Assembly: GCA_003117195.1 (NCBI GenBank)
Contig: BDSI01000115.1
Location: 1-64,000 of the forward strand
Direction of reading: 5' to 3'
Source of the DNA: Eudorina sp. 2006-703-Eu-15
Lineage: Eukaryota; Chlorophyta; Chlorophyceae; Chlamydomonadales; Volvocaceae
Length of the DNA stretch: 64,000 nucleotides
Part shown: piece by piece, positions 1-64,000 of the stretch
Numbering within the stretch: position 1 is the stretch's first letter
Layout of the letters: each line of letters starts with the position of its first letter
The notes under the pieces: generated by a model
Told to the model about the DNA's origin: nothing
Databases searched by the model: none
The model's input: only the letters and a program-made list of their open reading frames with translations
Program-made: the position numbers and the translations under genes

Positions 1-327
1 CCCCCCTCCCACCCTCCACCCTCCCACCCTCCCACCCTCCCACCCTCCCACCCTCCCCCCCCCTCCCACCCCTCCCACCCTCCCACCCTCCCACCCCTCC
101 CACCCTCCCACCCTCCCACCCTCCCACCCTCCCACCCTCCCACCCCCCCCCTCCCACCCTCCCACCCTCCCACCCTCCCACCCTCCCACCCTCCCACCCT
201 CCCACCCTCCCACCCTCCCACCCTCCCACCCTCCACCCTCCCACCCTCCCACCCTCCCACCCTCCACCCTCCCACCCTCCCACCCTCCACCCTCCCACCC
301 TCCCACCCTCCCACCCTCCACCCTCCC

Positions 328-361
<34 letters not shown>

Positions 362-710
362 CACCCTCCCCCCCCACCCTCCCACCCTCCCACCCTCCCA
401 CCCCCCCCCCCCCCCCCCCCCCCCCCCCCACCCTCCCACCCTCCCACCCTCCCACCCTCCCACCCTCCCACCCTCCCACCCTCCACCCTCCCACCCTCCC
501 ACCCTCCCACCCTCCCACCCTCCCACCCTCCCACCTCCCACCCTCCCACCCTCCCACCCTCCCACCCTCCACCCTCCCACCCTCCCACCCTCCCACCCTC
601 CCACCCTCCACCCCCCCCCCCCCCCCCCCTCCCACCCTCCCACCCTCCCACCCTCCCACCCTCCCACCCTCCCACCCTCCCACCCTCCCACCCTCCCACC
701 CTCCCACCCC
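1..710. repeat. C-rich 8-bp satellite (ACCCTCCC)n
   Basis: Almost uninterrupted tandem copies of ACCCTCCC with occasional 7-bp variants. Pure C homopolymers (about 330-358, 400-429, 610-629) break the array. The minus strand reads GGGAGGGT, which can form G-quadruplexes, and the plus strand can form i-motifs. It is not the algal telomere repeat (TTTAGGG or TTTTAGGG). The array stops about 10-15 bp before the first coding exon of the NACHT gene. The long C runs may be partly sequencing artefacts. Confidence 0.95.
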
Positions 711-727
711 ATGCACGACAGGTGGAA

Positions 728-1101
728 ATGGCGGTCTTGGAGGCGCAGATTTCTTCAATAGAGGCCAAGCTGCTTGCGGCAGTGCAACGGGTCAAGCTGC
801 CGGAGGCCCTTCCTGAGGGGCTGAAGGGCTTCTGGCTGGACAGGTTCAACGATGACGTAGTGCCGTACACAAGCTTCTGGAGAGAGGTGAAGACAACCAT
901 CGGCGACGCGGCGCCCAGGCTGGTGGAGGCCGTACGGCAGCGGATGGGCGACGGTATCGGGCTGACGGGGATAGGTGCTGCGGCCGCAGATGGTGAATGC
1001 GATGGCGGCATGCGGCTGTTGCGGCAGCTGCTGCAGGCGTACACCGACCTAATGGAGAACGGCACAGTGCGCAAGGATGACTTCTATGCCCTCTGGTCCA
1101 G
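728..1101 (+). CDS. NACHT-WD40 gene exon 1: N-terminal domain
   Basis: The ATG at 728 opens a coding stretch beginning MAVLEAQISSIEAKLLAAV. It has a helical N-terminus and two aromatic motifs, FWLDRF and FWREV, about 16 residues apart. The reading frame runs to a stop at 1141, but the donor CCAG|GTATGG at 1102 leaves phase 2, which matches the next exon. An AG at 719-720 could instead be an acceptor, making this an internal exon. I do not recognise the domain. By position it would be the effector or signalling module of the receptor. The C-rich satellite ends immediately upstream. Confidence 0.55.
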
Positions 1102-4100
1102 GTATGGCCAACACCCACGGCGAAACGTTCCGTGGGACTAGCTAGATAATGGGATGCATGAGAAGGTTGACTTGGGACAACTGGGCGTCGGATGATGCAT
1201 GGTCACCTCACGTATACATATGTATATGTACCTGTCCTCGTTGATGTGACTTGTTATGCGCGATACCAATCACGCAGTTAGTTATGGTATAAATTGCTTG
1301 TTTGGCCTCATCATCCATCCAGCAGCTCGTCGCGCGGTTACCAACGAATGCCGTCTCGATCCTCTCGCTCTATCCTCTCAATGTTTGATGTACATTGGCG
1401 CATTTTATCCGGCCAGGGCTTCCGTCCGTCCTTCAGATGAAAGCCTGCTGCGGCTGTCTTAATTTCTTAATAACATTAACGCTCGGTCTATTTGCGGTCG
1501 GTGTCTTCTCAAATCCCGCGCGCTGCCCTCCACGCACGCAGCTGTCGCGAGTGGGCGACTGCACCGCCAGCCAGTGGCCCCGAGCCGGGTGACATGCGGG
1601 CCTGCTGTGAGGTGCTGGTGAAGCACTTCGACCCGAAGAAGCTGCAGGAACCTGAGAAGGCGGAGCTAAGACGGCTGAAGGACGTTTTGAACCCCTTCAA
1701 CTTCACGTCCGACGTCACCAACCTCCTCACTCGCTTCCTTCCAGGCAGCCGTGACTGGCTCTTTGAGGAGTTCGCGCAATGGCTCAAGAAGACTCCTGAC
1801 GATCCCACCCACCGCGCCATGGTGCTGTACGGCGGTCCGGGGATGGGCAAGTCCACGGTGGCGGCGGCGCTGGTGAACAAGCAGGCTCTGGGCAGCAAGG
1901 GGTCTGCTGTGATCGGGCATTACTTTTGCAAGCACGATGACCGGAAGTAAGTTCGACTGTTGTCAATGTTTGTTTGGAATGCACTTCTAGATGCAAGCAT
2001 GCGGAGTATAGTAGTGTCGGAGCGAGGGTGGATTCCAGCAGGCATACGTATGTATATATACCGCAGGTAAGCTCGCTCCCGAGGTTGCAGCCCCCTTGAT
2101 TGGTTAATGTTCCCAACAAAATTGGGGCACGGTGCGTACAAGCAAGGACCCCGGCTTACATGCGTGCAATGAGCCACTAGCTAGCTAGAGCCGCCCATCG
2201 ATCTGTAGCACCGGCTCAACTATCTATAGATAGCTATCTAGTAGCTAGCGCAACGGGCTGGGCCATCTTAAACGGCCAGCGAAAATGGCTGCTGTGTGGA
2301 ATCATGCTAGCCAGGATTTCTATGCTGTTTGTGTGCTACGTACGGGCGCTGTATATATTTTGTCGACATGGCAATATGCCGTTTCATAGACAAGAAGCAA
2401 ACGTATTTAAAACACGTCAATCAAATATTTTAACTCTTGTGAATTCTTGTATGTCAGAAGTCTTAATACAAATCCGTAGTCTTACTTGTGCGTGTTTCTG
2501 AATGTTAGCGTGCTTTCCACATTTCACGGTACTCACTACATACCTGCTTGCACAACGCTGACTCCACACATACATGCTCCTGCGTACGTACCGTGTGTCC
2601 CCTCGCCGCGCCCTACGTAAACATTCGTCCGTCGTCCTGCCTCGCAGCCGCTCCGACCCGGTGGTCATGATCCGCACGTTCGCCTACCAGCTGGCGGTGG
2701 CGGTGCCCGAGCTGCGGCCGCATCTGCTGCGGCTTACCGCTGAACAAGTGAAGGCATGGGCGGACGACCCGGAGAAAGCCTTCCAAAACTTGCTGCTCGA
2801 ACCGCTGGAGGAGATAAAGGTAAAGCTAATGCCACAAATTATTCCAAGTCGATGAACACGCAACATATGATTATGATCATGATTATTATGAGCGAGTAGT
2901 ATCAGCGTGAAGGAGCGAGGAGGAGGAGAGCGCCTTACCTTTGCGTTCATTTTTACTCAACTAATAAAAAGCGTGCATGTAGTCGGTGCAGAGTGGTGAT
3001 GTGCGTGAGCCCGCGACCTCCAGCACCCTTGGCTCTGCTCGGATTCACAGCACTTTGACGCGTGAATCTGACAATGCGGGTTTGGCTATGACTTGCTAAT
3101 ACCGCACTGAGTGCCTCTTGATGGTTTGCGACTGTAGTTATCTTAGTTATCTGCAAGGACCGACTAGTGGCTAGGGGGTCGGCAAGGACCGACAAGTGGC
3201 TAGGTAGGGGGTCGGCATCTTAGCCGGTAGGGGTTCGTCCACAAATGGTGTGGACGATGCACTTCCACAACTGTTGTGGAACATCCTCCGTCTGAAGTTA
3301 TCTGTGCTTCTAATTTACATTTATTTTACTACAACTTGAACGACATGACCTAATCAGACGTCTGGCATAAATTAAAGTTATAGGACGATCATATTACCTA
3401 CCCGGCCATGCCAACCATTGTTATGCCTTGCTTTGACGTACTCTTAACAAAGAAACGTCATCGAAATAATTAATAATTGTAAAGGAAATATAAACTTGTC
3501 AAAACCTTCGGGTTAGCTGTGAAATGCTACCAGTCTGGGGCGCTATCGCCGTGCCTGATCGGAATGACATTCTGGCCAGGCCCAGTGGTCCCCATAGCCA
3601 TACCACAGGCCTGGTGTGGCGGGTTGGGTGATAGGGCTCGGCGGCGGTGCGTCGTGGGGCCGGGTTGCATCCGAACAGGGGGGCATGGTAGCAGGCTGGG
3701 GAGTGCGATGTGGCGCCAGGCCCACCCTATCGCCGTGCCTGATCGGATTGACATTCTGACCAGGCCCAGTGGTCCCCATAGCCATACCACAGGCCTGGTG
3801 TGGCGGGTTGGGTGATAGGGCTCGGCGGCGGTGCGTCGTGGGGCCGGGTTGCATCCGAACAGGGGGGCATGGTGGGGCAGGCTGGGGCGCGCGATGTGGC
3901 GCCAGGCCCACCCTATCGCCGTGCCTGATCGGATTGACATTCTGGCCAGGCCCAGTGGTCCCCATAGCCATACCACAGGCCTGGTGTGGCGGGTTGGGTG
4001 ATAGGGCTCGGCGGCGGTGCGTCGTGGGGCCGGGTTGCATCCGAACAGGGGGGCATGGTAGCAGGCTGGGGAGTGCGATGTGGCGCCAGGCCCACCCTAT

Positions 4101-7100
4101 CGCCGTGCCTGATCGGATTGACATTCTGGCCAGGCCCAGTGGTCCCCATAGCCATACCACAGGCCTGGTGTGGCGGGTTGGGTGATAGGGCTCGGCGGCG
4201 GTGCGTCGTGGGGCCGGGTTGCATCCGAACAGGGGGGCATGGTGGGGCAGGCTGGGGCGCGCGATGTGGCGCCAGGCCCACCCTATCGCCGTGCCTGATC
4301 GGATTGACATTCTGGCCAGGCCCAGTGGTCCCCATAGCCATACCACAGGCCTGGTGTGGCGGGTTGGGTGATAGGGCTCGGCGGCGGTGCGTCGTGGGGC
4401 CGGGTTGCATCCGAACAGGGGGGCATGGTAGCAGGCTGGGGCGCGCGATGTGGCGCCAGGCCCACCCTATCGCCGTGCCTGATCGGATTGACATTCTGGC
4501 CAGGCCCAGTGGTCCCCATAGCCATACCACAGGCCTGGTGTGGCGGGTTGGGTGATAGGGCTCGGCGGCGGTGCGTCGTGGGGCCGGGTTGCATCCGAAC
4601 AGGGGGGCATGGTAGCAGGCTGGGGCGCGCGATGTGGCGCCAGGCCCACCCTATCGCCGCGCCTGATCGGATTGACATTCTGGCCAGGCCCAGTGGTCCC
4701 ATAGCCATACCACAGGCCTGGTGTGGCGGGTTGGGTGATAGGGCTCGGCGGCGGTGCGTCGTGGGGCCGGGTTGCATCCGAACAGGGGGGCATGGTAGCA
4801 GGCTGGGGCGCGCGATGTGGCGCCAGGCCCACCCTATCGCCGTGCCTGATCGGATTGACATTCTGACCAGGCCCAGTGGTCCCCATAGCCATACCACAGG
4901 CCTGGTGTGGCGGGTTGGGTGATAGGGCTCGGCGGCGGTGCGTCGTGGGGCCGGGTTGCATCCGAACAGGGGGGCATGGTAGCAGGCTGGGGCGCGCGAT
5001 GTGGCGCCAGGCCCACCCTATCGCCGCGCCTGATCGGATTGACATTCTGGCCAGGCCCAGTGGTCCCATAGCCATACCACAGGCCTGGTGTGGCGGGTTG
5101 GGTGATAGGGCTCGGCGGCGGTGCGTCGTGGGGCCGGGTTGCATCCGAACAGGGGGCATGGTAGCAGGCTGGGGCGCGCGATGTGGCGCCAGGCCCACCC
5201 TATCGCCGTGCCTGATCGGATTGACATTCTGACCAGGCCCAGTGGTCCCCATAGCCATACCACAGGCCTGGTGTGGCGGGTTGGGTGATAGGGCTCGGCG
5301 GCGGTGCGTCGTGGGGCCGGGTTGCATCCGAACAGGGGGGCATGGTAGCAGGCTGGGGCGTGCTCGTCTTTCTAGGCCCTAGGCCCTAGTAGCAGGCTGG
5401 GGCGTGCTCGTCTTTCTGGCCTGGAACGTCGCGCATAATTTACTTCCAAGGTAATATAGTGTTTTGCCTGAAAGGCAGATCGTTCCGGATCGTTTTATGC
5501 GAGCGAAATGGAACGAGTCCACTCCAGGCAACGTTCTCCCGATCATTCCCGTCGGAAAGCTGGAATGTTTTATACTTTAATGCTCCATCGCATTACGGCC
5601 GTCGACGCTCTCTGCCTCATTGGAATGTTTTGACAATTGTACGCTGGACCATTCTGCCGACAAATGCCTTCACCATCAACCGCTGCAGCAGCTTTAGCAA
5701 CAAATTGTATATGATATATTAACAAAACGGTTTAAAGAGGATTGGTAGGGGTGCGACGGCGTGGCAGCTAGGTTTTGCTAGGACATAGGCAGCCGAAACG
5801 GCGAAATGAATTAAAATTTGAGACAGATATTGTAAGATGGAATATATACTCGTTGAGTTGTAAAGGACTTAGGCGCTGGGCTTCTTCCACAACCGTTGTG
5901 GAAGTGCATCTTCCACACCATTTGTGGACGTACGTCTACTGGGTGAGCTCCAGTCGGCTTCCTCCAATCCGGAAAAGAAGCGGGACCCCTACATTCCGTA
6001 CAGGCCGGTTGATTTACAACCAGAACTCTTTGAACGCGCGAGAATAAGAGCGAGTGAAAGGGTGCTGATAGAAGGGTGTCGTTGTTGAAGGATGATCGGC
6101 GTGCATAGATTAAGCAAGCGCTTGGGGTAGGTAGCTCCGAGACCAACGAACCTGCAGTAGTACGCACGCGCTCCTGGGATAGCTACACGCCTCTGCACTA
6201 ACATTATCTCCGTCTGTCTAGCAGATATATAGTCACAACCTTGAAAAATTCCGGCCCGAACCTGGCACATGCTTGCAGCGTCGACCACCTGCGTACAGCC
6301 GCATCGGTTATCGCTAAGGGTATCTACACCAAAACACCCATCGATATTTTTGTGAGAAGGATTCACGACGCTGTCACAATATTCACTTACAACATCTAAT
6401 GCTTTGCGAGGTAACCGGTGCAATGGTTTAAGAGCTTGAGGCAGTGCGGTACTTCCAGCGGAATCTCGATCGACAGCGTGGACATGTTCGGAGCTAGAGG
6501 AGTGGAATCCGACGTTGAAAGTAGTAACATTCATTACATGCATCACCTACCTATCTCTATCTCAGACATGCATCTGTGCATTTCTAGCGTTCATCCCGAT
6601 TGCTGGTGTATGTGTGGCGCCCTCCCTGCAATCCGCGTTTACATGCAGGAGAAGGTGTCATTGCGGCCGCAGCCACTGGTGTATGTGATCGACGCGCTGG
6701 ACGAGGTGGCAGTGGCTGGAAGGGGCTCTGCCCGCACCAACCCGCTGTTGAAACTTATCCGAGAGCACTTTCCAATCTTGCCTTCCGTAATTCGCTTCCT
6801 GTTCACATCTCGTCCCGAATCGCACATTAAGACGTCACTGGATGCGGCCATCCGACCGCTCGAAATTGACCCAGAGGATCCACGACACCGGAAGGATCTC
6901 GAGGCGCTCATCCGGCATGAGCTGACGGGCCGCCTGGAAGACAGTGGCACCACCTGCGAGGCGACGGAGGGCGAGATCTTCGAGGCGGTGCAGCTGCTGT
7001 TGCGCAAGAGCGAGGGATTGTTCGTGTACTTGGCACGGTGAGCAGCATGTAGGGCTTAGGGTTTATTTATGGGGGTATCGCATACATGTAGTGTTACTCA

Positions 7101-10100
7101 CATGTTCGTTGGCGGGAATTACATGCTCCTTGGTGTGAATGAAACTACATTGTAAGAACGCACTCCAACATTGATATCTGTGGGCGGATGTGATGATTTT
7201 GCAATGCTTGTTTATTTGCTTACATGTCGCACTTCGTTGCATATGCGTGTATGTGAGTATTGAACATTGCGGATACATCAGTGTTTGGCCTAGTATGCAC
7301 GTATGGACTGGTGCACGTTCTGAATCATTCGGCGGTCAGGTGCCGTCACGCCGCCGCTTACACCCTGCCTATAAATAAAACCCTTTCATTCTTTTCATAA
7401 TATAAACGTAATAGTATAACACATGCACGTGTTAAAGCTAGGTATGCGTTCGTCGCACTTGTTCCCACTCAGCGGTATGATAGATATGACGCATTATTGA
7501 TGGGTTGCTTGCTTGAGCCCTACCTTGGGTTGGACTACGTACGTACTGATGATGACTGCTTAGTTAGTTGTATGTGCTGATGTGCCGGGTCGTACTATTG
7601 AGTTGGTGTTACATACATCCGTCCTTTACCTATCTAAGTATTTAATACTCGAAAGTAATAATAATCAGCATGCATGAGTGTAGATGCGTGTTGCTAGCTT
7701 CGCTGCGTGGTTGTCTATGTCATGTATTACCTTACCCCTGGATTCAATTACCCCCGCCCCCCAATTGTCGCGAGGGTGGGTTGGTAATCATTACCCTCAT
7801 CCCCCAACGAAGGGGCTGCCTCCTGAGGATGTTGCGTGGGTGCGCGGGTGGTTATTACATCGGGATCTACCACTAGCTACCATGTTCGGCAAAGTTATGG
7901 GCCGCGCGTACGTGGCTGTGCCGCAGCTGCGTGCACAGTTCGTCCTGGGTTGATCTTTTAGATCTTTTTGTCCGGCCTGGCGTCCGAGTTAAGTATGCAT
8001 TGCCGTGTACGCTTCGCCATTGACAGCCTGTGCTGCCGCCATCATAAGTTTGGGGCGCTCTCTTCTGGCTGGACTTGATGTTGCAGGGATTCGGCTCAAA
8101 TGCATTGGCTCTACGCCCCAGACGGATAAATCTAGAGCTTGGTATCCGGGAGGTGCTGGGATGGCAGCGCCGTTAGTGTTGAGCTTACCGCTTACCTTGT
8201 TTTGAGTTTACGTTGCATGAGAAGCTCAAGTTTACTAGGCATACGCATGCAGTCGCATATATAGGACTGCAGCTCTTAAATACCTAGGTTACTGTTGAAT
8301 TTGCAGCATATGTCTCCCTCTGTCGCCCGCCACAGGCTACTGGATGACCTGAAGGGAAAGCCGCGTTGGAGTTTGAACGACCTGGACGCCTTCCCTCAGG
8401 GCCTGAACGCCACTTACACCACCTTCTTCGCCAAGCATGTTCGCAGCAAGGAGACCCCAGAGTTCGCCGATCTCAGCCGCCTTCTGTCAGTGCTGCTGGC
8501 GGCACAGGAGCCACCGCGTAAGGATCAGCTGATAGCAGCTTGGAACGCTACAGACGAGCTGTCAGCTGGTATGGAGACTGGTCCGGCGGCCGGGGTGGGG
8601 CAGCACGTCCCTCATGAGCGCATGCTCCCTTCAGATGCAGCCAACAAGGTCAACACGTTGCTCTATCAGCTGGGCTCTCTGTACTCCCAGCGTGATGGGC
8701 GCATCCTGGATGGTGTTCCACAAGTCCTTCCACGATTTCCTGGAACTCAAGGACCTAGGCGGCGGCGAGCCCAATGAGTACTGGGTCAACTCCGTCATTG
8801 GCCACAAACTGCTAGCGGCACTGGTTGCACCGCTGGTGAAGTCCCCTGAGGCCACACGAACGGCTTGGCCCTCAGTTGCCTCGGCTCCAACAGTGGAAAC
8901 ACGAGGCCCACAGCCCAACAATGTTCTTGCTGGGGCTGTAGAAGCCACCCCCATGCAGATGTACGGGCTGCGTTACGGTCCCCACCACCTGGTTGAGCTG
9001 CAGTTGCAAGGGGAGCAGGCCGCTGGGGGCCTGCTGGTCGCTCTGGTGACCAACTACGCCTTCCTGGCTGCAGTCTTCAGCAGCGGCCACGGCCACGACA
9101 TCATCCGCACCCTGCTGCGTTTGATTTCCGGGGCCCCAAATAGCAGCAGCGCACCGGCTCCCATCGTGATGGATGCACTGCGATGGATGCGCCTGTGCCT
9201 GCCAGAGCTCCTTGAAGCCGACAGCGAGTCTTCCATTCTACGGTCCTGCCTGCGCTGCCCACTGAAGACGCTCGTTTGCCAGCAGGCCATTAAGGCACAC
9301 AACGCTGCAATGAAGGCTTCCGGAAAACCCTGCTGGATACCGAAACTCTGCTTGGGAGGTGCCACTGCATGGCCGGCATGCCAGTTGCTGATGAAGGTAC
9401 GCCTGAGTGCATAATCACATTCTGCTGCCAAGCAACAATGAACTAATGGATAAGCAGCACGCAGATATACTGTAGCTCATGCTTTGTATCTTCGTTCCTA
9501 GTGGATCTTCTCTGAGCATTCTCAAGCGGACTGTGTGTGTTCCTATTACTGGACGTCATTATGCTAATTATACCTACCTTCTCATAACGTAGTCACCCCC
9601 TTCTCAAGCGTACTGCGTGTACGTACTGACCCCCTTCTTTAAGCATTATCTGTGTGTACTGAGCATGTTCTACAGCATTTTGGTGCGTAAGAATGATCAC
9701 ATTCTGAACGCGTCTGTCATACTGTAAGCCGGTACGGCAGTGCGCCGTACAGACGCTCACAATATAGGGAGCCCAAATGGGTTCGCAACCATCCGGTAAG
9801 CCTTTGCGTCTTACAAATGGTATCGAGACCAACGATGTTGATCTCTGTATCACAACTCAACGTCGTGGGTTCGATTCCCGGTTGGGCGTTCACTCGGTAG
9901 GGTTGGAGTATCTGACTGGCCACCAGTGAAACTCCTGAAAAGTGAGTAATCAACGGGTAGGTTCGAATCCTGACAGGATCCTTGGTATAATTACCGGGAC
10001 CATCCTAGTAGGTACGGCTACGGGCACGACGACCTGCAAGGACCCTGGTTGACGCAATCATAAGGCTAGAACCCAATCAATGGTGCGCCCTTGAGGCGGG

Positions 10101-13100
10101 TTCATGGTTAAAATGATCTCACCCTGGCTCGATCCTGAGACTACGGTCCGAGGACGAACCGGCCTTCGGCGAAAAGGGGGGGAGTGTAAGCCGGTACGGC
10201 AGTGCGCCGTACAGACGCTCACAATATAGGGAGCCCACATACATTGACGATCGATTGTAACACGAGGCTGAAAAGCGCACCTGATGCGTGCTAACGGGGT
10301 CGAATTCGTTCCTGTATGTTACACTAGTTACACTTGGCCTGCATCGATGCAGTTGTGTGAATATCAAGTCCTTGTTTCATCGAAAATGGAACATTATTCT
10401 CTCTGTGAACGTACAGTAACAGAGTTCTAGTTTACATGTCTCGGCTAGTTTTCAGCTCGATGTGTAACCACCCCGACACATCGATGGCCCCATCCATCGA
10501 TCCAGTTGACCCTGCATGCATCGCGCTGCTTGATGTATGTAGCTGCACCCTGCACCGTACGTTCAATACCACCCCTGCATCGTTCTTTCTGTTGTTGCCG
10601 TGGCCATTTTTGGGCGGGGCGCCAGCGCGAAGCGTGTCCTTGGTGCCCCGCTGCCCCTGCCGGTCCGTGAGTGTGCCTTGTGCCGCAAGTGCCGCCGGGT
10701 AACGGCAAAACGTTGATGGCTCGCTAATAAACTAATCAGCAATCACTGCTGTATGAATCATCATCCTCTATTACGTACGACGTGTGTTTGTGGTTCCTGA
10801 CAAAAAGTGAATGAGCATCGATGAATAGTCTTAGTAAAATTCCCCAGGTCAACGTCAAACCGTGCTGGTACTTTTTCAACAGTTGCCGCTTGTTGAATAC
10901 TTGGGTTAGGAACACTCTGGGAATCCGGCCCCTTCACTTTCCGTTCACTATGCATTCACTTTCCGTTCACTATGACACCCTTCATTTTACCCATCTCCCT
11001 TCATTACGAAGTGAACGCCACAAAACATTATGTAATGAAGGCCCTTCGTTACAAAGTGAAGCCCCCCCTTCGTTATCAAGTGAAGGGTCTTCGTTTAGAA
11101 ATGAAGGGCACCGTCCATTCCCTAATGAAGGCCCTTCACCTCAAAACGAGTGCGTCCATTCAACCTGCCCTATTGCAGCACGCCTAGCTGGCAGCCTACC
11201 ACGCCTTTCCCCCATCATCTGTAATTAGGCCCAGGATTTGAGGCAGTGATAACCACCAGTGAAGTCCAACAGTGCTGCCCTTGCTGTGTCTGTCCCCTGC
11301 TCAGCCTGCGTTGCTTAGTGCTTAGGTAACATGTACTCCAGACCTTCTACCAGCTATTAGCTCCCTTGTTGCTAAGATCCTACCACACCGCAGGTGTGCT
11401 TCCAGTGGACAGTCCCTCCACCACTTACATAATAGGTAACAGCCGCTAGCTCCATGTCCCTCCAGTACCAAACTGGTCATGAGTCGTGAAGCCACCCTCC
11501 ACAATGACAAGTAGGGGGGCAAGCCGGAAAAAGGGCGGGCCCCCCTACAATCCATACAGGCCGCTTGCTTTACAACGGAAACTCTATCTGTTACCGCGCA
11601 AGAGTGTGAGAGAGTGAAAGGGTGCCATGGAGGGTGTCGTTGATGCTATGTCATCAGTTGCACGCCCGCAGCAGACGTGAACCTGTAAAGTTTGCCGGGC
11701 AAAAACAGGGTGCGAAAAAGCCGCGGTGAGACCCGGGCCATCCCGCGGCCATCGGGACTGGAGAACTAGTTGGTACACGGTTTGCTATCCCTTTGCTATC
11801 CCTTTGCTATCCCTTTGCATCGTGGAACTTTGGTGGTACACTAGCTCTGGTGTGCGGTCTCAGGTCGTGGCACACGGTGTCAGGCCGTGCGTGGCACGCG
11901 GTTTCAGGCCGTGGCACGTGGTCTCAGGTCGTGGCACGCGGTCTCAGGCCGTGGCACGCGGTATCGGGCCGTGGCACGTGGTCTCAGGCCGTGGCGCACG
12001 GTCTCAGGCCGTGGCATGAGGTCTTAGGCCCTGGCACGCGGTTTCAGGCCGTGGCACGCGGTCTCAGGCCGTGGCACGCGGTATCGGGCCGTGGCACGTG
12101 GTCTCAGGCCGTGGCGCACGGTCTCAGGGCGTGGCACGGGGTCTCAGGCCGTGGCACGCGGTCTCAGGCCGTGGCACGCGGTCTCTTGGCACGCGGTCTC
12201 AGGCCGTGCGTGGCACGTGGTCTCAGGCCGTGCGTGGCACGTGGTCTCAGGCCGTGCGTGCGTGGCACGCGGTCTCAGGCCGTGGCACGCGGTCTCAGGC
12301 CCTGAAACGCTGTCTCAGGCCGTGGCATGCGGTCTCAGGCCGTGGCACTTGGTCTCAGGCCGTGCGTGGCACGTGGTCTCAGCTCTCAGGTCGTGGCACA
12401 CGGACTCAGGCCGTGGCACGCGATCTCAGGCCGTGGCACGCGGTCTCAGGCCGTGGCGCACGGTCTCAGGCGGTGGCATGCGGTCTCAGGCCGTGGCATG
12501 CGGTCTCAGGCCGTGGCACGCGGCCTCAGGCCGTGCGTGTGGCATCGTCACACACCCCGGTTGCGGCCCAACACCGCCATCGGTAGGTGCGCCACCTAGT
12601 ATAACCATGTGAAGGACCACTGGGAGCAATCCAGTGTGCACACTCCATTCTGAGCACAGGTGGCGTAGGTGGCGGCGGAGTGGCCCCCTGGTTTTGTTGT
12701 CGGTTTGCGCTTGTTCAGGACGTAGTACCTGTTTGCATTTGAATCCTGTTTACTTCAACAGGGAATAATCCTTGTAGATGTTAGATCCAGAAGGTGTGTT
12801 TTGGCAAGGCGCGATGATCGGATATTTTACGATGTAAGTATGTTATGTATGTTACATGTTGTACTGATCGAATGGCCAATACTGACATGTGTTCCCCCAG
12901 CCACAACGATTTACGTCAAGGGGCGCACAAAGATGAGTTAACTAAAAGGAGGAAGGAATCTATACCCGATTCATGAGAATGTCCCTTCGCGCTTTTTGGA
13001 TTAGCGCCAAAAGGTCACCTAATTTCGCCTGGTCCATTTTCGTCATGACCTCCACCATAGACGACTCCTCAAAATCTAAGTTTACTGCCTCCCGTAAAGG

Positions 13101-16100
13101 CCTATAGACTGGACATTCCATTAGGACATGCGACTCGTCTTCTACGGCGCCCCCCTCGCAGACCCGGCATGTGCGCTCGTGCGATCTGGGCCTACGCCCC
13201 GGGTGCCTCGCAAACCTCGAAACATCGAGATCCCAACTCCCTAGCCGAAAACGCATCAGTGCGGTATGGTGCCTACGTGGCATGCACGTCGCTATGTGCT
13301 CCAGCTTCGACTTATGATCATCTACCGAGTACTCAACCCCCATCCAACGCGCGTACCTGCACGCTGTGACCCCAGGCTTGTCCTGGTCCCCCCCGTTCTC
13401 CGTGTACTCGGGGAACTCACGCGAGCTAACCTTTATTTCCTCGCGGTCCCAATCAGCAAGTAACCGCCGGCGGAACTCCCTAAGCATCTCATCGGCTGGA
13501 ACCTCAAGGGCCATGATCGCCTTGGTCTTTGCTACAGTGTCCAGCCCTGCGTCTACCTTCTCCCTGTAATCGAAACCAAGTACCCCGAAATATGCGCAAT
13601 ACCTTTCCCGCCCAAAAATATTCATGCTCGTTGCTCTCATTATCTGACTCTAACCAACACCGAATTTCCTCCTCCAACACGGCGTGCGCAAGCGACGTAC
13701 TATGCGTACTAAGCGACGTACTATGCGATGTAAGGCCTGTCCCTGTCGTGTTCGTGACCAACGAAAGGTCACGGGTACGACGATGGATTACATGGATAGA
13801 GTGCGCAGAATGAAAATTCTTAGAAGAGCTAAAAGCAATAATAAATGATTAGGGAATTGCAGAAAGGACCCCGCACCCTGCAGGCCTCTTCACTATTTCC
13901 TTTTCTATGACAGTTTGACTCGTTCGCGAGGTCCAATCCTCCTCGCTCGGTGCCTTGACTATCTTGACAGATAAGGCCTGGCAATTCATCATTTATACAT
14001 ACATACTAATGATATGTAAGCCAGCAATACGTTTATTCCATCCTGTATCATACTCAACGCGACAACGCGCACAATTACAACTCGTCCTATGCCTGACAAT
14101 TACATCTGTAATAAGTTGATGTTGTAATAAGTTGATGTTAAAAGGGACTTGCGCATAATACAATCATGACGTTAAATGCCACATTGTGTGACATGACTTC
14201 ACTACGGAGTGAAGGCTGGTCCGCGCCTTCACTCTGTAACGAACGGACAGTGAAGAGACGGTGAAGGGACAGTGAAGGGATTCCCGCGGAATGAAGGGCG
14301 CCGGATTCCCAGAGTGGAAGGGCGGGGTGGCGCGTGCTAAATTGAACTTCGATAGTGTTAATAAGCTTGTCAGTTTGCGGTAAGCACGGTGTACATGACC
14401 CTTGATCGAGCAAGGTTAAAATTGTAGTAGGTGTAGTACAATGATCGGCCCTACTCCTCAAATACGGTGCGAAGCACTGTCCCAGCATCTCGAGAAGCCT
14501 TTGCCAGCTCTCACCTACTACAAAAACAATGTCCTATATGTGAGCCGTGGCTAGCTTACACTGTGCTCGAGGAAGGGTACGCGAAGGTTCTTCATTCTTC
14601 ATTACCAATGCAAACGATAAATACATTATTAACAATCATATTGGAAATGTTTAGGGTAGAAACGGACACGACAGTATGACAAGCCGGCTTCCGGCAGCCT
14701 GAGCAAGGGGCAGTGCGCGACCCTGTTCAGGGTGTCACCGCCGCAATCTAGGCCCCCGACACGCCCCCGCCTCTGCGCACCTGTGCAGTGCATATCCGTG
14801 CCCAGGCGACCCCGGCGTGGGCGCTCCGGGTATCTGCCGTACACGTGTTACGCCTGGCATTCACATGCCTTGCTCAGGACCGGCGGTGCCACGGAGCCAC
14901 CGCCCGACCTGCCTGCCCGACCGCTGCTGCTGCGGGGGCTGAACGGCGTGTCGGCCCGCAGGGTGGCTAGCTAAATTTAATATTCGGCCGAAAATCTTGA
15001 AAATGTTAAGATAATTGCCCTCTAATAAAATTAACGAATATTGCATTGATGCCCAGGTTGGGGCATGAATTCTCCCAATCGACAGATACTAGGGCGGTCA
15101 GGTTGCCAGTCTGAATCTTCCGCGCATTGTTGAATCCCACCAGGTCAAACGGAGGTGCCAAGTGCAAATAGCTCTGTCGCAGATGGTTACACCCATAAGT
15201 GTACACATCCAGGTTTAAAAATCTCTGGAGATTCTTAACGCCGTTTCCAAACGGGAAAATCTCTCCAAAGACTGACAATTTCAGCGTTTCAAAACTTAGT
15301 GTATCCCTGGCCGTAGATACTCCTAACAAGTTAGGGGTTGGCTTCCTTGAAGCCGGAAAAAGGGCGGGCCCCCCTACAATCCGTACAGGCCGCTTGAGTT
15401 ACACCGGAAATTCAATTACCGCGCAAGAGTGTGAGAGAGTGAAAGGGTGCCATGGAGGGTGTCGTTGATGTTGATGGTGGGTCGGCGTGCATTGATTCAT
15501 CAAGCTCAAGCAGGCAACGGCGGTCACCGCATCGGCATTATCGTAAAGCTAGACGCCTCTGCACTACCACATCCGTCTGTCAAGCAGATTATTACAAAGC
15601 AAGCTTGAAACGTGTTTTGTTGTGTAACTGTAGTTGTTTGGTCCGTCGGCGAGCATGGAACCCTTCAGTTGCACGCCCGCAGCAGACGCGAACCTCTGAT
15701 GTTTGCTATCCACAGTTACACAGCAAATGTAAGGCACGATGAGGGTGGGAACCAGCCGCGGTGATACCCGGACTTCGGGCTATCTGAGCTGGAGAACTTC
15801 TTGGTACTCGGAATGCTAGTCCTTTGCATTTTGAAAGTTTGTTTCAATAAATATTGTTGAATTGCACTCATATGGCAAGATAGTCGGCAATGCTGGCGCA
15901 TTGCATGTCCCGGGGGGGTTCGAAACCGCGCTATTAGGAGATGGGGAGGGCGTGCGTGGGGGGTGGAGGATGTGATGCGGGTGGGCGCGAACGTGGTTTG
16001 GATCCGAGGCCGTATCCTGGCTTGGATCGATGCGGTACGGTGGTGTACTGGGGGCAAGTGGAGACTTTGCGCGCATGCCGTACAGTGCCGTACAAGGGCG

Positions 16101-19100
16101 TGATGGTTGTCCCAGGCTTCCCGGTATGATCCTGGGGGCGTGGCATGCTTCCCGGTTTGGTTGTTGTCCGTCTCCTTGTGCCACTTGGCACCTGCCCAAC
16201 GAACGTGCGTATGCTACCTTGCTTCGTGTTGCGTGCGTGCACCTGTCCTCCAAGCTGCATTTATGACCGCGTGCCTCTGCGCCAGCTGCATGTGTCACGC
16301 CAGTTTGCGGTAAGCACGGTGACCCGTACATTACCCGTGCTTGAGCAAGGGTAAAAATAATGTACGGTGAACCGTGACTTACCCCTTGCTCGAGGCCTTG
16401 CGCGGAGGTCCAGAAGCGCAGTTGCGGCCGTTTCCGGGGCTGAACGGCGTGTCGGGGGCCTAGATGGCGGCCGCTGCACCCTGAGCAAGGGTCGCGCACG
16501 GCCCCTTGCTCAGGCTGCCGCGGGGCCGGGTTGTTTGTCTCTCCCTTGTGTCCGTATCTGCCCCAGACATCCCCAATAATATAAATTTTATTAATATATT
16601 TAATTGCGTTTGTACTGTCTCAAAATGAAGAAAAATTGTGTACCCTAGCTCGAGCAAGGGGTAAGCCACGGTTCACCGTACATTATTTTCACCCTTTCTC
16701 GAGCACGGGTCATGTACGGGTCACCGTGCTTATTGATGCCTCGTCACGCACGCATGCTAGCTAATGGCGCAGTGGAAAGGATTGATTGATTAATGATGTA
16801 CATATGATGAGTCGCAGCTAGCTGTTCTACGTACTCCTTAATGTATCGCTGCGCTTAGGTTTCTTACATCACAGATAGACTTACATGCAGCAGCAAGTTG
16901 GACGTTGAGGTAACGAACTTACTGTCGGTAGTCCTCAACGTAAGCCCGACATGCATAAACAAGTGGCAAGGACGCTGACATGCATGAGGGCGACATCCAC
17001 GGGCCGCATGCATGCGTGTCACCGAGCGACGGAGCTCTGAAAGCAGCTAACTGGCCTGCGCCAAACCATCAGCAATCGGCATCATCGATGCACCTATAGG
17101 CATGTGTGGTTCCCTACTTGACGGAACCCGAGATCGCCCGCTCCCCCTCGCCCCTGCTGGGCGCCGGCTTTCTCGTTCGTGCTTCTGTTTGACAATCAAG
17201 CCGCCGCCCATCCTCCACATACACCTGCCAAATCAACGAAACTATCTATGCGCAGGGAGACACTTTGAACGTGTATTCCGTGGCTTGGAGCCCCACCGGC
17301 CGGCAGCTGGCCAGCGGGAATCGGGAGAACAACATCTGGGAGAGCAGCATCCGGGTGTGGGACGCCGAGAGTGGAGAATGCATGGCGACGTTGGAGGTCG
17401 GTGTGGAGTAGACACGTAGGGGTGTTGTTTGTGTGAAGTGCGCGATGCAAGTGTATGTGCAGCAGGGCTCGCAGCGAGGGCAAGGTGTGCTTCCGACCCT
17501 GCCTGGCACGCACCCTCGCCCTTGGCACCTGCCCAACGAACGATCGTATGCTACCTTCCTTCGTGTTGCGTGCGTGCACCTGTCCTCCAAGCTGCACTTA
17601 TTACCGCGTGCCTCCGCGCCAGCTGCATGTGTCACGCACGGTAGCTATCGGCGCAGTGGAAAGGATTCATTGCTTGATGAATGCGTGTATGTATGTACAT
17701 ATGATGAGTCGCAGCTAGCTGTACTACGTACTTCTTTATGTATCGCTGCGCTTATGTTTCCTACATCACAGATAGACGTACATGCAGCAGCAAGTTGGAC
17801 GTTGAGGTAACGAACTTGCTGTCGGTAGTCCTCAACGTAAGCCCGACATGCATAAAAAGTGGCAAGGACGCTGACATACATGCATGAGGGCGACATCCAC
17901 GGGCCGCATGCATGCGTGTCACCGAGCGACGACGGAGCTCTGAAAGCAGCTAACTGACCTGCGCCAAACCATCAGCAATCGGCATCATCGATGCACCTAT
18001 AGGCATGTGTGGTTCTCTACTTGACGGAACCCGCGATCGCCCGCTCCCCCTCGCCCCTGCTGGGCGCCGGCTTTCTCGTTTGTGCTTCTGTTTGACAATC
18101 ATCCCGCCGCCCATCCTCCACATACACCCTGCCAAATCAATGATCCTATCTATGCGCAGGGACACACTTCGAGCGTGGATTCCGTGGCTTGGAGCCCCAC
18201 CGGCCGGCAGCTGGCCAGCGGGAGTCGGGACTGCAGCATCCGGGTGTGGGACGCCGAGAGTGGAGAATGCATGGCGACGTTGAAGGTCGGTGTGGAGTAG
18301 ACACGTAGGGGTGTTGTTTATGTGAAGTGCGCGATGCAAGTGTATGTGCAGCAGGGCTCGCAGCGAGGGCAAGGTGTGCTTCCGACCCTGCCTGGCACGC
18401 ACCCTCGCCCTTGGCACCTGCCCAATGAACGTGCGTATGCTACCTTCCTTCGTGTTGCGTGCGTGCACCTGTCCTCCAAGCTGCACTTATTACCGCGTGC
18501 CTCCGCGCCAGCTGCATGTGTCACGCACGCTAGCTATTGGCGCAGTGGAAAGGATTGATTGATGATTGCGTGTATGTATGTACATATGATGAGTCGCAGC
18601 TAGCTGTACTACGTACTTCTTTATGTATCGCTGCGCTTATGTTTCCTACATCACAGATAGACGTACATGCAGCAGCAAGTTGGACGTTGAGGTAACGAAC
18701 TTGCTGTCGGTAGTCCTCAACGTAAGCCCGACATGCATAAAAAGTGGCAAGGACGCTGACATACATGCATGAGGGCGACATCCACGGGCCGCATGCATGC
18801 GTGTCACCGAGCGACGACGGAGCTCTGAAAGCAGCTAACTGACCTGCGCCAAACCATCAGCAATCGGCATCATCGATGCACCTATAGGCATGTGTGGTTC
18901 CCTACTTGACGGAACCCGCGATCGCCCGCTCCCCCTCGCCCCTGCTGGGCGCCGGCTTTCTCGTTCGTGCTTCTGTTTGACAATCATCCCGCCGCCCGTC
19001 CTCCACATACACCCTGCCAAATCAACGAACCTATGCGCAGGGACACACATCGATTGTATGCTCCGTGGCTTGGAGCCCCACCGGCCGGCAGCTGGCCAGC

Positions 19101-22100
19101 GGGAGTGAGGACAGCAGCATCCGGGTGTGGGACGCCGAGAGTGGAGAATGCGTGGCGACGTTGAAGGTCGGTGTGGAGTAGACACGTAGGGGTGTTGTTT
19201 ATGTGAAGTGCGCAAGTGTTGTGTATAGTCCACCGATTTGGTGGCGTCAAAAGACACCGCCGATTTGGAGACCTGCCGTAGATTATATACAGGGCTGCAC
19301 GTCACAGATGACGTGTCCTCTTCCCGAATATTCTCGGGCGACAGGTTCGCGACCGTCCAGACGAAGTTCCAGAAGATCCGAAGAAGTCTCCAATCGGGTT
19401 GCCAGTCAGCGCCAGGGAACAGTCCCAGCCATAGCCAGATGCTATGACCCCCGCCTATGCACAGCGCATAGACTTCCGCAGACAGATGCGGCATTAATAC
19501 AACAGAGGCCGACAGAACGTAGCTCAGGCGCTACTCGGCATTACGAACAGCTCGTCGAACAGTTGGCCTGTACGTCGGGCAAGTCAGACTACGTTCAATA
19601 GTAGTTTCGGACGTATCAGACGTATTACCAGAATTATTGTCAGACCAATTATTATTAGATATTATAACAATGTTAAATATTACAGAATTAGTGCGTATCA
19701 GATTACGCAGCATACAACAACTATCCCCCCTCAGGATGCAGCGTCCCCGCTGCATGGAAGGGAGCCAGATTAGGCACGGCATAGAGCGGCAATTATGACT
19801 TACCTGTACCGCTCAACTTACCTTAGCCGTGGCCCGTAACCGAGCTTCCTCCAGCAGGGGTTTCATGTCAGGGGTAAAGTTCCGTGCAGGCTCCCAGCTA
19901 TTGTGCTCAGAGGAATACCCAGCCCATTTGACAAGGTATTCGTGCACAGTGCGCTTACGCCCGCTCTTGCCCACCCGTCGCGCTCGGTAATCCAGAATGC
20001 GCTCAACAGCATAGGTGGTTTGCTTGCCCTTAAGCCAGTCAACAGGCCCAGGCTCCGTCACAGGCGGAGTGTCAGTAGATTCAGGTTCAGGATCAGAGCC
20101 ACGGTACGGCCGAACCAGAGACACATGAAACGTGGGGTGAATGCGCATGTCAGATGGTAGCTGAAGTTCAACAGCGACAGATCCCACCATGCGTACGACA
20201 GGATATGGACCCACCCAACGTGGCAACAGCTTACGAGACCCTTCAGCCAGGGAACGCAGGTTCTTGGTGCTCAGCATGACCAACTGTCCCTTGCGGAAGG
20301 TGACGTCCCGTTTAGATTTGTTGTAGTAGTCAGCCGTCCGTTGCTGTGCAGCATCCAAGCAAGATCTGGCATCTGCTATCCGGGACACAAACGACTTGAC
20401 AAAAACCTTAGCAGCAGGTACGTTTACATCCAACTCACGCCACACAGGCAGAGCCGGGTTGTAACCGTAATTCAGGAAGAAAGGACTCTTGCCAGTCGAA
20501 CGGTTCACAGCATTGTTGATAGCAAACTCAGCAGCAGTCAGGTAGGTGTCCCAGGCAGATGGTGTGCGGCCAGCGAAGTTACGGAGCATGTCGCCCAGAA
20601 CAGTCAGAATTCACACGCTCAGTCTGGCCATCAGATTGTGGATGGTATGCGGTGGACAGATTCACACGCATCCCAACCAAAACACCCAGCGCGGCCCAAA
20701 ACTTACTCGCAAACTGAGTACCACGATCAGACACAACGCTCTTTGGCACGCCGTGCAATCGTACGACGTTATCAAAGAACAGTCGTGCAGTGTCTTCAGC
20801 AGTGCAAGCAGTCGTGGTAGGGGCAAGATGCACCATCTTCGTCAAGCGATCAACAAGTACGAGTACGGCGTCGTATCCCCCCTCAGTTTTGGGCAGCGAG
20901 ACAACGAAGTCCAGGGAAACGCTCTCCCACGGAGCATCCGGCACAGACAGAGGCTGCAGATGCCCATGAGGCTTATCAGACAGGGACTTGTTGCGTTGAC
21001 AGAGATCGCAGGACTGCACATAGTTCTCGACATCCTTGGCGAGCCGAGGCCACCAGAACTGGCGTCGGATCAGGTCCAACAGACGGACGTAACCAGGATG
21101 CCCAGCCAAAGGACCTTCATGAAAACGGGAAAGGAGCTCGCGACGCAAAGAGTCATCGTTAGGAACGACAACCTGCTTGTACGAGCCCTCAGTACGGACC
21201 CACAGACCGTTTTCGCGACGCAGATGTCCCGTATTGACTGGATCAGAGAACCATGGGTCAGTGACATACGCACGCTTCAGACGCGACGCAAAGTCAGACG
21301 CGGCAAAAGGTTGGCTCGCGGTAGACTGACGACGCGTGGCAACAGACAGGATGGCAGCATGCAAGGAAGGATGCCGACTGAGTGCATCAGCAATATTCAT
21401 AGAGCCAGACAGATACTCCCAGTTGAAGTTGAACCGAGCCAGATACTCCATCCAGCGGGCCTGGCGACGATTCAAGGAGGGAACCCCTTGCAGGAAGGTT
21501 AGGGGCTTATGGTCAGTCTTGAGCACAAACGGTCGGCCCTCCAAGTAGCAGCGCCATTCCTTCAGAGCGTGCAAGACAGCAAGCAACTCCTGCTCACCCG
21601 TGGTGTAACGGGTCTCAGCACCAGAGAACTTCTTACTCGTGAACGCAATGGGTCGACCTTCTTGCAACAACACGGCACCAGTGCCATGCAATGATGCGTC
21701 GGTAACGACTTCAACGCGGAACGGTAACGAGTAATCAGGGAAGCGCAGAATGATATCATCAGCAACAGCACGCTTCAGGGTGTCGAACGCCTTCTGACAC
21801 TCAGGGGTCCAGGCATCCGCCGAAGTGAAGGCACCCTTACGCGTCAGGTTCGTGAGCGGAGCCGCATTAACCGAATAACGCTCGATGAACTTACGGAAGT
21901 AGTTAGTCAGACCCAGAAACTTCCGCAGCTCCTGAAGGTTGGTAGGCGTCGGCCAGTCCCGTACGACAGCAGATTTACGGGGATCCATGCGAACGCCATC
22001 CTTGGAGACGATGTGTCCCAAGTATTCAACCTGAGGCTCGGCCCAGTGGCACTTAGAGCGTTTGGCATACAGTTGCTCACGGCGCAGAACGTCAAAAACA

Positions 22101-25100
22101 AGGCGCAGGTGCTGCAGATGTTCCTCGCGCGTCATCGAGAAAACTAGAATGTCATCCAGATAGCAAACGACAAACTTATCAATGTACTGGCGGAAGGTGC
22201 GATCCATAACGGCTTGGAACGTTGCAGGAGCGTTCACTGAACCGAAGGACAGGACAGTGTACTCGTAGTGACCAAAGGGCGTACGGAAGGCAGTTTTCGG
22301 GATATCCGACTCAGCAATGCGGATCTGATTGTAGCCCTGCTGAAGGTCAATCGAGCTGAAATAAGCTGCACCCCGCAGTTTGTCTAACAGATCATCGACG
22401 CGCGGGAGGGGGTAACGGTTTTTAACAGTAACCGAATTCAGACCCCGATAATCGATGCACATGCGCAGACCGCCATCCTTCTTACCCACAAACAGGATCG
22501 GGGCAGAATACGGAGATGTGCTCGGTCGGATCATACCTTTCTTCAGCAGATCGGTGACCTGGCGCTTTACCTCATCGAGCTCCAACGGACTAAGCCGATA
22601 CATGGGCCGAGAGACAGGTTGCGCTCCAGGCACCAAAGGTATGGTGTGGTCGACAGGCCGCATAGGAGGAAGTCCCGGGATTTCCTGAAAGACATCGGCA
22701 TACTCCTCCAACAGAGCTTGCAGATCGGGGTCAGTTGGCGCGACAGGTTGCACGGCAGCATTCAACTGCAGCTTAGGCCGTACAAGCAAGGCATGAGCAC
22801 CCTTACGCAACAGACGCACGGCAGCCTTACGCCCTATGGCTTCAGGCTCTTCATGCCGGCAAATCGCAGCAGCAGCGAAATTCACGCAGGGTGGCTCAGC
22901 GCACGCACGATCCCCAGAACAGAAGGGAACCTTGCACGACAGGGTACCCTTGCGCAGGCGCAGGGCACGTGCAGGGTAATCGACAACCGCCCCAAACTGA
23001 GAAAGCGTGGACGAACCCAGAATGTATGTGGCCACATCAGTCAGTTTGGGCAACACATACGGCTGAACAGTGAACCTCAACGGACCCACAGCCAGCCTAA
23101 GGGTAACCCGTCCCAGAATGGCCTGCTTACCACCATCAGCCAGAGTGACATGAGACCGCGCAGATGCAGTAGGTCGCAGCCCAAGGCGTTCCACCTCAGA
23201 GACAGAGATGAAGTCATCGCTGGCGCCCGTGTCAGCGAGCGCTGTCATACGATGGCCAGCAGCAGAGATAGAAACAAGAGGAACGCCAGAACCTGTGAGG
23301 GCAGCGGCACCTGGAGACAGAAGGGCAGAAATGTGGGGGTCCCCCTCATCGGGAACCACCGGGCCCTTGCGCGGTGCGTCATACCAAACCTCAGCTGCGT
23401 AAGGAAAACCAGGCAACGGAGTCGGACGTCCAGTCACGTCAACACCGTTAAACAGAACGGTACCCGGCCGAAACTGCAAGACACGCTTGAAACCCGCCAA
23501 CAGAGAGGCCGCCTTCCGAGACATGAACTCAGGCAACAGAACCCCCGCAGCGGTATCAGGACGCTGACGTTTGCACGATCGGTACCGGGCTACCTGCAGC
23601 TGAAGCTCACGCAGAGAGGAGGGGGTAAACCAGATCGTATGCCCGCCCAGGTCGACGGAGGCAAGGGACGGAACGCAAGGCGCGAAATAATTACAGAAAG
23701 CGTCAAAGCCAGCTCGCGCCGTCCGAGCGTCCAGCGAAAAACGCCGTCCCACTACGCCCTCAACCTGGCGCAGGACATCAGGCACGATCGCACGCGCTGC
23801 ACGGAAAGCAGACAGATCAGGCAATGCGCCGCGCGAAACAGCAGACCCAGGCGACTCCCCCTTAGCATCAACCTGGGCAACCTCCCAGGCCTTCTTCTCC
23901 CCCTTCAGCAGAGGGCACGTGTCCGCACGGTGGGCGTTGGAGGCGCATCGGAGGCACAAGCCTTCACCCTTGCGGTAGTTATACTCCGCCCGAGTGCAGC
24001 AGAATTTGTCTAACCACTCCTGATCACGCCGGTTGTTGCGTCGGGGCCGCTTCGACCGCGGCTGCGCCCAACCGTCGTCCTTCCCCTTGTGGCTTGCGCG
24101 GGCCGCGCCGCCCGACTGCTGCTTCCCGCGCCGCCCTCCATCGCCGCCTTTCGCCGCCCCGGTGGCGGCGGCGGCGGCGGTCGGTGCGCGGCGCTTGGCG
24201 CCAGCCGCCGGCGGGACGTCCTCCGCGTCCGACAGGTCGGACATGTCCTGCGCAGTCAGGGCATGCAAGCGAACAGAGGACCGGGCTTGTTGCTCAGCAA
24301 GCCGCTTATGCTCCAGCCGCCGCTCCATGCCGAAAGCGAACGTGAGCAGGTCCTGGAAGGTCGGGAAGGTCTGTCCGAGAGAATCAGATGCGCAATCACC
24401 AGCGAGCTCAGCAGTCAAGCCCTTGTGAAACCAGAAGCGCTTCTCGGAATCAGAGACATCAGGAATGGCAGAAATGATAGCCTCAAAGCGGCTATGGTAT
24501 GCTGCGACCTTATCACCAGAACGCATGCGGTGCTTGCCAGATGCAAGCTTGTGCCGGGCCTCATCCTCAGCAGACAGGATGCGCGGGGCGAAACGGCTAA
24601 GCAAAGCGGTCAGAAGTTCTTCCGAGGTGAAGGTTTCCTTTGCGGTGGTCCAGGAGTCATGCCACGCCTTCGCCGCACCCTCAAGGGCAGTGGCCAGAAA
24701 AAGGCAGCGCATGTTGTCCAGATGACCTCCCTTCACAACCGCAAAGTAGTTCCTAGCATCCCGTACGAACGCCCGCGTGCGTGCCGCAATTTTGACAGGA
24801 TCCGCATGCTTAAGGTCAGCAGGCAAGGACAGTTTCGGCACAGATATGTTCATTTTCAGTACCTCATCGTCGGCGCCCTTCTCGGCCGAGGCCGGGGCCC
24901 TCTGACCGGCCGAGCCACCCGCACCAGCCGCAGCCCCGTTATCGTTGACTGCATGACCAGACCCCAGTACAGCGGGCGTACCGTCAACGGAGTGAACAGG
25001 CTCAGGGACTGCAGCAGTGGGAGCTGGGACAGGCACAGGCACGTTAGAGGCACCAGGAGGAACAGGGAAAGGCTGCGCAGCGGCGCCGAAAATGGCCGGT

Positions 25101-28100
25101 GCAGCAGCGTTAAAAACAGGCACGGCATTCGCAGCAGGTACAGGAACAGCAGGCGGGACCGGACCCCAGCGGACCGGCGGACCCCAACGGTTCACCCGCT
25201 GCGGAGCTGCATTCGGAACAGCAGCAGGCACCTGACCAGGCAGTTGTCCCCAACCCAGATAAGGAGCATTGCCTAAAAACGGTGCAATGCCGGCCCAGAC
25301 AGGAGGATATGCAACGTTCGGGTAGTTCGGTGCGAACATCGTAACAGAGATGCGGTCCGAACGTCACAGATAACCGAACGCGCAACTAAACAAAGAATTC
25401 AGAACCTACTCAATCCAGTGGCCTTATCCACTTCGGCCAAGAAACGGACGAGGTGGTGCCGCAGGTTGCGAAGGCCGATGCGCAGCTTGCGCGGCGCGAC
25501 AGCCGACTTTGCCGAACCTGCGGTCACTCAACGGCTAAGCCACACAGGCAAACTAACAAGGCAATGTCGCAAGCTAGTAATGCAAATCACAGACCCTCGT
25601 CAGCGGCATCCAGGAGTGCAGCGGCGAGGTCGGCCATCAGTAGCTCGCGGTCGGGCTGCGTATCCGCTTCCATATGGTTATAAGAAGTAAGTATGAGAAC
25701 GCGTAGATCGAGATATGAGCGGGGTTTAACCCGCTCCTCCAGATTACGCAGTATACAACAGCAAGTGTATGTGCAGCAGGGCTCGCAGCGGCCGACGAGA
25801 GGGCAAGGATTGCTTCCGACCCTGCCTGGCACGCACCCTCGCTCTTGGCACCTGCCCAACGAACGAGCGTATGCTACCTTCCTTCGTGTTGAGTGCGTGC
25901 ACCTGTCCTCCAAGCTGCACTTATTACCGCGTGCCTCCGCGCCAGCTGCATGTGTCACGCACGGTAGCTATCGGCGCAGCGGAAAGGATTCATTGCTTGA
26001 TGAATGCGTGTATGTATGTACATATGATGTATGAGTCGCAGCTAGCTGTACTACGTACTTCTTTATGTATCGCTGCGCTTATGTTTCCTACATCACAGAT
26101 AGACGTACATGCAGCAGCAAGTTGGACGTTGAGGTAACGAACTTGCTGTCGGTAGTCCTCAACGTAAGCCCGACATGCATAAAAAGTGGCAAGGACGCTG
26201 ACATGCATGAGGCCGACATCCACGGGCCGCATGCATGCGTGTCACCGAGCGACGGAGCTCTGAAAGCAGCTAACTGACCTGCGCCAAACCATCAGCAATC
26301 GGCATCATCGATGCACCTATAGGCATGTGTGGTTCCCTACTTGACGGAACCCGAGATCGCCCGCTCCCCCTCGCCCCTGCTGGGCGCCGGCTTTCTCGTT
26401 TGTGCTTCTGTTTGACAATCATCCCGCAGCCCATCCTCCACATACACCCTGCCAAATCAACGAACCTATGCGCAGGGACACACATCGATGGTATTCTCCG
26501 TGGCTTGGAGCCCCACCGGCCGGCAGCTGGCCAGCGGGAGTCAGGACAGCAGCATCCGGGTGTGGGACGCCGAGAGTGGAGAATGCATGGCGACGTTGGA
26601 GGTCGGTGCGCAGTAGACACGTAGGGGTGTTGTTTATGTGAAGTGCGCGATGCAAGTGTATGTGCAGCAGGGCTCGCAGCGGCCGACGAGAGGGCAAAGA
26701 GTGCTTCCGTCCCTGCCTGGCACGCACCCTCGCTCTTGGCACCTGCCCAACGAACGAGCGTATGCTACCTTCCTTCGTGTTGAGTGCGTGCACCTGTCCT
26801 CCAAGCTGCACTTATTACCGCGTGCCTCCGCGCCAGCTGCATGTGTCACGCACGGTAGCTATCGGCGCAGCGGAAAGGATTCATTGCTTGATGAATGCGT
26901 GTATGTATGTACATATGATGTATGAGTCGCAGCTAGCTGTACTACGTACTTCTTTATGTATCGCTGCGCTTATGTTTCCTACATCACAGATAGACGTACA
27001 TGCAGCAGCAAGTTGGACGTTGAGGTAACGAACTTGCTGTCGGTAGTCCTCAACGTAAGCCCGACATGCATAAAAAGTGGCAAGGACGCTGACATACATG
27101 CATGAGGGCGACATCCACGGGCCGCATGCATGCGTGTCACCGAGCGACGGAGCTCTGAAAGCAGCTAACTGACCTGCGCCAAACCATCAGCAATCGGCAT
27201 CATCGATGCACCTATAGGCATGTGTGGTTCCCTACTTGACGGAACCCGCGATCGCCCGCTCCCCCTCGCCCCTGCTGGGCGCCGGCTTTCTCGTTTGTGC
27301 TTCTGTTTGACAATCATCCCGCCGCCCATCCTCCACATACACCCTGCCAAATCAACGAACCTATCTATGCGCAGGGACACACTTCGGTCGTGTATTCCGT
27401 GGCTTGGAGCCCCACCGGCCGGCAGCTGGCCAGCGGGAGTCAGGACAGCAGCATCCGGGTGTGGGACGCCGAGAGTGGAGAATGCGTGGCGACGTTGGAG
27501 GTCGGTGCGCAGTAGACACGTAGGGGTGTTGTTTGTGTGAAGTGCGCGATGCAAGTGTATGTGCAGCAGGGCTCGCAGCGAGGGCAAGGAGTGCTTCCGT
27601 CCCTGCCTGGCACGCACCCTCGCTCTTGGCACCTGCCCAATGAACGTGCGTATGCTACCTTCCTTCGTGTTGAGTGCGTGCACCTGTCCTCCAAGCTGCA
27701 CTTATTACCGCGTGCCTCCGCGCCAACTGCATGTGTCACGCATGCTAGCTATTGGCGCAGTGGAAAGGATTGCTTGATTAAAGTGTGTATGTATGTACAT
27801 ATGATGTATGAGTCGCAGCTAGCTGTACTACGTACTTCTTTATGTATCGCTGCGCTTATGTTTCCTACATCACAGATAGACGTACATGCAGCAGCAAGTT
27901 GGACGTTGAGGTAACGAACTTGCTGTCGGTAGTCCTCAACGTAAGCCCAACATGCATAAAAAGTGGCAAGGACGCTGACATACATGCATGAGGGCGACAT
28001 CCACGGGCCGCATGCATGCGTGTCACCGAGCGACGGAGCTCTGAAAGCAGCTAACTGACCTGCGCCAAACCATCAGCAATCGGCATCATCGATGCACCTA

Positions 28101-31100
28101 TAGGCATGTGTGGTTCCCTACTTGACGGAACCCGCGATCGCCCGCTCCCCCTCGCCCCTGCTGGGCGCCGGCTTTCTCGTTTGTGCTTCTGTTTGACAAT
28201 CATCCCGCCGCCCATCCTCCACATACACCCTGCCAAATCAACGAACCTATCTATGCGCAGGGACACACTTCGGTCGTGTATTCCGTGGCTTGGAGCCCCA
28301 CCGGCGGGCGGCTGGCCAGCGGGAGTCAGGACAACAGCATCCGGGTGTGGGACGCTGGGAGTGGAGAATGCGTGGCGACGTTGGAGGTCGGTGCGGAGTA
28401 GACACGTAGGGGTGTTGTTTGTGTGAAGTGCGCGATGCAAGTGTATGTGCAGCAGGGCTCGCAGCGGCCGACGAGAGGGCAAGGAGTGCTTCCGTCCCTG
28501 CCTGGCACGCACCCTCGCTCTTGGCACCTGCCCAACGAACGATCGTATGCTACCTTCCTTCGTGTTGCGTGCGTGCACCTGTCCTCCAAGCTGCACTTAT
28601 TACCGCGTGCCTCCGCGCCAGCTGCATGTGTCACGCACGGTAGCTATCGGCGCAGTGGAAAGGATTCATTGCTTGATGAATGCGTGTATGTATGTACATA
28701 TGATGTATGAGTCGCAGCTAGCTGTACTACGTACTTCTTTATGTATCGCTGCGCTTATGTTTCCTACATCACAGATAGACGTACATGCAGCAGCAAGTTG
28801 GACGTTGAGGTAACGAACTTGCTGTCGGTAGTCCTCAACGTAAGCCCAACATGCATAAAAAGTGGCAAGGACGCTGACATGCATGAGGCCGACATCCACG
28901 GGCCGCATGCATGCTTGTCACCGAGCGACGGAGCTCTGAAAGCAGCTAAATGACTTGCGCCAAACCATCAGCAATCGGCATCATCGATGCACCTATAGGC
29001 ATGTGTGGTTCCCTACTTGACGGAACCCGCGATCGCCCGCTCCCCTTCGCCCCTGCTGGGCGCCGGCTTTCTCGTTCGTGCTTCTGTTTGACAATCATCC
29101 CGCCGCCCGTCCTCCACATACACCCTGCTAAATCAACGAACCTATGCGCAGGGACACACATCGATGGTATTCTCCGTGGCTTGGAGCCCCATCGGCCGGC
29201 AGCTGGCCAGCGGGAGTCGGGACTGCAGCATCCGGGTGTGGGACGCCGAGAGTGGAGAATGCATGGCGACGTTGAAGGTCGGTGTGGAGTAGACACGTAG
29301 GGGTGTTGTTTATGTGAAGTGCGCGATGCAAGTGTATGTGCAGCAGGGCTCGCAGCGGCCGACGAGAGGGCAAGGAGTGCTTCTGTCCCTGCCTGGCACG
29401 CACCCTCGCTCTTGGCACCTGCCCAATGAACGTGCGTATGCTACCTTCCTTCGAGTGCGTGCACCTGTCCTCCAAGCTGCACTTGCTTATTACCGCGTGC
29501 CTCCGCGCCAGCTGCATGTGTCACGCACGGTAGCTATCGGCGCAGCGGAAAGGATTGTTTGATTAATGCGTATATGTATGATGAGTCGCAGCTAGCTGTA
29601 CTATGTACTCCTTAATGTATCGCTGCGTTTATGTTTCCTACATCACAGATAGACGTAGATGCAGCAGCAAGTTGGACGTTGAGGTAACGAACTTGCTGTC
29701 GGTAGTCCTCAACGTAAGCCCAACATGCATAAAAAGTGGCAAGGACGCTGACATGCATGAGGCCGACATCCACGGGCCGCATGCATGCTTGTCACCGAGC
29801 GACGGAGCTCTGAAAGCAGCTAAATGACTTGCGCCAAACCATCAGCAATCGGCATCATGCACCAATAGGCATGTGTGGTTCCCTACTTGACGGAACCCGC
29901 GATCGCCCGCTCCCCTTCGCCCCTGCTGGGCGCCGGCTTTCTCGTTCGTGCTTCTGTTTGACAATCATCCCGCCGCCCGTCCTCCACATACACCCTGCCA
30001 AATCAACGAACCTATGCGCAGGGACACACATCGATGGTATTCTCCGTGGCTTGGAGCCCCACCGGCCGGCAGCTGGCCAGCGGGAGTCGGGACAGCAGCA
30101 TCCGGGTGTGGGACGCCGAGAGTGGAGAATGCATGGCGACGTTGGAGGTCGGTGCGCAGTAGACACGTAGGGGTGTTGTTTATGTGAAGTGCGCGATGCA
30201 AGTGTATGTGCAGCAGGGCTCGCAGCGGCCGACGAGAGGGCAAAGAGTGCTTCCGTCCCTGCCTGGCACGCACCCTCGCTCTTGGCACCTGCCCAACGAA
30301 CGAGCGTATGCTACCTTCCTTCGTGTTGAGTGCGTGCACCTGTCCTCCAAGCTGCACTTATTACCGCGTGCCTCCGCGCCAGCTGCATGTGTCACGCACG
30401 GTAGCTATCGGCGCAGCGGAAAGGATTCATTGCTTGATGAATGCGTGTATGTATGTACATATGATGTATGAGTCGCAGCTAGCTGTACTACGTACTTCTT
30501 TATGTATCGCTGCGCTTATGTTTCCTACATCACAGATAGACGTACATGCAGCAGCAAGTTGGACGTTGAGGTAACGAACTTGCTGTCGGTAGTCCTCAAC
30601 GTAAGCCCGACATGCATAAAAAGTGGCAAGGACGCTGACATACATGCATGAGGGCGACATCCACGGGCCGCATGCATGCGTGTCACCGAGCGACGGAGCT
30701 CTGAAAGCAGCTAACTGACTTGCGCCAAACCATCAGCAATCGGCATCATCGATGCACCTATAGGCATGTGTGGTTCCCTACTTGACGGAACCCGCGATCG
30801 CCCGCTCCCCCTCGCCCCTGCTGGGCGCCGGCTTTCTCGTTTGTGCTTCTGTTTGACAATCATCCCGCCGCCCATCCTCCACATACACCCTGCCAAATCA
30901 ACGAACCTATCTATGCGCAGGGACACACTTCGGTCGTGTATTCCGTGGCTTGGAGCCCCACCGGCCGGCAGCTGGCCAGCGGGAGTCAGGACAGCAGCAT
31001 CCGGGTGTGGGACGCCGAGAGTGGAGAATGCGTGGCGACGTTGGAGGTCGGTGCGCAGTAGACACGTAGGGGTGTTGTTTGTGTGAAGTGCGCGATGCAA

Positions 31101-34100
31101 GTGTATGTGCAGCAGGGCTCGCAGCGAGGGCAAGGAGTGCTTCCGTCCCTGCCTGGCACGCACCCTCGCTCTTGGCACCTGCCCAATGAACGTGCGTATG
31201 CTACCTTCCTTCGTGTTGAGTGCGTGCACCTGTCCTCCAAGCTGCACTTATTACCGCGTGCCTCCGCGCCAACTGCATGTGTCACGCATGCTAGCTATTG
31301 GCGCAGTGGAAAGGATTGCTTGATTAAAGTGTGTATGTATGTACATATGATGTATGAGTCGCAGCTAGCTGTACTACGTACTTCTTTATGTATCGCTGCG
31401 CTTATGTTTCCTACATCACAGATAGACGTACATGCAGCAGCAAGTTGGACGTTGAGGTAACGAACTTGCTGTCGGTAGTCCTCAACGTAAGCCCAACATG
31501 CATAAAAAGTGGCAAGGACGCTGACATACATGAGGCCGACATCCACGGGCCGCATGCATGCTTGTCACCGAGCGACGGAGCTCTGAAAGCAGCTAACTGA
31601 CCTGCGCCAAACCATCAGCAATCGGCATCATCGATGCACCTATAGGCATGTGTGGTTCCCTACTTGACGGAACCCGCGATCGCCCGCTCCCCCTCGCCCC
31701 TGCTGGGCGCCGGCTTTCTCGTTTGTGCTTCTGTTTGACAATCATCCCGCCGCCCATCCTCCACATACACCCTGCCAAATCAACGAACCTATCTATGCGC
31801 AGGGACACACTTCGGTCGTGTATTCCGTGGCTTGGAGCCCCACCGGCGGGCGGCTGGCCAGCGGGAGTCAGGACAACAGCATCCGGGTGTGGGACGCTGG
31901 GAGTGGAGAATGCGTGGCGACGTTGGAGGTCGGTGCGGAGTAGACACGTAGGGGTGTTGTTTGTGTGAAGTGCGCGATGCAAGTGTATGTGCAGCAGGGC
32001 TCGCAGCGGCCGACGAGAGGGCAAGGAGTGCTTCCGTCCCTGCCTGGCACACACCCTCGCTCTTGGCACCTGCCCAACGAACGATCGTATGCTACCTTCC
32101 TTCGTGTTGCGTGCGTGCACCTGTCCTCCAAGCTGCACTTATTACCGCGTGCCTCCGCGCCAGCTGCATGTGTCACGCACGGTAGCTATCGGCGCAGTGG
32201 AAAGGATTCATTGCTTGATGAATGCGTGTATGTATGTACATATGATGTATGAGTCGCAGCTAGCTGTACTACGTACTTCTTTATGTATCGCTGCGCTTAT
32301 GTTTCCTACATCACAGATAGACGTACATGCAGCAGCAAGTTGGACGTTGAGGTAACGAACTTGCTGTCGGTAGTCCTCAACGTAAGCCCAACATGCATAA
32401 AAAGTGGCAAGGACGCTGACATGCATGAGGCCGACATCCACGGGCCGCATGCATGCTTGTCACCGAGCGACGGAGCTCTGAAAGCAGCTAAATGACCTGC
32501 GCCAAACCATCAGCAATCGGCATCATCGATGCACCTATAGGCATGTGTGGTTCCCTACTTGACGGAACCCGCGATCGCCCGCTCCCCTTCGCCCCTGCTG
32601 GGCGCCGGCTTTCTCGTTCGTGCTTCTGTTTGACAATCATCCCGCCGCCCGTCCTCCACATACACCCTGCTAAATCAACGAACCTATGCGCAGGGACACA
32701 CATCGATGGTATTCTCCGTGGCTTGGAGCCCCACCGGCCGGCAGCTGGCCAGCGGGAGTCGGGACTGCAGCATCCGGGTGTGGGACGCCGAGAGTGGAGA
32801 ATGCATGGCGACGTTGAAGGTCGGTGTGGAGTAGACACGTAGGGGTGTTGTTTATGTGAAGTGCGCGATGCAAGTGTATGTGCAGCAGGGCTCGCAGCGG
32901 CCGACGAGAGGGCAAGGAGTGCTTCTGTCCCTGCCTGGCACGCACCCTCGCTCTTGGCACCTGCCCAATGAACGTGCGTATGCTACCTTCCTTCGTGTTG
33001 AGTGCGTGCACCTGTCCTCCAAGCTGCACTTGCTTATTACCGCGTGCCTCCGCGCCAGCTGCATGTGTCACGCACGGTAGCTATCGGCGCAGCGGAAAGG
33101 ATTGTTTGATTAATGCGTATATGTATGATGAGTCGCAGCTAGCTGTACTATGTACTCCTTAATGTATCGCTGCGTTTATGTTTCCTACATCACAGATAGA
33201 CGTAGATGCAGCAGCAAGTTGGACGTTGAGGTAACGAACTTGCTGTCGGTAGTCCTCAACGTAAGCCCAACATGCATAAAAAAGTGGCAAGGACGCTGAC
33301 ATGCATGCATGAGGGCGACATCCACGGGCCGCATGCATGCGTGTCACCGTGCGACGGAGCTCTGAAAGCAGCTAACTGACCTGCGCCAAACCATCAGCAA
33401 TCGGCATCATCGATGCACCTATAGGCATGTGTGGTTCCCTACTTGACGGAACCCGCGATCGCCCGCTCCCCCTCGCCCCTGCTGGGCGCCGGCTTTCTCG
33501 TTTGTGCTACTGTTTGACAATCAAGCCGCCGCCCATCCTCCACATACACCCTGCCAAATCAACGAACCTATGCGCAGGGACACACTTCGGTCGTGTATTC
33601 CGTGGCTTGGAGCCCCACCGGCGGGCGGCTGGCCAGCGGGAGTTGGGACAACAGCATCCGGGTGTGGGACGCTGGGAGTGGAGAATGCGTGGCGACGTTG
33701 GAGGTCGGTGCGGAGTAGACACGTAGGGGTGTTGTTTGTGTGAAGTGCGCGATGCAAGTGTATGTGCAGCAGGGCTCGCAGCGAGGGCAAGGAGTGCTTC
33801 CGTCCCTGCCTGGCACGCACCCTCGCTCTTGGCACCTGCCCAATGAACGTGCGTATGCTACCTTCCTTCGTGTTGCGTGCGTGCACCTGTCCTCCAACGA
33901 AGCTGCACTTATTACCGCGTGCCTCCGCGCCAGCTGCATGTGTCACGCACGCTAGCTATCGGCGCAGTGGAAAGGGTCGATTGACTAATGCGTGTATGTA
34001 TGTACATATGATGAATCGTAGTTAGCTGTACTACGTACTTCTTTATGTATCGCTGCGCTTATGTTTCCTACATCAGAGATGGACGTACATGCAGCAGCAA

Positions 34101-36440
34101 GTTGGACGTTGAGGTAACGAACTTGCTGTCGGTAGTCCTCAACGTAAGCCCGACATGCATAAAAAGTGGCAAGGACGCTAACATGCATTAGGCCGACATC
34201 CACGGGACGCATGCATGCGTGTCACCGAGCGACGGAGCTCTGAAAGCAGCTAACTGACCTGCGCCAAACCATCAGCAATCGGCATCATCGATGCACCTAT
34301 AGGCATGTGTGGTTCCCTACTTGACGGAACCCGCGATCGCCCGCTCCCCCTCGCCCCTGCTGGGCGCCGGCTTTCTCGTTTGTGCTTCTGTTTGACAATC
34401 ATGCCGCCGCCCGTCCTCCACATACACCCTGCTAAATCAACGAACCTATGCGCAGGGACACACATCGATGGTATTCTCCGTGGCTTGGAGCCCCACCGGC
34501 CGGCAGCTGGCCAGCGGGAGTCGGGACTGCAGCATCCGGGTGTGGGACGCCGAGAGTGGAGAATGCATGGCGACGTTGGAGGTCGGTGCGCAGTAGACAC
34601 GTAGGGGTGTTGTTTATGTGAAGTGCGCGATGCAAGTGTATGTGCAGCAGGGCTCGCAGCGGCCGACGAGAGGGCAAGGAGTGCTTCTGTCCCTGCCTGG
34701 CACGCACCCTCGCTCTTGGCACCTGCCCAATGAACGTGCGTATGCTACCTTCCTTCGAGTGCGTGCACCTGTCCTCCAAGCTGCACTTGCTTATTACCGC
34801 GTGCCTCCGCGCCAGCTGCATGTGTCACGCACGGTAGCTATCGGCGCAGTGGAAAGGATTCATTGCTTGATGATTGCGTGTATGTATGTACATATGATGT
34901 ATGAGTCGCAGCTAGCTGTACTACGTACTTCTTTATGTATCGCTGCGCTTATGTTTCCTACATCACAGATAGACGTACATGCAGCAGCAAGTTGGACGTT
35001 GAGGTAACGAACTTGCTGTCGGTAGTCCTCAAAGTAAGCCCAATCAACATGCATAAAAAGTGGCAAGGACGCTGACATGCATGAGGGCGACATCCACGGG
35101 CCGCATGCATGCGTGTCACCGAGCGACGGAGCTCTGAAAGCAGCTAACTGACCTGCGCCAAACCATCAGCAATCGGCATCATGAACCAATAGGCATGTGT
35201 GGTTCCCTACTTGACGCAACCCGCGATCGCCCGCTCCCCCTCGCCCCTGCTGGGCGCCGGCTTTCTCGTTCGTGCTTCTGTTTGACAATCAAGCCGCCGC
35301 CCATCCTCCACATACACCTGCCAAATCAACGAAACTATCTATGCGCAGGGACACACTTCGGACGTGTATTCCGTGGCTTGGAGCCCCACCGGCCGGCAGC
35401 TGGCCAGCGGGAGTCGGGACTGCAGCATCCGGGTGTGGGACGCCGAGAGTGGAGAATGCATGGCGACGTTGGAGGTCGGTGCGGAGTAGACACGTAGGGG
35501 TGTTGTTTGTGTGAAGTGCGCGATGCAAGTGTATGTGTAGCAGGGCTCGCAGCGGCCGACGAGAGGGCAAGGAGTGCTTCCGTCCCTGCCTGGCACGCAC
35601 CCTCGCTCTTGGCACCTGCCCAACGAACGTGCATATGCTACCTTCCTTCGTGTTGAGTGCGTGCACCTGTCCTCCAAGCTGCACTTGCTTATTACCGCGT
35701 GCCTCCGCGCCAGCTGCATGTGTCACGCACGCTAGCTATCGGCGCAGTGGAAAGGATTCATGGCTTGATTAATGTGTGTATGTATGTACATATGATGAGT
35801 CGCAGCTAGCTGTACTACGTACTTCTATATGTATTGCTGCGCTTATGTTTCCTACATCACAGATAGACGTACATGCAGCAGCAAGTTGGACGTTGAGGTT
35901 ACGAACTTGCTGTCGGTAGTCCTGAATGTAAGCCCGACATGCATAAAGAAAGTGGCAAGGACGCTGACATGCATGAGGGCTATGAGGCCGACATCCACGG
36001 GCCGCTTGCATGCGTGTCACCGAGCGACGGATCTCCAAAAGCAGCTGACTGGCCTGCGCCAAACCATCAGCTACATCAGCAATAATCGGCATTATCCATA
36101 AATAGGCACGTGTGGTTCCCTACTTGGACCGTACGTTCCTTGGCCCACCGCGTCTGATGACACCTATATTTAACAAGCTTGCTATGCTTGGTGCGCACCA
36201 TACATGGCACGACCGGCACCCTAACTATGCAGACGTTCTCATCATCTTTTGTTTGGCCGCACAGCCAATCTCTCCCTCGCGCCCCGCCCGTCTGCCTGGC
36301 CTTACTGCACTGATGGGCAGGTTAGCATCGCGGGTGTGACTCAGCAAGCGAGTCCGTCCGTTTGGACATCGGACCACGCCAGCGGGGAGTGGGAGAAGCA
36401 TGAACGGGTCAGCACGCAATATCAGGCATTTCCACAATGA
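728..36440 (+). CDS. NACHT-WD40 repeat gene (NLR-like), about 20 exons over 35.7 kb
   Basis: This entry covers the whole gene; its exons are listed separately. Predicted order: unrecognised N-terminal domain (about residues 1-190), NACHT NTPase (Walker A 222-230, Walker B D332-E336, sensor-like R372), post-NACHT helical region to about residue 800, 14 WD40 blades (about 593 residues) and a 39-residue tail. NACHT proteins are STAND ATPases that oligomerise when their repeat domain binds a ligand. In fungi the NACHT-WD40 proteins HET-D, HET-E and HET-R control self/non-self recognition. A sensor role here is inference. Exon phases fit throughout (2, 2, 0, 2, then 0), apart from one extra nucleotide at about 8706. 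Additional exons upstream of 728, or in the 7.9-kb intron after 9396, cannot be excluded. The frameshift leaves open whether the allele is functional. Confidence 0.75.
1542..1946 (+). CDS. NACHT-WD40 gene exon 2: NACHT start with Walker A
   Basis: The acceptor ACGCACGCAG at 1532-1541 restores phase 2 from exon 1. The exon encodes a helical linker (VLVKHFDPKKL, FNFTSDV, FLPGSRDWLFEEF) typical of the segment before NACHT. The P-loop GGPGMGKST follows (residues about 222-230; lysine K228 should bind nucleotide phosphates). The exon ends in the HYFCKHDDR motif. The donor is a consensus GTAAGT at 1947, leaving two bases. Splicing to the exon at 2648 completes an Asn codon and gives the conserved run HDDRNRSDP, so this junction is well supported. 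Confidence 0.85.
2648..2819 (+). CDS. NACHT-WD40 gene exon 3: NACHT middle
   Basis: The acceptor CTCGCAG at 2641-2647 completes the Asn codon begun in exon 2. The product contains VVMIRTFAYQLAVAVPELR, the NACHT helix after the RxxR/RN motif, then a helical stretch ending FQNLLLEPLEEIK, the usual lead-in to the Walker B strand. The donor is AAAG|GTAAAG at 2820, phase 0. Confidence 0.85.
3236..3281 (+). repeat. 46-bp inverted arm, left
   Basis: Begins CGTCCACAAATGGTGTGGA and ends GTTGTGGAA. It matches the reverse complement of 5885-5930 at 44 of 46 positions. The arm itself contains two short hairpins, TCCACA/TGTGGA and TTCCACAAC/GTTGTGGAA. The two arms enclose the 184-bp satellite, like terminal inverted repeats of a 2.7-kb element. 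No target duplication was recognised. Confidence 0.7.
3530..5360. repeat. 184-bp satellite, about 10 head-to-tail copies
   Basis: Units start at the sequence GTGCCTGATCGG (GCGCCTGATCGG in two copies) at 3551, 3735, 3921, 4105, 4291, 4475, 4659, 4842, 5026 and 5208, so the period is 182-186 bp. The copies differ by only a few substitutions and 1-3 bp indels, implying recent homogenisation. The G-rich half of each unit has short direct GGCGG and GGGTTG motifs. The array lies wholly inside an intron of the NACHT gene. Confidence 0.95.
5885..5930 (-). repeat. 46-bp inverted arm, right
   Basis: Reverse-complement partner of 3236-3281 with two mismatches. It lies about 520 bp beyond the end of the 184-bp satellite. 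Confidence 0.7.
5965..6240 (+). repeat. Dispersed repeat family R1, partial copy 1
   Basis: Shares ordered segments (GCGGGACCCCTACATTCCGT, AGTGAAAGGGTG, GGGTGTCGTTG, ACGCCTCTGCACTA, TCCGTCTGTC) with copies near 11.5, 15.3 and 40.9 kb. This is the most diverged copy. No coding capacity was recognised, so it is probably a non-autonomous mobile element. Confidence 0.55.
6649..7037 (+). CDS. NACHT-WD40 gene exon 4: Walker B and sensor
   Basis: Follows the acceptor ACATGCAG in phase 0. It encodes LVYVIDALDEVA, a NACHT Walker B with D332, D335 and E336 for Mg2+ and ATP hydrolysis. Next comes IRFLFTSRPESHI, whose arginine (about R372) is the sensor-1-like residue of STAND ATPases. A helical stretch ends LLLRKSEGLFVYLAR, the end of the NACHT core. 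The donor CACG|GTGAGC at 7038 leaves phase 2. Confidence 0.9.
7038..8335 (+). other. 1.3-kb intron of the NACHT gene
   Basis: Donor GTGAGC; acceptor GCCACAG at 8329-8335. The earlier AG at 8306 (TTTGCAG) gives the wrong phase, while the AG at 8335 completes the Arg codon and continues into LLDDLKG. I see no repeat family or further exon in it. Confidence 0.65.
8336..9396 (+). CDS. NACHT-WD40 gene exon 5: post-NACHT region, with apparent frameshift at about 8706
   Basis: The first frame encodes LLDDLKGKPRWSLNDLDAFP, a segment typical after NACHT, and continues to LYQLGSLYSQRDGRI. The motif that should follow, WMVFHKSFHDFLEL, is in the next frame, so there is one extra nucleotide in CATCCTGG at 8703-8709. 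The second frame stays open to 9396 and includes LLAALVAPLV and FLAAVFSSGHGHDIIRTLLRL, the helical region before WD40 domains. The donor is AAG|GTACGC at 9397. Counting lengths with the extra base removed, the exon ends exactly in phase 0, as the WD40 exons need. Either the allele is a recent pseudogene or the base is a sequencing error. Confidence 0.75.
9723..10237 (+). mobile_element. Miniature LTR retrotransposon (TRIM/SMART-type), 515 bp
   Basis: Two identical 53-bp terminal repeats (9723-9775 and 10185-10237) begin TGTAAGCCGG and end GGGAGCCCA, so they have TG...CA ends. The polypurine tract GAAAAGGGGGGGAG (10171-10184) abuts the right repeat. A 5-bp target duplication, CATAC, flanks the element (9718-9722 and 10238-10242). 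One or two bases after the left repeat is TGGGTTCGCAACC, a plausible primer-binding site starting with TGG. The interior has no ORF of note, so it must depend on another element for mobility. Identical repeats imply recent insertion. Confidence 0.85.
9820..9985 (+). other. tRNA-like promoter boxes inside the miniature LTR element
   Basis: GGTTCGATTCC (about 9871) and GGTTCGAATCC (about 9961) both fit the RNA polymerase III B-box consensus. Each ends a stretch resembling the 3' half of a tRNA. ATGGTATCGAGACC, about 45 bp before the first box, could be an A-box-like element. No complete cloverleaf could be folded by eye, so no tRNA gene is called. Confidence 0.3.
10909..11160 (+). repeat. TTCACT-motif repeat, copy 1
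   Basis: Starts at CACTCTGGGAATCCGGC, then carries many short near-palindromes of the form CTTCRTTAnnAAGTGAAG about 25-35 bp apart. A related copy in the opposite orientation lies at about 14,170-14,325 and shares the CACTCTGGGAATCCGGC edge. Origin unknown. Confidence 0.55.
11513..11825 (+). repeat. Dispersed repeat family R1, copy 2
   Basis: Nearly identical at its start to the copy at 15.35 kb (GCCGGAAAAAGGGCGGGCC, GCGCAAGAGTGTGAGAGAG, TGCCATGGAGGGTGTCGTTG). It lacks the middle third and resumes at CAGTTGCACGCCCGCAGCAG. It therefore looks like an internal deletion derivative. Confidence 0.65.
11848..12540. repeat. 20-bp minisatellite, roughly 33 copies
   Basis: Unit GTGGCACGCGGTCTCAGGCC with single-base variants and a few units extended by GCGT (GGCCGTGCGTGGCACG). 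Because 20 is not a multiple of three, all three frames are open and give LRPWHAVSGRGTRSQAVARG-type artefactual peptides. It lies in the long intron of the NACHT gene. Confidence 0.95.
12960..13640 (-). pseudogene. 3' fragment of a non-LTR (LINE) retrotransposon ORF2
   Basis: The 226-residue reading frame ends with the zinc-binding motif seen at the C-terminus of LINE reverse transcriptases: RTCRVCEGG, EDESHVLMECPVY (pattern C-x2-C...H-x4-C). Upstream is a helical region containing WMGVEYSVDDHKSKLEHIA and LMRFRLGSWDL, as found after the RT domain. The reverse transcriptase and endonuclease are missing. A second minus frame (about 13,504-13,761) has EEEIRCWLESDN-like sequence, suggesting a frameshifted continuation. 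It is a 5'-truncated, dead insertion inside the NACHT intron, antisense to the gene. Confidence 0.7.
14170..14325 (-). repeat. TTCACT-motif repeat, copy 2 (inverted relative to copy 1)
   Basis: The reverse complement shares CACTCTGGGAATCCGGC plus multiple CCCTTCACT/GTGAAG motifs with 10,909-11,160. Just to its left, GTAATAAGTTGATGTT is duplicated in tandem (about 14,110-14,140). Confidence 0.5.
14371..14960. mobile_element. Diverged foldback/MITE copy related to 16,301-16,742, with a nested 98-bp MITE
   Basis: Begins CAGTTTGCGGTAAGCACGG exactly like the element at 16,301, but its interior matches that element in reverse order (CCTGAGCAAGGGGC, GGCCCCCGACACGCC, GGGGGCTGAACGGCGTGTCG). The 98-bp element at 14,424-14,521 is inserted in its left arm. 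The right boundary is uncertain. Confidence 0.5.
14424..14521. mobile_element. 98-bp MITE, copy 1
   Basis: Bounded by the perfect 10-bp inverted repeat GTAGTAGGTG/CACCTACTAC. It is almost identical to 43,203-43,300 (same length). There is no coding capacity. It is nested in the foldback element at 14,371. Confidence 0.7.
15347..15835 (+). repeat. Dispersed repeat family R1, fullest copy
   Basis: About 490 bp, from GCCGGAAAAAGGGCGGGCC to TGCTAGTCCTTTGCATTTTG. The same block order recurs at 5.97, 11.5 and 40.95 kb. No TIR, LTR or target duplication was recognised and there is no ORF with recognisable similarity. Confidence 0.65.
16301..16742. mobile_element. 442-bp foldback (MITE-like) element
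   Basis: Imperfect 84-bp inverted arms at 16,311-16,394 and 16,649-16,732 both read TAAGCACGGTGACCCGTACAT... to CTTGCTCGAG from their outer ends. A 7-bp direct repeat, GTCACGC, flanks the element (16,294-16,300 and 16,743-16,749) and equals the uninterrupted unit sequence, so it is a target duplication. The interior is non-coding. It sits in the intron unit just before the first WD40 exon. Confidence 0.8.
17256..17396 (+). CDS. WD40 exon 1 (atypical, 47 codons)
   Basis: Acceptor ATGCGCAG, donor GAG|GTCGGT, phase 0 at both ends. Compared with the other blades it has Asp instead of the GH histidine, Glu instead of the tetrad Asp, and five extra residues in the b-c turn (GNRENNIWESSIRVWD). The frame is preserved. 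As the first blade of the array it may cap the propeller. Confidence 0.75.
17788..17838 (+). other. Conserved interleaved inverted repeats in the intron unit (pseudoknot order)
   Basis: A = CAGCAAGTT (17,788-17,796), B = ACGTTGAGG (17,799-17,807), A' = AACTTGCTG (17,813-17,821), B' = CCTCAACGT (17,830-17,838). A pairs with A' and B with B', each 9 bp and perfect. Their order A-B-A'-B' is that of an H-type pseudoknot or of two mutually exclusive hairpins. The block recurs in essentially every unit, with mismatches mainly in the edge units (about 16,920, 35,030 and 35,920). Confidence 0.7.
18160..18285 (+). CDS. WD40 exon 2
   Basis: 126 bp, phase 0-0, acceptor CGCAG, donor AAG|GTCGGT. Canonical 42-residue blade: GH at 1-2, SVAWSP at 8-13, tetrad D24, VWD at 29-31. 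Variable positions: S5, D7, R23, C25, M38, K42. Confidence 0.9.
19041..19166 (+). CDS. WD40 exon 3
   Basis: 126 bp, phase 0-0, with the same splice sites. Variable positions: I5, C7, E23, S25, V38, K42. The chromovirus insertion begins 50 bp after its donor. Confidence 0.9.
19217..19719 (-). repeat. 3' LTR of the chromovirus
   Basis: TGTTGTGTATAGTCC at the outer edge and GCATACAACA at the inner edge (plus-strand reading), 503 bp. Directly inside it lies the polypurine tract, seen as ACTATCCCCCCTC on the plus strand (19,720-19,732; GAGGGGGGATAGT on the coding strand). This placement defines it as the 3' LTR. Confidence 0.75.
19813..20589 (-). CDS. Chromovirus integrase C-terminus with chromodomain (frameshifted from the polyprotein)
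   Basis: 258 residues. The beginning MLRNFAGRTPSAWDTYL continues the integrase core after the catalytic Glu region. FLNYGYNPALP and a GPYPVVRMVGSVAVELQLP segment form the integrase C-terminal domain. The last about 75 residues (YAVERILDYR, YLVKWAGYSSEHNSWEPARN) are a chromodomain, which in chromoviruses directs integration to marked chromatin. It overlaps the upstream ORF by 11 bp in another frame. A 1-nt change near 20,600 separates the two, so it was once a single polyprotein. Confidence 0.85.
   Translation of the reverse strand: MLRNFAGRTPSAWDTYLTAAEFAINNAVNRSTGKSPFFLNYGYNPALPVWRELDVNVPAAKVFVKSFVSRIADARSCLDAAQQRTADYYNKSKRDVTFRKGQLVMLSTKNLRSLAEGSRKLLPRWVGPYPVVRMVGSVAVELQLPSDMRIHPTFHVSLVRPYRGSDPEPESTDTPPVTEPGPVDWLKGKQTTYAVERILDYRARRVGKSGRKRTVHEYLVKWAGYSSEHNSWEPARNFTPDMKPLLEEARLRATAKVS
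20579..25339 (-). CDS. Chromovirus gag-pol polyprotein (1,586 residues)
   Basis: A Pro/Ala-rich N-terminus is followed by a retrotransposon gag domain (around residues 165-345). The CCHC knuckle CLRCASNAHRADTCP starts at about C462. The aspartic protease motif is ADTGAS (D703). The reverse transcriptase active site is YLDDILVF (1060-1063), followed by RNase H (VVTDASLHGTGAVLLQ, LKTDHKPL). The integrase zinc-binding HHCC motif starts near H1407 (HPGYVRLLDLIRRQFWW, CDLCQRNK), then the DDE core has SLDFVVSLP, VVSDRGTQF and HPQSDGQTERVN. Gag and pol are in one frame. The frame breaks after ERVN at about 20,600, where the integrase should continue. Confidence 0.92.
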   Translation of the reverse strand: MFAPNYPNVAYPPVWAGIAPFLGNAPYLGWGQLPGQVPAAVPNAAPQRVNRWGPPVRWGPVPPAVPVPAANAVPVFNAAAPAIFGAAAQPFPVPPGASNVPVPVPAPTAAVPEPVHSVDGTPAVLGSGHAVNDNGAAAGAGGSAGQRAPASAEKGADDEVLKMNISVPKLSLPADLKHADPVKIAARTRAFVRDARNYFAVVKGGHLDNMRCLFLATALEGAAKAWHDSWTTAKETFTSEELLTALLSRFAPRILSAEDEARHKLASGKHRMRSGDKVAAYHSRFEAIISAIPDVSDSEKRFWFHKGLTAELAGDCASDSLGQTFPTFQDLLTFAFGMERRLEHKRLAEQQARSSVRLHALTAQDMSDLSDAEDVPPAAGAKRRAPTAAAAATGAAKGGDGGRRGKQQSGGAARASHKGKDDGWAQPRSKRPRRNNRRDQEWLDKFCCTRAEYNYRKGEGLCLRCASNAHRADTCPLLKGEKKAWEVAQVDAKGESPGSAVSRGALPDLSAFRAARAIVPDVLRQVEGVVGRRFSLDARTARAGFDAFCNYFAPCVPSLASVDLGGHTIWFTPSSLRELQLQVARYRSCKRQRPDTAAGVLLPEFMSRKAASLLAGFKRVLQFRPGTVLFNGVDVTGRPTPLPGFPYAAEVWYDAPRKGPVVPDEGDPHISALLSPGAAALTGSGVPLVSISAAGHRMTALADTGASDDFISVSEVERLGLRPTASARSHVTLADGGKQAILGRVTLRLAVGPLRFTVQPYVLPKLTDVATYILGSSTLSQFGAVVDYPARALRLRKGTLSCKVPFCSGDRACAEPPCVNFAAAAICRHEEPEAIGRKAAVRLLRKGAHALLVRPKLQLNAAVQPVAPTDPDLQALLEEYADVFQEIPGLPPMRPVDHTIPLVPGAQPVSRPMYRLSPLELDEVKRQVTDLLKKGMIRPSTSPYSAPILFVGKKDGGLRMCIDYRGLNSVTVKNRYPLPRVDDLLDKLRGAAYFSSIDLQQGYNQIRIAESDIPKTAFRTPFGHYEYTVLSFGSVNAPATFQAVMDRTFRQYIDKFVVCYLDDILVFSMTREEHLQHLRLVFDVLRREQLYAKRSKCHWAEPQVEYLGHIVSKDGVRMDPRKSAVVRDWPTPTNLQELRKFLGLTNYFRKFIERYSVNAAPLTNLTRKGAFTSADAWTPECQKAFDTLKRAVADDIILRFPDYSLPFRVEVVTDASLHGTGAVLLQEGRPIAFTSKKFSGAETRYTTGEQELLAVLHALKEWRCYLEGRPFVLKTDHKPLTFLQGVPSLNRRQARWMEYLARFNFNWEYLSGSMNIADALSRHPSLHAAILSVATRRQSTASQPFAASDFASRLKRAYVTDPWFSDPVNTGHLRRENGLWVRTEGSYKQVVVPNDDSLRRELLSRFHEGPLAGHPGYVRLLDLIRRQFWWPRLAKDVENYVQSCDLCQRNKSLSDKPHGHLQPLSVPDAPWESVSLDFVVSLPKTEGGYDAVLVLVDRLTKMVHLAPTTTACTAEDTARLFFDNVVRLHGVPKSVVSDRGTQFASKFWAALGVLVGMRVNLSTAYHPQSDGQTERVNSDCSGRHAP
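25340..25760 (-). other. Chromovirus 5' leader and anomalous 5' end
   Basis: Expected to contain the 5' LTR and primer-binding site. Only the outer 21-22 bp resemble the 3' LTR. No inner TG...CA boundary and no clear tRNA primer-binding site were found. A short ORF (28 codons, MEADTQPDRELLMADL...) starts at about 25,670 on the minus strand. The end may have been rearranged or may derive from another element. Confidence 0.5.
26476..26601 (+). CDS. WD40 exon 4
   Basis: 126 bp, phase 0-0. Variable positions: M5, F7, Q23, S25, M38, E42. First member of the duplicated four-unit block; counterpart is exon 8 (R23 there). Confidence 0.9.
27375..27500 (+). CDS. WD40 exon 5
   Basis: 126 bp, phase 0-0. 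Variable positions: V5, Y7, Q23, S25, V38, E42. Protein identical to exon 9. Confidence 0.9.
28261..28386 (+). CDS. WD40 exon 6
   Basis: 126 bp, phase 0-0. Variable positions: V5, Y7, Q23, N25, V38, E42, with the GR variant at 16-17 and G33. Protein identical to exon 10. Confidence 0.9.
29152..29277 (+). CDS. WD40 exon 7
   Basis: 126 bp, phase 0-0. Variable positions: M5, F7, I14 (Thr elsewhere), R23, C25, M38, K42. Counterpart of exon 11. Confidence 0.9.
30022..30147 (+). CDS. WD40 exon 8
   Basis: 126 bp, phase 0-0. Variable positions: M5, F7, R23, S25, M38, E42. Confidence 0.9.
30921..31046 (+). CDS. WD40 exon 9
   Basis: 126 bp, phase 0-0. Variable positions: V5, Y7, Q23, S25, V38, E42 (same protein as exon 5). 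Confidence 0.9.
31803..31928 (+). CDS. WD40 exon 10
   Basis: 126 bp, phase 0-0. Variable positions: V5, Y7, Q23, N25, V38, E42, with GR at 16-17 and G33 (same protein as exon 6). Confidence 0.9.
32694..32819 (+). CDS. WD40 exon 11
   Basis: 126 bp, phase 0-0. Variable positions: M5, F7, R23, C25, M38, K42. Confidence 0.9.
33578..33703 (+). CDS. WD40 exon 12
   Basis: 126 bp, phase 0-0. Variable positions: V5, Y7, W23 (unique in the array), N25, V38, E42, with GR at 16-17 and G33. Confidence 0.9.
34456..34581 (+). CDS. WD40 exon 13
   Basis: 126 bp, phase 0-0. Variable positions: M5, F7, R23, C25, M38, E42. Its downstream intron shares the TTCCTTCGAGTGCG deletion with the unit after exon 7. 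Confidence 0.9.
35349..35474 (+). CDS. WD40 exon 14 (last blade)
   Basis: 126 bp, phase 0-0. Variable positions: D5 (unique), Y7, R23, C25, M38, E42. Followed by a full intron unit that decays at about 36.1 kb. Confidence 0.9.
36321..36440 (+). CDS. Probable terminal exon of the NACHT-WD40 gene
   Basis: The acceptor CTGATGGGCAG at 36,310-36,320, with a pyrimidine-rich lead-in, opens a phase-0 stretch of 39 codons starting VSIAGVTQQAS and ending YQAFPQ, then TGA at 36,438-36,440. It contains SVWTSDHASGEW, vaguely like the end of a WD40 blade (VWD...SGE). It is the first open phase-0 exon after the array and is followed about 150 bp later by a TGTAA signal. Not confirmed by homology. Confidence 0.45.
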   Translation, partial: VSIAGVTQQASPSVWTSDHASGEWEKHERVSTQYQAFPQ

Positions 36441-36587
36441 ATGACTGAGGTGCTGTGTTGAGGTGTATGATCAGTGGTACTGGCTGGGGGTGAACGTGTG
36501 GCACCTGGCACATACACTCTGCCTGTGCAGGTGCTTGGGTGTAGGAGGTGTTTCTTAACACCAAGCCATGCACGGTGTTGGCAAACA

Positions 36588-36592
36588 TGTAA
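36588..36592 (+). terminator. Candidate poly(A) signal TGTAA of the NACHT-WD40 gene
   Basis: TGTAA is the poly(A) signal used by volvocine algae. It lies about 148 bp after the proposed stop codon, with a TAAATAAAC context. The motif is short and common, so support is positional only. Confidence 0.35.
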
Positions 36593-36716
36593 ATAAACTA
36601 CCAATTAACCCAGTCAGCAGTCGACGGTACGCCCAAGTACCATATTATTTCAACCTTGTAGTGCAACTAGTAAAGCATCAAGCCTGAGACGTTCGCACGC
36701 TAGGCAGACAGCAAAC

Positions 36717-37025
36717 TCATGTCGGGAACATGCGACAGCTCGCCCTGCATTGATTGCCTGCTGGCGCTCCCACCTGACTACTTCGCGACGTGAAGCACGT
36801 CAGCTTCATATTGTTGACACGCTGCATGGGACCAGCCGCCCTGTTGGCTTTCTCTATCTGCTGGCTCAAGAAGTCATGAAAGGAATCGGTACAGAACACC
36901 TTGTACGCACTTGCGTATGTGGGTTGCACCAGGTTATACGGTACCTTGATGGACGGTTGTGCGCTCAGTGGACTCTGTGCACGGTCAATCCTGACATTTG
37001 CGTATGGGTCATGTAACTGTATCAC
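36717..37025 (-). pseudogene. Possible antisense fragment of a diverged NACHT-family gene
   Basis: The minus-strand frame contains VFCTDSFHDFLSQQ (about 36,861-36,903). This aligns with VFHKSFHDFLEL in exon 5 of the upstream gene, with synonymous codon differences. The rest of the 102-residue frame is not recognisable. It could be chance. Confidence 0.2.
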
Positions 37026-37359
37026 GCCCGAGCAAGGTGGGGAAAGTTACACACGCATTGGATATACCCCAGCAGGGTTTTGGATAACCCAACCGGAGGG
37101 TTCTCGCTGGAGGAGCCAACCCCACGTTTTGGCCACCGTGCTCTGGATCAGATATGTATCTCCTCGGAGTACGTACATACGGGCTAGCACGGATCTTAGA
37201 ACTGGATGGTTACAAGTCCATGTTGGTGTGAACTCAGCCGGCAGGGTTAGCAGGCAGGGTCCGCTATCTACACCGAACAGAAGCCATCACCCTCAACGAA
37301 GGTTGGTGGAATCGTTCGCTCAGAACTCATCAAGCCCTTATTATTACTGATTGATTGAA

Positions 37360-40020
37360 CTCCGTGTCGCGCCCGTCCAAGCAACACGATGCTGTGTGCG
37401 GCTACACAACCACACCGTACGTCCGCTGCCTAAACACCATCGTAAATAAAGAGCAGTCGGGTGCTCGAGTAAAGCCCCGCACCTTACTTCCCACGCACCC
37501 CACCAACGAGTGCAACGGGGTGGGCTAACTGGTATACTGCAAGACAGGGCCGGTGGCGGTGTCGTATAGGAAGCCTCAGCATCTCTGCCCCCTCTGGGCC
37601 CTTATTACACGCCAGCCAGCAGGGTTATGCCTGGCAAGGTTTTATTGTTTTTGAGGGTACGGCGCGTAGTACGGGTATGTGCATTGATTTGGCGGGTTAT
37701 TAGTGCGCCTAAACTAGGGGGGCATGGGAGATGAGGTTCACTGATGATGGGCCTGTACGTCGCTGCCAAATGGGTGGCTAGCTACTTAGAACACACTGTA
37801 TAGCAGCTGCAAGCGGCAGCAGACTACGCCACATATATACGCAGCACAGGTACTCGTAGCCTGCATCAACGCGTTCAAGAATATTTTATATTTGCACTGT
37901 TCCATACGTAACCGTATTGCTGATGAGGGCTAGTGTAACGCGGATGTTACGGACTTAAGAAATACTTAAGGACGTAGGCACCGCGACACAAAGCCACAGA
38001 GCTATCGGCCTGGGAAGCCGTATACGGTTATGACCGTATACGGAAGGACCGTATACGGAAGGATCACCTTCAAGACACCTTCCACTACGGGGCGTACGTC
38101 GTGGTAGGGTTTATGGTATCACGCGCTACATGCTGAAGTACGGTACTAGGCCTGAGCGAGGGCCTAGGCGCATAAAGGCTCGCACGGGTCCGTCGCTATT
38201 ACGCCTAGCGACTGAGGATCGTTTCCTCACTACGCCAAGACTACTAGACTCTGATCCTACGCTTCCGCAGTGGTTACACTTGTACGCTAAGTACCCACAC
38301 GCGTCGTTACAGCTAGTTTCCGGAGGAGCGCTAGGAGCGCACAGATGCCACATTCAATTTGCGCTACCGACCCGCACCTGGACCCCCGAGTTTTACTCTT
38401 TCCTGTATATCGCAAATTGAAATATTCTATTTCATGCTGACATGTGCAGTCGAGGGCGCGGCATCAATGGACGTACACCTAAGGGCTAAGGCAACACGCC
38501 AACACCGGCATACTTTGCATTCAGGCTATTGATTATACTGTTTGTTGTCATGTAATAAACAGTACATCTACGTCGTTAGATTTTTCCATTGCCTTGTTGG
38601 CCTTTGGGCAATATAGCCGACTGTTAACAACGGTCAAACACAGAAATATGCCAAGCACTGCCACGCGTAACGCAAACTTCGCTGCAGTATCTATATATAC
38701 ATCATAAATGCAGTAAATTAGTTCTCTGGGACGTCCAATCGAGCTCGGTTGGAGTTGGGGCCTTTACGGGAACGAAGAAGCTGGAGTCCCCTTCGCAGGT
38801 CGACTCTAGGAACGCAACACAGCAACACATTTTAATTAGTCACTTTCTCCCTTTTATGGCGCAGATTCATCATGAGTCCTGGACAGTCGGTGCAGTTGTG
38901 CTGGCCATTCAGTGGTGAGTGTCCACTGACGGCCACAGTGATCCGCCGCCGCCTTAAGCAATTGACTAAACGCTTACAAAGAGGTGCATTGGATATTTTG
39001 CCCACAGATGACCGGTGATGCACGCAAGACCTCGCGGTATGGCAGCTGCAGCATGCAGGCAATAATAATAATAATAATAATAATAGTACGCCGGCCGAAG
39101 CCTGGCGTGTATTAAGGGGGTGGGGAACTGAGGGGTGGCGGCAGCATGCAGGCATAGTAGTAGGCGTAGCTAAGCAAGCGCGCGGGACCGAAATAAAGCC
39201 TGGGACCGAAAGCCTGGGACCCGAGCTGGTAAGTGGCAGCAGTGGCAGGAACTGATGTACGCACGTATGTATGTCTATTGGATGTGTGGGGTGTGCTTTC
39301 CGGATCCAGCCAAACAACTGGATGACACTAGAATGAATCCCCGTCACCCCACACACGGCCTTCTCTTATATGCACACACGCACACACCTCTGTTCTGTTT
39401 TTCGTGCAACACCTCTTTTCTTTCTCTGCTATGTACCCTGCAGGGCTGTTGTCAGCAGAGGCGGATCAGCAGTGAACAGGACTACCGACCATACGTGGCG
39501 AGGAGAAGGATAGCAAGCAAACGTGTTTGGGGTAGAAGGATTATTGTGTTGGCTGGGTGCGTGGGCGGGGTAGGATTTGTTGAACCCTTGGTACCGCCGA
39601 CCGGGCTAACCGGGCGTGCTGTGTCTCGCGCCTGATTGGTCTCCTTGACTTACTTGACTTGGAGTTGCTGGGTATGAGTGTTTTGTTCAATCAAGTACCG
39701 TGCGTGCTTGGGCCCTGTCTGGGTCTACAGCTGCGGCATGGCTAGCTGCCAAGTGCCAACGCGTTGTGTATCTGTGTCGTAATGACACTGTGTTTAGCCT
39801 TGCTCTGTGGAGGTGGGCGGACACATTTGGCTTGTGTGCATGGACATGAGGGTGCGGCTTACTTGCCATTTGGAGCGAGGAGGGCATGAAGGCGGTAGCA
39901 GTACACTGGAGCGCAAGCTAGATAGCTACTCTGTAACAACACACACCATTGGATACTCTTGCCCCCCTGCCTACGGTTTGCACACGGCAAACTGCGTGTA
40001 CATGGCCACTAGGTTTACAC
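37360..40020. other. No gene recognised
   Basis: Contains three CCGTATACGG palindromes (38,018-38,027; 38,034-38,043; 38,049-38,058), an open frame of 96 codons at 38,130-38,420 with no recognised similarity, and an (AAT)n microsatellite at 39,061-39,086. Nothing else stands out. Confidence 0.6.
39061..39086. repeat. (AAT)n microsatellite
   Basis: Nearly nine perfect AAT units. Confidence 0.95.
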
Positions 40021-40031
40021 GAGGTGTATAG

Positions 40032-40150
40032 CCGGGCCATGTTAACACATCTAGTGTATATCCGGGCCATGTTAACACGGCCAGTGTATATCCATGCCAT
40101 GTTAACACGGCCAGTGTATATCCATGCCATGTTGACACGATGGGATATAT
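40032..40150. repeat. 30-bp tandem repeat, four copies
   Basis: Unit CCGGGCCATGTTAACACGGC plus CAGTGTATAT. The four copies vary at CCGGG/CCATG and at the CATCTAG/CGGCCAG segment; the last is degenerate. It ends shortly before the WD40 exon relic. Confidence 0.9.
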
Positions 40151-40296
40151 CCTAGTGTCAACACGCACCGGATATATTCGACCGTGTCTACACCCTCGGA
40201 TGATAGCCTATCCGGGTATTTTTGCATACACAGCCGTGTGATACACAGTCGTGACACTGAGTATACACGGCCTCCAAAATTACAGACGCGGCCGGT

Positions 40297-40354
40297 ACTG
40301 GCCAGCAGCTGGCGAGCCAGCGGGAGTGATGACAACAGCATCCGGGTGGAAGAC
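40297..40354 (+). pseudogene. WD40 exon relic
   Basis: ACTGGCCAGCAGCTGGCGAG and GGGAGTGATGACAACAGCAT match the array exons, giving TGQQLAS...GSDDNSIRVED. A CAGC duplication breaks the frame and the VWD tryptophan codon is lost. It lies 4.8 kb beyond the last functional blade and has no splice sites or flanking intron-unit sequence. It is a decayed single exon from this or a sister gene. Confidence 0.7.
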
Positions 40355-40950
40355 ATAATTTGTTAACTCACGGCGGGTTTCCATACATCGGACTTGGTCG
40401 TTGGTTCCAGCTCCCGCTGCAGCTCCACCTGTCCGGTGCTACGCTGCTCATGATGATGTTCATGCTCCCATTGTAGCGAGCCATTGTCTGACCCCCAATA
40501 CCCCCAAAGGCGCATGTTGGTACGTAAGCAACCAATCAAGCTGCTGCACGGTACGACTACCAATGCGAGTGAGGCCATGAATCGACATCGATCAGCCAAG
40601 TTCTATGGGCATTTGGGCAGTCTTCCCACGCGCGGTCCCCCTTCATTTGGAGATTTTATCTGTATTCGGCTTCTAGGCATGCATTCCTTCTCTAATCAAA
40701 ATTAGGTTTGGGCTGAACGAAGGTGCGGGTGGTGCCTGCTGTTGCCGCACGGCTGAGGCGACGAGCAAAGGCGGTCGGTTCTGGAGAGATGCCGATGATG
40801 TCACGTATGTCTAGGACGCCCGACGCCCTCGAGAGCGCGTATGTGAAGAGAAGTCAGTCAGTCCTTGAGAAGGCGGAGGAGGATCACGGTGGCCATGAAG
40901 AGCTTCAAATGACATGATACCGCTTGCTGCAGCCGTAGGGGTCGGCTTCG

Positions 40951-41410
40951 AGCAAGCCGGGAAAACTTTACAACTAAAACTCTGTTACCGCGCAAGTGTG
41001 TGAGAGATTGAAAGGGAGCCATTGAGGGTGTCGTTGATTAGCGTGCATTAGATTCAGCAAGCTCAAGCGCCTCGAAACCAACCTGCAGTACGCGCCGCCG
41101 ATCACCGAATCGGCATTATCGTAACGCTAGACGCCTCTGCACTTCCACATCCGTCTGTCAAACAGATAATCACAACGCAAGCTTGCTTGAAGCATTCTTG
41201 TTTTGCCTTGAAACTGTAGTTGTTTGGTCCGGCCAGCATGCAACCCTTCAGTTGCACGCCCGCAGCAGACGTGAACCTGTAAAGTTTGCTATTTATAGTA
41301 CATAACAATGTAAGGCTAAAACAGGCTGCGAAAAAAAGCCGTGGTGAGACCCGGACTTCGGGCCATCGGAACTGGAGAACTTGTTGGTACTCGGTATGCT
41401 ATCCCTTTTG
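40951..41410 (+). repeat. Dispersed repeat family R1, copy 4
   Basis: Same block order as at 15.35 kb (ACCGCGCAAG, GGGTGTCGTTGATTAG, GCATTATCGTAA, CGCCTCTGCACT, CAGTTGCACGCCCGCAGCAG, GAGACCCGGACTTCGGGC) with the first 40 bp missing. Confidence 0.65.
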
Positions 41411-41814
41411 CTTCAATACATATTGTTGAATTTCATTCATCTGGCAAGACAGAAAGGCAAATCTTGCTATTGGTGGCATCTTGGATGTTACAACACCAGA
41501 ACACTGTGGAAGTAAATTTAGCACGAAGGCCCATTCCTCATCCAAGTATTCAATATGCGGCACCTGTTGAAACAAATATGAGCGCGAGAGGCTTTGGGTG
41601 GACGTTGACCCGGGTCCATGGAAACCGCGGAGCTTTACTTTGACCGTTTGCGCGCAAAGAATTTTTGTCAGCCAAACCAAGGATACCTTGCAATAGAGGA
41701 CAATTCATATGACAAACATTGCGAATTAGTTTAGCGGATAATTAACCTTTTGCCGTTACCCAGGCACGGCGCACACACGCACGACGCACACACACGGACA
41801 TAGGCAATCGTAGG

Positions 41815-41856
41815 GGGCGGGGCCCCCCGAACGCGCTTCGCGCTGGGGCCCCGCCC
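41815..41856. repeat. GC-rich palindrome
   Basis: GGGCGGGGCCCC and GGGGCCCCGCCC form a 12-bp perfect stem. The loop CCGAACGCGCTTCGCGCT can itself pair (GCGC/GCGC). Its composition is like the short palindromic repeats that inflate volvocine organelle genomes. Confidence 0.8.
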
Positions 41857-42615
41857 AAAAACGGCGTTGCTTGATTGGGGCCACTCTATCTTTGAGCCCC
41901 GCATCGGCTTTACTTGGCAACTCACGCATGCAGGATATGCAGTTTCTGTATGTGTCTTTAATTGTTCATTACGCGCGCGCGGTTGTTCGGTATCGGTGAT
42001 GAGGGCTTCAGTGGGAGAGGCAGCTGCGGACGACACATGTGTGTACATGCATATGTGTGCGTTGGCCGCTGGGCGGCTATCTATGTATATGTCCATGACC
42101 GCAGCGGAGGCGGCCGTCATGGGTATGTCGATACATATGATGTAACACGCACTGGGCTCGCGGACGGACTTAATTATGGACGCGAGACCACTGTTGTTAC
42201 ACCCGGAGGGCCGCGCATCGGTATGTCGGTGCATCAGACCTCACGCATCAGCGCGCGGCTGCGCCACATACATACACAGCACGCAGCCGGCGCTAGCGTG
42301 TTGCCGCGCGTGGACATCTATCGAGAAGTTGTGCATGGCTGTCGGTCGTCATCACCCACCCCTGAACGTTCTTAGTGCCGAACTACGTACTCGGGCGGTT
42401 TGTCATTAGGCGTGGCGGTTGTGATTGAGAAATGTGTGGCAGTCGTCATGCAGGCTGGAGAGGTTTCAGGAAAACATTTGAACGTTGTTGTAACGTAAGC
42501 AAGCGGCCGCGTCCTTACGTATCCTGCCTTAATTGTCTCTTTCGCTCGCCCCACCAAATTCTATGTATGGTGTGCGTATCCATGACCGCAGGCTCCGGTT
42601 TCCTTTGTATGAGAT

Positions 42616-43122
42616 CAGTGTCGCTATCTTCCAAAACGGGGAAATAGAATTCCGCAGGTTTTCGGCCTGTCGCCAGTAGCCAGAAAACCTTTGGCAGGGC
42701 AGATTTTGGGGGGCTTCCTAGGTGCCAGGAAATAAACACCTCCGAGGGAGGCCGGAAATATTTCTGTGTGTTTTAACAGCAGGGCCACTGCTACCACAGC
42801 TACGACAGGGATTCTCAGTCTTGGAGGCCTGATGCGCGCTTTCCTTGCGTCGCGCATGCATACGGGAGGGTAACCAGGAGTTGGGGACACGGCATTAGAG
42901 TGTGTTTTGGCGGTAGACAGGTGTACGATGCAGGAATTGCCCCTGCGCCTACTGCGCCTGCAGATTTCCAGGCCCTTTTGATAGTCTGGAAAATAGTTGG
43001 CAGGGCAGATTTTCGGCTCTCCACAGCGTCAAATAAATGAAATCTCACAGGTTTCTTGGGGTTCCGGGAAATAGAAAAATTCCGGGTTTTTTACCCGTAA
43101 ATATTCTTTTTATTCAACACTG
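42616..43122. mobile_element. hAT-like non-autonomous element, copy A (507 bp)
   Basis: Ends CAGTGTCGCTATC... and ...ATTCAACACTG, so both outer ends begin CAGTGTyG, the typical hAT terminus. The perfect 8-bp target duplication TATGAGAT flanks it (42,608-42,615 and 43,123-43,130). No transposase. It is close to copy B at 50,508-50,993 over its full length. Confidence 0.9.
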
Positions 43123-43202
43123 TATGAGATCCTTCTAGTTTTAGTCACTGTCGCTCAAGCGGCAATGCCGGCTGGGTGCAGGAATTTGCTTTTCCAAGTC
43201 GT

Positions 43203-43300
43203 GTAGTAGGTGTCGTACAATGGTCGGCCCTACTCCTCAAATGCGGTGCGAAGCACTGTCCCAGCATTTCGAGAAGCCTTTGCCAGCTCTCACCTACTAC
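43203..43300. mobile_element. 98-bp MITE, copy 2
   Basis: Same 10-bp inverted ends GTAGTAGGTG/CACCTACTAC and the same length as 14,424-14,521. AAGTC occurs on both sides and may be the target duplication with a 2-bp offset on the left. Confidence 0.7.
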
Positions 43301-44757
43301 AAGTCCCTCGCATCTCAGGCCCCATGCGCTGTGTAATCGTCGCCGCTGCCGCGGGGGACCTACGTACGTACGTAGGCGGTGCCAAGCAAGTAACTTCCGG
43401 TAGCTAGCTGGTACCGCCGCTGTCTCTCATGCTACAGCTGGATGCGGGGACGCGGGGACGCCGCGGGGACGCGGGGACGCGACCGTTCACCCGCGAACGA
43501 GTGGGGAGATGGGTTGCTTGGGGAGATGTAGAGATGACCGGACTAACAAGTAAGCATCGGACGAATGCAGCAGGCACATGCTCCGTTCGCACACTGATAA
43601 TAAACAGATAGAAGGGAGCGAGACGAGTGCATACATTTATGTGCCTATGCGATGTAGTTATATATGTGGGGACCTGCTGTATGTGCAAGAAAGTGGAGCC
43701 GTCGTGCACGCGGTCGCTTGCCGGCGGCATGACCTACCGCCCTGCTGTTGCCACCCAGGTGTGATAAAACGAAGGCTAGTCTAGCTAGATTGGGCGGAGG
43801 TGAAAGCCCGACCTCATACCCGCGCGACGAAATGAGAAATACTGACTTTCAAATGTGGCCTACGTACAGGCCGATCGCATCGAGCGTCGAAGCGGGCCGA
43901 TAACACATCCACGCAGGCCGTTGCTCAACAACTTATGGAGGAAATGACGTCTGCAGCAGGCGCGGCGGCTGCGTGAGGCGCCACACCTCGCAACGCAAGG
44001 CGCAATTAGTATTCACGCATGCAAGAAGGGAAGGTAGGGAAGGCATTGCGGCGCGAAAGAGAGTGATACGGACAAAGGCGAGGGAACCAGTGGACAGCGA
44101 GGGGATACGCACGCAACTGTACGGCATGTACGACAGCAGGGCGTTATCAAAGTTGCTCCGCAGCGATGGAGGCATGGGTTACCTGGTGGCCGCGCGGGCC
44201 ACATTTGGTACATTTGGGGAGGGGGGCTGACATGTGGGGAGCATTCTGCATGAAGGGGACGGGGCGGGGGGTGGGGCATACATGGTGGGCTGATACCGGG
44301 AGGTGGTGGCGAGCGCGGCGGGGTGGGGCAGACGCCTCCCCCCACCCCCACCCCCGGCCGCCTCAAACCTCCCCTCTCGCTTCCCCCCTCCCAAGGCCGC
44401 CTGAATCCTCCCCCTCCCACCACCCTCAGGCCGCCTGATGAACCCTCCTCCCTAAGCAGAACTCTCACAGCCCAAAGTACGCGCAGATGACGGCGCCAGG
44501 AGACTACCACGCCCCAGGGCATAGCAGCCCCTGGGAAGGTGGAATGAAAGCAGCCCCGGATCGGGACTGACGCGCTCTACGCGCTCAGCGGCGGCGGCGG
44601 GCTGGCAATCAACGGCGGCTTCGGATGGGGGGACGGGGTCGGGCGCACAGTCATGGGAGGACCGAGGTATCAGCGACGCGGTGTCACGGCAGAACCAACG
44701 CCTCTGGCCGCCAAGCTAAGGGGTCTGGATCGTTTGTTGACAATTCCTGTCTGGATG

Positions 44758-45720
44758 ACCGTGCAAGCGGACCCGTTCGACGAGGGGAGGCTAACTTGGA
44801 CGAGCGGCCGGTCTGGCGGACAGCGCCGTACTGGACCACGCACGCGGCCCGGGCGGTGCTCACGGAGGTGGAGCTGCTGGCGCAGCTGACGGCTGTACGA
44901 CAGAGCAGCGTGGCAGTGGGCGGACACAGGCGGCGAAGATGGTGATGGTGCATTTGGTCATCTTACACACAATGACGTCGGCATTACCTTCACTTCGTCT
45001 GTCGCCTGCAACCGCCGTACGGCTGCCGTACCTGTTGCTGACTGTGGCGGTGACGGCGCTGTGCACCGCCGACGGTGGGACATCGTACGGCATGCCGGCA
45101 AGGCTGCTGTACGGCATGAATGAATGAATGAATGAACGTTACAGCGGACCCCAAAGGGATCACCGGTGTATACCAGGGCAAGCCTCAGCAGGCATGCCAT
45201 GGAGGTGCACTCGGGGCCGGAAAGTTCGTCCCCGGCGGCAGTACGCGGCGTGGGGGGGTCGCCACCGCCCCACAGCTGCCAGCAGCAGCAGCAGCAGCAG
45301 CAGCAATACGGGCAGCAACAGGAGCACCAGCACCAGCGGCAGGCAGCCAGCGTCCCAGCGCTCCAAGGGGCCCGCGGCCGGGTAATCGTGCTACCGGGTG
45401 TGCTGTGCGAAGTCCTCCTGATGATGTTGTCTGCGGTGACCTTGTCAACGGTCGGCCCGCCCCTCGTCAGCCGTCGGGCGGTCACGGCCCTTGCCCTGCG
45501 GATCGGGCAGCTGGCGGTGGACTCCTCGTGGGTCTGGCTGCGACGGGAGGAGGAGGTGATGTAACTGGCGGCGGCGGCAGTGGTGGTGGCGGCGGCAGTG
45601 GCGGCGTTGCTGCGGGCAGCAGCGGCGGCGGCGGTGTTGGTGGCGGCAACGTTGCGAGGGAGCATCCGGAGGGCCTCCCGCAGCCGCAGCCGCAGTGGCT
45701 TCCCAGCACGCCCTGGTAAC
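44758..45720 (+). pseudogene. MYND-family gene fragments, piece 1
   Basis: Separate open stretches look like domesticated coding sequence: RRGEANLDERPVWRTAPYW and AARAVLTEVELLAQLTAVRQ (about 44,780-44,905), and VLPGVLCEVLLMMLSAVTL with RIGQLAVDSSWVWLRREEE (about 45,385-45,560). They lie in different frames with no consistent splicing. A (CAG)8 tract (45,281-45,306) and Gly-rich coding follow. I associate them with the fragments downstream by composition and position only. Confidence 0.35.
45124..45175 (+). repeat. GTTACAGCGGACCCC repeat, copy 1
   Basis: GTTACAGCGGACCCC at 45,138-45,152 within a 50-bp block (GAATGAATGAAC... to GGTGTATACCAG). The same block occurs inverted at 61,211-61,262. 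Shorter versions are at 53.5 and 59.8 kb. Confidence 0.75.
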
Positions 45721-46370
45721 GGTGTTGGCCTTACTGTACGGCAATGAAAGGAGCCCCGCGACCGCGACTGCTGCTGTTGACGGCGGCGGCCGTTGGCATG
45801 TGGACATGCTCGTCGACCGTTGGCGGTTGACAGTTGACGCTTTGCGCCATGTGTAGTGGTGGCTTATGGTCAACGGTGTGGAGATAATCGCGGCCACGTT
45901 TGAGGTCGGAAGCTGCCAATAGTACTTGCCGAACTGGGGTCGACGACGCAGGTGCCAGCATTGATGGAGGTAAGCGGCGGTGCGCAGCTGTACGTCATCA
46001 GGACCAGGGCGTGTTTGTAAAATACTAAAACCGTTTCATGCAGCATTAACGACATGTACGGCATCGCGTGAATTGCCGGTTGTGCTGGTTGATTGCAACA
46101 GCTGCCCGATACAGGGCATAGCAATGGTGCCACAAATACCCAACAGGCTGCAACGCTGCAATGGTCTAGGTGTGCAAACGTTTATCGCCTGTCTTGACCA
46201 CATGTCTAAAGTGACATGCTCAGATTTCTATAGATCCGTGCAGACTCTCTGTAACTGTGCCGTCATCTGCCTGCATTGCCTATACCTTCAACCCGCCTGA
46301 AACCCAGAAATGGCCACTTCAGTTGACGCATTTAAGTGAGCATTCATGATCTATCTCTCACACCGTAGGA

Positions 46371-46690
46371 CGTGATGGGTCAGCGGCCGTGCCGCCGCCG
46401 GACGACGTCGCGGCGGCGCTGGCGGCCGGCCTGCTGCCCGCCCTGGAGCGCCTGCTGCGTCGCGCCTGCCGGGACCCGTCGGGCCCGGAGCGCCGCCTGC
46501 TGGGGGCGATGCTGGACGACGCCTCGTATCCGTTGCCGTACCTGCTAGCGTACGGCAGTGACCGGCAGGTGACGTCCTTCGCGGCAATGTTGCGGAAGTT
46601 GCGCCTTTGCAGGGAGAATCGCCTTGCGTTGGTGGCAAGGGGAGCAGCTGCTGACAGCTTCCTCGGCCGGCCGAGGAGGGCGTTTCCTCG
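46371..46690 (+). pseudogene. MYND-family gene, N-terminal exon (paralog 1)
   Basis: Acceptor CACCGTAG, then PPPDDVAAALAAGLLPALE, LLRRACRDPSGPERRLLG, PLPYLLAYGSDRQV. The paralogous exon at 48.6 kb is about 80% identical in protein, so both were under coding constraint. The frame runs into sequence not shared with the paralog after RKLRLC. The family (helical N-terminal region, MYND finger at the C-terminus) is expanded in volvocine algae to my knowledge. A complete gene could not be assembled, so it is probably decayed. Confidence 0.45.
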
Positions 46691-46714
46691 CTAGTTTCGG
46701 ACCTGTATACGGTC

Positions 46715-47218
46715 TTGTCGAACGGCTCTGTTCTGTTTGTGTATTCTGGAGGCGACGAGTGTCCCCCGACTACTGGCGCGGGCCCGCCGGGTGCTGCGGC
46801 GGCGACTACAGATGCGGCGGCGACGGCGGCTGCGCCGCATCCGCCGCCTCCACCGCCGCCGCTGCCGCCACCGATGCAGCGGCTGGCGGCGGTGCTGTTA
46901 CCCGCGTTAGAATCCGGCTTGCCGACCAGTGCTTCGCAGCTGATTCGGGACTTCGAGGTGCTATGCCGCTGGGCGTTGGTGCCCCTGGAGGGCATGCACG
47001 AGGCACTCGCCGGGAGGTTCTGGAATACGTTGCAGCGGCAGCTCAGGTGGACAATCGTACTGGCGGCACCCGTTCGGGCGCCGGAGGACCCCGACCCGGC
47101 AGCCTCTGAGGGCAACGCGCCGACCGCGGGAGGCGTTACAACCGGCCACGACCCCCGTGTGCGTGTGTTTAGAAGTGCAACCCGCCCGCCCGTGTGCGTG
47201 TGTGTGTGCTGGGTTTGA
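46715..47218 (+). pseudogene. MYND-family gene, internal fragment (paralog 1)
   Basis: An Ala/Pro-rich linker, then a helical segment MQRLAAVLLPALESGL, LIRDFEVLCRWALVPLEGM, FWNTLQRQLRWTIVLAAP. It ends in low-complexity Val/Cys sequence at TGA 47,216-47,218. It follows the previous exon in another frame, and no clean donor-acceptor pair was identified. Confidence 0.35.
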
Positions 47219-48240
47219 GTTTCCGGGGTCCGTAATTACACCCGGCTCGGAGGAAGGCAACGGGTGAGACGGGTGACAACCGCAGTGGAGGCAAGCCAGC
47301 CATGAACTCGAGGTGGGTAGGACAGTTGGTTGGTTTGTTTGGGCGAGCTGCCAGCCATGGCCCGCATCAAACACTCCGTTTAGAACATGGCGAGCGTTTC
47401 CTCTCTGAAGACACGGTCGGCTGTGTTGAGGCACGCAACAAATGTATGTGTCACATCGTCGCAGCATCCCAGCAGTACGGTATGTCGTCCTCAATCGTTC
47501 GGTCCCGTTTGTCGTTTTGGCGGGAGTTGGGGGCCCTGGCTGTGGTGCCGCAGGGTGACGGACCAGGACGCGTCCCTTTGCTCGTGGCGTGCTCGTGCTC
47601 GGCCAGGCTGGCACCTGCTGGCTTGCCTGGTAGAGCGGCGCCCTGTTGTGTGGCCCTGCGGTGTGCTCGTGCTCGGACCCCTTCCGAGCGGCACCCGCTG
47701 AGCGCGCGAAGTGGTTGGGGTTACAGTGGCTGTACACGATTGGGAGAGGGTCGAAATAAGGGTAGCTCACGGCGGGGCCATGTCATGTGGCCACGTTTCT
47801 TCTAGCCTTTTGGATGGCCGTACATTCCCGGGGTCTACGGATGTCCGTACCTACGACATGTACTGTATATATTTAGGGCCGTACTCTCGGATGAATGACC
47901 CTGCCTCCCGCTCAGCGAGCGGCCTGATCCCCGGTGTTGGGTGTTGGGTGAGGGTAGTGAGGGTGGGGTTGTACGACTCGACACAAACACGTTCACCCGG
48001 TCCGCACTTCTTTGCACACACGCGACAACACGCACGCACGGGGCGGCCACGCCGTGGTGCGTGTGTCGTCTCTCGTCTGGCGATCAAATGGCGCTGCGGG
48101 TCTTGGTACCGTGAACAGTGGTAACGGCCCTGCCTGGTTGGGCACTGGTCGTTTCTGGAAGGGTAGGTTGTTCCTGGTGGAGCAGGTTCCTGTGGGGAGG
48201 GGGTGGGGGGTAGGTTCCTGGAAGGGTAGGTCCATGGTCG

Positions 48241-48262
48241 GGGGTTTAGGGTTTAGGGTTTG
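48241..48262. repeat. Interstitial telomere-like tract (TTTAGGG)
   Basis: GGGGTTTAGGGTTTAGGGTT, i.e. about 2.5 TTTAGGG units. A shorter GGGTTTAGGG lies near 51,634. TTTAGGG is the telomere repeat of Volvox and land plants, whereas Chlamydomonas uses TTTTAGGG. Confidence 0.6.
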
Positions 48263-48592
48263 GAGGGGCTGACGGCGGCACTCCTGGCGGCAACGGCACC
48301 CGAAACGACGGCGGCAGTCATCACGAGCACCGTGACTTTGGTGTCACGTCGCATGGCGGTAAGCGGCTCCAGTAATTTTGGGCCTTATGTTCGGGGTGAT
48401 TGCGGATATCACGACATATAGCTGTCAAGGGTAGTGTGGAAGCGTTAGTTCATCAATGAAGTGTGCTTCTTAGACACTACGAAGCACCAGCCTCCAGCTG
48501 CAACCTGCAAGTTCACTGTGCTTGGGTAAATCGGCCCTGTCGCTTGGACCTTCACCTCACGTGGCCATGGCCCCTCAACCCGCCCAAACCAA

Positions 48593-48864
48593 TGTCTGAA
48601 GGCGCCGACCCGCGAGCAGCCGCGCCGTCCCAGCGACCGCCGCCGCCGGACGACGTGGCGGCGGCGCTGGCGGGCGGCCTGCTACCCGCCCTGGAGCGCC
48701 TGCTGCGTCGCGCCTGCCGGGACCTGATTGGCCCGGAGCGCCGCTTGCTGGGGGCGCTTCTTGAGAACCCCTCGCACCCGTTGCCGTACCTGCTAGCGTA
48801 CGGCAGCGACCGGCAGGTGGCGTTCTTCGCGGCTGCACTGCGCAATGTGCGCCGCCGCGGGTAG
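48593..48864 (+). pseudogene. MYND-family gene, N-terminal exon (paralog 2)
   Basis: ATG at 48,593 (MSEGADPRAAAPSQRPPPPD), then the shared core ALAGGLLPALERLLRRACRD, ERRLLGALLENPSHPLPYLL, AYGSDRQVAFFAAALRNV. A TAG at 48,862 closes the frame soon after. Upstream, about 48.46-48.59 kb is non-repetitive and could hold a promoter. Confidence 0.5.
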
Positions 48865-48879
48865 ATCTGTTGGACGGAG

Positions 48880-49797
48880 GTGCAGGCGGTACGGGCTGGC
48901 CCCTTGTGCCACCGACGCTCATCATGCCGCCGCTGCGGCTGTTGGGCCCGACCGCCGGCGCTAAGGGGGAGAGCTGGCGTTTCCGGCTGCTGCGCCAGGG
49001 CCGCTGGGTGCTGCGGTGCTGGGCATCAGCCTGAGGGCCTTGCAGGGTGGCATCCGAGGTGGCGGTCCACCCGGTCCGTCCATCTGGAAGTGTCGGCTAG
49101 CTACGGCGCTGGTTCTGGTGGCGGGGGCGATGCCGAAAGACGTCAGTGCTGCTGCTGCTGCTACGGCGGCGGCGGCGGCAGCGGTGCTCGCGCGCGGATT
49201 AGGCGCCAACGGAGGCAGCTCCACGGCCGGACACGGTGCCGCAGCTACGGCACCGACACCGACGGCGGATGTCCGCACGCAGCGGGGGCTCCAGGACGAC
49301 CACGCACCATCGCCCCCGCACGCAAAGCAAACGCCGTGGTACGGCAGCGGCGACGATTGGGTCCGAGGCGGCTGACGCGGCAGCGGCGGCGGCGGCGTCA
49401 CAGTCTGTGTCGTACTGGCCCCTGGAGCTCGTCCGCAGCCTGGCGGCGGACGTGCAGGCCGAGAATGAGGTCCGGCCGGAGTTGCCTCGCGCACGCGATA
49501 ATGGTGATGGCGATTCGCTGCCTGGCCTCCCCGGCGGACCTGTCCTCGGCCCATTTGCGCACGTGCTCCAACCCCACCTGCACCAACCTGGAGGGCGACA
49601 CAGAAGCGGAGCTGCGGCTGCAGGCCTGCGGTCGCTGCCGTACAGAGTCGTACTGGAGCCGCGATACGGCTGAATTGGCGGAGGCGACGATGGTCGAGAC
49701 GGCGGCGGCGGGGGTCGCGGGGACTGCGGAAATGTACTTTGGGCGGGGATGGGGCCGGCGATGGTCCAGGGACGGGGCCGACGGGGATCTCGGATGA
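48880..49797 (+). pseudogene. MYND-family gene, C-terminal part with degenerate MYND finger (paralog 2)
   Basis: VSYWPLELVRSLAADVQAEN...VRPELPRA (frame 1, to about 49,490) should continue into MVMAIRCLASPADLSSAHL (frame 2), so a frameshift lies at about 49,492-49,500. The finger starts at 49,564: CSNPTCTNLEG then LRLQACGRCRTESYW, with Cys pairs 1 and 2 present. The expected YCS cysteine is Trp (49,654-49,656), and the following CQ..H ligands are absent, so the second zinc site cannot form. MYND fingers mediate protein binding; this copy looks dead. Confidence 0.55.
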
Positions 49798-50259
49798 TGT
49801 CGTACGGGGGAGCTCGCGAGCAGCGACATCAACGAATCCGTGTTTGGGTCGGGTCGCAGTCGAGATAGAGCAGCCCCACCTGAACCCTCCCTTACTTACG
49901 GCCATCACTGAGCGCTAGCTAGGCAATCTTACCGGTCCCGGAGCTAACTGAGTACGGGTTTCATCGGTTGTCCGATGGGTTGGTTTGGGGTTTGAGAGGA
50001 GTATCAGAGGGAAGGTGGAGGCTTTCTTGTACGTGAGGACGGCAGTAGTACGGGATCAGTCGTTCGGCACCCGGGGAGATGAAGGTTGTGTGGGGGTATC
50101 GTCGCACAGAGGGTTTGTCCGAGAGGTAAGGTCCGTGAGGAGTGGTGGGATTGATGACGGGTAGGGTGGGTCCAATGTGGGCGGTCCCACGCGACATAGA
50201 CGACGCTTCGGGTCACGAGGGGGCGGGGCCACGCTGGTCGGGCCCGTCGTTTGCAAGTT

Positions 50260-50302
50260 TGGGAGTTTGGGAGCTTGGAAGTTTGGGAGCTTGGGAGCTA
50301 AC
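50260..50302 (+). repeat. Short decamer-like tandem (GGGAGCTTGG variants)
   Basis: GGGAGTTTGG, GAGCTTGGAA, GTTTGGGAGC and GTTTGGGAGC-like units in a row, about 43 bp. Confidence 0.7.
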
Positions 50303-50507
50303 TGTGCTGGAGATAGCGAGGCCGATCAATGTGCGGACCCACTCTGGGAACCAACCATCCCGAAGAGGATACGTAAGAGACTTCCAAATTTGGACTTTAA
50401 AGTACCGCGCGTTCCCAGAGTGACCAAGCAAGTAACCGTGACCAACGCGCGCCACATATATGAACCTTACATCGTCTAATGGTATGACGATGGCATTCAG
50501 TGTTGCT

Positions 50508-50993
50508 ATCTTCCAAAACGGGGAAATAGAATTCCGCAGGTTTCCGGCCTGTCGTCAGTAGCCAGAAAACCTTTGGCAGGGCAGATTTTGGGGGGCTTCC
50601 TAGGTGCCAGAAAATAAAACGTCCGAGGCAGGCCGGAAACATTTCTGCGTGTTTCGACAGCAGGACCACAGCTACGACAGGTATTCTCAGTCTTGGAGGC
50701 CTGAAGCGCACTTTCCTTGCGTGACGGATGCATATGGGAGGGTAACCAGGAGTTGGGGACACGGCATTCGTGTGTGTTTTGGCGGTAGACAGGTGTGCGA
50801 TGCAGGAATTGCCCCTGCGCCTGCAGATTTCCAGGCCCTTATGGTAGTCTGGAAAATAGTTGGCAGGGCAGATTTCCGGCTCTCCACAGCGTCAAATAAA
50901 TGAAATCTCGCAGGTTTCTTGGGGGTCCGGGAAATAGAAAATTTCCGGTTTTTTTGCCCGTAAATATTCTTTTTATTTAAGATAGCAACGCTG
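50508..50993. mobile_element. hAT-like non-autonomous element, copy B (486 bp)
   Basis: Ends CAGTGTTGCTATCTT and AAGATAGCAACGCTG, a 15-bp inverted repeat with one mismatch. It is about 95% similar to copy A by eye. The flanks ATGGCATT and ATTGGCAT(T) look like an 8-bp target duplication with one slipped base. Confidence 0.85.
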
Positions 50994-51910
50994 ATTGGCA
51001 TTCTGTCCAGAGGTCGCGTTTCAAATCCCAGCTCCCTCCCCGCCATGTGATTCAGCGGGTCTGGCGCGGTTTCCAGGAGAGGCAATCCTGGCGCGCTGGT
51101 GATGACCGTGTGTGTTCGTTGGCCGGTGGGCTACGTATGGCTGCGCGAACGCCCCGCGGGTGATTGGGGATGGGTGCGCAGTCCTTGGTAGGGGTTCATG
51201 TGACGAGGCGGCCCGTTGGAACGCTTGGTCGGGACTCAGGTCCACCTTGTAACGGTTACAAATACACCGACTTCGTTACAATCACGTACGTACGTAGGCA
51301 CCGGTGATGATCAATACCTATGATCCCCTTTTACATCCAACTATTAGTTACAAGCGTCACTGTGACAGTACCTAGGTTCATTACCGAGCTGCCGTGCACA
51401 ATCAACTCGCTTTCACCTCAATCACGATGCCGTTTTTCCGACGCGGACAGCAGCAGGTAGGGCGGGGGCTGCGCATGCATCCTAATATACCTAATGCCGA
51501 CGTTTGTTTTGTTTTTTCGTTTCCCGATGCTACCTGTCGGTGACAAATATTATCACAAGCTTACGCACTGGACAACGAACCGCTATTGGTAGGAACGCCA
51601 ATATATAGGGGCTTTTACGTGCGTGGTGATGTAGGGTTTAGGGTTGTATGATCTCGTTCGTTTTGTCTATTGGGAACGTACGAGTTCGCTTCGCTTATTT
51701 ACTTAGTTAGCGTGACGTTTCTGCTTGTACATACATCACGCCCCCACGCCGGCACTTTCTGCTGGTACATACACCACGCTGGCGTCAGCGCATGAACCGC
51801 CACGGCGGTCATCCGTGTGCTCGAGCACAGTGCCCAATAAATACCGGCACGGCGGTAATCCGCGTGCTCGAGCACAACACCTTAAAAAAATCTATCGTCC
51901 CTAAAAGAAA

Positions 51911-51930
51911 ATATATATATATATATATAA
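51911..51930. repeat. (AT)n microsatellite
   Basis: Ten AT units just before the first copy of the 36-bp direct repeat. Confidence 0.9.
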
Positions 51931-51957
51931 TTGCTACACAAAATTAACCTATTTGAC

Positions 51958-52339
51958 ATCTTTTTCCCGCCGAAAGCACGCATCTGCGGCGACTGGCCGT
52001 CGTGTACGGCATTTCACGAGCACCGCGTGCTCAGCCCACTGTGCGCAGCTGAAGGGCGTGACAAGGCGGCCAGGCGGGGCGAATGGGCACAAGAAACATA
52101 CTGGGCGGGCGGGCGGGTCGGCAGCTGCGTCCTAGGCCGCTAAGCACACTCCCGAGGTCCGCGTGCTCCTGAGCACAGTCTCCTACCCGCGCCGCGGTCA
52201 TGGGCGTGCTCAGGGTAATGCAGTGAGGTGTGTGGCAGCGGGCTGGCCTGCCGGCCTAACAACTGCGTCTGGCACCTGTCCGCGGCATGGCAAAGCTGTT
52301 GCTATCTTTTTCCCGCCGAAAGCACGCATCTGCGGCGAC
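51958..52339. repeat. 36-bp direct repeats flanking a 310-bp segment
   Basis: ATCTTTTTCCCGCCGAAAGC plus ACGCATCTGCGGCGAC occurs identically at 51,958-51,993 and 52,304-52,339. Between them, and to the left, several TGCTCGAGCACA-like palindromes recur (about 51,817, 51,871 and 52,165). The nature of the element is unknown. Confidence 0.75.
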
Positions 52340-52447
52340 ATCACGCCAGTGATTTTTTTTTCGTTTTGGCCCGGGAATTGTTCATTCCGTACCAAGGAAT
52401 GAGTTTGGGCCTGGACATTATTATTTATTCCTTTTCTGGGAGCCGCT

Positions 52448-52467
52448 GGGGGGGCTCCGCCCCCCCC
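52448..52467. repeat. GC-rich hairpin
   Basis: GGGGGGG, a CTCCG loop and CCCCCCC, followed by another C7 run. Similar in style to the palindrome at 41,815. Confidence 0.7.
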
Positions 52468-52499
52468 AGACCCCCCCGATGAGTTACAAACAAACCGTC

Positions 52500-55400
52500 A
52501 GCTCAGGAATACGCCTGTAGAAAAAATGCCCGGGCTTTTCGGCGTCTTGATGATTCATGCCAGATACCCTGTGTCGCTGTGCGCATGTCTGCCCTGCAAG
52601 CCCGCATACATAACCAGGGACCGCTACTGCCGTCACTGCTTGGATGGCGACTGCTTACCGTCATCACTGTTATCAGCATCCAGCATGCTGTCTTTGCGTG
52701 TTGCAACACTACTCCGAAGAATGGGAGTACCTTCCACAGCTTGCGGTTGCGATGTTGCGGTCTAAATGTCGACTTGCTTAACAAGTACTGTGCCGTCTTT
52801 AGTAATGGTTTCCAACGATAGTTCCTGATTTTATAAGGTCTTTCACGCCTTGGCAACTTTGGATCGGAGCATTTTGCTGCGTTCGACCCGGTCAGAAATG
52901 CTAATATGCCCCGTTGACTTACGGGTTTGGTCTTTTTAGACGAATCCATTGGTCCTCATGAGATTATATGATGAAATATTGATTAAAACTATGAATCTTG
53001 GAACTGCTGGTTAAGGGGATACATTATTGGCCCAAGGAATGAAAACGTACGTCCAGGCCGCGATCTATTCCTTTTTTTTGGAGCCGAAAACCCTGATTTA
53101 TTCCGAAAAAGGAATATATTCCTTAAAAAAATTTCTCTGCATCACGCCCCCACGCCCCCACGCGCGGCTCTACCTACCTATCTCTACGCATACCTTCTTA
53201 CCGCCCCATTGTACACTAAATTATCATTAATCATCAGAAAGAGGTTCGTTCCATTGCTCAGCGCGCGGCTGAACCTCTACGTAGGAGCTAACCTTTCGTA
53301 TGGAATCCCGACTCTGTCGATGGCCTCTGCATTCATAGTTTAAGCCGAAGATAGACAAGCGAAAATGAATCCATGCTCTAATCGATAAATAAGTTCCACC
53401 AAAAATGCGGCTACTGCTGCAACCAAATTTACAGTCACACGCAGGGTAGGTTTCAGATACGATATCGCTGTCGCCGATTGCTGTCACCGATGACCCGCGG
53501 GGTCCGCTGTAACATCCTTAATAAAAATGATATGGCCCGAGAAATCAAGGATACACTTACATACATAGCCGATGTATGCCCATTGTCCAGCATGCTTGAT
53601 AATGTTTAATTGCGAACAATGACTGCGCGAATCCGTCGTACGCGTCCGTTATGAAAACCGTATAAATACGTCATCCAATTACCGACAGTCGTCATGCATG
53701 GGACTAATGGGACGCGCCTGCTAGCCCAATAATGCATTTAAAAAGTTTTCAGCAATATACCGACTGGGAAGAGTGCGGCGGCTGATGGAAATGCCGAGCC
53801 ACGGGCGAGCATCAAGCACGGGGAAGTAAGGGGAACAATGCAAAGACAGCCTGCATGCACGATCGTTCGATGCGTGACACGGACGAGCTCCGCGCCCCCT
53901 TTGTCAAATACGGGTCCGCGGTCAAAGACAGGTCAAAGACAGGGCCCCCCTTTCCATGACACCGATCCGCATTAGAGATGGATGCTGATGCAACATATAC
54001 AGCTAGGGTGGTTTACCATATTTCAACACACGGTCCCTACGGACTCGGGTCCACCTTGTAACGATTAGTGCCTCAACCCGACTAACCCGACGGCGGCGGG
54101 CACACTGAACCACGGCCACATTAAAAAACCGAAGCTCAACAACGAACACAAGCAAGTAGTGGTAGTGATGTTCGTAATAATACGGTCCGCGAATGCGCTC
54201 AGTGGGCAAATATGTTGTAGTCCGACCCCGACGATGGGTTTCTTTGGAGACAGGTCCGTCCGTCGGTGTATGTAGTCGGCGTCGGTCGGTTGTGGATCGA
54301 TGGGGATCGATATCACGGAGGTAACTAGGGGCCGCGCGCGGCGTGCAAAGGTGCAGCACACGCAACTATTATTTTTGCACAGTCTCCGTCCATAAATCCA
54401 TAGGCGGGTGGGTGACATATATCGATTCATATCTAGTCATGGATGCGGGGCGGGCGGCCGTAGGTAACAAAGATGCGGGCCGCGTGGCGTGTGTGTGGAT
54501 TGATTGATTGATTGATTGATGCGTGTATGGCGGGCACACTGCCTACATATGATACGTATGTCCATGTCACAAAGTAGAAGTTCGTCTACGTAATCCGTCA
54601 CGCACGTAAATACATCGAGTCACCACACACCGCCGGCGGCAGACCTCAGAAGAGTTTACCAAGCAAACGCGCGCGTGCACGTGTACGTAAAATTAAAACA
54701 CACAGTACGCATGTCAAAAAGCGGCAACGTCGTCAGCGACCTTCACCAATCAACTTGACGCACATACACTGCCGTGCGCTCGAATGCACGCAAGCAGGTC
54801 TCTATTGCAATACCGTAACATGGAGCGAGGATGGACGGACTTGCTTGATGTACTTGATGGGATATCACAGCGGTCGCAAGCATTCAGTACGACATAAGGA
54901 GGTGACGTATGCGGATAGATACGCAAGCACAAAACTTGCTTATCATCCGTTTGGCATGTGTTCACGACGTTTGTCCCGTCACACACGGTTTGTATGTAGA
55001 ACCGATGCATGGGAACGACGGAACCAAGCCTGTCGTCGTCACGCACGTATACCGCAGCAGTCCACAGAGCTATTTATGCATAGACTCGCTTGCTCGAACA
55101 GGTCGTGCGGTACTCACGAGTGATATATGAATCGCGCGGTACTCAAGAGTGGTATGTGGATAGATAATTAAAGCTACGTACCCACCCACGTACTGAGACC
55201 AAATGAATGAATCGAAGGGAAAGCGGACGACCACGCAGGCGTCAAGGTAACTACTATATAAGGTACGTGAAAAACATGTCATCATGCGCTTGCTTCGTTC
55301 ACCAGTCGTCCCCGCCGCCCTCAGGCAACGGACATACACGAGTCACGCTATCTAGCCATGCACGCATGCACACATGTCCGTCCGTCCGAAAATAAATGCA

Positions 55401-55590
55401 TGGCTGCTGGAAACGCCAATCGAAGCTCAGCCGCCACGCGTGAGTGTATATCATAGGGCGGGTTTACTTGGGGCATATTGATCGTGCGTCCGTGCGTGTC
55501 GTGTGTGCAGCTACATACATACCCGCCGCCGCCCGCCGCCCCTCTATCCCCTCATCAGCGCTTTTCCGCCCTGTGCACTGATGATGATTA
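52500..55590. other. No gene recognised
   Basis: Open frames here are short and lack recognisable motifs. The region contains a GTTACAGCGGACCCC-type repeat at 53,481-53,517 (minus) and an (ATTG)n run near 54,495-54,520. Otherwise AT-richer intergenic sequence. Confidence 0.55.
53481..53517 (-). repeat. GTTACAGCGGACCCC repeat, copy 2
   Basis: The minus strand reads GGATGTTACAGCGGACCCCG then CGGGTCATCGGTGACAG, essentially identical to 59,763-59,799 on the plus strand. Confidence 0.75.
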
Positions 55591-56427
55591 CTACTCGACG
55601 ACGGCCACATACGTCTTGAACTCTTTGTGGTGAATTGGGCAGAAGCGAAGCACAACTCCATGTTGGCCCGCTGGGGTGACGAAATACGTGATTGGCTTTC
55701 GGCACTGCCGCTTCGGCACTACCGTTTTGGGGACTCCCATGCAGTAACCTGCTTCCGCTTCCATCGGATGGAAAATCCAGTGAGCATCGCTGATACGATA
55801 GACAAACCTGCCGTTGTCCAACGGGATCCTGTGTGCCACCACTGGGTCACCGCCTCCCCGCCTTGGCAAATGCCATGCGGGTTGAGGTGGAACGGCTGGA
55901 TCAGCCTCCTCCGCCGCCTCATCATCGGCCTCTACTTCCACCTCCGCCGCCTCCTCTTCTCCCACCACCCCAACTCCATCCACCGCCGCTCCCACTGGCT
56001 CGAATTCCCCCTCTGCTTCCTCCACCGCTGCCGGCGGCGGCGGCGGCGGCCCCACCTCTTCTTCTTCGGTGGGGTGCTGTGGACGCAGGTGCTGCATGAG
56101 TTGGTCGGGTAGTCCCTCCACTGAAACCTTCAGGTTTGCCAGTTGCTGAACCAGGTCTCGGTGCAGCTCCCCAAACTCCCGAACAGTCTCCTGCTTCACG
56201 CTGTTCATCATCGGCCGACAGGCGTCTTGCAGCGCTAGCAGCGCAGCCGGCAGCCGCTCCGCGAGGACAGCGTCCAGTGCACCACGCAGTTGTTCCGTCA
56301 TAACATCTCGAGTATTTGTATTGTTCAACGAGGCCTGCTCAGGTGTTGGCGATGGCGCTTGTCCATTCAGTCCGTTTTCACGACTCGATGGCGGTCGCTC
56401 CTGCATAAGAACAGTAGTGAGCGGCAT
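55591..56427 (-). CDS. Unrecognised protein with coiled coil, acidic linker and Cys/His-rich tail
   Basis: Intact 278-codon frame. Residues about 42-110 form a Leu-rich amphipathic helix region (AERLPAALLALQDACRPM, HRDLVQQLANLKVSVEGL), likely a coiled coil. Residues about 118-180 are acidic and Pro/Glu/Ala-rich. The C-terminal about 90 residues look globular (GRFVYRISDAHWIFHPM) and hold C229, C242, C263 and H266/H267 (RFCPIHHKEF), a possible zinc site. TATAAATATATATA lies about 25 bp before the ATG at 56,427. ATGCAG at about 56,406 is either a downstream start codon or a splice acceptor, so the 5' end is uncertain. I do not recognise the family. Retroelement gag-like origin is possible but unsupported. 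Confidence 0.6.
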   Translation of the reverse strand: MPLTTVLMQERPPSSRENGLNGQAPSPTPEQASLNNTNTRDVMTEQLRGALDAVLAERLPAALLALQDACRPMMNSVKQETVREFGELHRDLVQQLANLKVSVEGLPDQLMQHLRPQHPTEEEEVGPPPPPPAAVEEAEGEFEPVGAAVDGVGVVGEEEAAEVEVEADDEAAEEADPAVPPQPAWHLPRRGGGDPVVAHRIPLDNGRFVYRISDAHWIFHPMEAEAGYCMGVPKTVVPKRQCRKPITYFVTPAGQHGVVLRFCPIHHKEFKTYVAVVE

Positions 56428-56440
56428 GCATAGTAAAGTA

Positions 56441-56462
56441 TATATATTTATATCGATATAGA
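56441..56462 (-). promoter_or_regulatory. Possible TATA box of the 55,591-56,427 gene
   Basis: Minus strand TATAAATATATATA about 25 bp upstream of the first ATG. Spacing suggests transcription starts at or near that ATG, which would favour the second in-frame ATG (about 56,406) for translation. Confidence 0.3.
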
Positions 56463-56639
56463 TAGATTGACAGCGACGCAGCAGCAGTTCCTTCGCGCAG
56501 CCAGCAACCTTTGACAGTATTGCTTGCTACTCCGCTGATGCAATCGGCAAACGAATAATACCTTTGAAGGCCGTCTGTCATTCGGACACAGGCAATTTCC
56601 CATACTGACAGGGCTTTGACGTAGTGACGCGCCAAAGCG

Positions 56640-59600
56640 GAAGTAAGCTTGTGCTACCAGATAGTCGAGTGGTCGCAAAGCGATAGCGGGGCAAAGTACA
56701 ACATCAACTCACATAATTTTGTTGTTGCATTTTTATCAATCTTTTTATCCACGGCCCACGCGTGCACCCTGCCTGGAGCGGCTCGCTTTATTTGAGATTC
56801 CGTTCCGCCCACAACGAATGTATTTTTGTGCTGCCCCAATCGACTGACATGGGGGCGATGGCACTGAAAATGCTGCCATGCGCGTCCATGCATTACGCAG
56901 AAACAGGCACGAATGCACTTAATCAGGATACGCAGGAGGACAGAAAGGACCATTTGCATATGTCATTTGAGAAACTTGAGCCGCATAGAATTACATTAAT
57001 TGTTAATTCTTATTTATGGTTGCTAGCAAGTCGGTAGCCATGAAGCAGATAGAGTCAGTCATCCTGTTGCTGGCGGGTGCCTCTGATTGTCACGAACACG
57101 CCGTGAAGTAGGATTAACTTATCTGTATTATGCGTATTCCTGGTTGCGATTCACACTGGTGCAGTGCAGTCGGTGCGTGTAATGTGTCATGTACCAGTCA
57201 GCCACGGTCGGCCGTTGCAACGGCCAACAGCGTGCTTGAGCATGCTCATAAGAAGTATGATGCTTCCTTTTCAATGTCCGACTTGTTGCGCGTTGTGCGC
57301 GTGCCTAGTCCTGTCAATCTCGAGACCCTTGACTCATTGGATTGCGCCAGCTAACGGCCGGTAAAGGTCATACCTAATGAAAAATGTTTACTTGGTTTGG
57401 TGGCTTGTATCAGTATCCCTTCGGGTCATCGTCGGGTCATCGTGGTTCCGGCCTTCGTTCTCGACCGCGCTTTCGTAAAACAGGCAGAAACACTCAGCAA
57501 AACGAACGCATCCCTCAAGCAATTTATCTCAGCAAAACGAACGCATCCCTCAATTTATTATTACGTTCAGGCGCAAGGGCGAAATCCGAACATAAACTCA
57601 AGACCTGTTTAACCTGCTTGAGGCTGTTCGTGAGACTTGCTAAGGATAGTCTCGCCTTGTCGCGAGATTAAGAAACTGCACACATACCTATTTATTAATC
57701 GAAAATTGATCGATCGATGCCACTTGCTTCTGGTGGCCACATGTACAGTAGCAGATCACGCACAGCCTAATAAAGCCCAGCAGACGGCGCCACGCACGCA
57801 CGCTCGCAGCAGGGCCCTATGTACCCGCAGACGATCGAAGGAGATAGAGGAAAGAATGAAGGACCGCAGCTGCAGGTAACCGTATGTACGTCGTACAGCA
57901 AGCAGACCCGGGTCGGGGCCGCTGCACCTGACGGAGGCGACGGGCATAAGGCGGCCTTATTTGCTTGCTTGGCGCACTAGCTGTCTACCTATGAGGGACA
58001 GCGCGGGTGATAGGGGTCGCGTGGGCGCAATATCGTGCCTTGTCCACCCGCCCGCTCGATCGATCGCCCGCCCGTGCTGTCGTGATCATCAAGCCCTCCA
58101 ATCAACCGACACTAATAACCTATGTTTAACACATACACCCACCCGCCCGCCCGCCTCGCCGTTTTCGTGCTGTATACGATAAAGCGGTAGTCCGAACCAT
58201 GGGCCAATAGTCCAGCCGGCATTAGGGATAGGATGCGTCGTGATGCGTGCGCTGAGGTAGGCTATACATGCGCGACCAAGGGCGGGGAAGAGGGCGGGGC
58301 ACATACAGCAACTAACTATTAAGCTAATCGCCGGCATGACCATCATACCAAGCAGGACCGGCGGCATAAGGAAGGCAAATAAAAGCGATGCCCGGGAGGG
58401 TTGTCAAGTGCAAGCAAGCACGCACACTTGTGGCAGACCAGCCGCACTTGAGAGATAACACGGTGCGTGGGCGTTAGCGTACAGGACTGGCATGCATGGT
58501 GCAGACATCAGAGCGCGCCCCCCTTAATACACGCCATCCAGGTTACTTGCTTGAGCGGACAGCCACTGGTGCAACAATAATTCTGCTCAGCACGGCTCCC
58601 TGCTGCTGCCCCGCCGCGCGCGTATGTAGACGCACTCCATGGCGCCACAGGGATCCGTCATCGTGCGTTGTCGATCGGCAGCTTGTCAGCCCGAACGCGC
58701 ACTCATCGCGAGGCGCGGCGTTGATGTCCGTGCGTGCAACCCTGGTCTGCGTGGCTTGGATCGATCACCACATACATACAGGTGCCTAGGCCTGATCGCA
58801 CAGCATGCATGCAACACCTTGATGAGGCTTCGCTTAAACGCAGTGCCCTTCACTGCTGATGTCATACGTACATGCATTTGCAGTTCATTCATCTCCCGCC
58901 GGCGGGACAAATAGATTATGCGACAGGGGGCGGTAGCAGGGGGCGGGGCTGGGCTATGTAGGGCTAGGGAGGGGTGCTTTCGATCGCGCCACACACATAC
59001 ATATATACCTATATATATACCTATATATATAGGTATATCTAGCATCACTCGAGCGACATATGCATGCATATGTAGTCGTGACCTTACACGTCCGGCCGCA
59101 TCGTCTGACAGCAGGAAGGCCGCAGTGCGGATCAGCCGACGGAGTGCGAGCAGGATGAGCAGCGAGATGGAGGCTACTTCCTATAAATCGTTACCACACA
59201 GCCATGCATGTCGTAACGATCGAATTTAGTGTATGCGTTAGTTTGGTGTGCGTGTGTGGAGCGGGAATGAAGGTCCTTTGCGACTGCATTTGGATTCTTC
59301 TTCGCGCCGGTCTTTGGCAGGTCTTTGGATGCATGCAACCCAAGACGATCTTTGGATCCTGCTTCGGAATCTTCTTTGGATGACTGCCAGTAGAAGAGCT
59401 GGACGAAGAGCCGGAACAAGAGACGGGCGAAGAGCTCCCAAATAAAGAGCTCCCAAGCAAAGATGGTTGGTTCCCAGAGTGGTTGCAAACAGGGAGAAGA
59501 CAGCCGCGCCAAAGAAATCTCCGCCGCCGCCGCCGCTTTATTTCCCGATCGAGCTTCATGGAGGAGCCTGCCGCGATCGACTCTATCTATTTATCTGGGG

Positions 59601-59760
59601 AAAGGAGATAGATGGAGGACGGAGGCAGGCCGTTTCACACGTATACACTCTGTACCCGCAGCGGGCTCGCTCGCATGTTTCGATCGCCCCTCTTCGTTGT
59701 GTGATGACAGGGATTTAGGGCGGTAATAGCGTACTTGTACTACTATATATCCTTATTATT
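56640..59760. other. No gene recognised
   Basis: Only short frames without motifs. An AT-rich palindromic tract with ATACCTATATATATAGGTAT lies at about 59,000-59,040. Confidence 0.5.
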
Positions 59761-59762
59761 AC

Positions 59763-61262
59763 GGATGTTACAGCGGACCCCGCGGGTCATCGGTGACAGC
59801 CAACGGCGGCAGCCGAGGCTTCCATCCTCACCATACACTGCCTAGCTAAACGAACTGGATGGCGCCGCCATGGCGCTCGCTCCGGACAGGTAGGTAGGCT
59901 CCACAAGTGCACCGAAACACTCCCCGGGCCGACACTATCTATCTAATCTATCTACCAGGGACACTATATCCACCCGTTCCTGAGAACCATGGCAAGGGAT
60001 AAAGCCCGCTCAGGGCGAGTAGGGGGAGTTATTACGTAGCCACCAGGGCGCCCCTATTAGCGAACCACCACCCCAACCAAGGCGGGGTCGTCACTCCTCC
60101 AGCGGCGGCCCGTAGTCTTGGAGAGCCACGGGGGCGGGCTCGCGAGTCACCATCAGGGGCCTGTATAGCTGCCCGTACGGTCCCACCGGGCCAATAAAAC
60201 CGCCCACACCTAGCGATAGCTCCATCGGGCGTCAGTGCCCCGTCCACCCGCGGCCCATTACTAATGAACGTACGCACGCCCACTGGGCTTCGGTTAAGAA
60301 ACCTGGCTACGCTGGCCTGACGGAACCGGCGGGCCACGGCACACAAGACGACCGTCCTGCGCCTTCAAGATGGGGTGTGTAGCCCCCACCGCTGATCACC
60401 CTTTCACTGGGACTCCCAGCTCCGCGAAGTCGTAGAGCCGGCTCCAAAAGTACGCCACTGCCCGCCGGCGGGCGGCTAGCTATCCTTCAGCATCCACTGA
60501 TGGCCTAGGGGTCCCGTCCGCGTTCCTGGACCTGGCGACCCTCAGGGCTCGCCGGCCCGTTTCCATAGCACTGGTTGTCGCCAATAGCCCCAAGTAGTAC
60601 TACTTGCGGACTGCTGTGGTCAATATACGTAGATGCCATGTTCCGTCTATGCGACTATATACGTATTTATTTGGTGCGGTAGCGCAAAAATGAGCTAATA
60701 GCCTGCATGCGTGAGGCCGGTGCATCCTGCCAACGAAACGGGTTCCGTACGTGGCGTGCGCCACGTGGTCCAGCCTGGAATACGTACCCGGGCGCGCGCT
60801 GCCTCGCTCCTTAGGTTGGCGTGAGTGCGGCCGCCGCCGTTGGTTCGATATGTATACATGCATGGTACTACGTACACTGCCCGGGACTGCTGATCAGATA
60901 GACATGGGTCAATATAACCATTTGTCTCTTTCGATCGTTGGGCGGCGAGCGAGGTACCGCCGGCATGCATGGGCAAACGAAATCTTGAAGGCCATGCATG
61001 CTTGGCTTTATCCACTGCGCTTGGCTTTATCCACTTCTGGGGATTCTGCCCTTAGCTGTGCCTATCCCTTTGGTAGTGTTGCCCCGCTGCGCGCCTCTGC
61101 TTGCTTCGGTGTCTGGCTGGGTGGGGTCATGGCCCGGTGTGTTTTTGGGTGCGGCGTTGAGGTGTGGAGGTATCCTGTCGCCTTGGCGGTGGGGCCTGCT
61201 GGGGCTTGCACTGGTATACACCGGTGATCCCTTTGGGGTCCGCTGTAACGTTCATTCATTCA
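59763..61262. repeat. Segment bounded by inverted GTTACAGCGGACCCC repeats (about 1.5 kb)
   Basis: GTTACAGCGGACCCC starts at 59,767 (plus) and ends at 61,249 (minus). Inside, an imperfect GGGTCATCGGTG/GGGATCACCGGTG extension gives about 30-bp inverted ends. The interior (60.0-60.6 kb) is a GC-rich, non-repetitive segment with no recognised protein. It could be a non-autonomous DNA transposon, but no target duplication was found. Confidence 0.4.
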
Positions 61263-62372
61263 TGCATGCATGACTGCCCGCCGCTGCTCGCTGCTGGTGA
61301 ATGACCAGCACTACTGCATGCAAACCGGGAATTCGTTCCCGGTTGCTTGTTCTTCATTTGATGGACGGGCTGCTGCGTGTTATCCCCCGCACGCAACGCG
61401 TGTCGCGCGACTCCGCCGTCTATCTAGGATAGGATTTAGATCCGTGATGATGAGCTAGATGAGCCCTCATGGGCCACGCGTGCAGGGTAAGATACTGGCT
61501 ATGTCCGTCGCCGTTTGATGGTTTCCGCGCCTCGCACGCGCGCGGGTATTCGGCAGGCACGGCACTTGTACGTGCTCGCTACGTAAGGATCAGACGGCAC
61601 CCCAGCCAGAGAACATACAAGCAAACAAGTAAACGCAACGGCGAACGAGCTTAGCGCTCAGTGGGGCGGGAGTCCCTGAGAAACTAGCTATAGGTGCACA
61701 CGGTGCACATACGCGTACGTGCTGGCTGTCACCGCCGCAAGTAGAGGTGTACATCTATCTGCGAGCGGAGCTAGCTAGCATGCGGGTCGTCGCGGCAGAA
61801 GAGGCCACCGGGGCCGGCCAGGTGATCGGGAGACAGGAAGAGTTGCTATGTTTTCGCATTCTGTATACGTGTTTACCTGTCACCGTGCAGGGGCAATGTT
61901 AAGGTTTTGAAGCGCGGGTTATACGGGCTTGCACAGGCAACACCCCAGCGAATGCTGAACTCCAGACCTGGCATTGCGCTAAATTCAAAGTCTGTGAGAG
62001 ACAGTTCCGGTTGTGATGCTTGTTCGTGTCGGGCAGATGCATCTGTCTATCCACAACGTAGCAGCCTAACTTCCATCACCATATGGCATCGATATGTCCG
62101 CACAATATCGCGCATAATTTATCAATCAGAACGCCGTGATTCTATCTATGCAAAACGTGCAGGGAGTATCGCCCACGAACCTCACGGGGCCAAAGCCTGA
62201 GCCGCAGATCATAAGTCGTATAGCCATGAATGATTTTGTTGAATGTCCATATGAATAGATAAGTTTCAGCTATGTTACCAACCATCACTGCACATACGTA
62301 CGACGAAGGGTGTTTCTTCATTGAGAGCAAAAGGAGAGGCAATCCAAAGAATATTCTTGTAAGCATAATGCA
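61263..62372. other. No gene recognised; upstream region of the RING gene
   Basis: No motif-bearing frames. It presumably contains the promoter and 5' UTR of the RING-finger gene, but no TATA box at a convincing distance was identified. Confidence 0.4.
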
Positions 62373-62423
62373 GTGTTGCCTCTAAACATTGTATTGCGTT
62401 ACAGCGCAAAGTCTGGAATTGTC

Positions 62424-62715
62424 ATGGCTGATTCTATTGAGCTGCCAACGTGCTCAATTTGTCTATGCGACTATAGCGATGGGCTCCGTAAGCCTTGGGA
62501 CTTGGGCTGCGGGCACTGCATTTGCGGAAGATGCTATGCGAGCCTCTCCCTCTCGGGGCCTAAGACCTGCCCCATAGATCGCACCCCTTGGAAGAATCCA
62601 CACACAGCATACGAGCTTCTGCACCTCGTGGAGCAGCTGCAGCGGAGCCGCGGGGTCGTCCCAACTGCCGACTCGGACCCCGCCGTTCCTCGCTCCACGG
62701 GTACACAGCAGCAAG
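62424..62715 (+). CDS. RING-finger protein, exon 1
   Basis: ATG at 62,424 (MADSIELPTCSICLCDYS) is preferred over the ATG at 62,373 because the RING domain follows at once. Ligands C10, C13, C29, H31, C34, C37, C49 and D52 (CGHCICGRC, CPIDR) form a C3HC3D RING in which Asp replaces the last Cys. RING domains recruit E2 enzymes for ubiquitin transfer, so E3 ligase is the expected role. A helical NPHTAYELLHLVEQLQRSR follows. The donor GCAAG|GTAACG at 62,716 leaves phase 1. Confidence 0.8.
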
Positions 62716-62810
62716 GTAACGGGTGCATTCCCCTTGCTGATACGCCTGCCAGATCAGTTATGCAATGTTGTTCCCGCTCTCTTTCTGTAGCATATCCTTT
62801 CCACGGGCAG

Positions 62811-63255
62811 GGCTTTCCAGCAACGCTGCATCCGTTACTGCCATGTCGTCGCGCAGTTCGTTCAGTACACCGGCGCCCTTGCATCCCTCTCTACCGCAAC
62901 TTCCATCCAGAACGATATCCGCCCCCCCCATCGACAGCGCAACCCCCCCACCACCACCCCCCACCCCGCCGATACGCACCCATAAACCCTTCCCATCGCA
63001 ACGGCGCGCAGCACCCCGACTACGATGGCGGCCCCCGGACCCCTTCCGGCGGCTTTCGGACGCCCTGTTGCTGCTCTCGGACATCTGGCGGGCCCTCACC
63101 TGGCCTCCACCTCCAGAGCACCCGGACGCCGCGGACCGCATGGGCGTCCAGGAGCTGCTCGGCCACCTGCTGCAGCTGCTGCCGAACTGGGTCCGCGTCG
63201 CGTTCCGTGTCGTGTCCCCGGGGGTCGTCCCGGTGCTGGCGTTCTACTCCTGGAG
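62811..63255 (+). CDS. RING-finger protein, exon 2
   Basis: The acceptor CCACGGGCAG at 62,801-62,810 fits phase 1 from exon 1; the nearer AG at 62,790 does not. A Ser/Pro-rich linker (SSFSTPAPLHPSLPQL, PPPPPPTPP) is followed by a helical segment, SDALLLLSDIWRALTW, VQELLGHLLQLLPNWVRVAF, ending in the hydrophobic VVSPGVVPVLAFYSW. The donor is TGGAG|GTACGG at 63,256. Without splicing the frame stops at 63,298. Confidence 0.65.
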
Positions 63256-63733
63256 GTACGGCACGTACGCATCCAGGAGTCGGGGATGTACGACATGATT
63301 CAGTCGGCGGAAGCCAATGAATGGATGACCTCCGTACTACGGCGGATAGACACCGTGCAGCATACCAGCTTTCGTTGTTCGTGAGATGCAGGTCTTATCG
63401 CCCCAGCCTTACGTGCCTAACGTCATCGGAGCGCTCCGTGTTTGATTGCTCGTCTGGTCGTTCGCCTCAAGCAGTATGTCTGTATTTGCCCTGGTTCCCT
63501 GATTGCTGCTCATTCGCGCCCTCTCTTGGCAAGCCCGTGCATTGGCGCGGGTGGGTTTGGCCCCCGCCCCGCCCCACGGTTGCTCCTGTGCCACGTATCG
63601 GTTCCCCAATCCTTACCCCACGGTTGCTCGCTCGTTGGGCGCCGTCCGCCCGTCGGGGGGCGTTTTTGGCCGTTCTTTCTTGTTTCGACCCAGTCCGTCA
63701 TCTGGCTCAATTCTCTGTGTTCAAATCTCTGAG

Positions 63734-64000
63734 ATCAATCGCCACCGTTTGGTCACGTGCCTGGACCACCTCGGCAACCGCACAGCCTCACAACCGGAAT
63801 CGATCAATGTCGCTGCGGCCTTTACCGCAATCCCATCTGTTGCCCATTCCGCAATCGACTCTGTGGCCCAGGTTTATCGCGGCACTGGCGCTGCTGCTGC
63901 TGCCCTGCATTGTGGCATCGTCGGCCGCGTTGGAGACCCGCCACCGCACCTGGCCCCTGGTGGGTAACGGGGTGGGTGGGTGTGGGTCGCGGCGGTCATG
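63734..64000 (+). CDS. RING-finger protein, exon 3 (partial; runs off the window)
   Basis: The acceptor AATCTCTGAG at 63,724-63,733 fits the phase left by exon 2. The frame contains LWPRFIAALALLLLPCIVAS, a strong transmembrane or signal-type helix, and is open to the window end. An alternative acceptor at 63,693 (TTTCGACCCAG) also fits phase but opens a frame without the hydrophobic segment that stops at 63,967. A separate gene starting at the ATG at 63,807 is a third option. Confidence 0.4.

Follow-up and report, generated by a model that had tools for sequence, protein, structure and literature searches.

A predicted NLR-like NACHT-WD40 gene in Eudorina with one WD40 blade per exon and a tandem array of near-identical exon-intron units

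The first 64,000 nucleotides of contig BDSI01000115.1 of Eudorina sp. 2006-703-Eu-15 (hereafter the window; the 406-kb contig is designated C115) harbor a NACHT-WD40 gene that is predicted to be NLR-like and whose putative sensor comprises 14 WD40 blades, each encoded by its own predicted phase-0 exon. In our preferred reading, to which we assign a probability of roughly 0.58, unequal crossing-over between units likely rebuilt this array, and diversifying selection likely altered four codons on the top face of each blade. The combination of an NPHP3_N match (8e-13) with 14 phase-0 blade exons bears out the type of gene put forward in the original prediction, namely a NACHT-WD40 gene with one blade per predicted exon.

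The exons of the array are highly regular. The pattern GGACAC...GTCGGT has 13 matches in the window, compared to 0.24 expected by chance, and a 14th exon (U1), which begins with GGAGAC instead of GGACAC, was found besides these exact matches. All 14 exons are located on the plus strand. U1 (17256-17396) is 141 bp long due to a 15-bp in-frame insertion, and the other 13 are 126 bp each: U2 (18160-18285), U3 (19041-19166), U4 (26476-26601), U5 (27375-27500), U6 (28261-28386), U7 (29152-29277), U8 (30022-30147), U9 (30921-31046), U10 (31803-31928), U11 (32694-32819), U12 (33578-33703), U13 (34456-34581), and U14 (35349-35474). The acceptor GCGCAG and the donor GTCGGT are conserved in all of them. 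Every exon has a length that is a multiple of three, starts and ends in phase 0, and encodes one WD40 repeat, most of which read GHTSxVxSVAWSPTGRQLASGSxDxSIRVWDAESGECxATL. Pairs of the 126-bp exons differ by 0-16 bases and by 0-10 of 42 residues, with ten amino-acid positions varying among the 13. Because all exons share phase 0, the gain, loss, or exchange of units through the introns would keep the frame. Past the donor, the fifth codon is an in-frame stop in 14/14 exons, including the terminal U14, such that any retained intron would end the protein after the preceding blade. A 52-bp remnant of a blade exon, with 83% identity, was also observed at 40297-40348, 4.8 kb beyond the last blade exon.

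The introns are also near-identical. Blade exons are spaced 870-904 bp apart in 12 of the 13 intervals, and the U3-U4 interval measures 7,435 bp and contains a Ty3-type retroelement. Substitution divergence between pairs among 13 introns (that of U3 left out and that of U14 incomplete) ranges from 0.1 to 6.4%. When an intron was used as the query against the 181-Mb genome (3,033 contigs), in a search that skips very common words, all 17 matches were on C115, within 16184-36126. These include a partial first unit with intron homology but no exon (16184-17255, plus strand), which is interrupted by ~450 bp (16301-16748), and the last intron-homologous stretch of the array (35475-36126, plus strand), which is incomplete. 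The original prediction had described 14 exons, 13 of them 126 bp long, in units of ~885 bp with near-identical introns, and the splice sites, spacing, and divergence agree with this description. Its location for the gene, 16160-36115, is near the limits of intron homology, but the NACHT part lies outside, at 722-9396.

Units U4-U7 have a second copy, U8-U11, that comprises both exons and introns, consistent with the earlier view that whole units are copied. The four pairs diverge by 0.1, 0.3, 0.3, and 1.7% in the following intron and have 1, 0, 0, and 1 exon differences (U9 is identical to U5, and U10 to U6; U8 and U11 are the partners of U4 and U7). Between the blocks, eight differences were found over 26434-29451. 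The copy begins on the left at 26433-26543 and ends on the right at 29452-29763. The latter boundary is intronic, and the former falls in either the last 43 intron bases or the first 67 bases of exon U4, so it may be inside this exon.

The retroelement in the U3-U4 intron is of the Ty3-type with a chromodomain, spans ~6.5 kb on the minus strand (19214-25760), and was delimited by the break in intron homology. Family matches were obtained for protease, RT, RNase H, integrase, and chromodomain, and the gag match was below the cut-off. A repeat finder and self-BLAST detected no LTRs; an LTR end common to both sides was located at 19699 and 25740. On visual inspection, the element is probably flanked by a 5-bp target duplication (GCAAG); its left LTR measures ~500 bp, and most of its right LTR seems to be missing. 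Two other repeats were observed in the window, namely an 8-bp microsatellite, (CCCTCCCA)n, at the contig start (4-709), directly before the first visible NACHT exon, and a tandem array with a 184-bp period and 9.9 copies (3543-5360) within the intron that separates NACHT exon 3 from exon 4. A family scan of 43501-51000 (three plus frames) and 52001-63000 (two of three minus frames) found no neighboring genes.

Variation among the blades is concentrated in a few codons. The most variable of the 42 are codons 5, 7, 25, and 23, and no other of the 111,930 four-codon sets reaches their sum. The value of pi is 0.37 at these four codons versus 0.033 at the other 38, and the introns have pi of 0.021 (400 bp upstream) and 0.033 (340 bp downstream). 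Polymorphism was found at 10 of the 12 positions of the four codons versus 79 intron columns (Fisher p = 1.4e-8, with the intron length taken as 760 and the 79 columns counted over 808). The remaining exon resembles the intron, with 9/114 positions polymorphic (p = 0.5). Relaxed constraint could not raise variation above the intron level if the introns evolve almost neutrally, so either selection or a targeted process is required. The pN/pS ratio is 0.82-0.87 for whole exons, 0.5 for the other 38 codons, and only 1.09-1.16 for the four codons, since silent differences are also high there (pS 0.35-0.37). The suggestion that the array diversifies a recognition surface is supported in part, by the four hypervariable codons in one genome, but not by a pN/pS of only ~1.1.

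The positions themselves are not special. As a control, we examined two further WD40 genes from the same genome, each with several blades in one open frame. Positions 5/7/23/25 rank 1/5/2/10 and 2/4/3/6 in variability there, so the variation in these genes likewise peaks at roughly these positions. At the paralogous loci, the ranks are 2/1/5/8 for C62 (based on 9/14 blades), 1/2/4/5 for C223 (10/14), and 2/3/6/13 for C15 (9/13).

The NACHT part precedes the array on the plus strand. The first visible exon (722-1101, with an ATG at 728) is supported by splice sites and by matches to the paralog C62 and to a homolog from Pleodorina starrii (P0001). It is followed by the exon with Walker A (GGPGMGKS; 1542-1946), exon 3 (2648-2819), the exon with Walker B (VIDALDE; 6649-7037), and exon 5 (8336-9396), which encodes the C-terminal part of the NACHT region. 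A further 5' exon was seen at C62, and its counterpart in the window would fall beyond the contig start. The NPHP3_N match, obtained from a single-frame translation of window 1-9900 in which stops were replaced by X, together with both Walker motifs, identifies a NACHT-type ATPase. Matches in the genome were obtained with the NACHT profile PF24883, and the NACHT family PF05729 had no match in the genome. A Pfam search in two of the three forward frames of 6001-17400 returned nothing but a weak piece of exon 4. For the NACHT exons of C115 and C62, dN/dS is 0.41 (pairwise counting over six pieces, with exon 5 as two). Exon 5 ends in phase 0 beside phase-0 blades at both loci.

The window copy is, however, frameshifted before the blades. 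Compared to the intact paralog C62, which is open at this point, exon 5 carries a 4-nt insertion at ~8704-8711, and an in-frame stop follows at 8775-8777. The predicted product from the visible ATG has 593 residues and lacks the blades, and 227 codons past the frameshift remain open in the other frame. Neither this frameshift nor the retroelement was part of the original prediction. The frameshift is either a recent break that made the gene a pseudogene or an assembly or base error, and the window copy may be inactive. The gene could be dead, with its function ended by the frameshift and its units expanding neutrally at present, as a local satellite would. The insertion and stop ahead of the blades fit this explanation, as do the 7.9-kb intron before U1, the retroelement within the array, and the fact that the absence of frame-breaking indels from the exons is not significant (0 seen versus 2.3 expected at the intron rate, P = 0.098, a weak signal). 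Against it, all 14 blade exons and their splice sites are intact, the four-codon variation exceeds the intron level by more than 10 times, which is not expected from neutral drift of units, and the other 38 codons retain a pN/pS of 0.5. These three features could be relics of selection that predates a recent break, and we regard a dead gene as unlikely.

The genome contains at least six NPHP3_N loci. Of these six, five (C115, C62, C223, C15, and C144) are accompanied by exons that encode approximately one blade each and have matching splice sites. Such exons were also found at C4, where a NACHT match is absent, and C9 has only weak blades without matching splice sites. Using a model trained on these loci, and with matches judged spurious left out, we counted 14 blades in C115, C62, and C223 (two in one exon of C223), 13 in C15 and C144, and seven in C4. 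With 14 blades counted at each of three loci, the free change in blade number that had been envisaged is not supported. The 14 blade exons of C62 are 120-135 bp in length. The 13 blades of C144 are divided into groups of eight and five, 23 kb apart, and one of the eight has an E-value above 1; within C144:216000-168001 (L024-L028), these groups were observed at reversed positions 10101-18246 and 41186-44350. As one blade per exon is common across loci and largely a family trait in this genome, it is older than the C115 array, in which the novel feature is recent tandem copying that takes the introns along.

Outside this genome, the best NACHT relatives of the C62 query were found in Pleodorina starrii (Volvocaceae; 53% identity) and the volvocine alga Gonium pectorale (38%). 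In Pleodorina, NACHT and blades are joined in one protein, in which three near-identical blades show variation at seven positions, including the same four. A protein search with blades was of little use for orthology; 7,719 of the 7,991 scored candidates passed, and the best 120 were generic WD40 repeats where named. We also inferred a DNA tree of 50 blade exons, sampled from C115 (14/14), C62 (14/14), C223 (12/14), and C15 (10/13), with C144 and C4 left out. All 14 C115 blades form one clade (100/99). The C62 blades form no clade in this tree but do so in the protein tree (94/76), and those of C223 and C15 mix. The three Pleodorina blades form a clade in the protein tree (98/91). These topologies show within-gene homogenization in C115 and among the three Pleodorina blades rather than family-wide, and the signal of concerted evolution in C115 could instead reflect one recent expansion.

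Homogenization at other loci appears to have a different scale. The C15 blades at 9268 and 11085 (L022 and L023) share 98.9% identity across a stretch of just 189 bp (9213-9401 and 11030-11218 in reversed coordinates), with no longer surrounding match. For most C62 blade pairs, similarity ends near the exon edges, and a few extend up to ~80 bases at some 72%. The end of similarity near exon edges at C15, and for most pairs at C62, suggests gene conversion of exon size at these loci, and the C15 pair likely represents a recent event of this kind. This near-identity is relevant to a second alternative, in which short exon segments are the target of mutation or conversion, and the hypervariability of the four codons is due to this process rather than to selection on binding. 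Such a process would be compatible with the high silent differences at these codons and with the observation that the variants differ by several bases together, in short blocks. However, the variant segments of the window were absent from the examined stretches of the other six loci (gene strand, up to 2 mismatches in 21 bases), and V6 and D24, which lie between the variable pairs, do not vary among the 13 exons that are 126 bp long. We find a targeted process rather improbable. Finally, an assembly artefact in unit number or order is very unlikely. Misassembly from short reads is frequent for fungal HNWD arrays (PMC12222747), and in U4/U8, U5/U9, and U6/U10 both the exon and the intron after it are almost the same; against an artefact, the window contains no N, all other intron pairs diverge by 1.7-6.4%, and the retroelement anchors one intron.

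Under the preferred reading of an array rebuilt by unequal crossing-over and diversified by selection, the 14 exons would be spliced into one message with NACHT. The 14 blades, a number that is enough for two seven-bladed propellers and was counted at three loci (C115, C62, and C223), may fold into two such propellers. The variable blade face would then recognize a ligand, and NACHT-driven signaling may proceed as in APAF1 or HET-E, perhaps via a helical N-terminal domain.

The N-terminus of the Pleodorina homolog starts with MGCNVSK, and an open frame upstream of C62 (L033) with MGAGAST; both fit a myristoylation signal. MGAGAST is a possible start of C62, provided that this open frame is the first exon. 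The N-terminal exon of C62 is 42% identical to the Pleodorina N-terminus and had no match in a Pfam search. For the Pleodorina N-terminal region, the best Pfam match was MLKL_N (E = 0.0064, below the cut-off), and no HET domain was found there by Pfam; the 5' end of the window gene itself is off the contig. A PDB sequence search with this region gave weak matches alone, mostly to T4 lysozyme, and a homolog search with it recovered nothing but itself. An AlphaFold2 model of the Pleodorina homolog, based on a 14-sequence alignment, has a mean pLDDT of 66.8 and a pTM of 0.51. NACHT and blades are mostly confident in this model, and residues 1-150 are helical with low confidence (blocks of 24-65). 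The five best solved matches in a Foldseek search with the model were all APAF1 (E = 7.7e-15 to 1e-13, about 800 columns), with low overall TM values of 0.15-0.27. An MLKL-like death domain or another membrane-acting domain at the N-terminus is a weak lead from these predictions.

A broader scenario is that the gene represents a volvocine cassette receptor that arose independently of those in fungi and brown algae. It would be a double propeller with 14 slots, in which blade exons are exchanged via homologous introns and each blade carries a hypervariable four-residue patch, such that intron recombination and splicing would yield a repertoire for recognition. We offer this scenario tentatively and consider it possible but doubtful.

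Among known systems, APAF1 shares the arrangement of a STAND ATPase followed by WD40 blades and is the best solved-structure match of the Pleodorina model, and we know of no exon-cassette array in it. The HNWD genes of fungi have tandem 126-bp repeats in one exon without introns, whereas each C115 blade has its own exon in an 885-bp unit, and no HET domain was found in the N-termini of the relatives of C115. The HNWD/NWD proteins of Podospora anserina (HET-D, HET-E, and HET-R) share with C115 a NACHT domain, highly alike WD40 repeats of 42 residues, and concerted evolution (PMC1805685; PMC2873952; PMC12222747). As in the HNWD type, the highly alike 42-residue repeats of C115 have four hypervariable positions. 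The strongly selected codons of Podospora are 7, 9, 25, and 27, which flank the conserved 8 and 26 (PMC1805685). Alignment of the printed HET-E repeat (PMC12222747), together with the residues tabled in PMC2873952, places the Podospora register two residues later, such that these four correspond to codons 5, 7, 23, and 25 of C115. HET-E has been modeled as 11 alike and three cryptic blades in two propellers (PMC12222747). In the text of two of these reports, the word "intron" (PMC2873952) or "introns" (PMC12222747) occurs 0 times.

The original prediction knew of no described case, which does not hold in kind. The candidate receptors of brown algae share with C115 one repeat per exon and a single phase. 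Their LRR-ROCO genes have one repeat per exon in uniform phase and undergo exon shuffling, and four sites on the binding face are under selection (PMC11378527); exon shuffling in NB-ARC-TPR genes is cited in the same report. These are LRR or TPR solenoids with 72-bp phase-2 exons and a ROCO or NB-ARC core in an unrelated lineage, whereas C115 has WD40 blades, 126-bp phase-0 exons, and a NACHT (NPHP3_N) core. The LRR genes of Tetrahymena with 90-bp exons also consist of tandem exon-intron units of uniform length and phase with retroelements beside them, and unequal crossing-over has been proposed for these arrays (PMC6564038). They differ in numbering thousands, in being phase 2 and not NACHT-WD40, and in the mostly purifying selection reported (PMC6564038). 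A green-algal NACHT with C-terminal WD40 was reported in 2016 for Chlamydomonas reinhardtii; the word "exon" occurs 0 times and no array is described in the available part of that report (PMC4773052). In vertebrate NLRP3, modular exons also encode the sensor repeats, which are LRRs; these exons are described for alternative splicing, and near-identical intron units are not mentioned in the part of the source available (PMC6642158). Among the matches listed from titles and abstract starts of the open-licence literature, none describes a green-algal, phase-0 WD40 array with near-identical introns. The principle of one repeat per exon, shuffled and with a selected binding face, is already published for brown algal LRR-ROCO genes. 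Since every blade of C115 is accompanied by an intron that serves as a near-neutral reference, it becomes possible to measure within one gene how selection acts on a recognition surface. C115 unites the self-alike WD40 sensors of fungal NLRs with the one-repeat-per-exon scheme of brown algae in a third lineage, and provides a green-algal system for possible genetic tests of NLR-like recognition.
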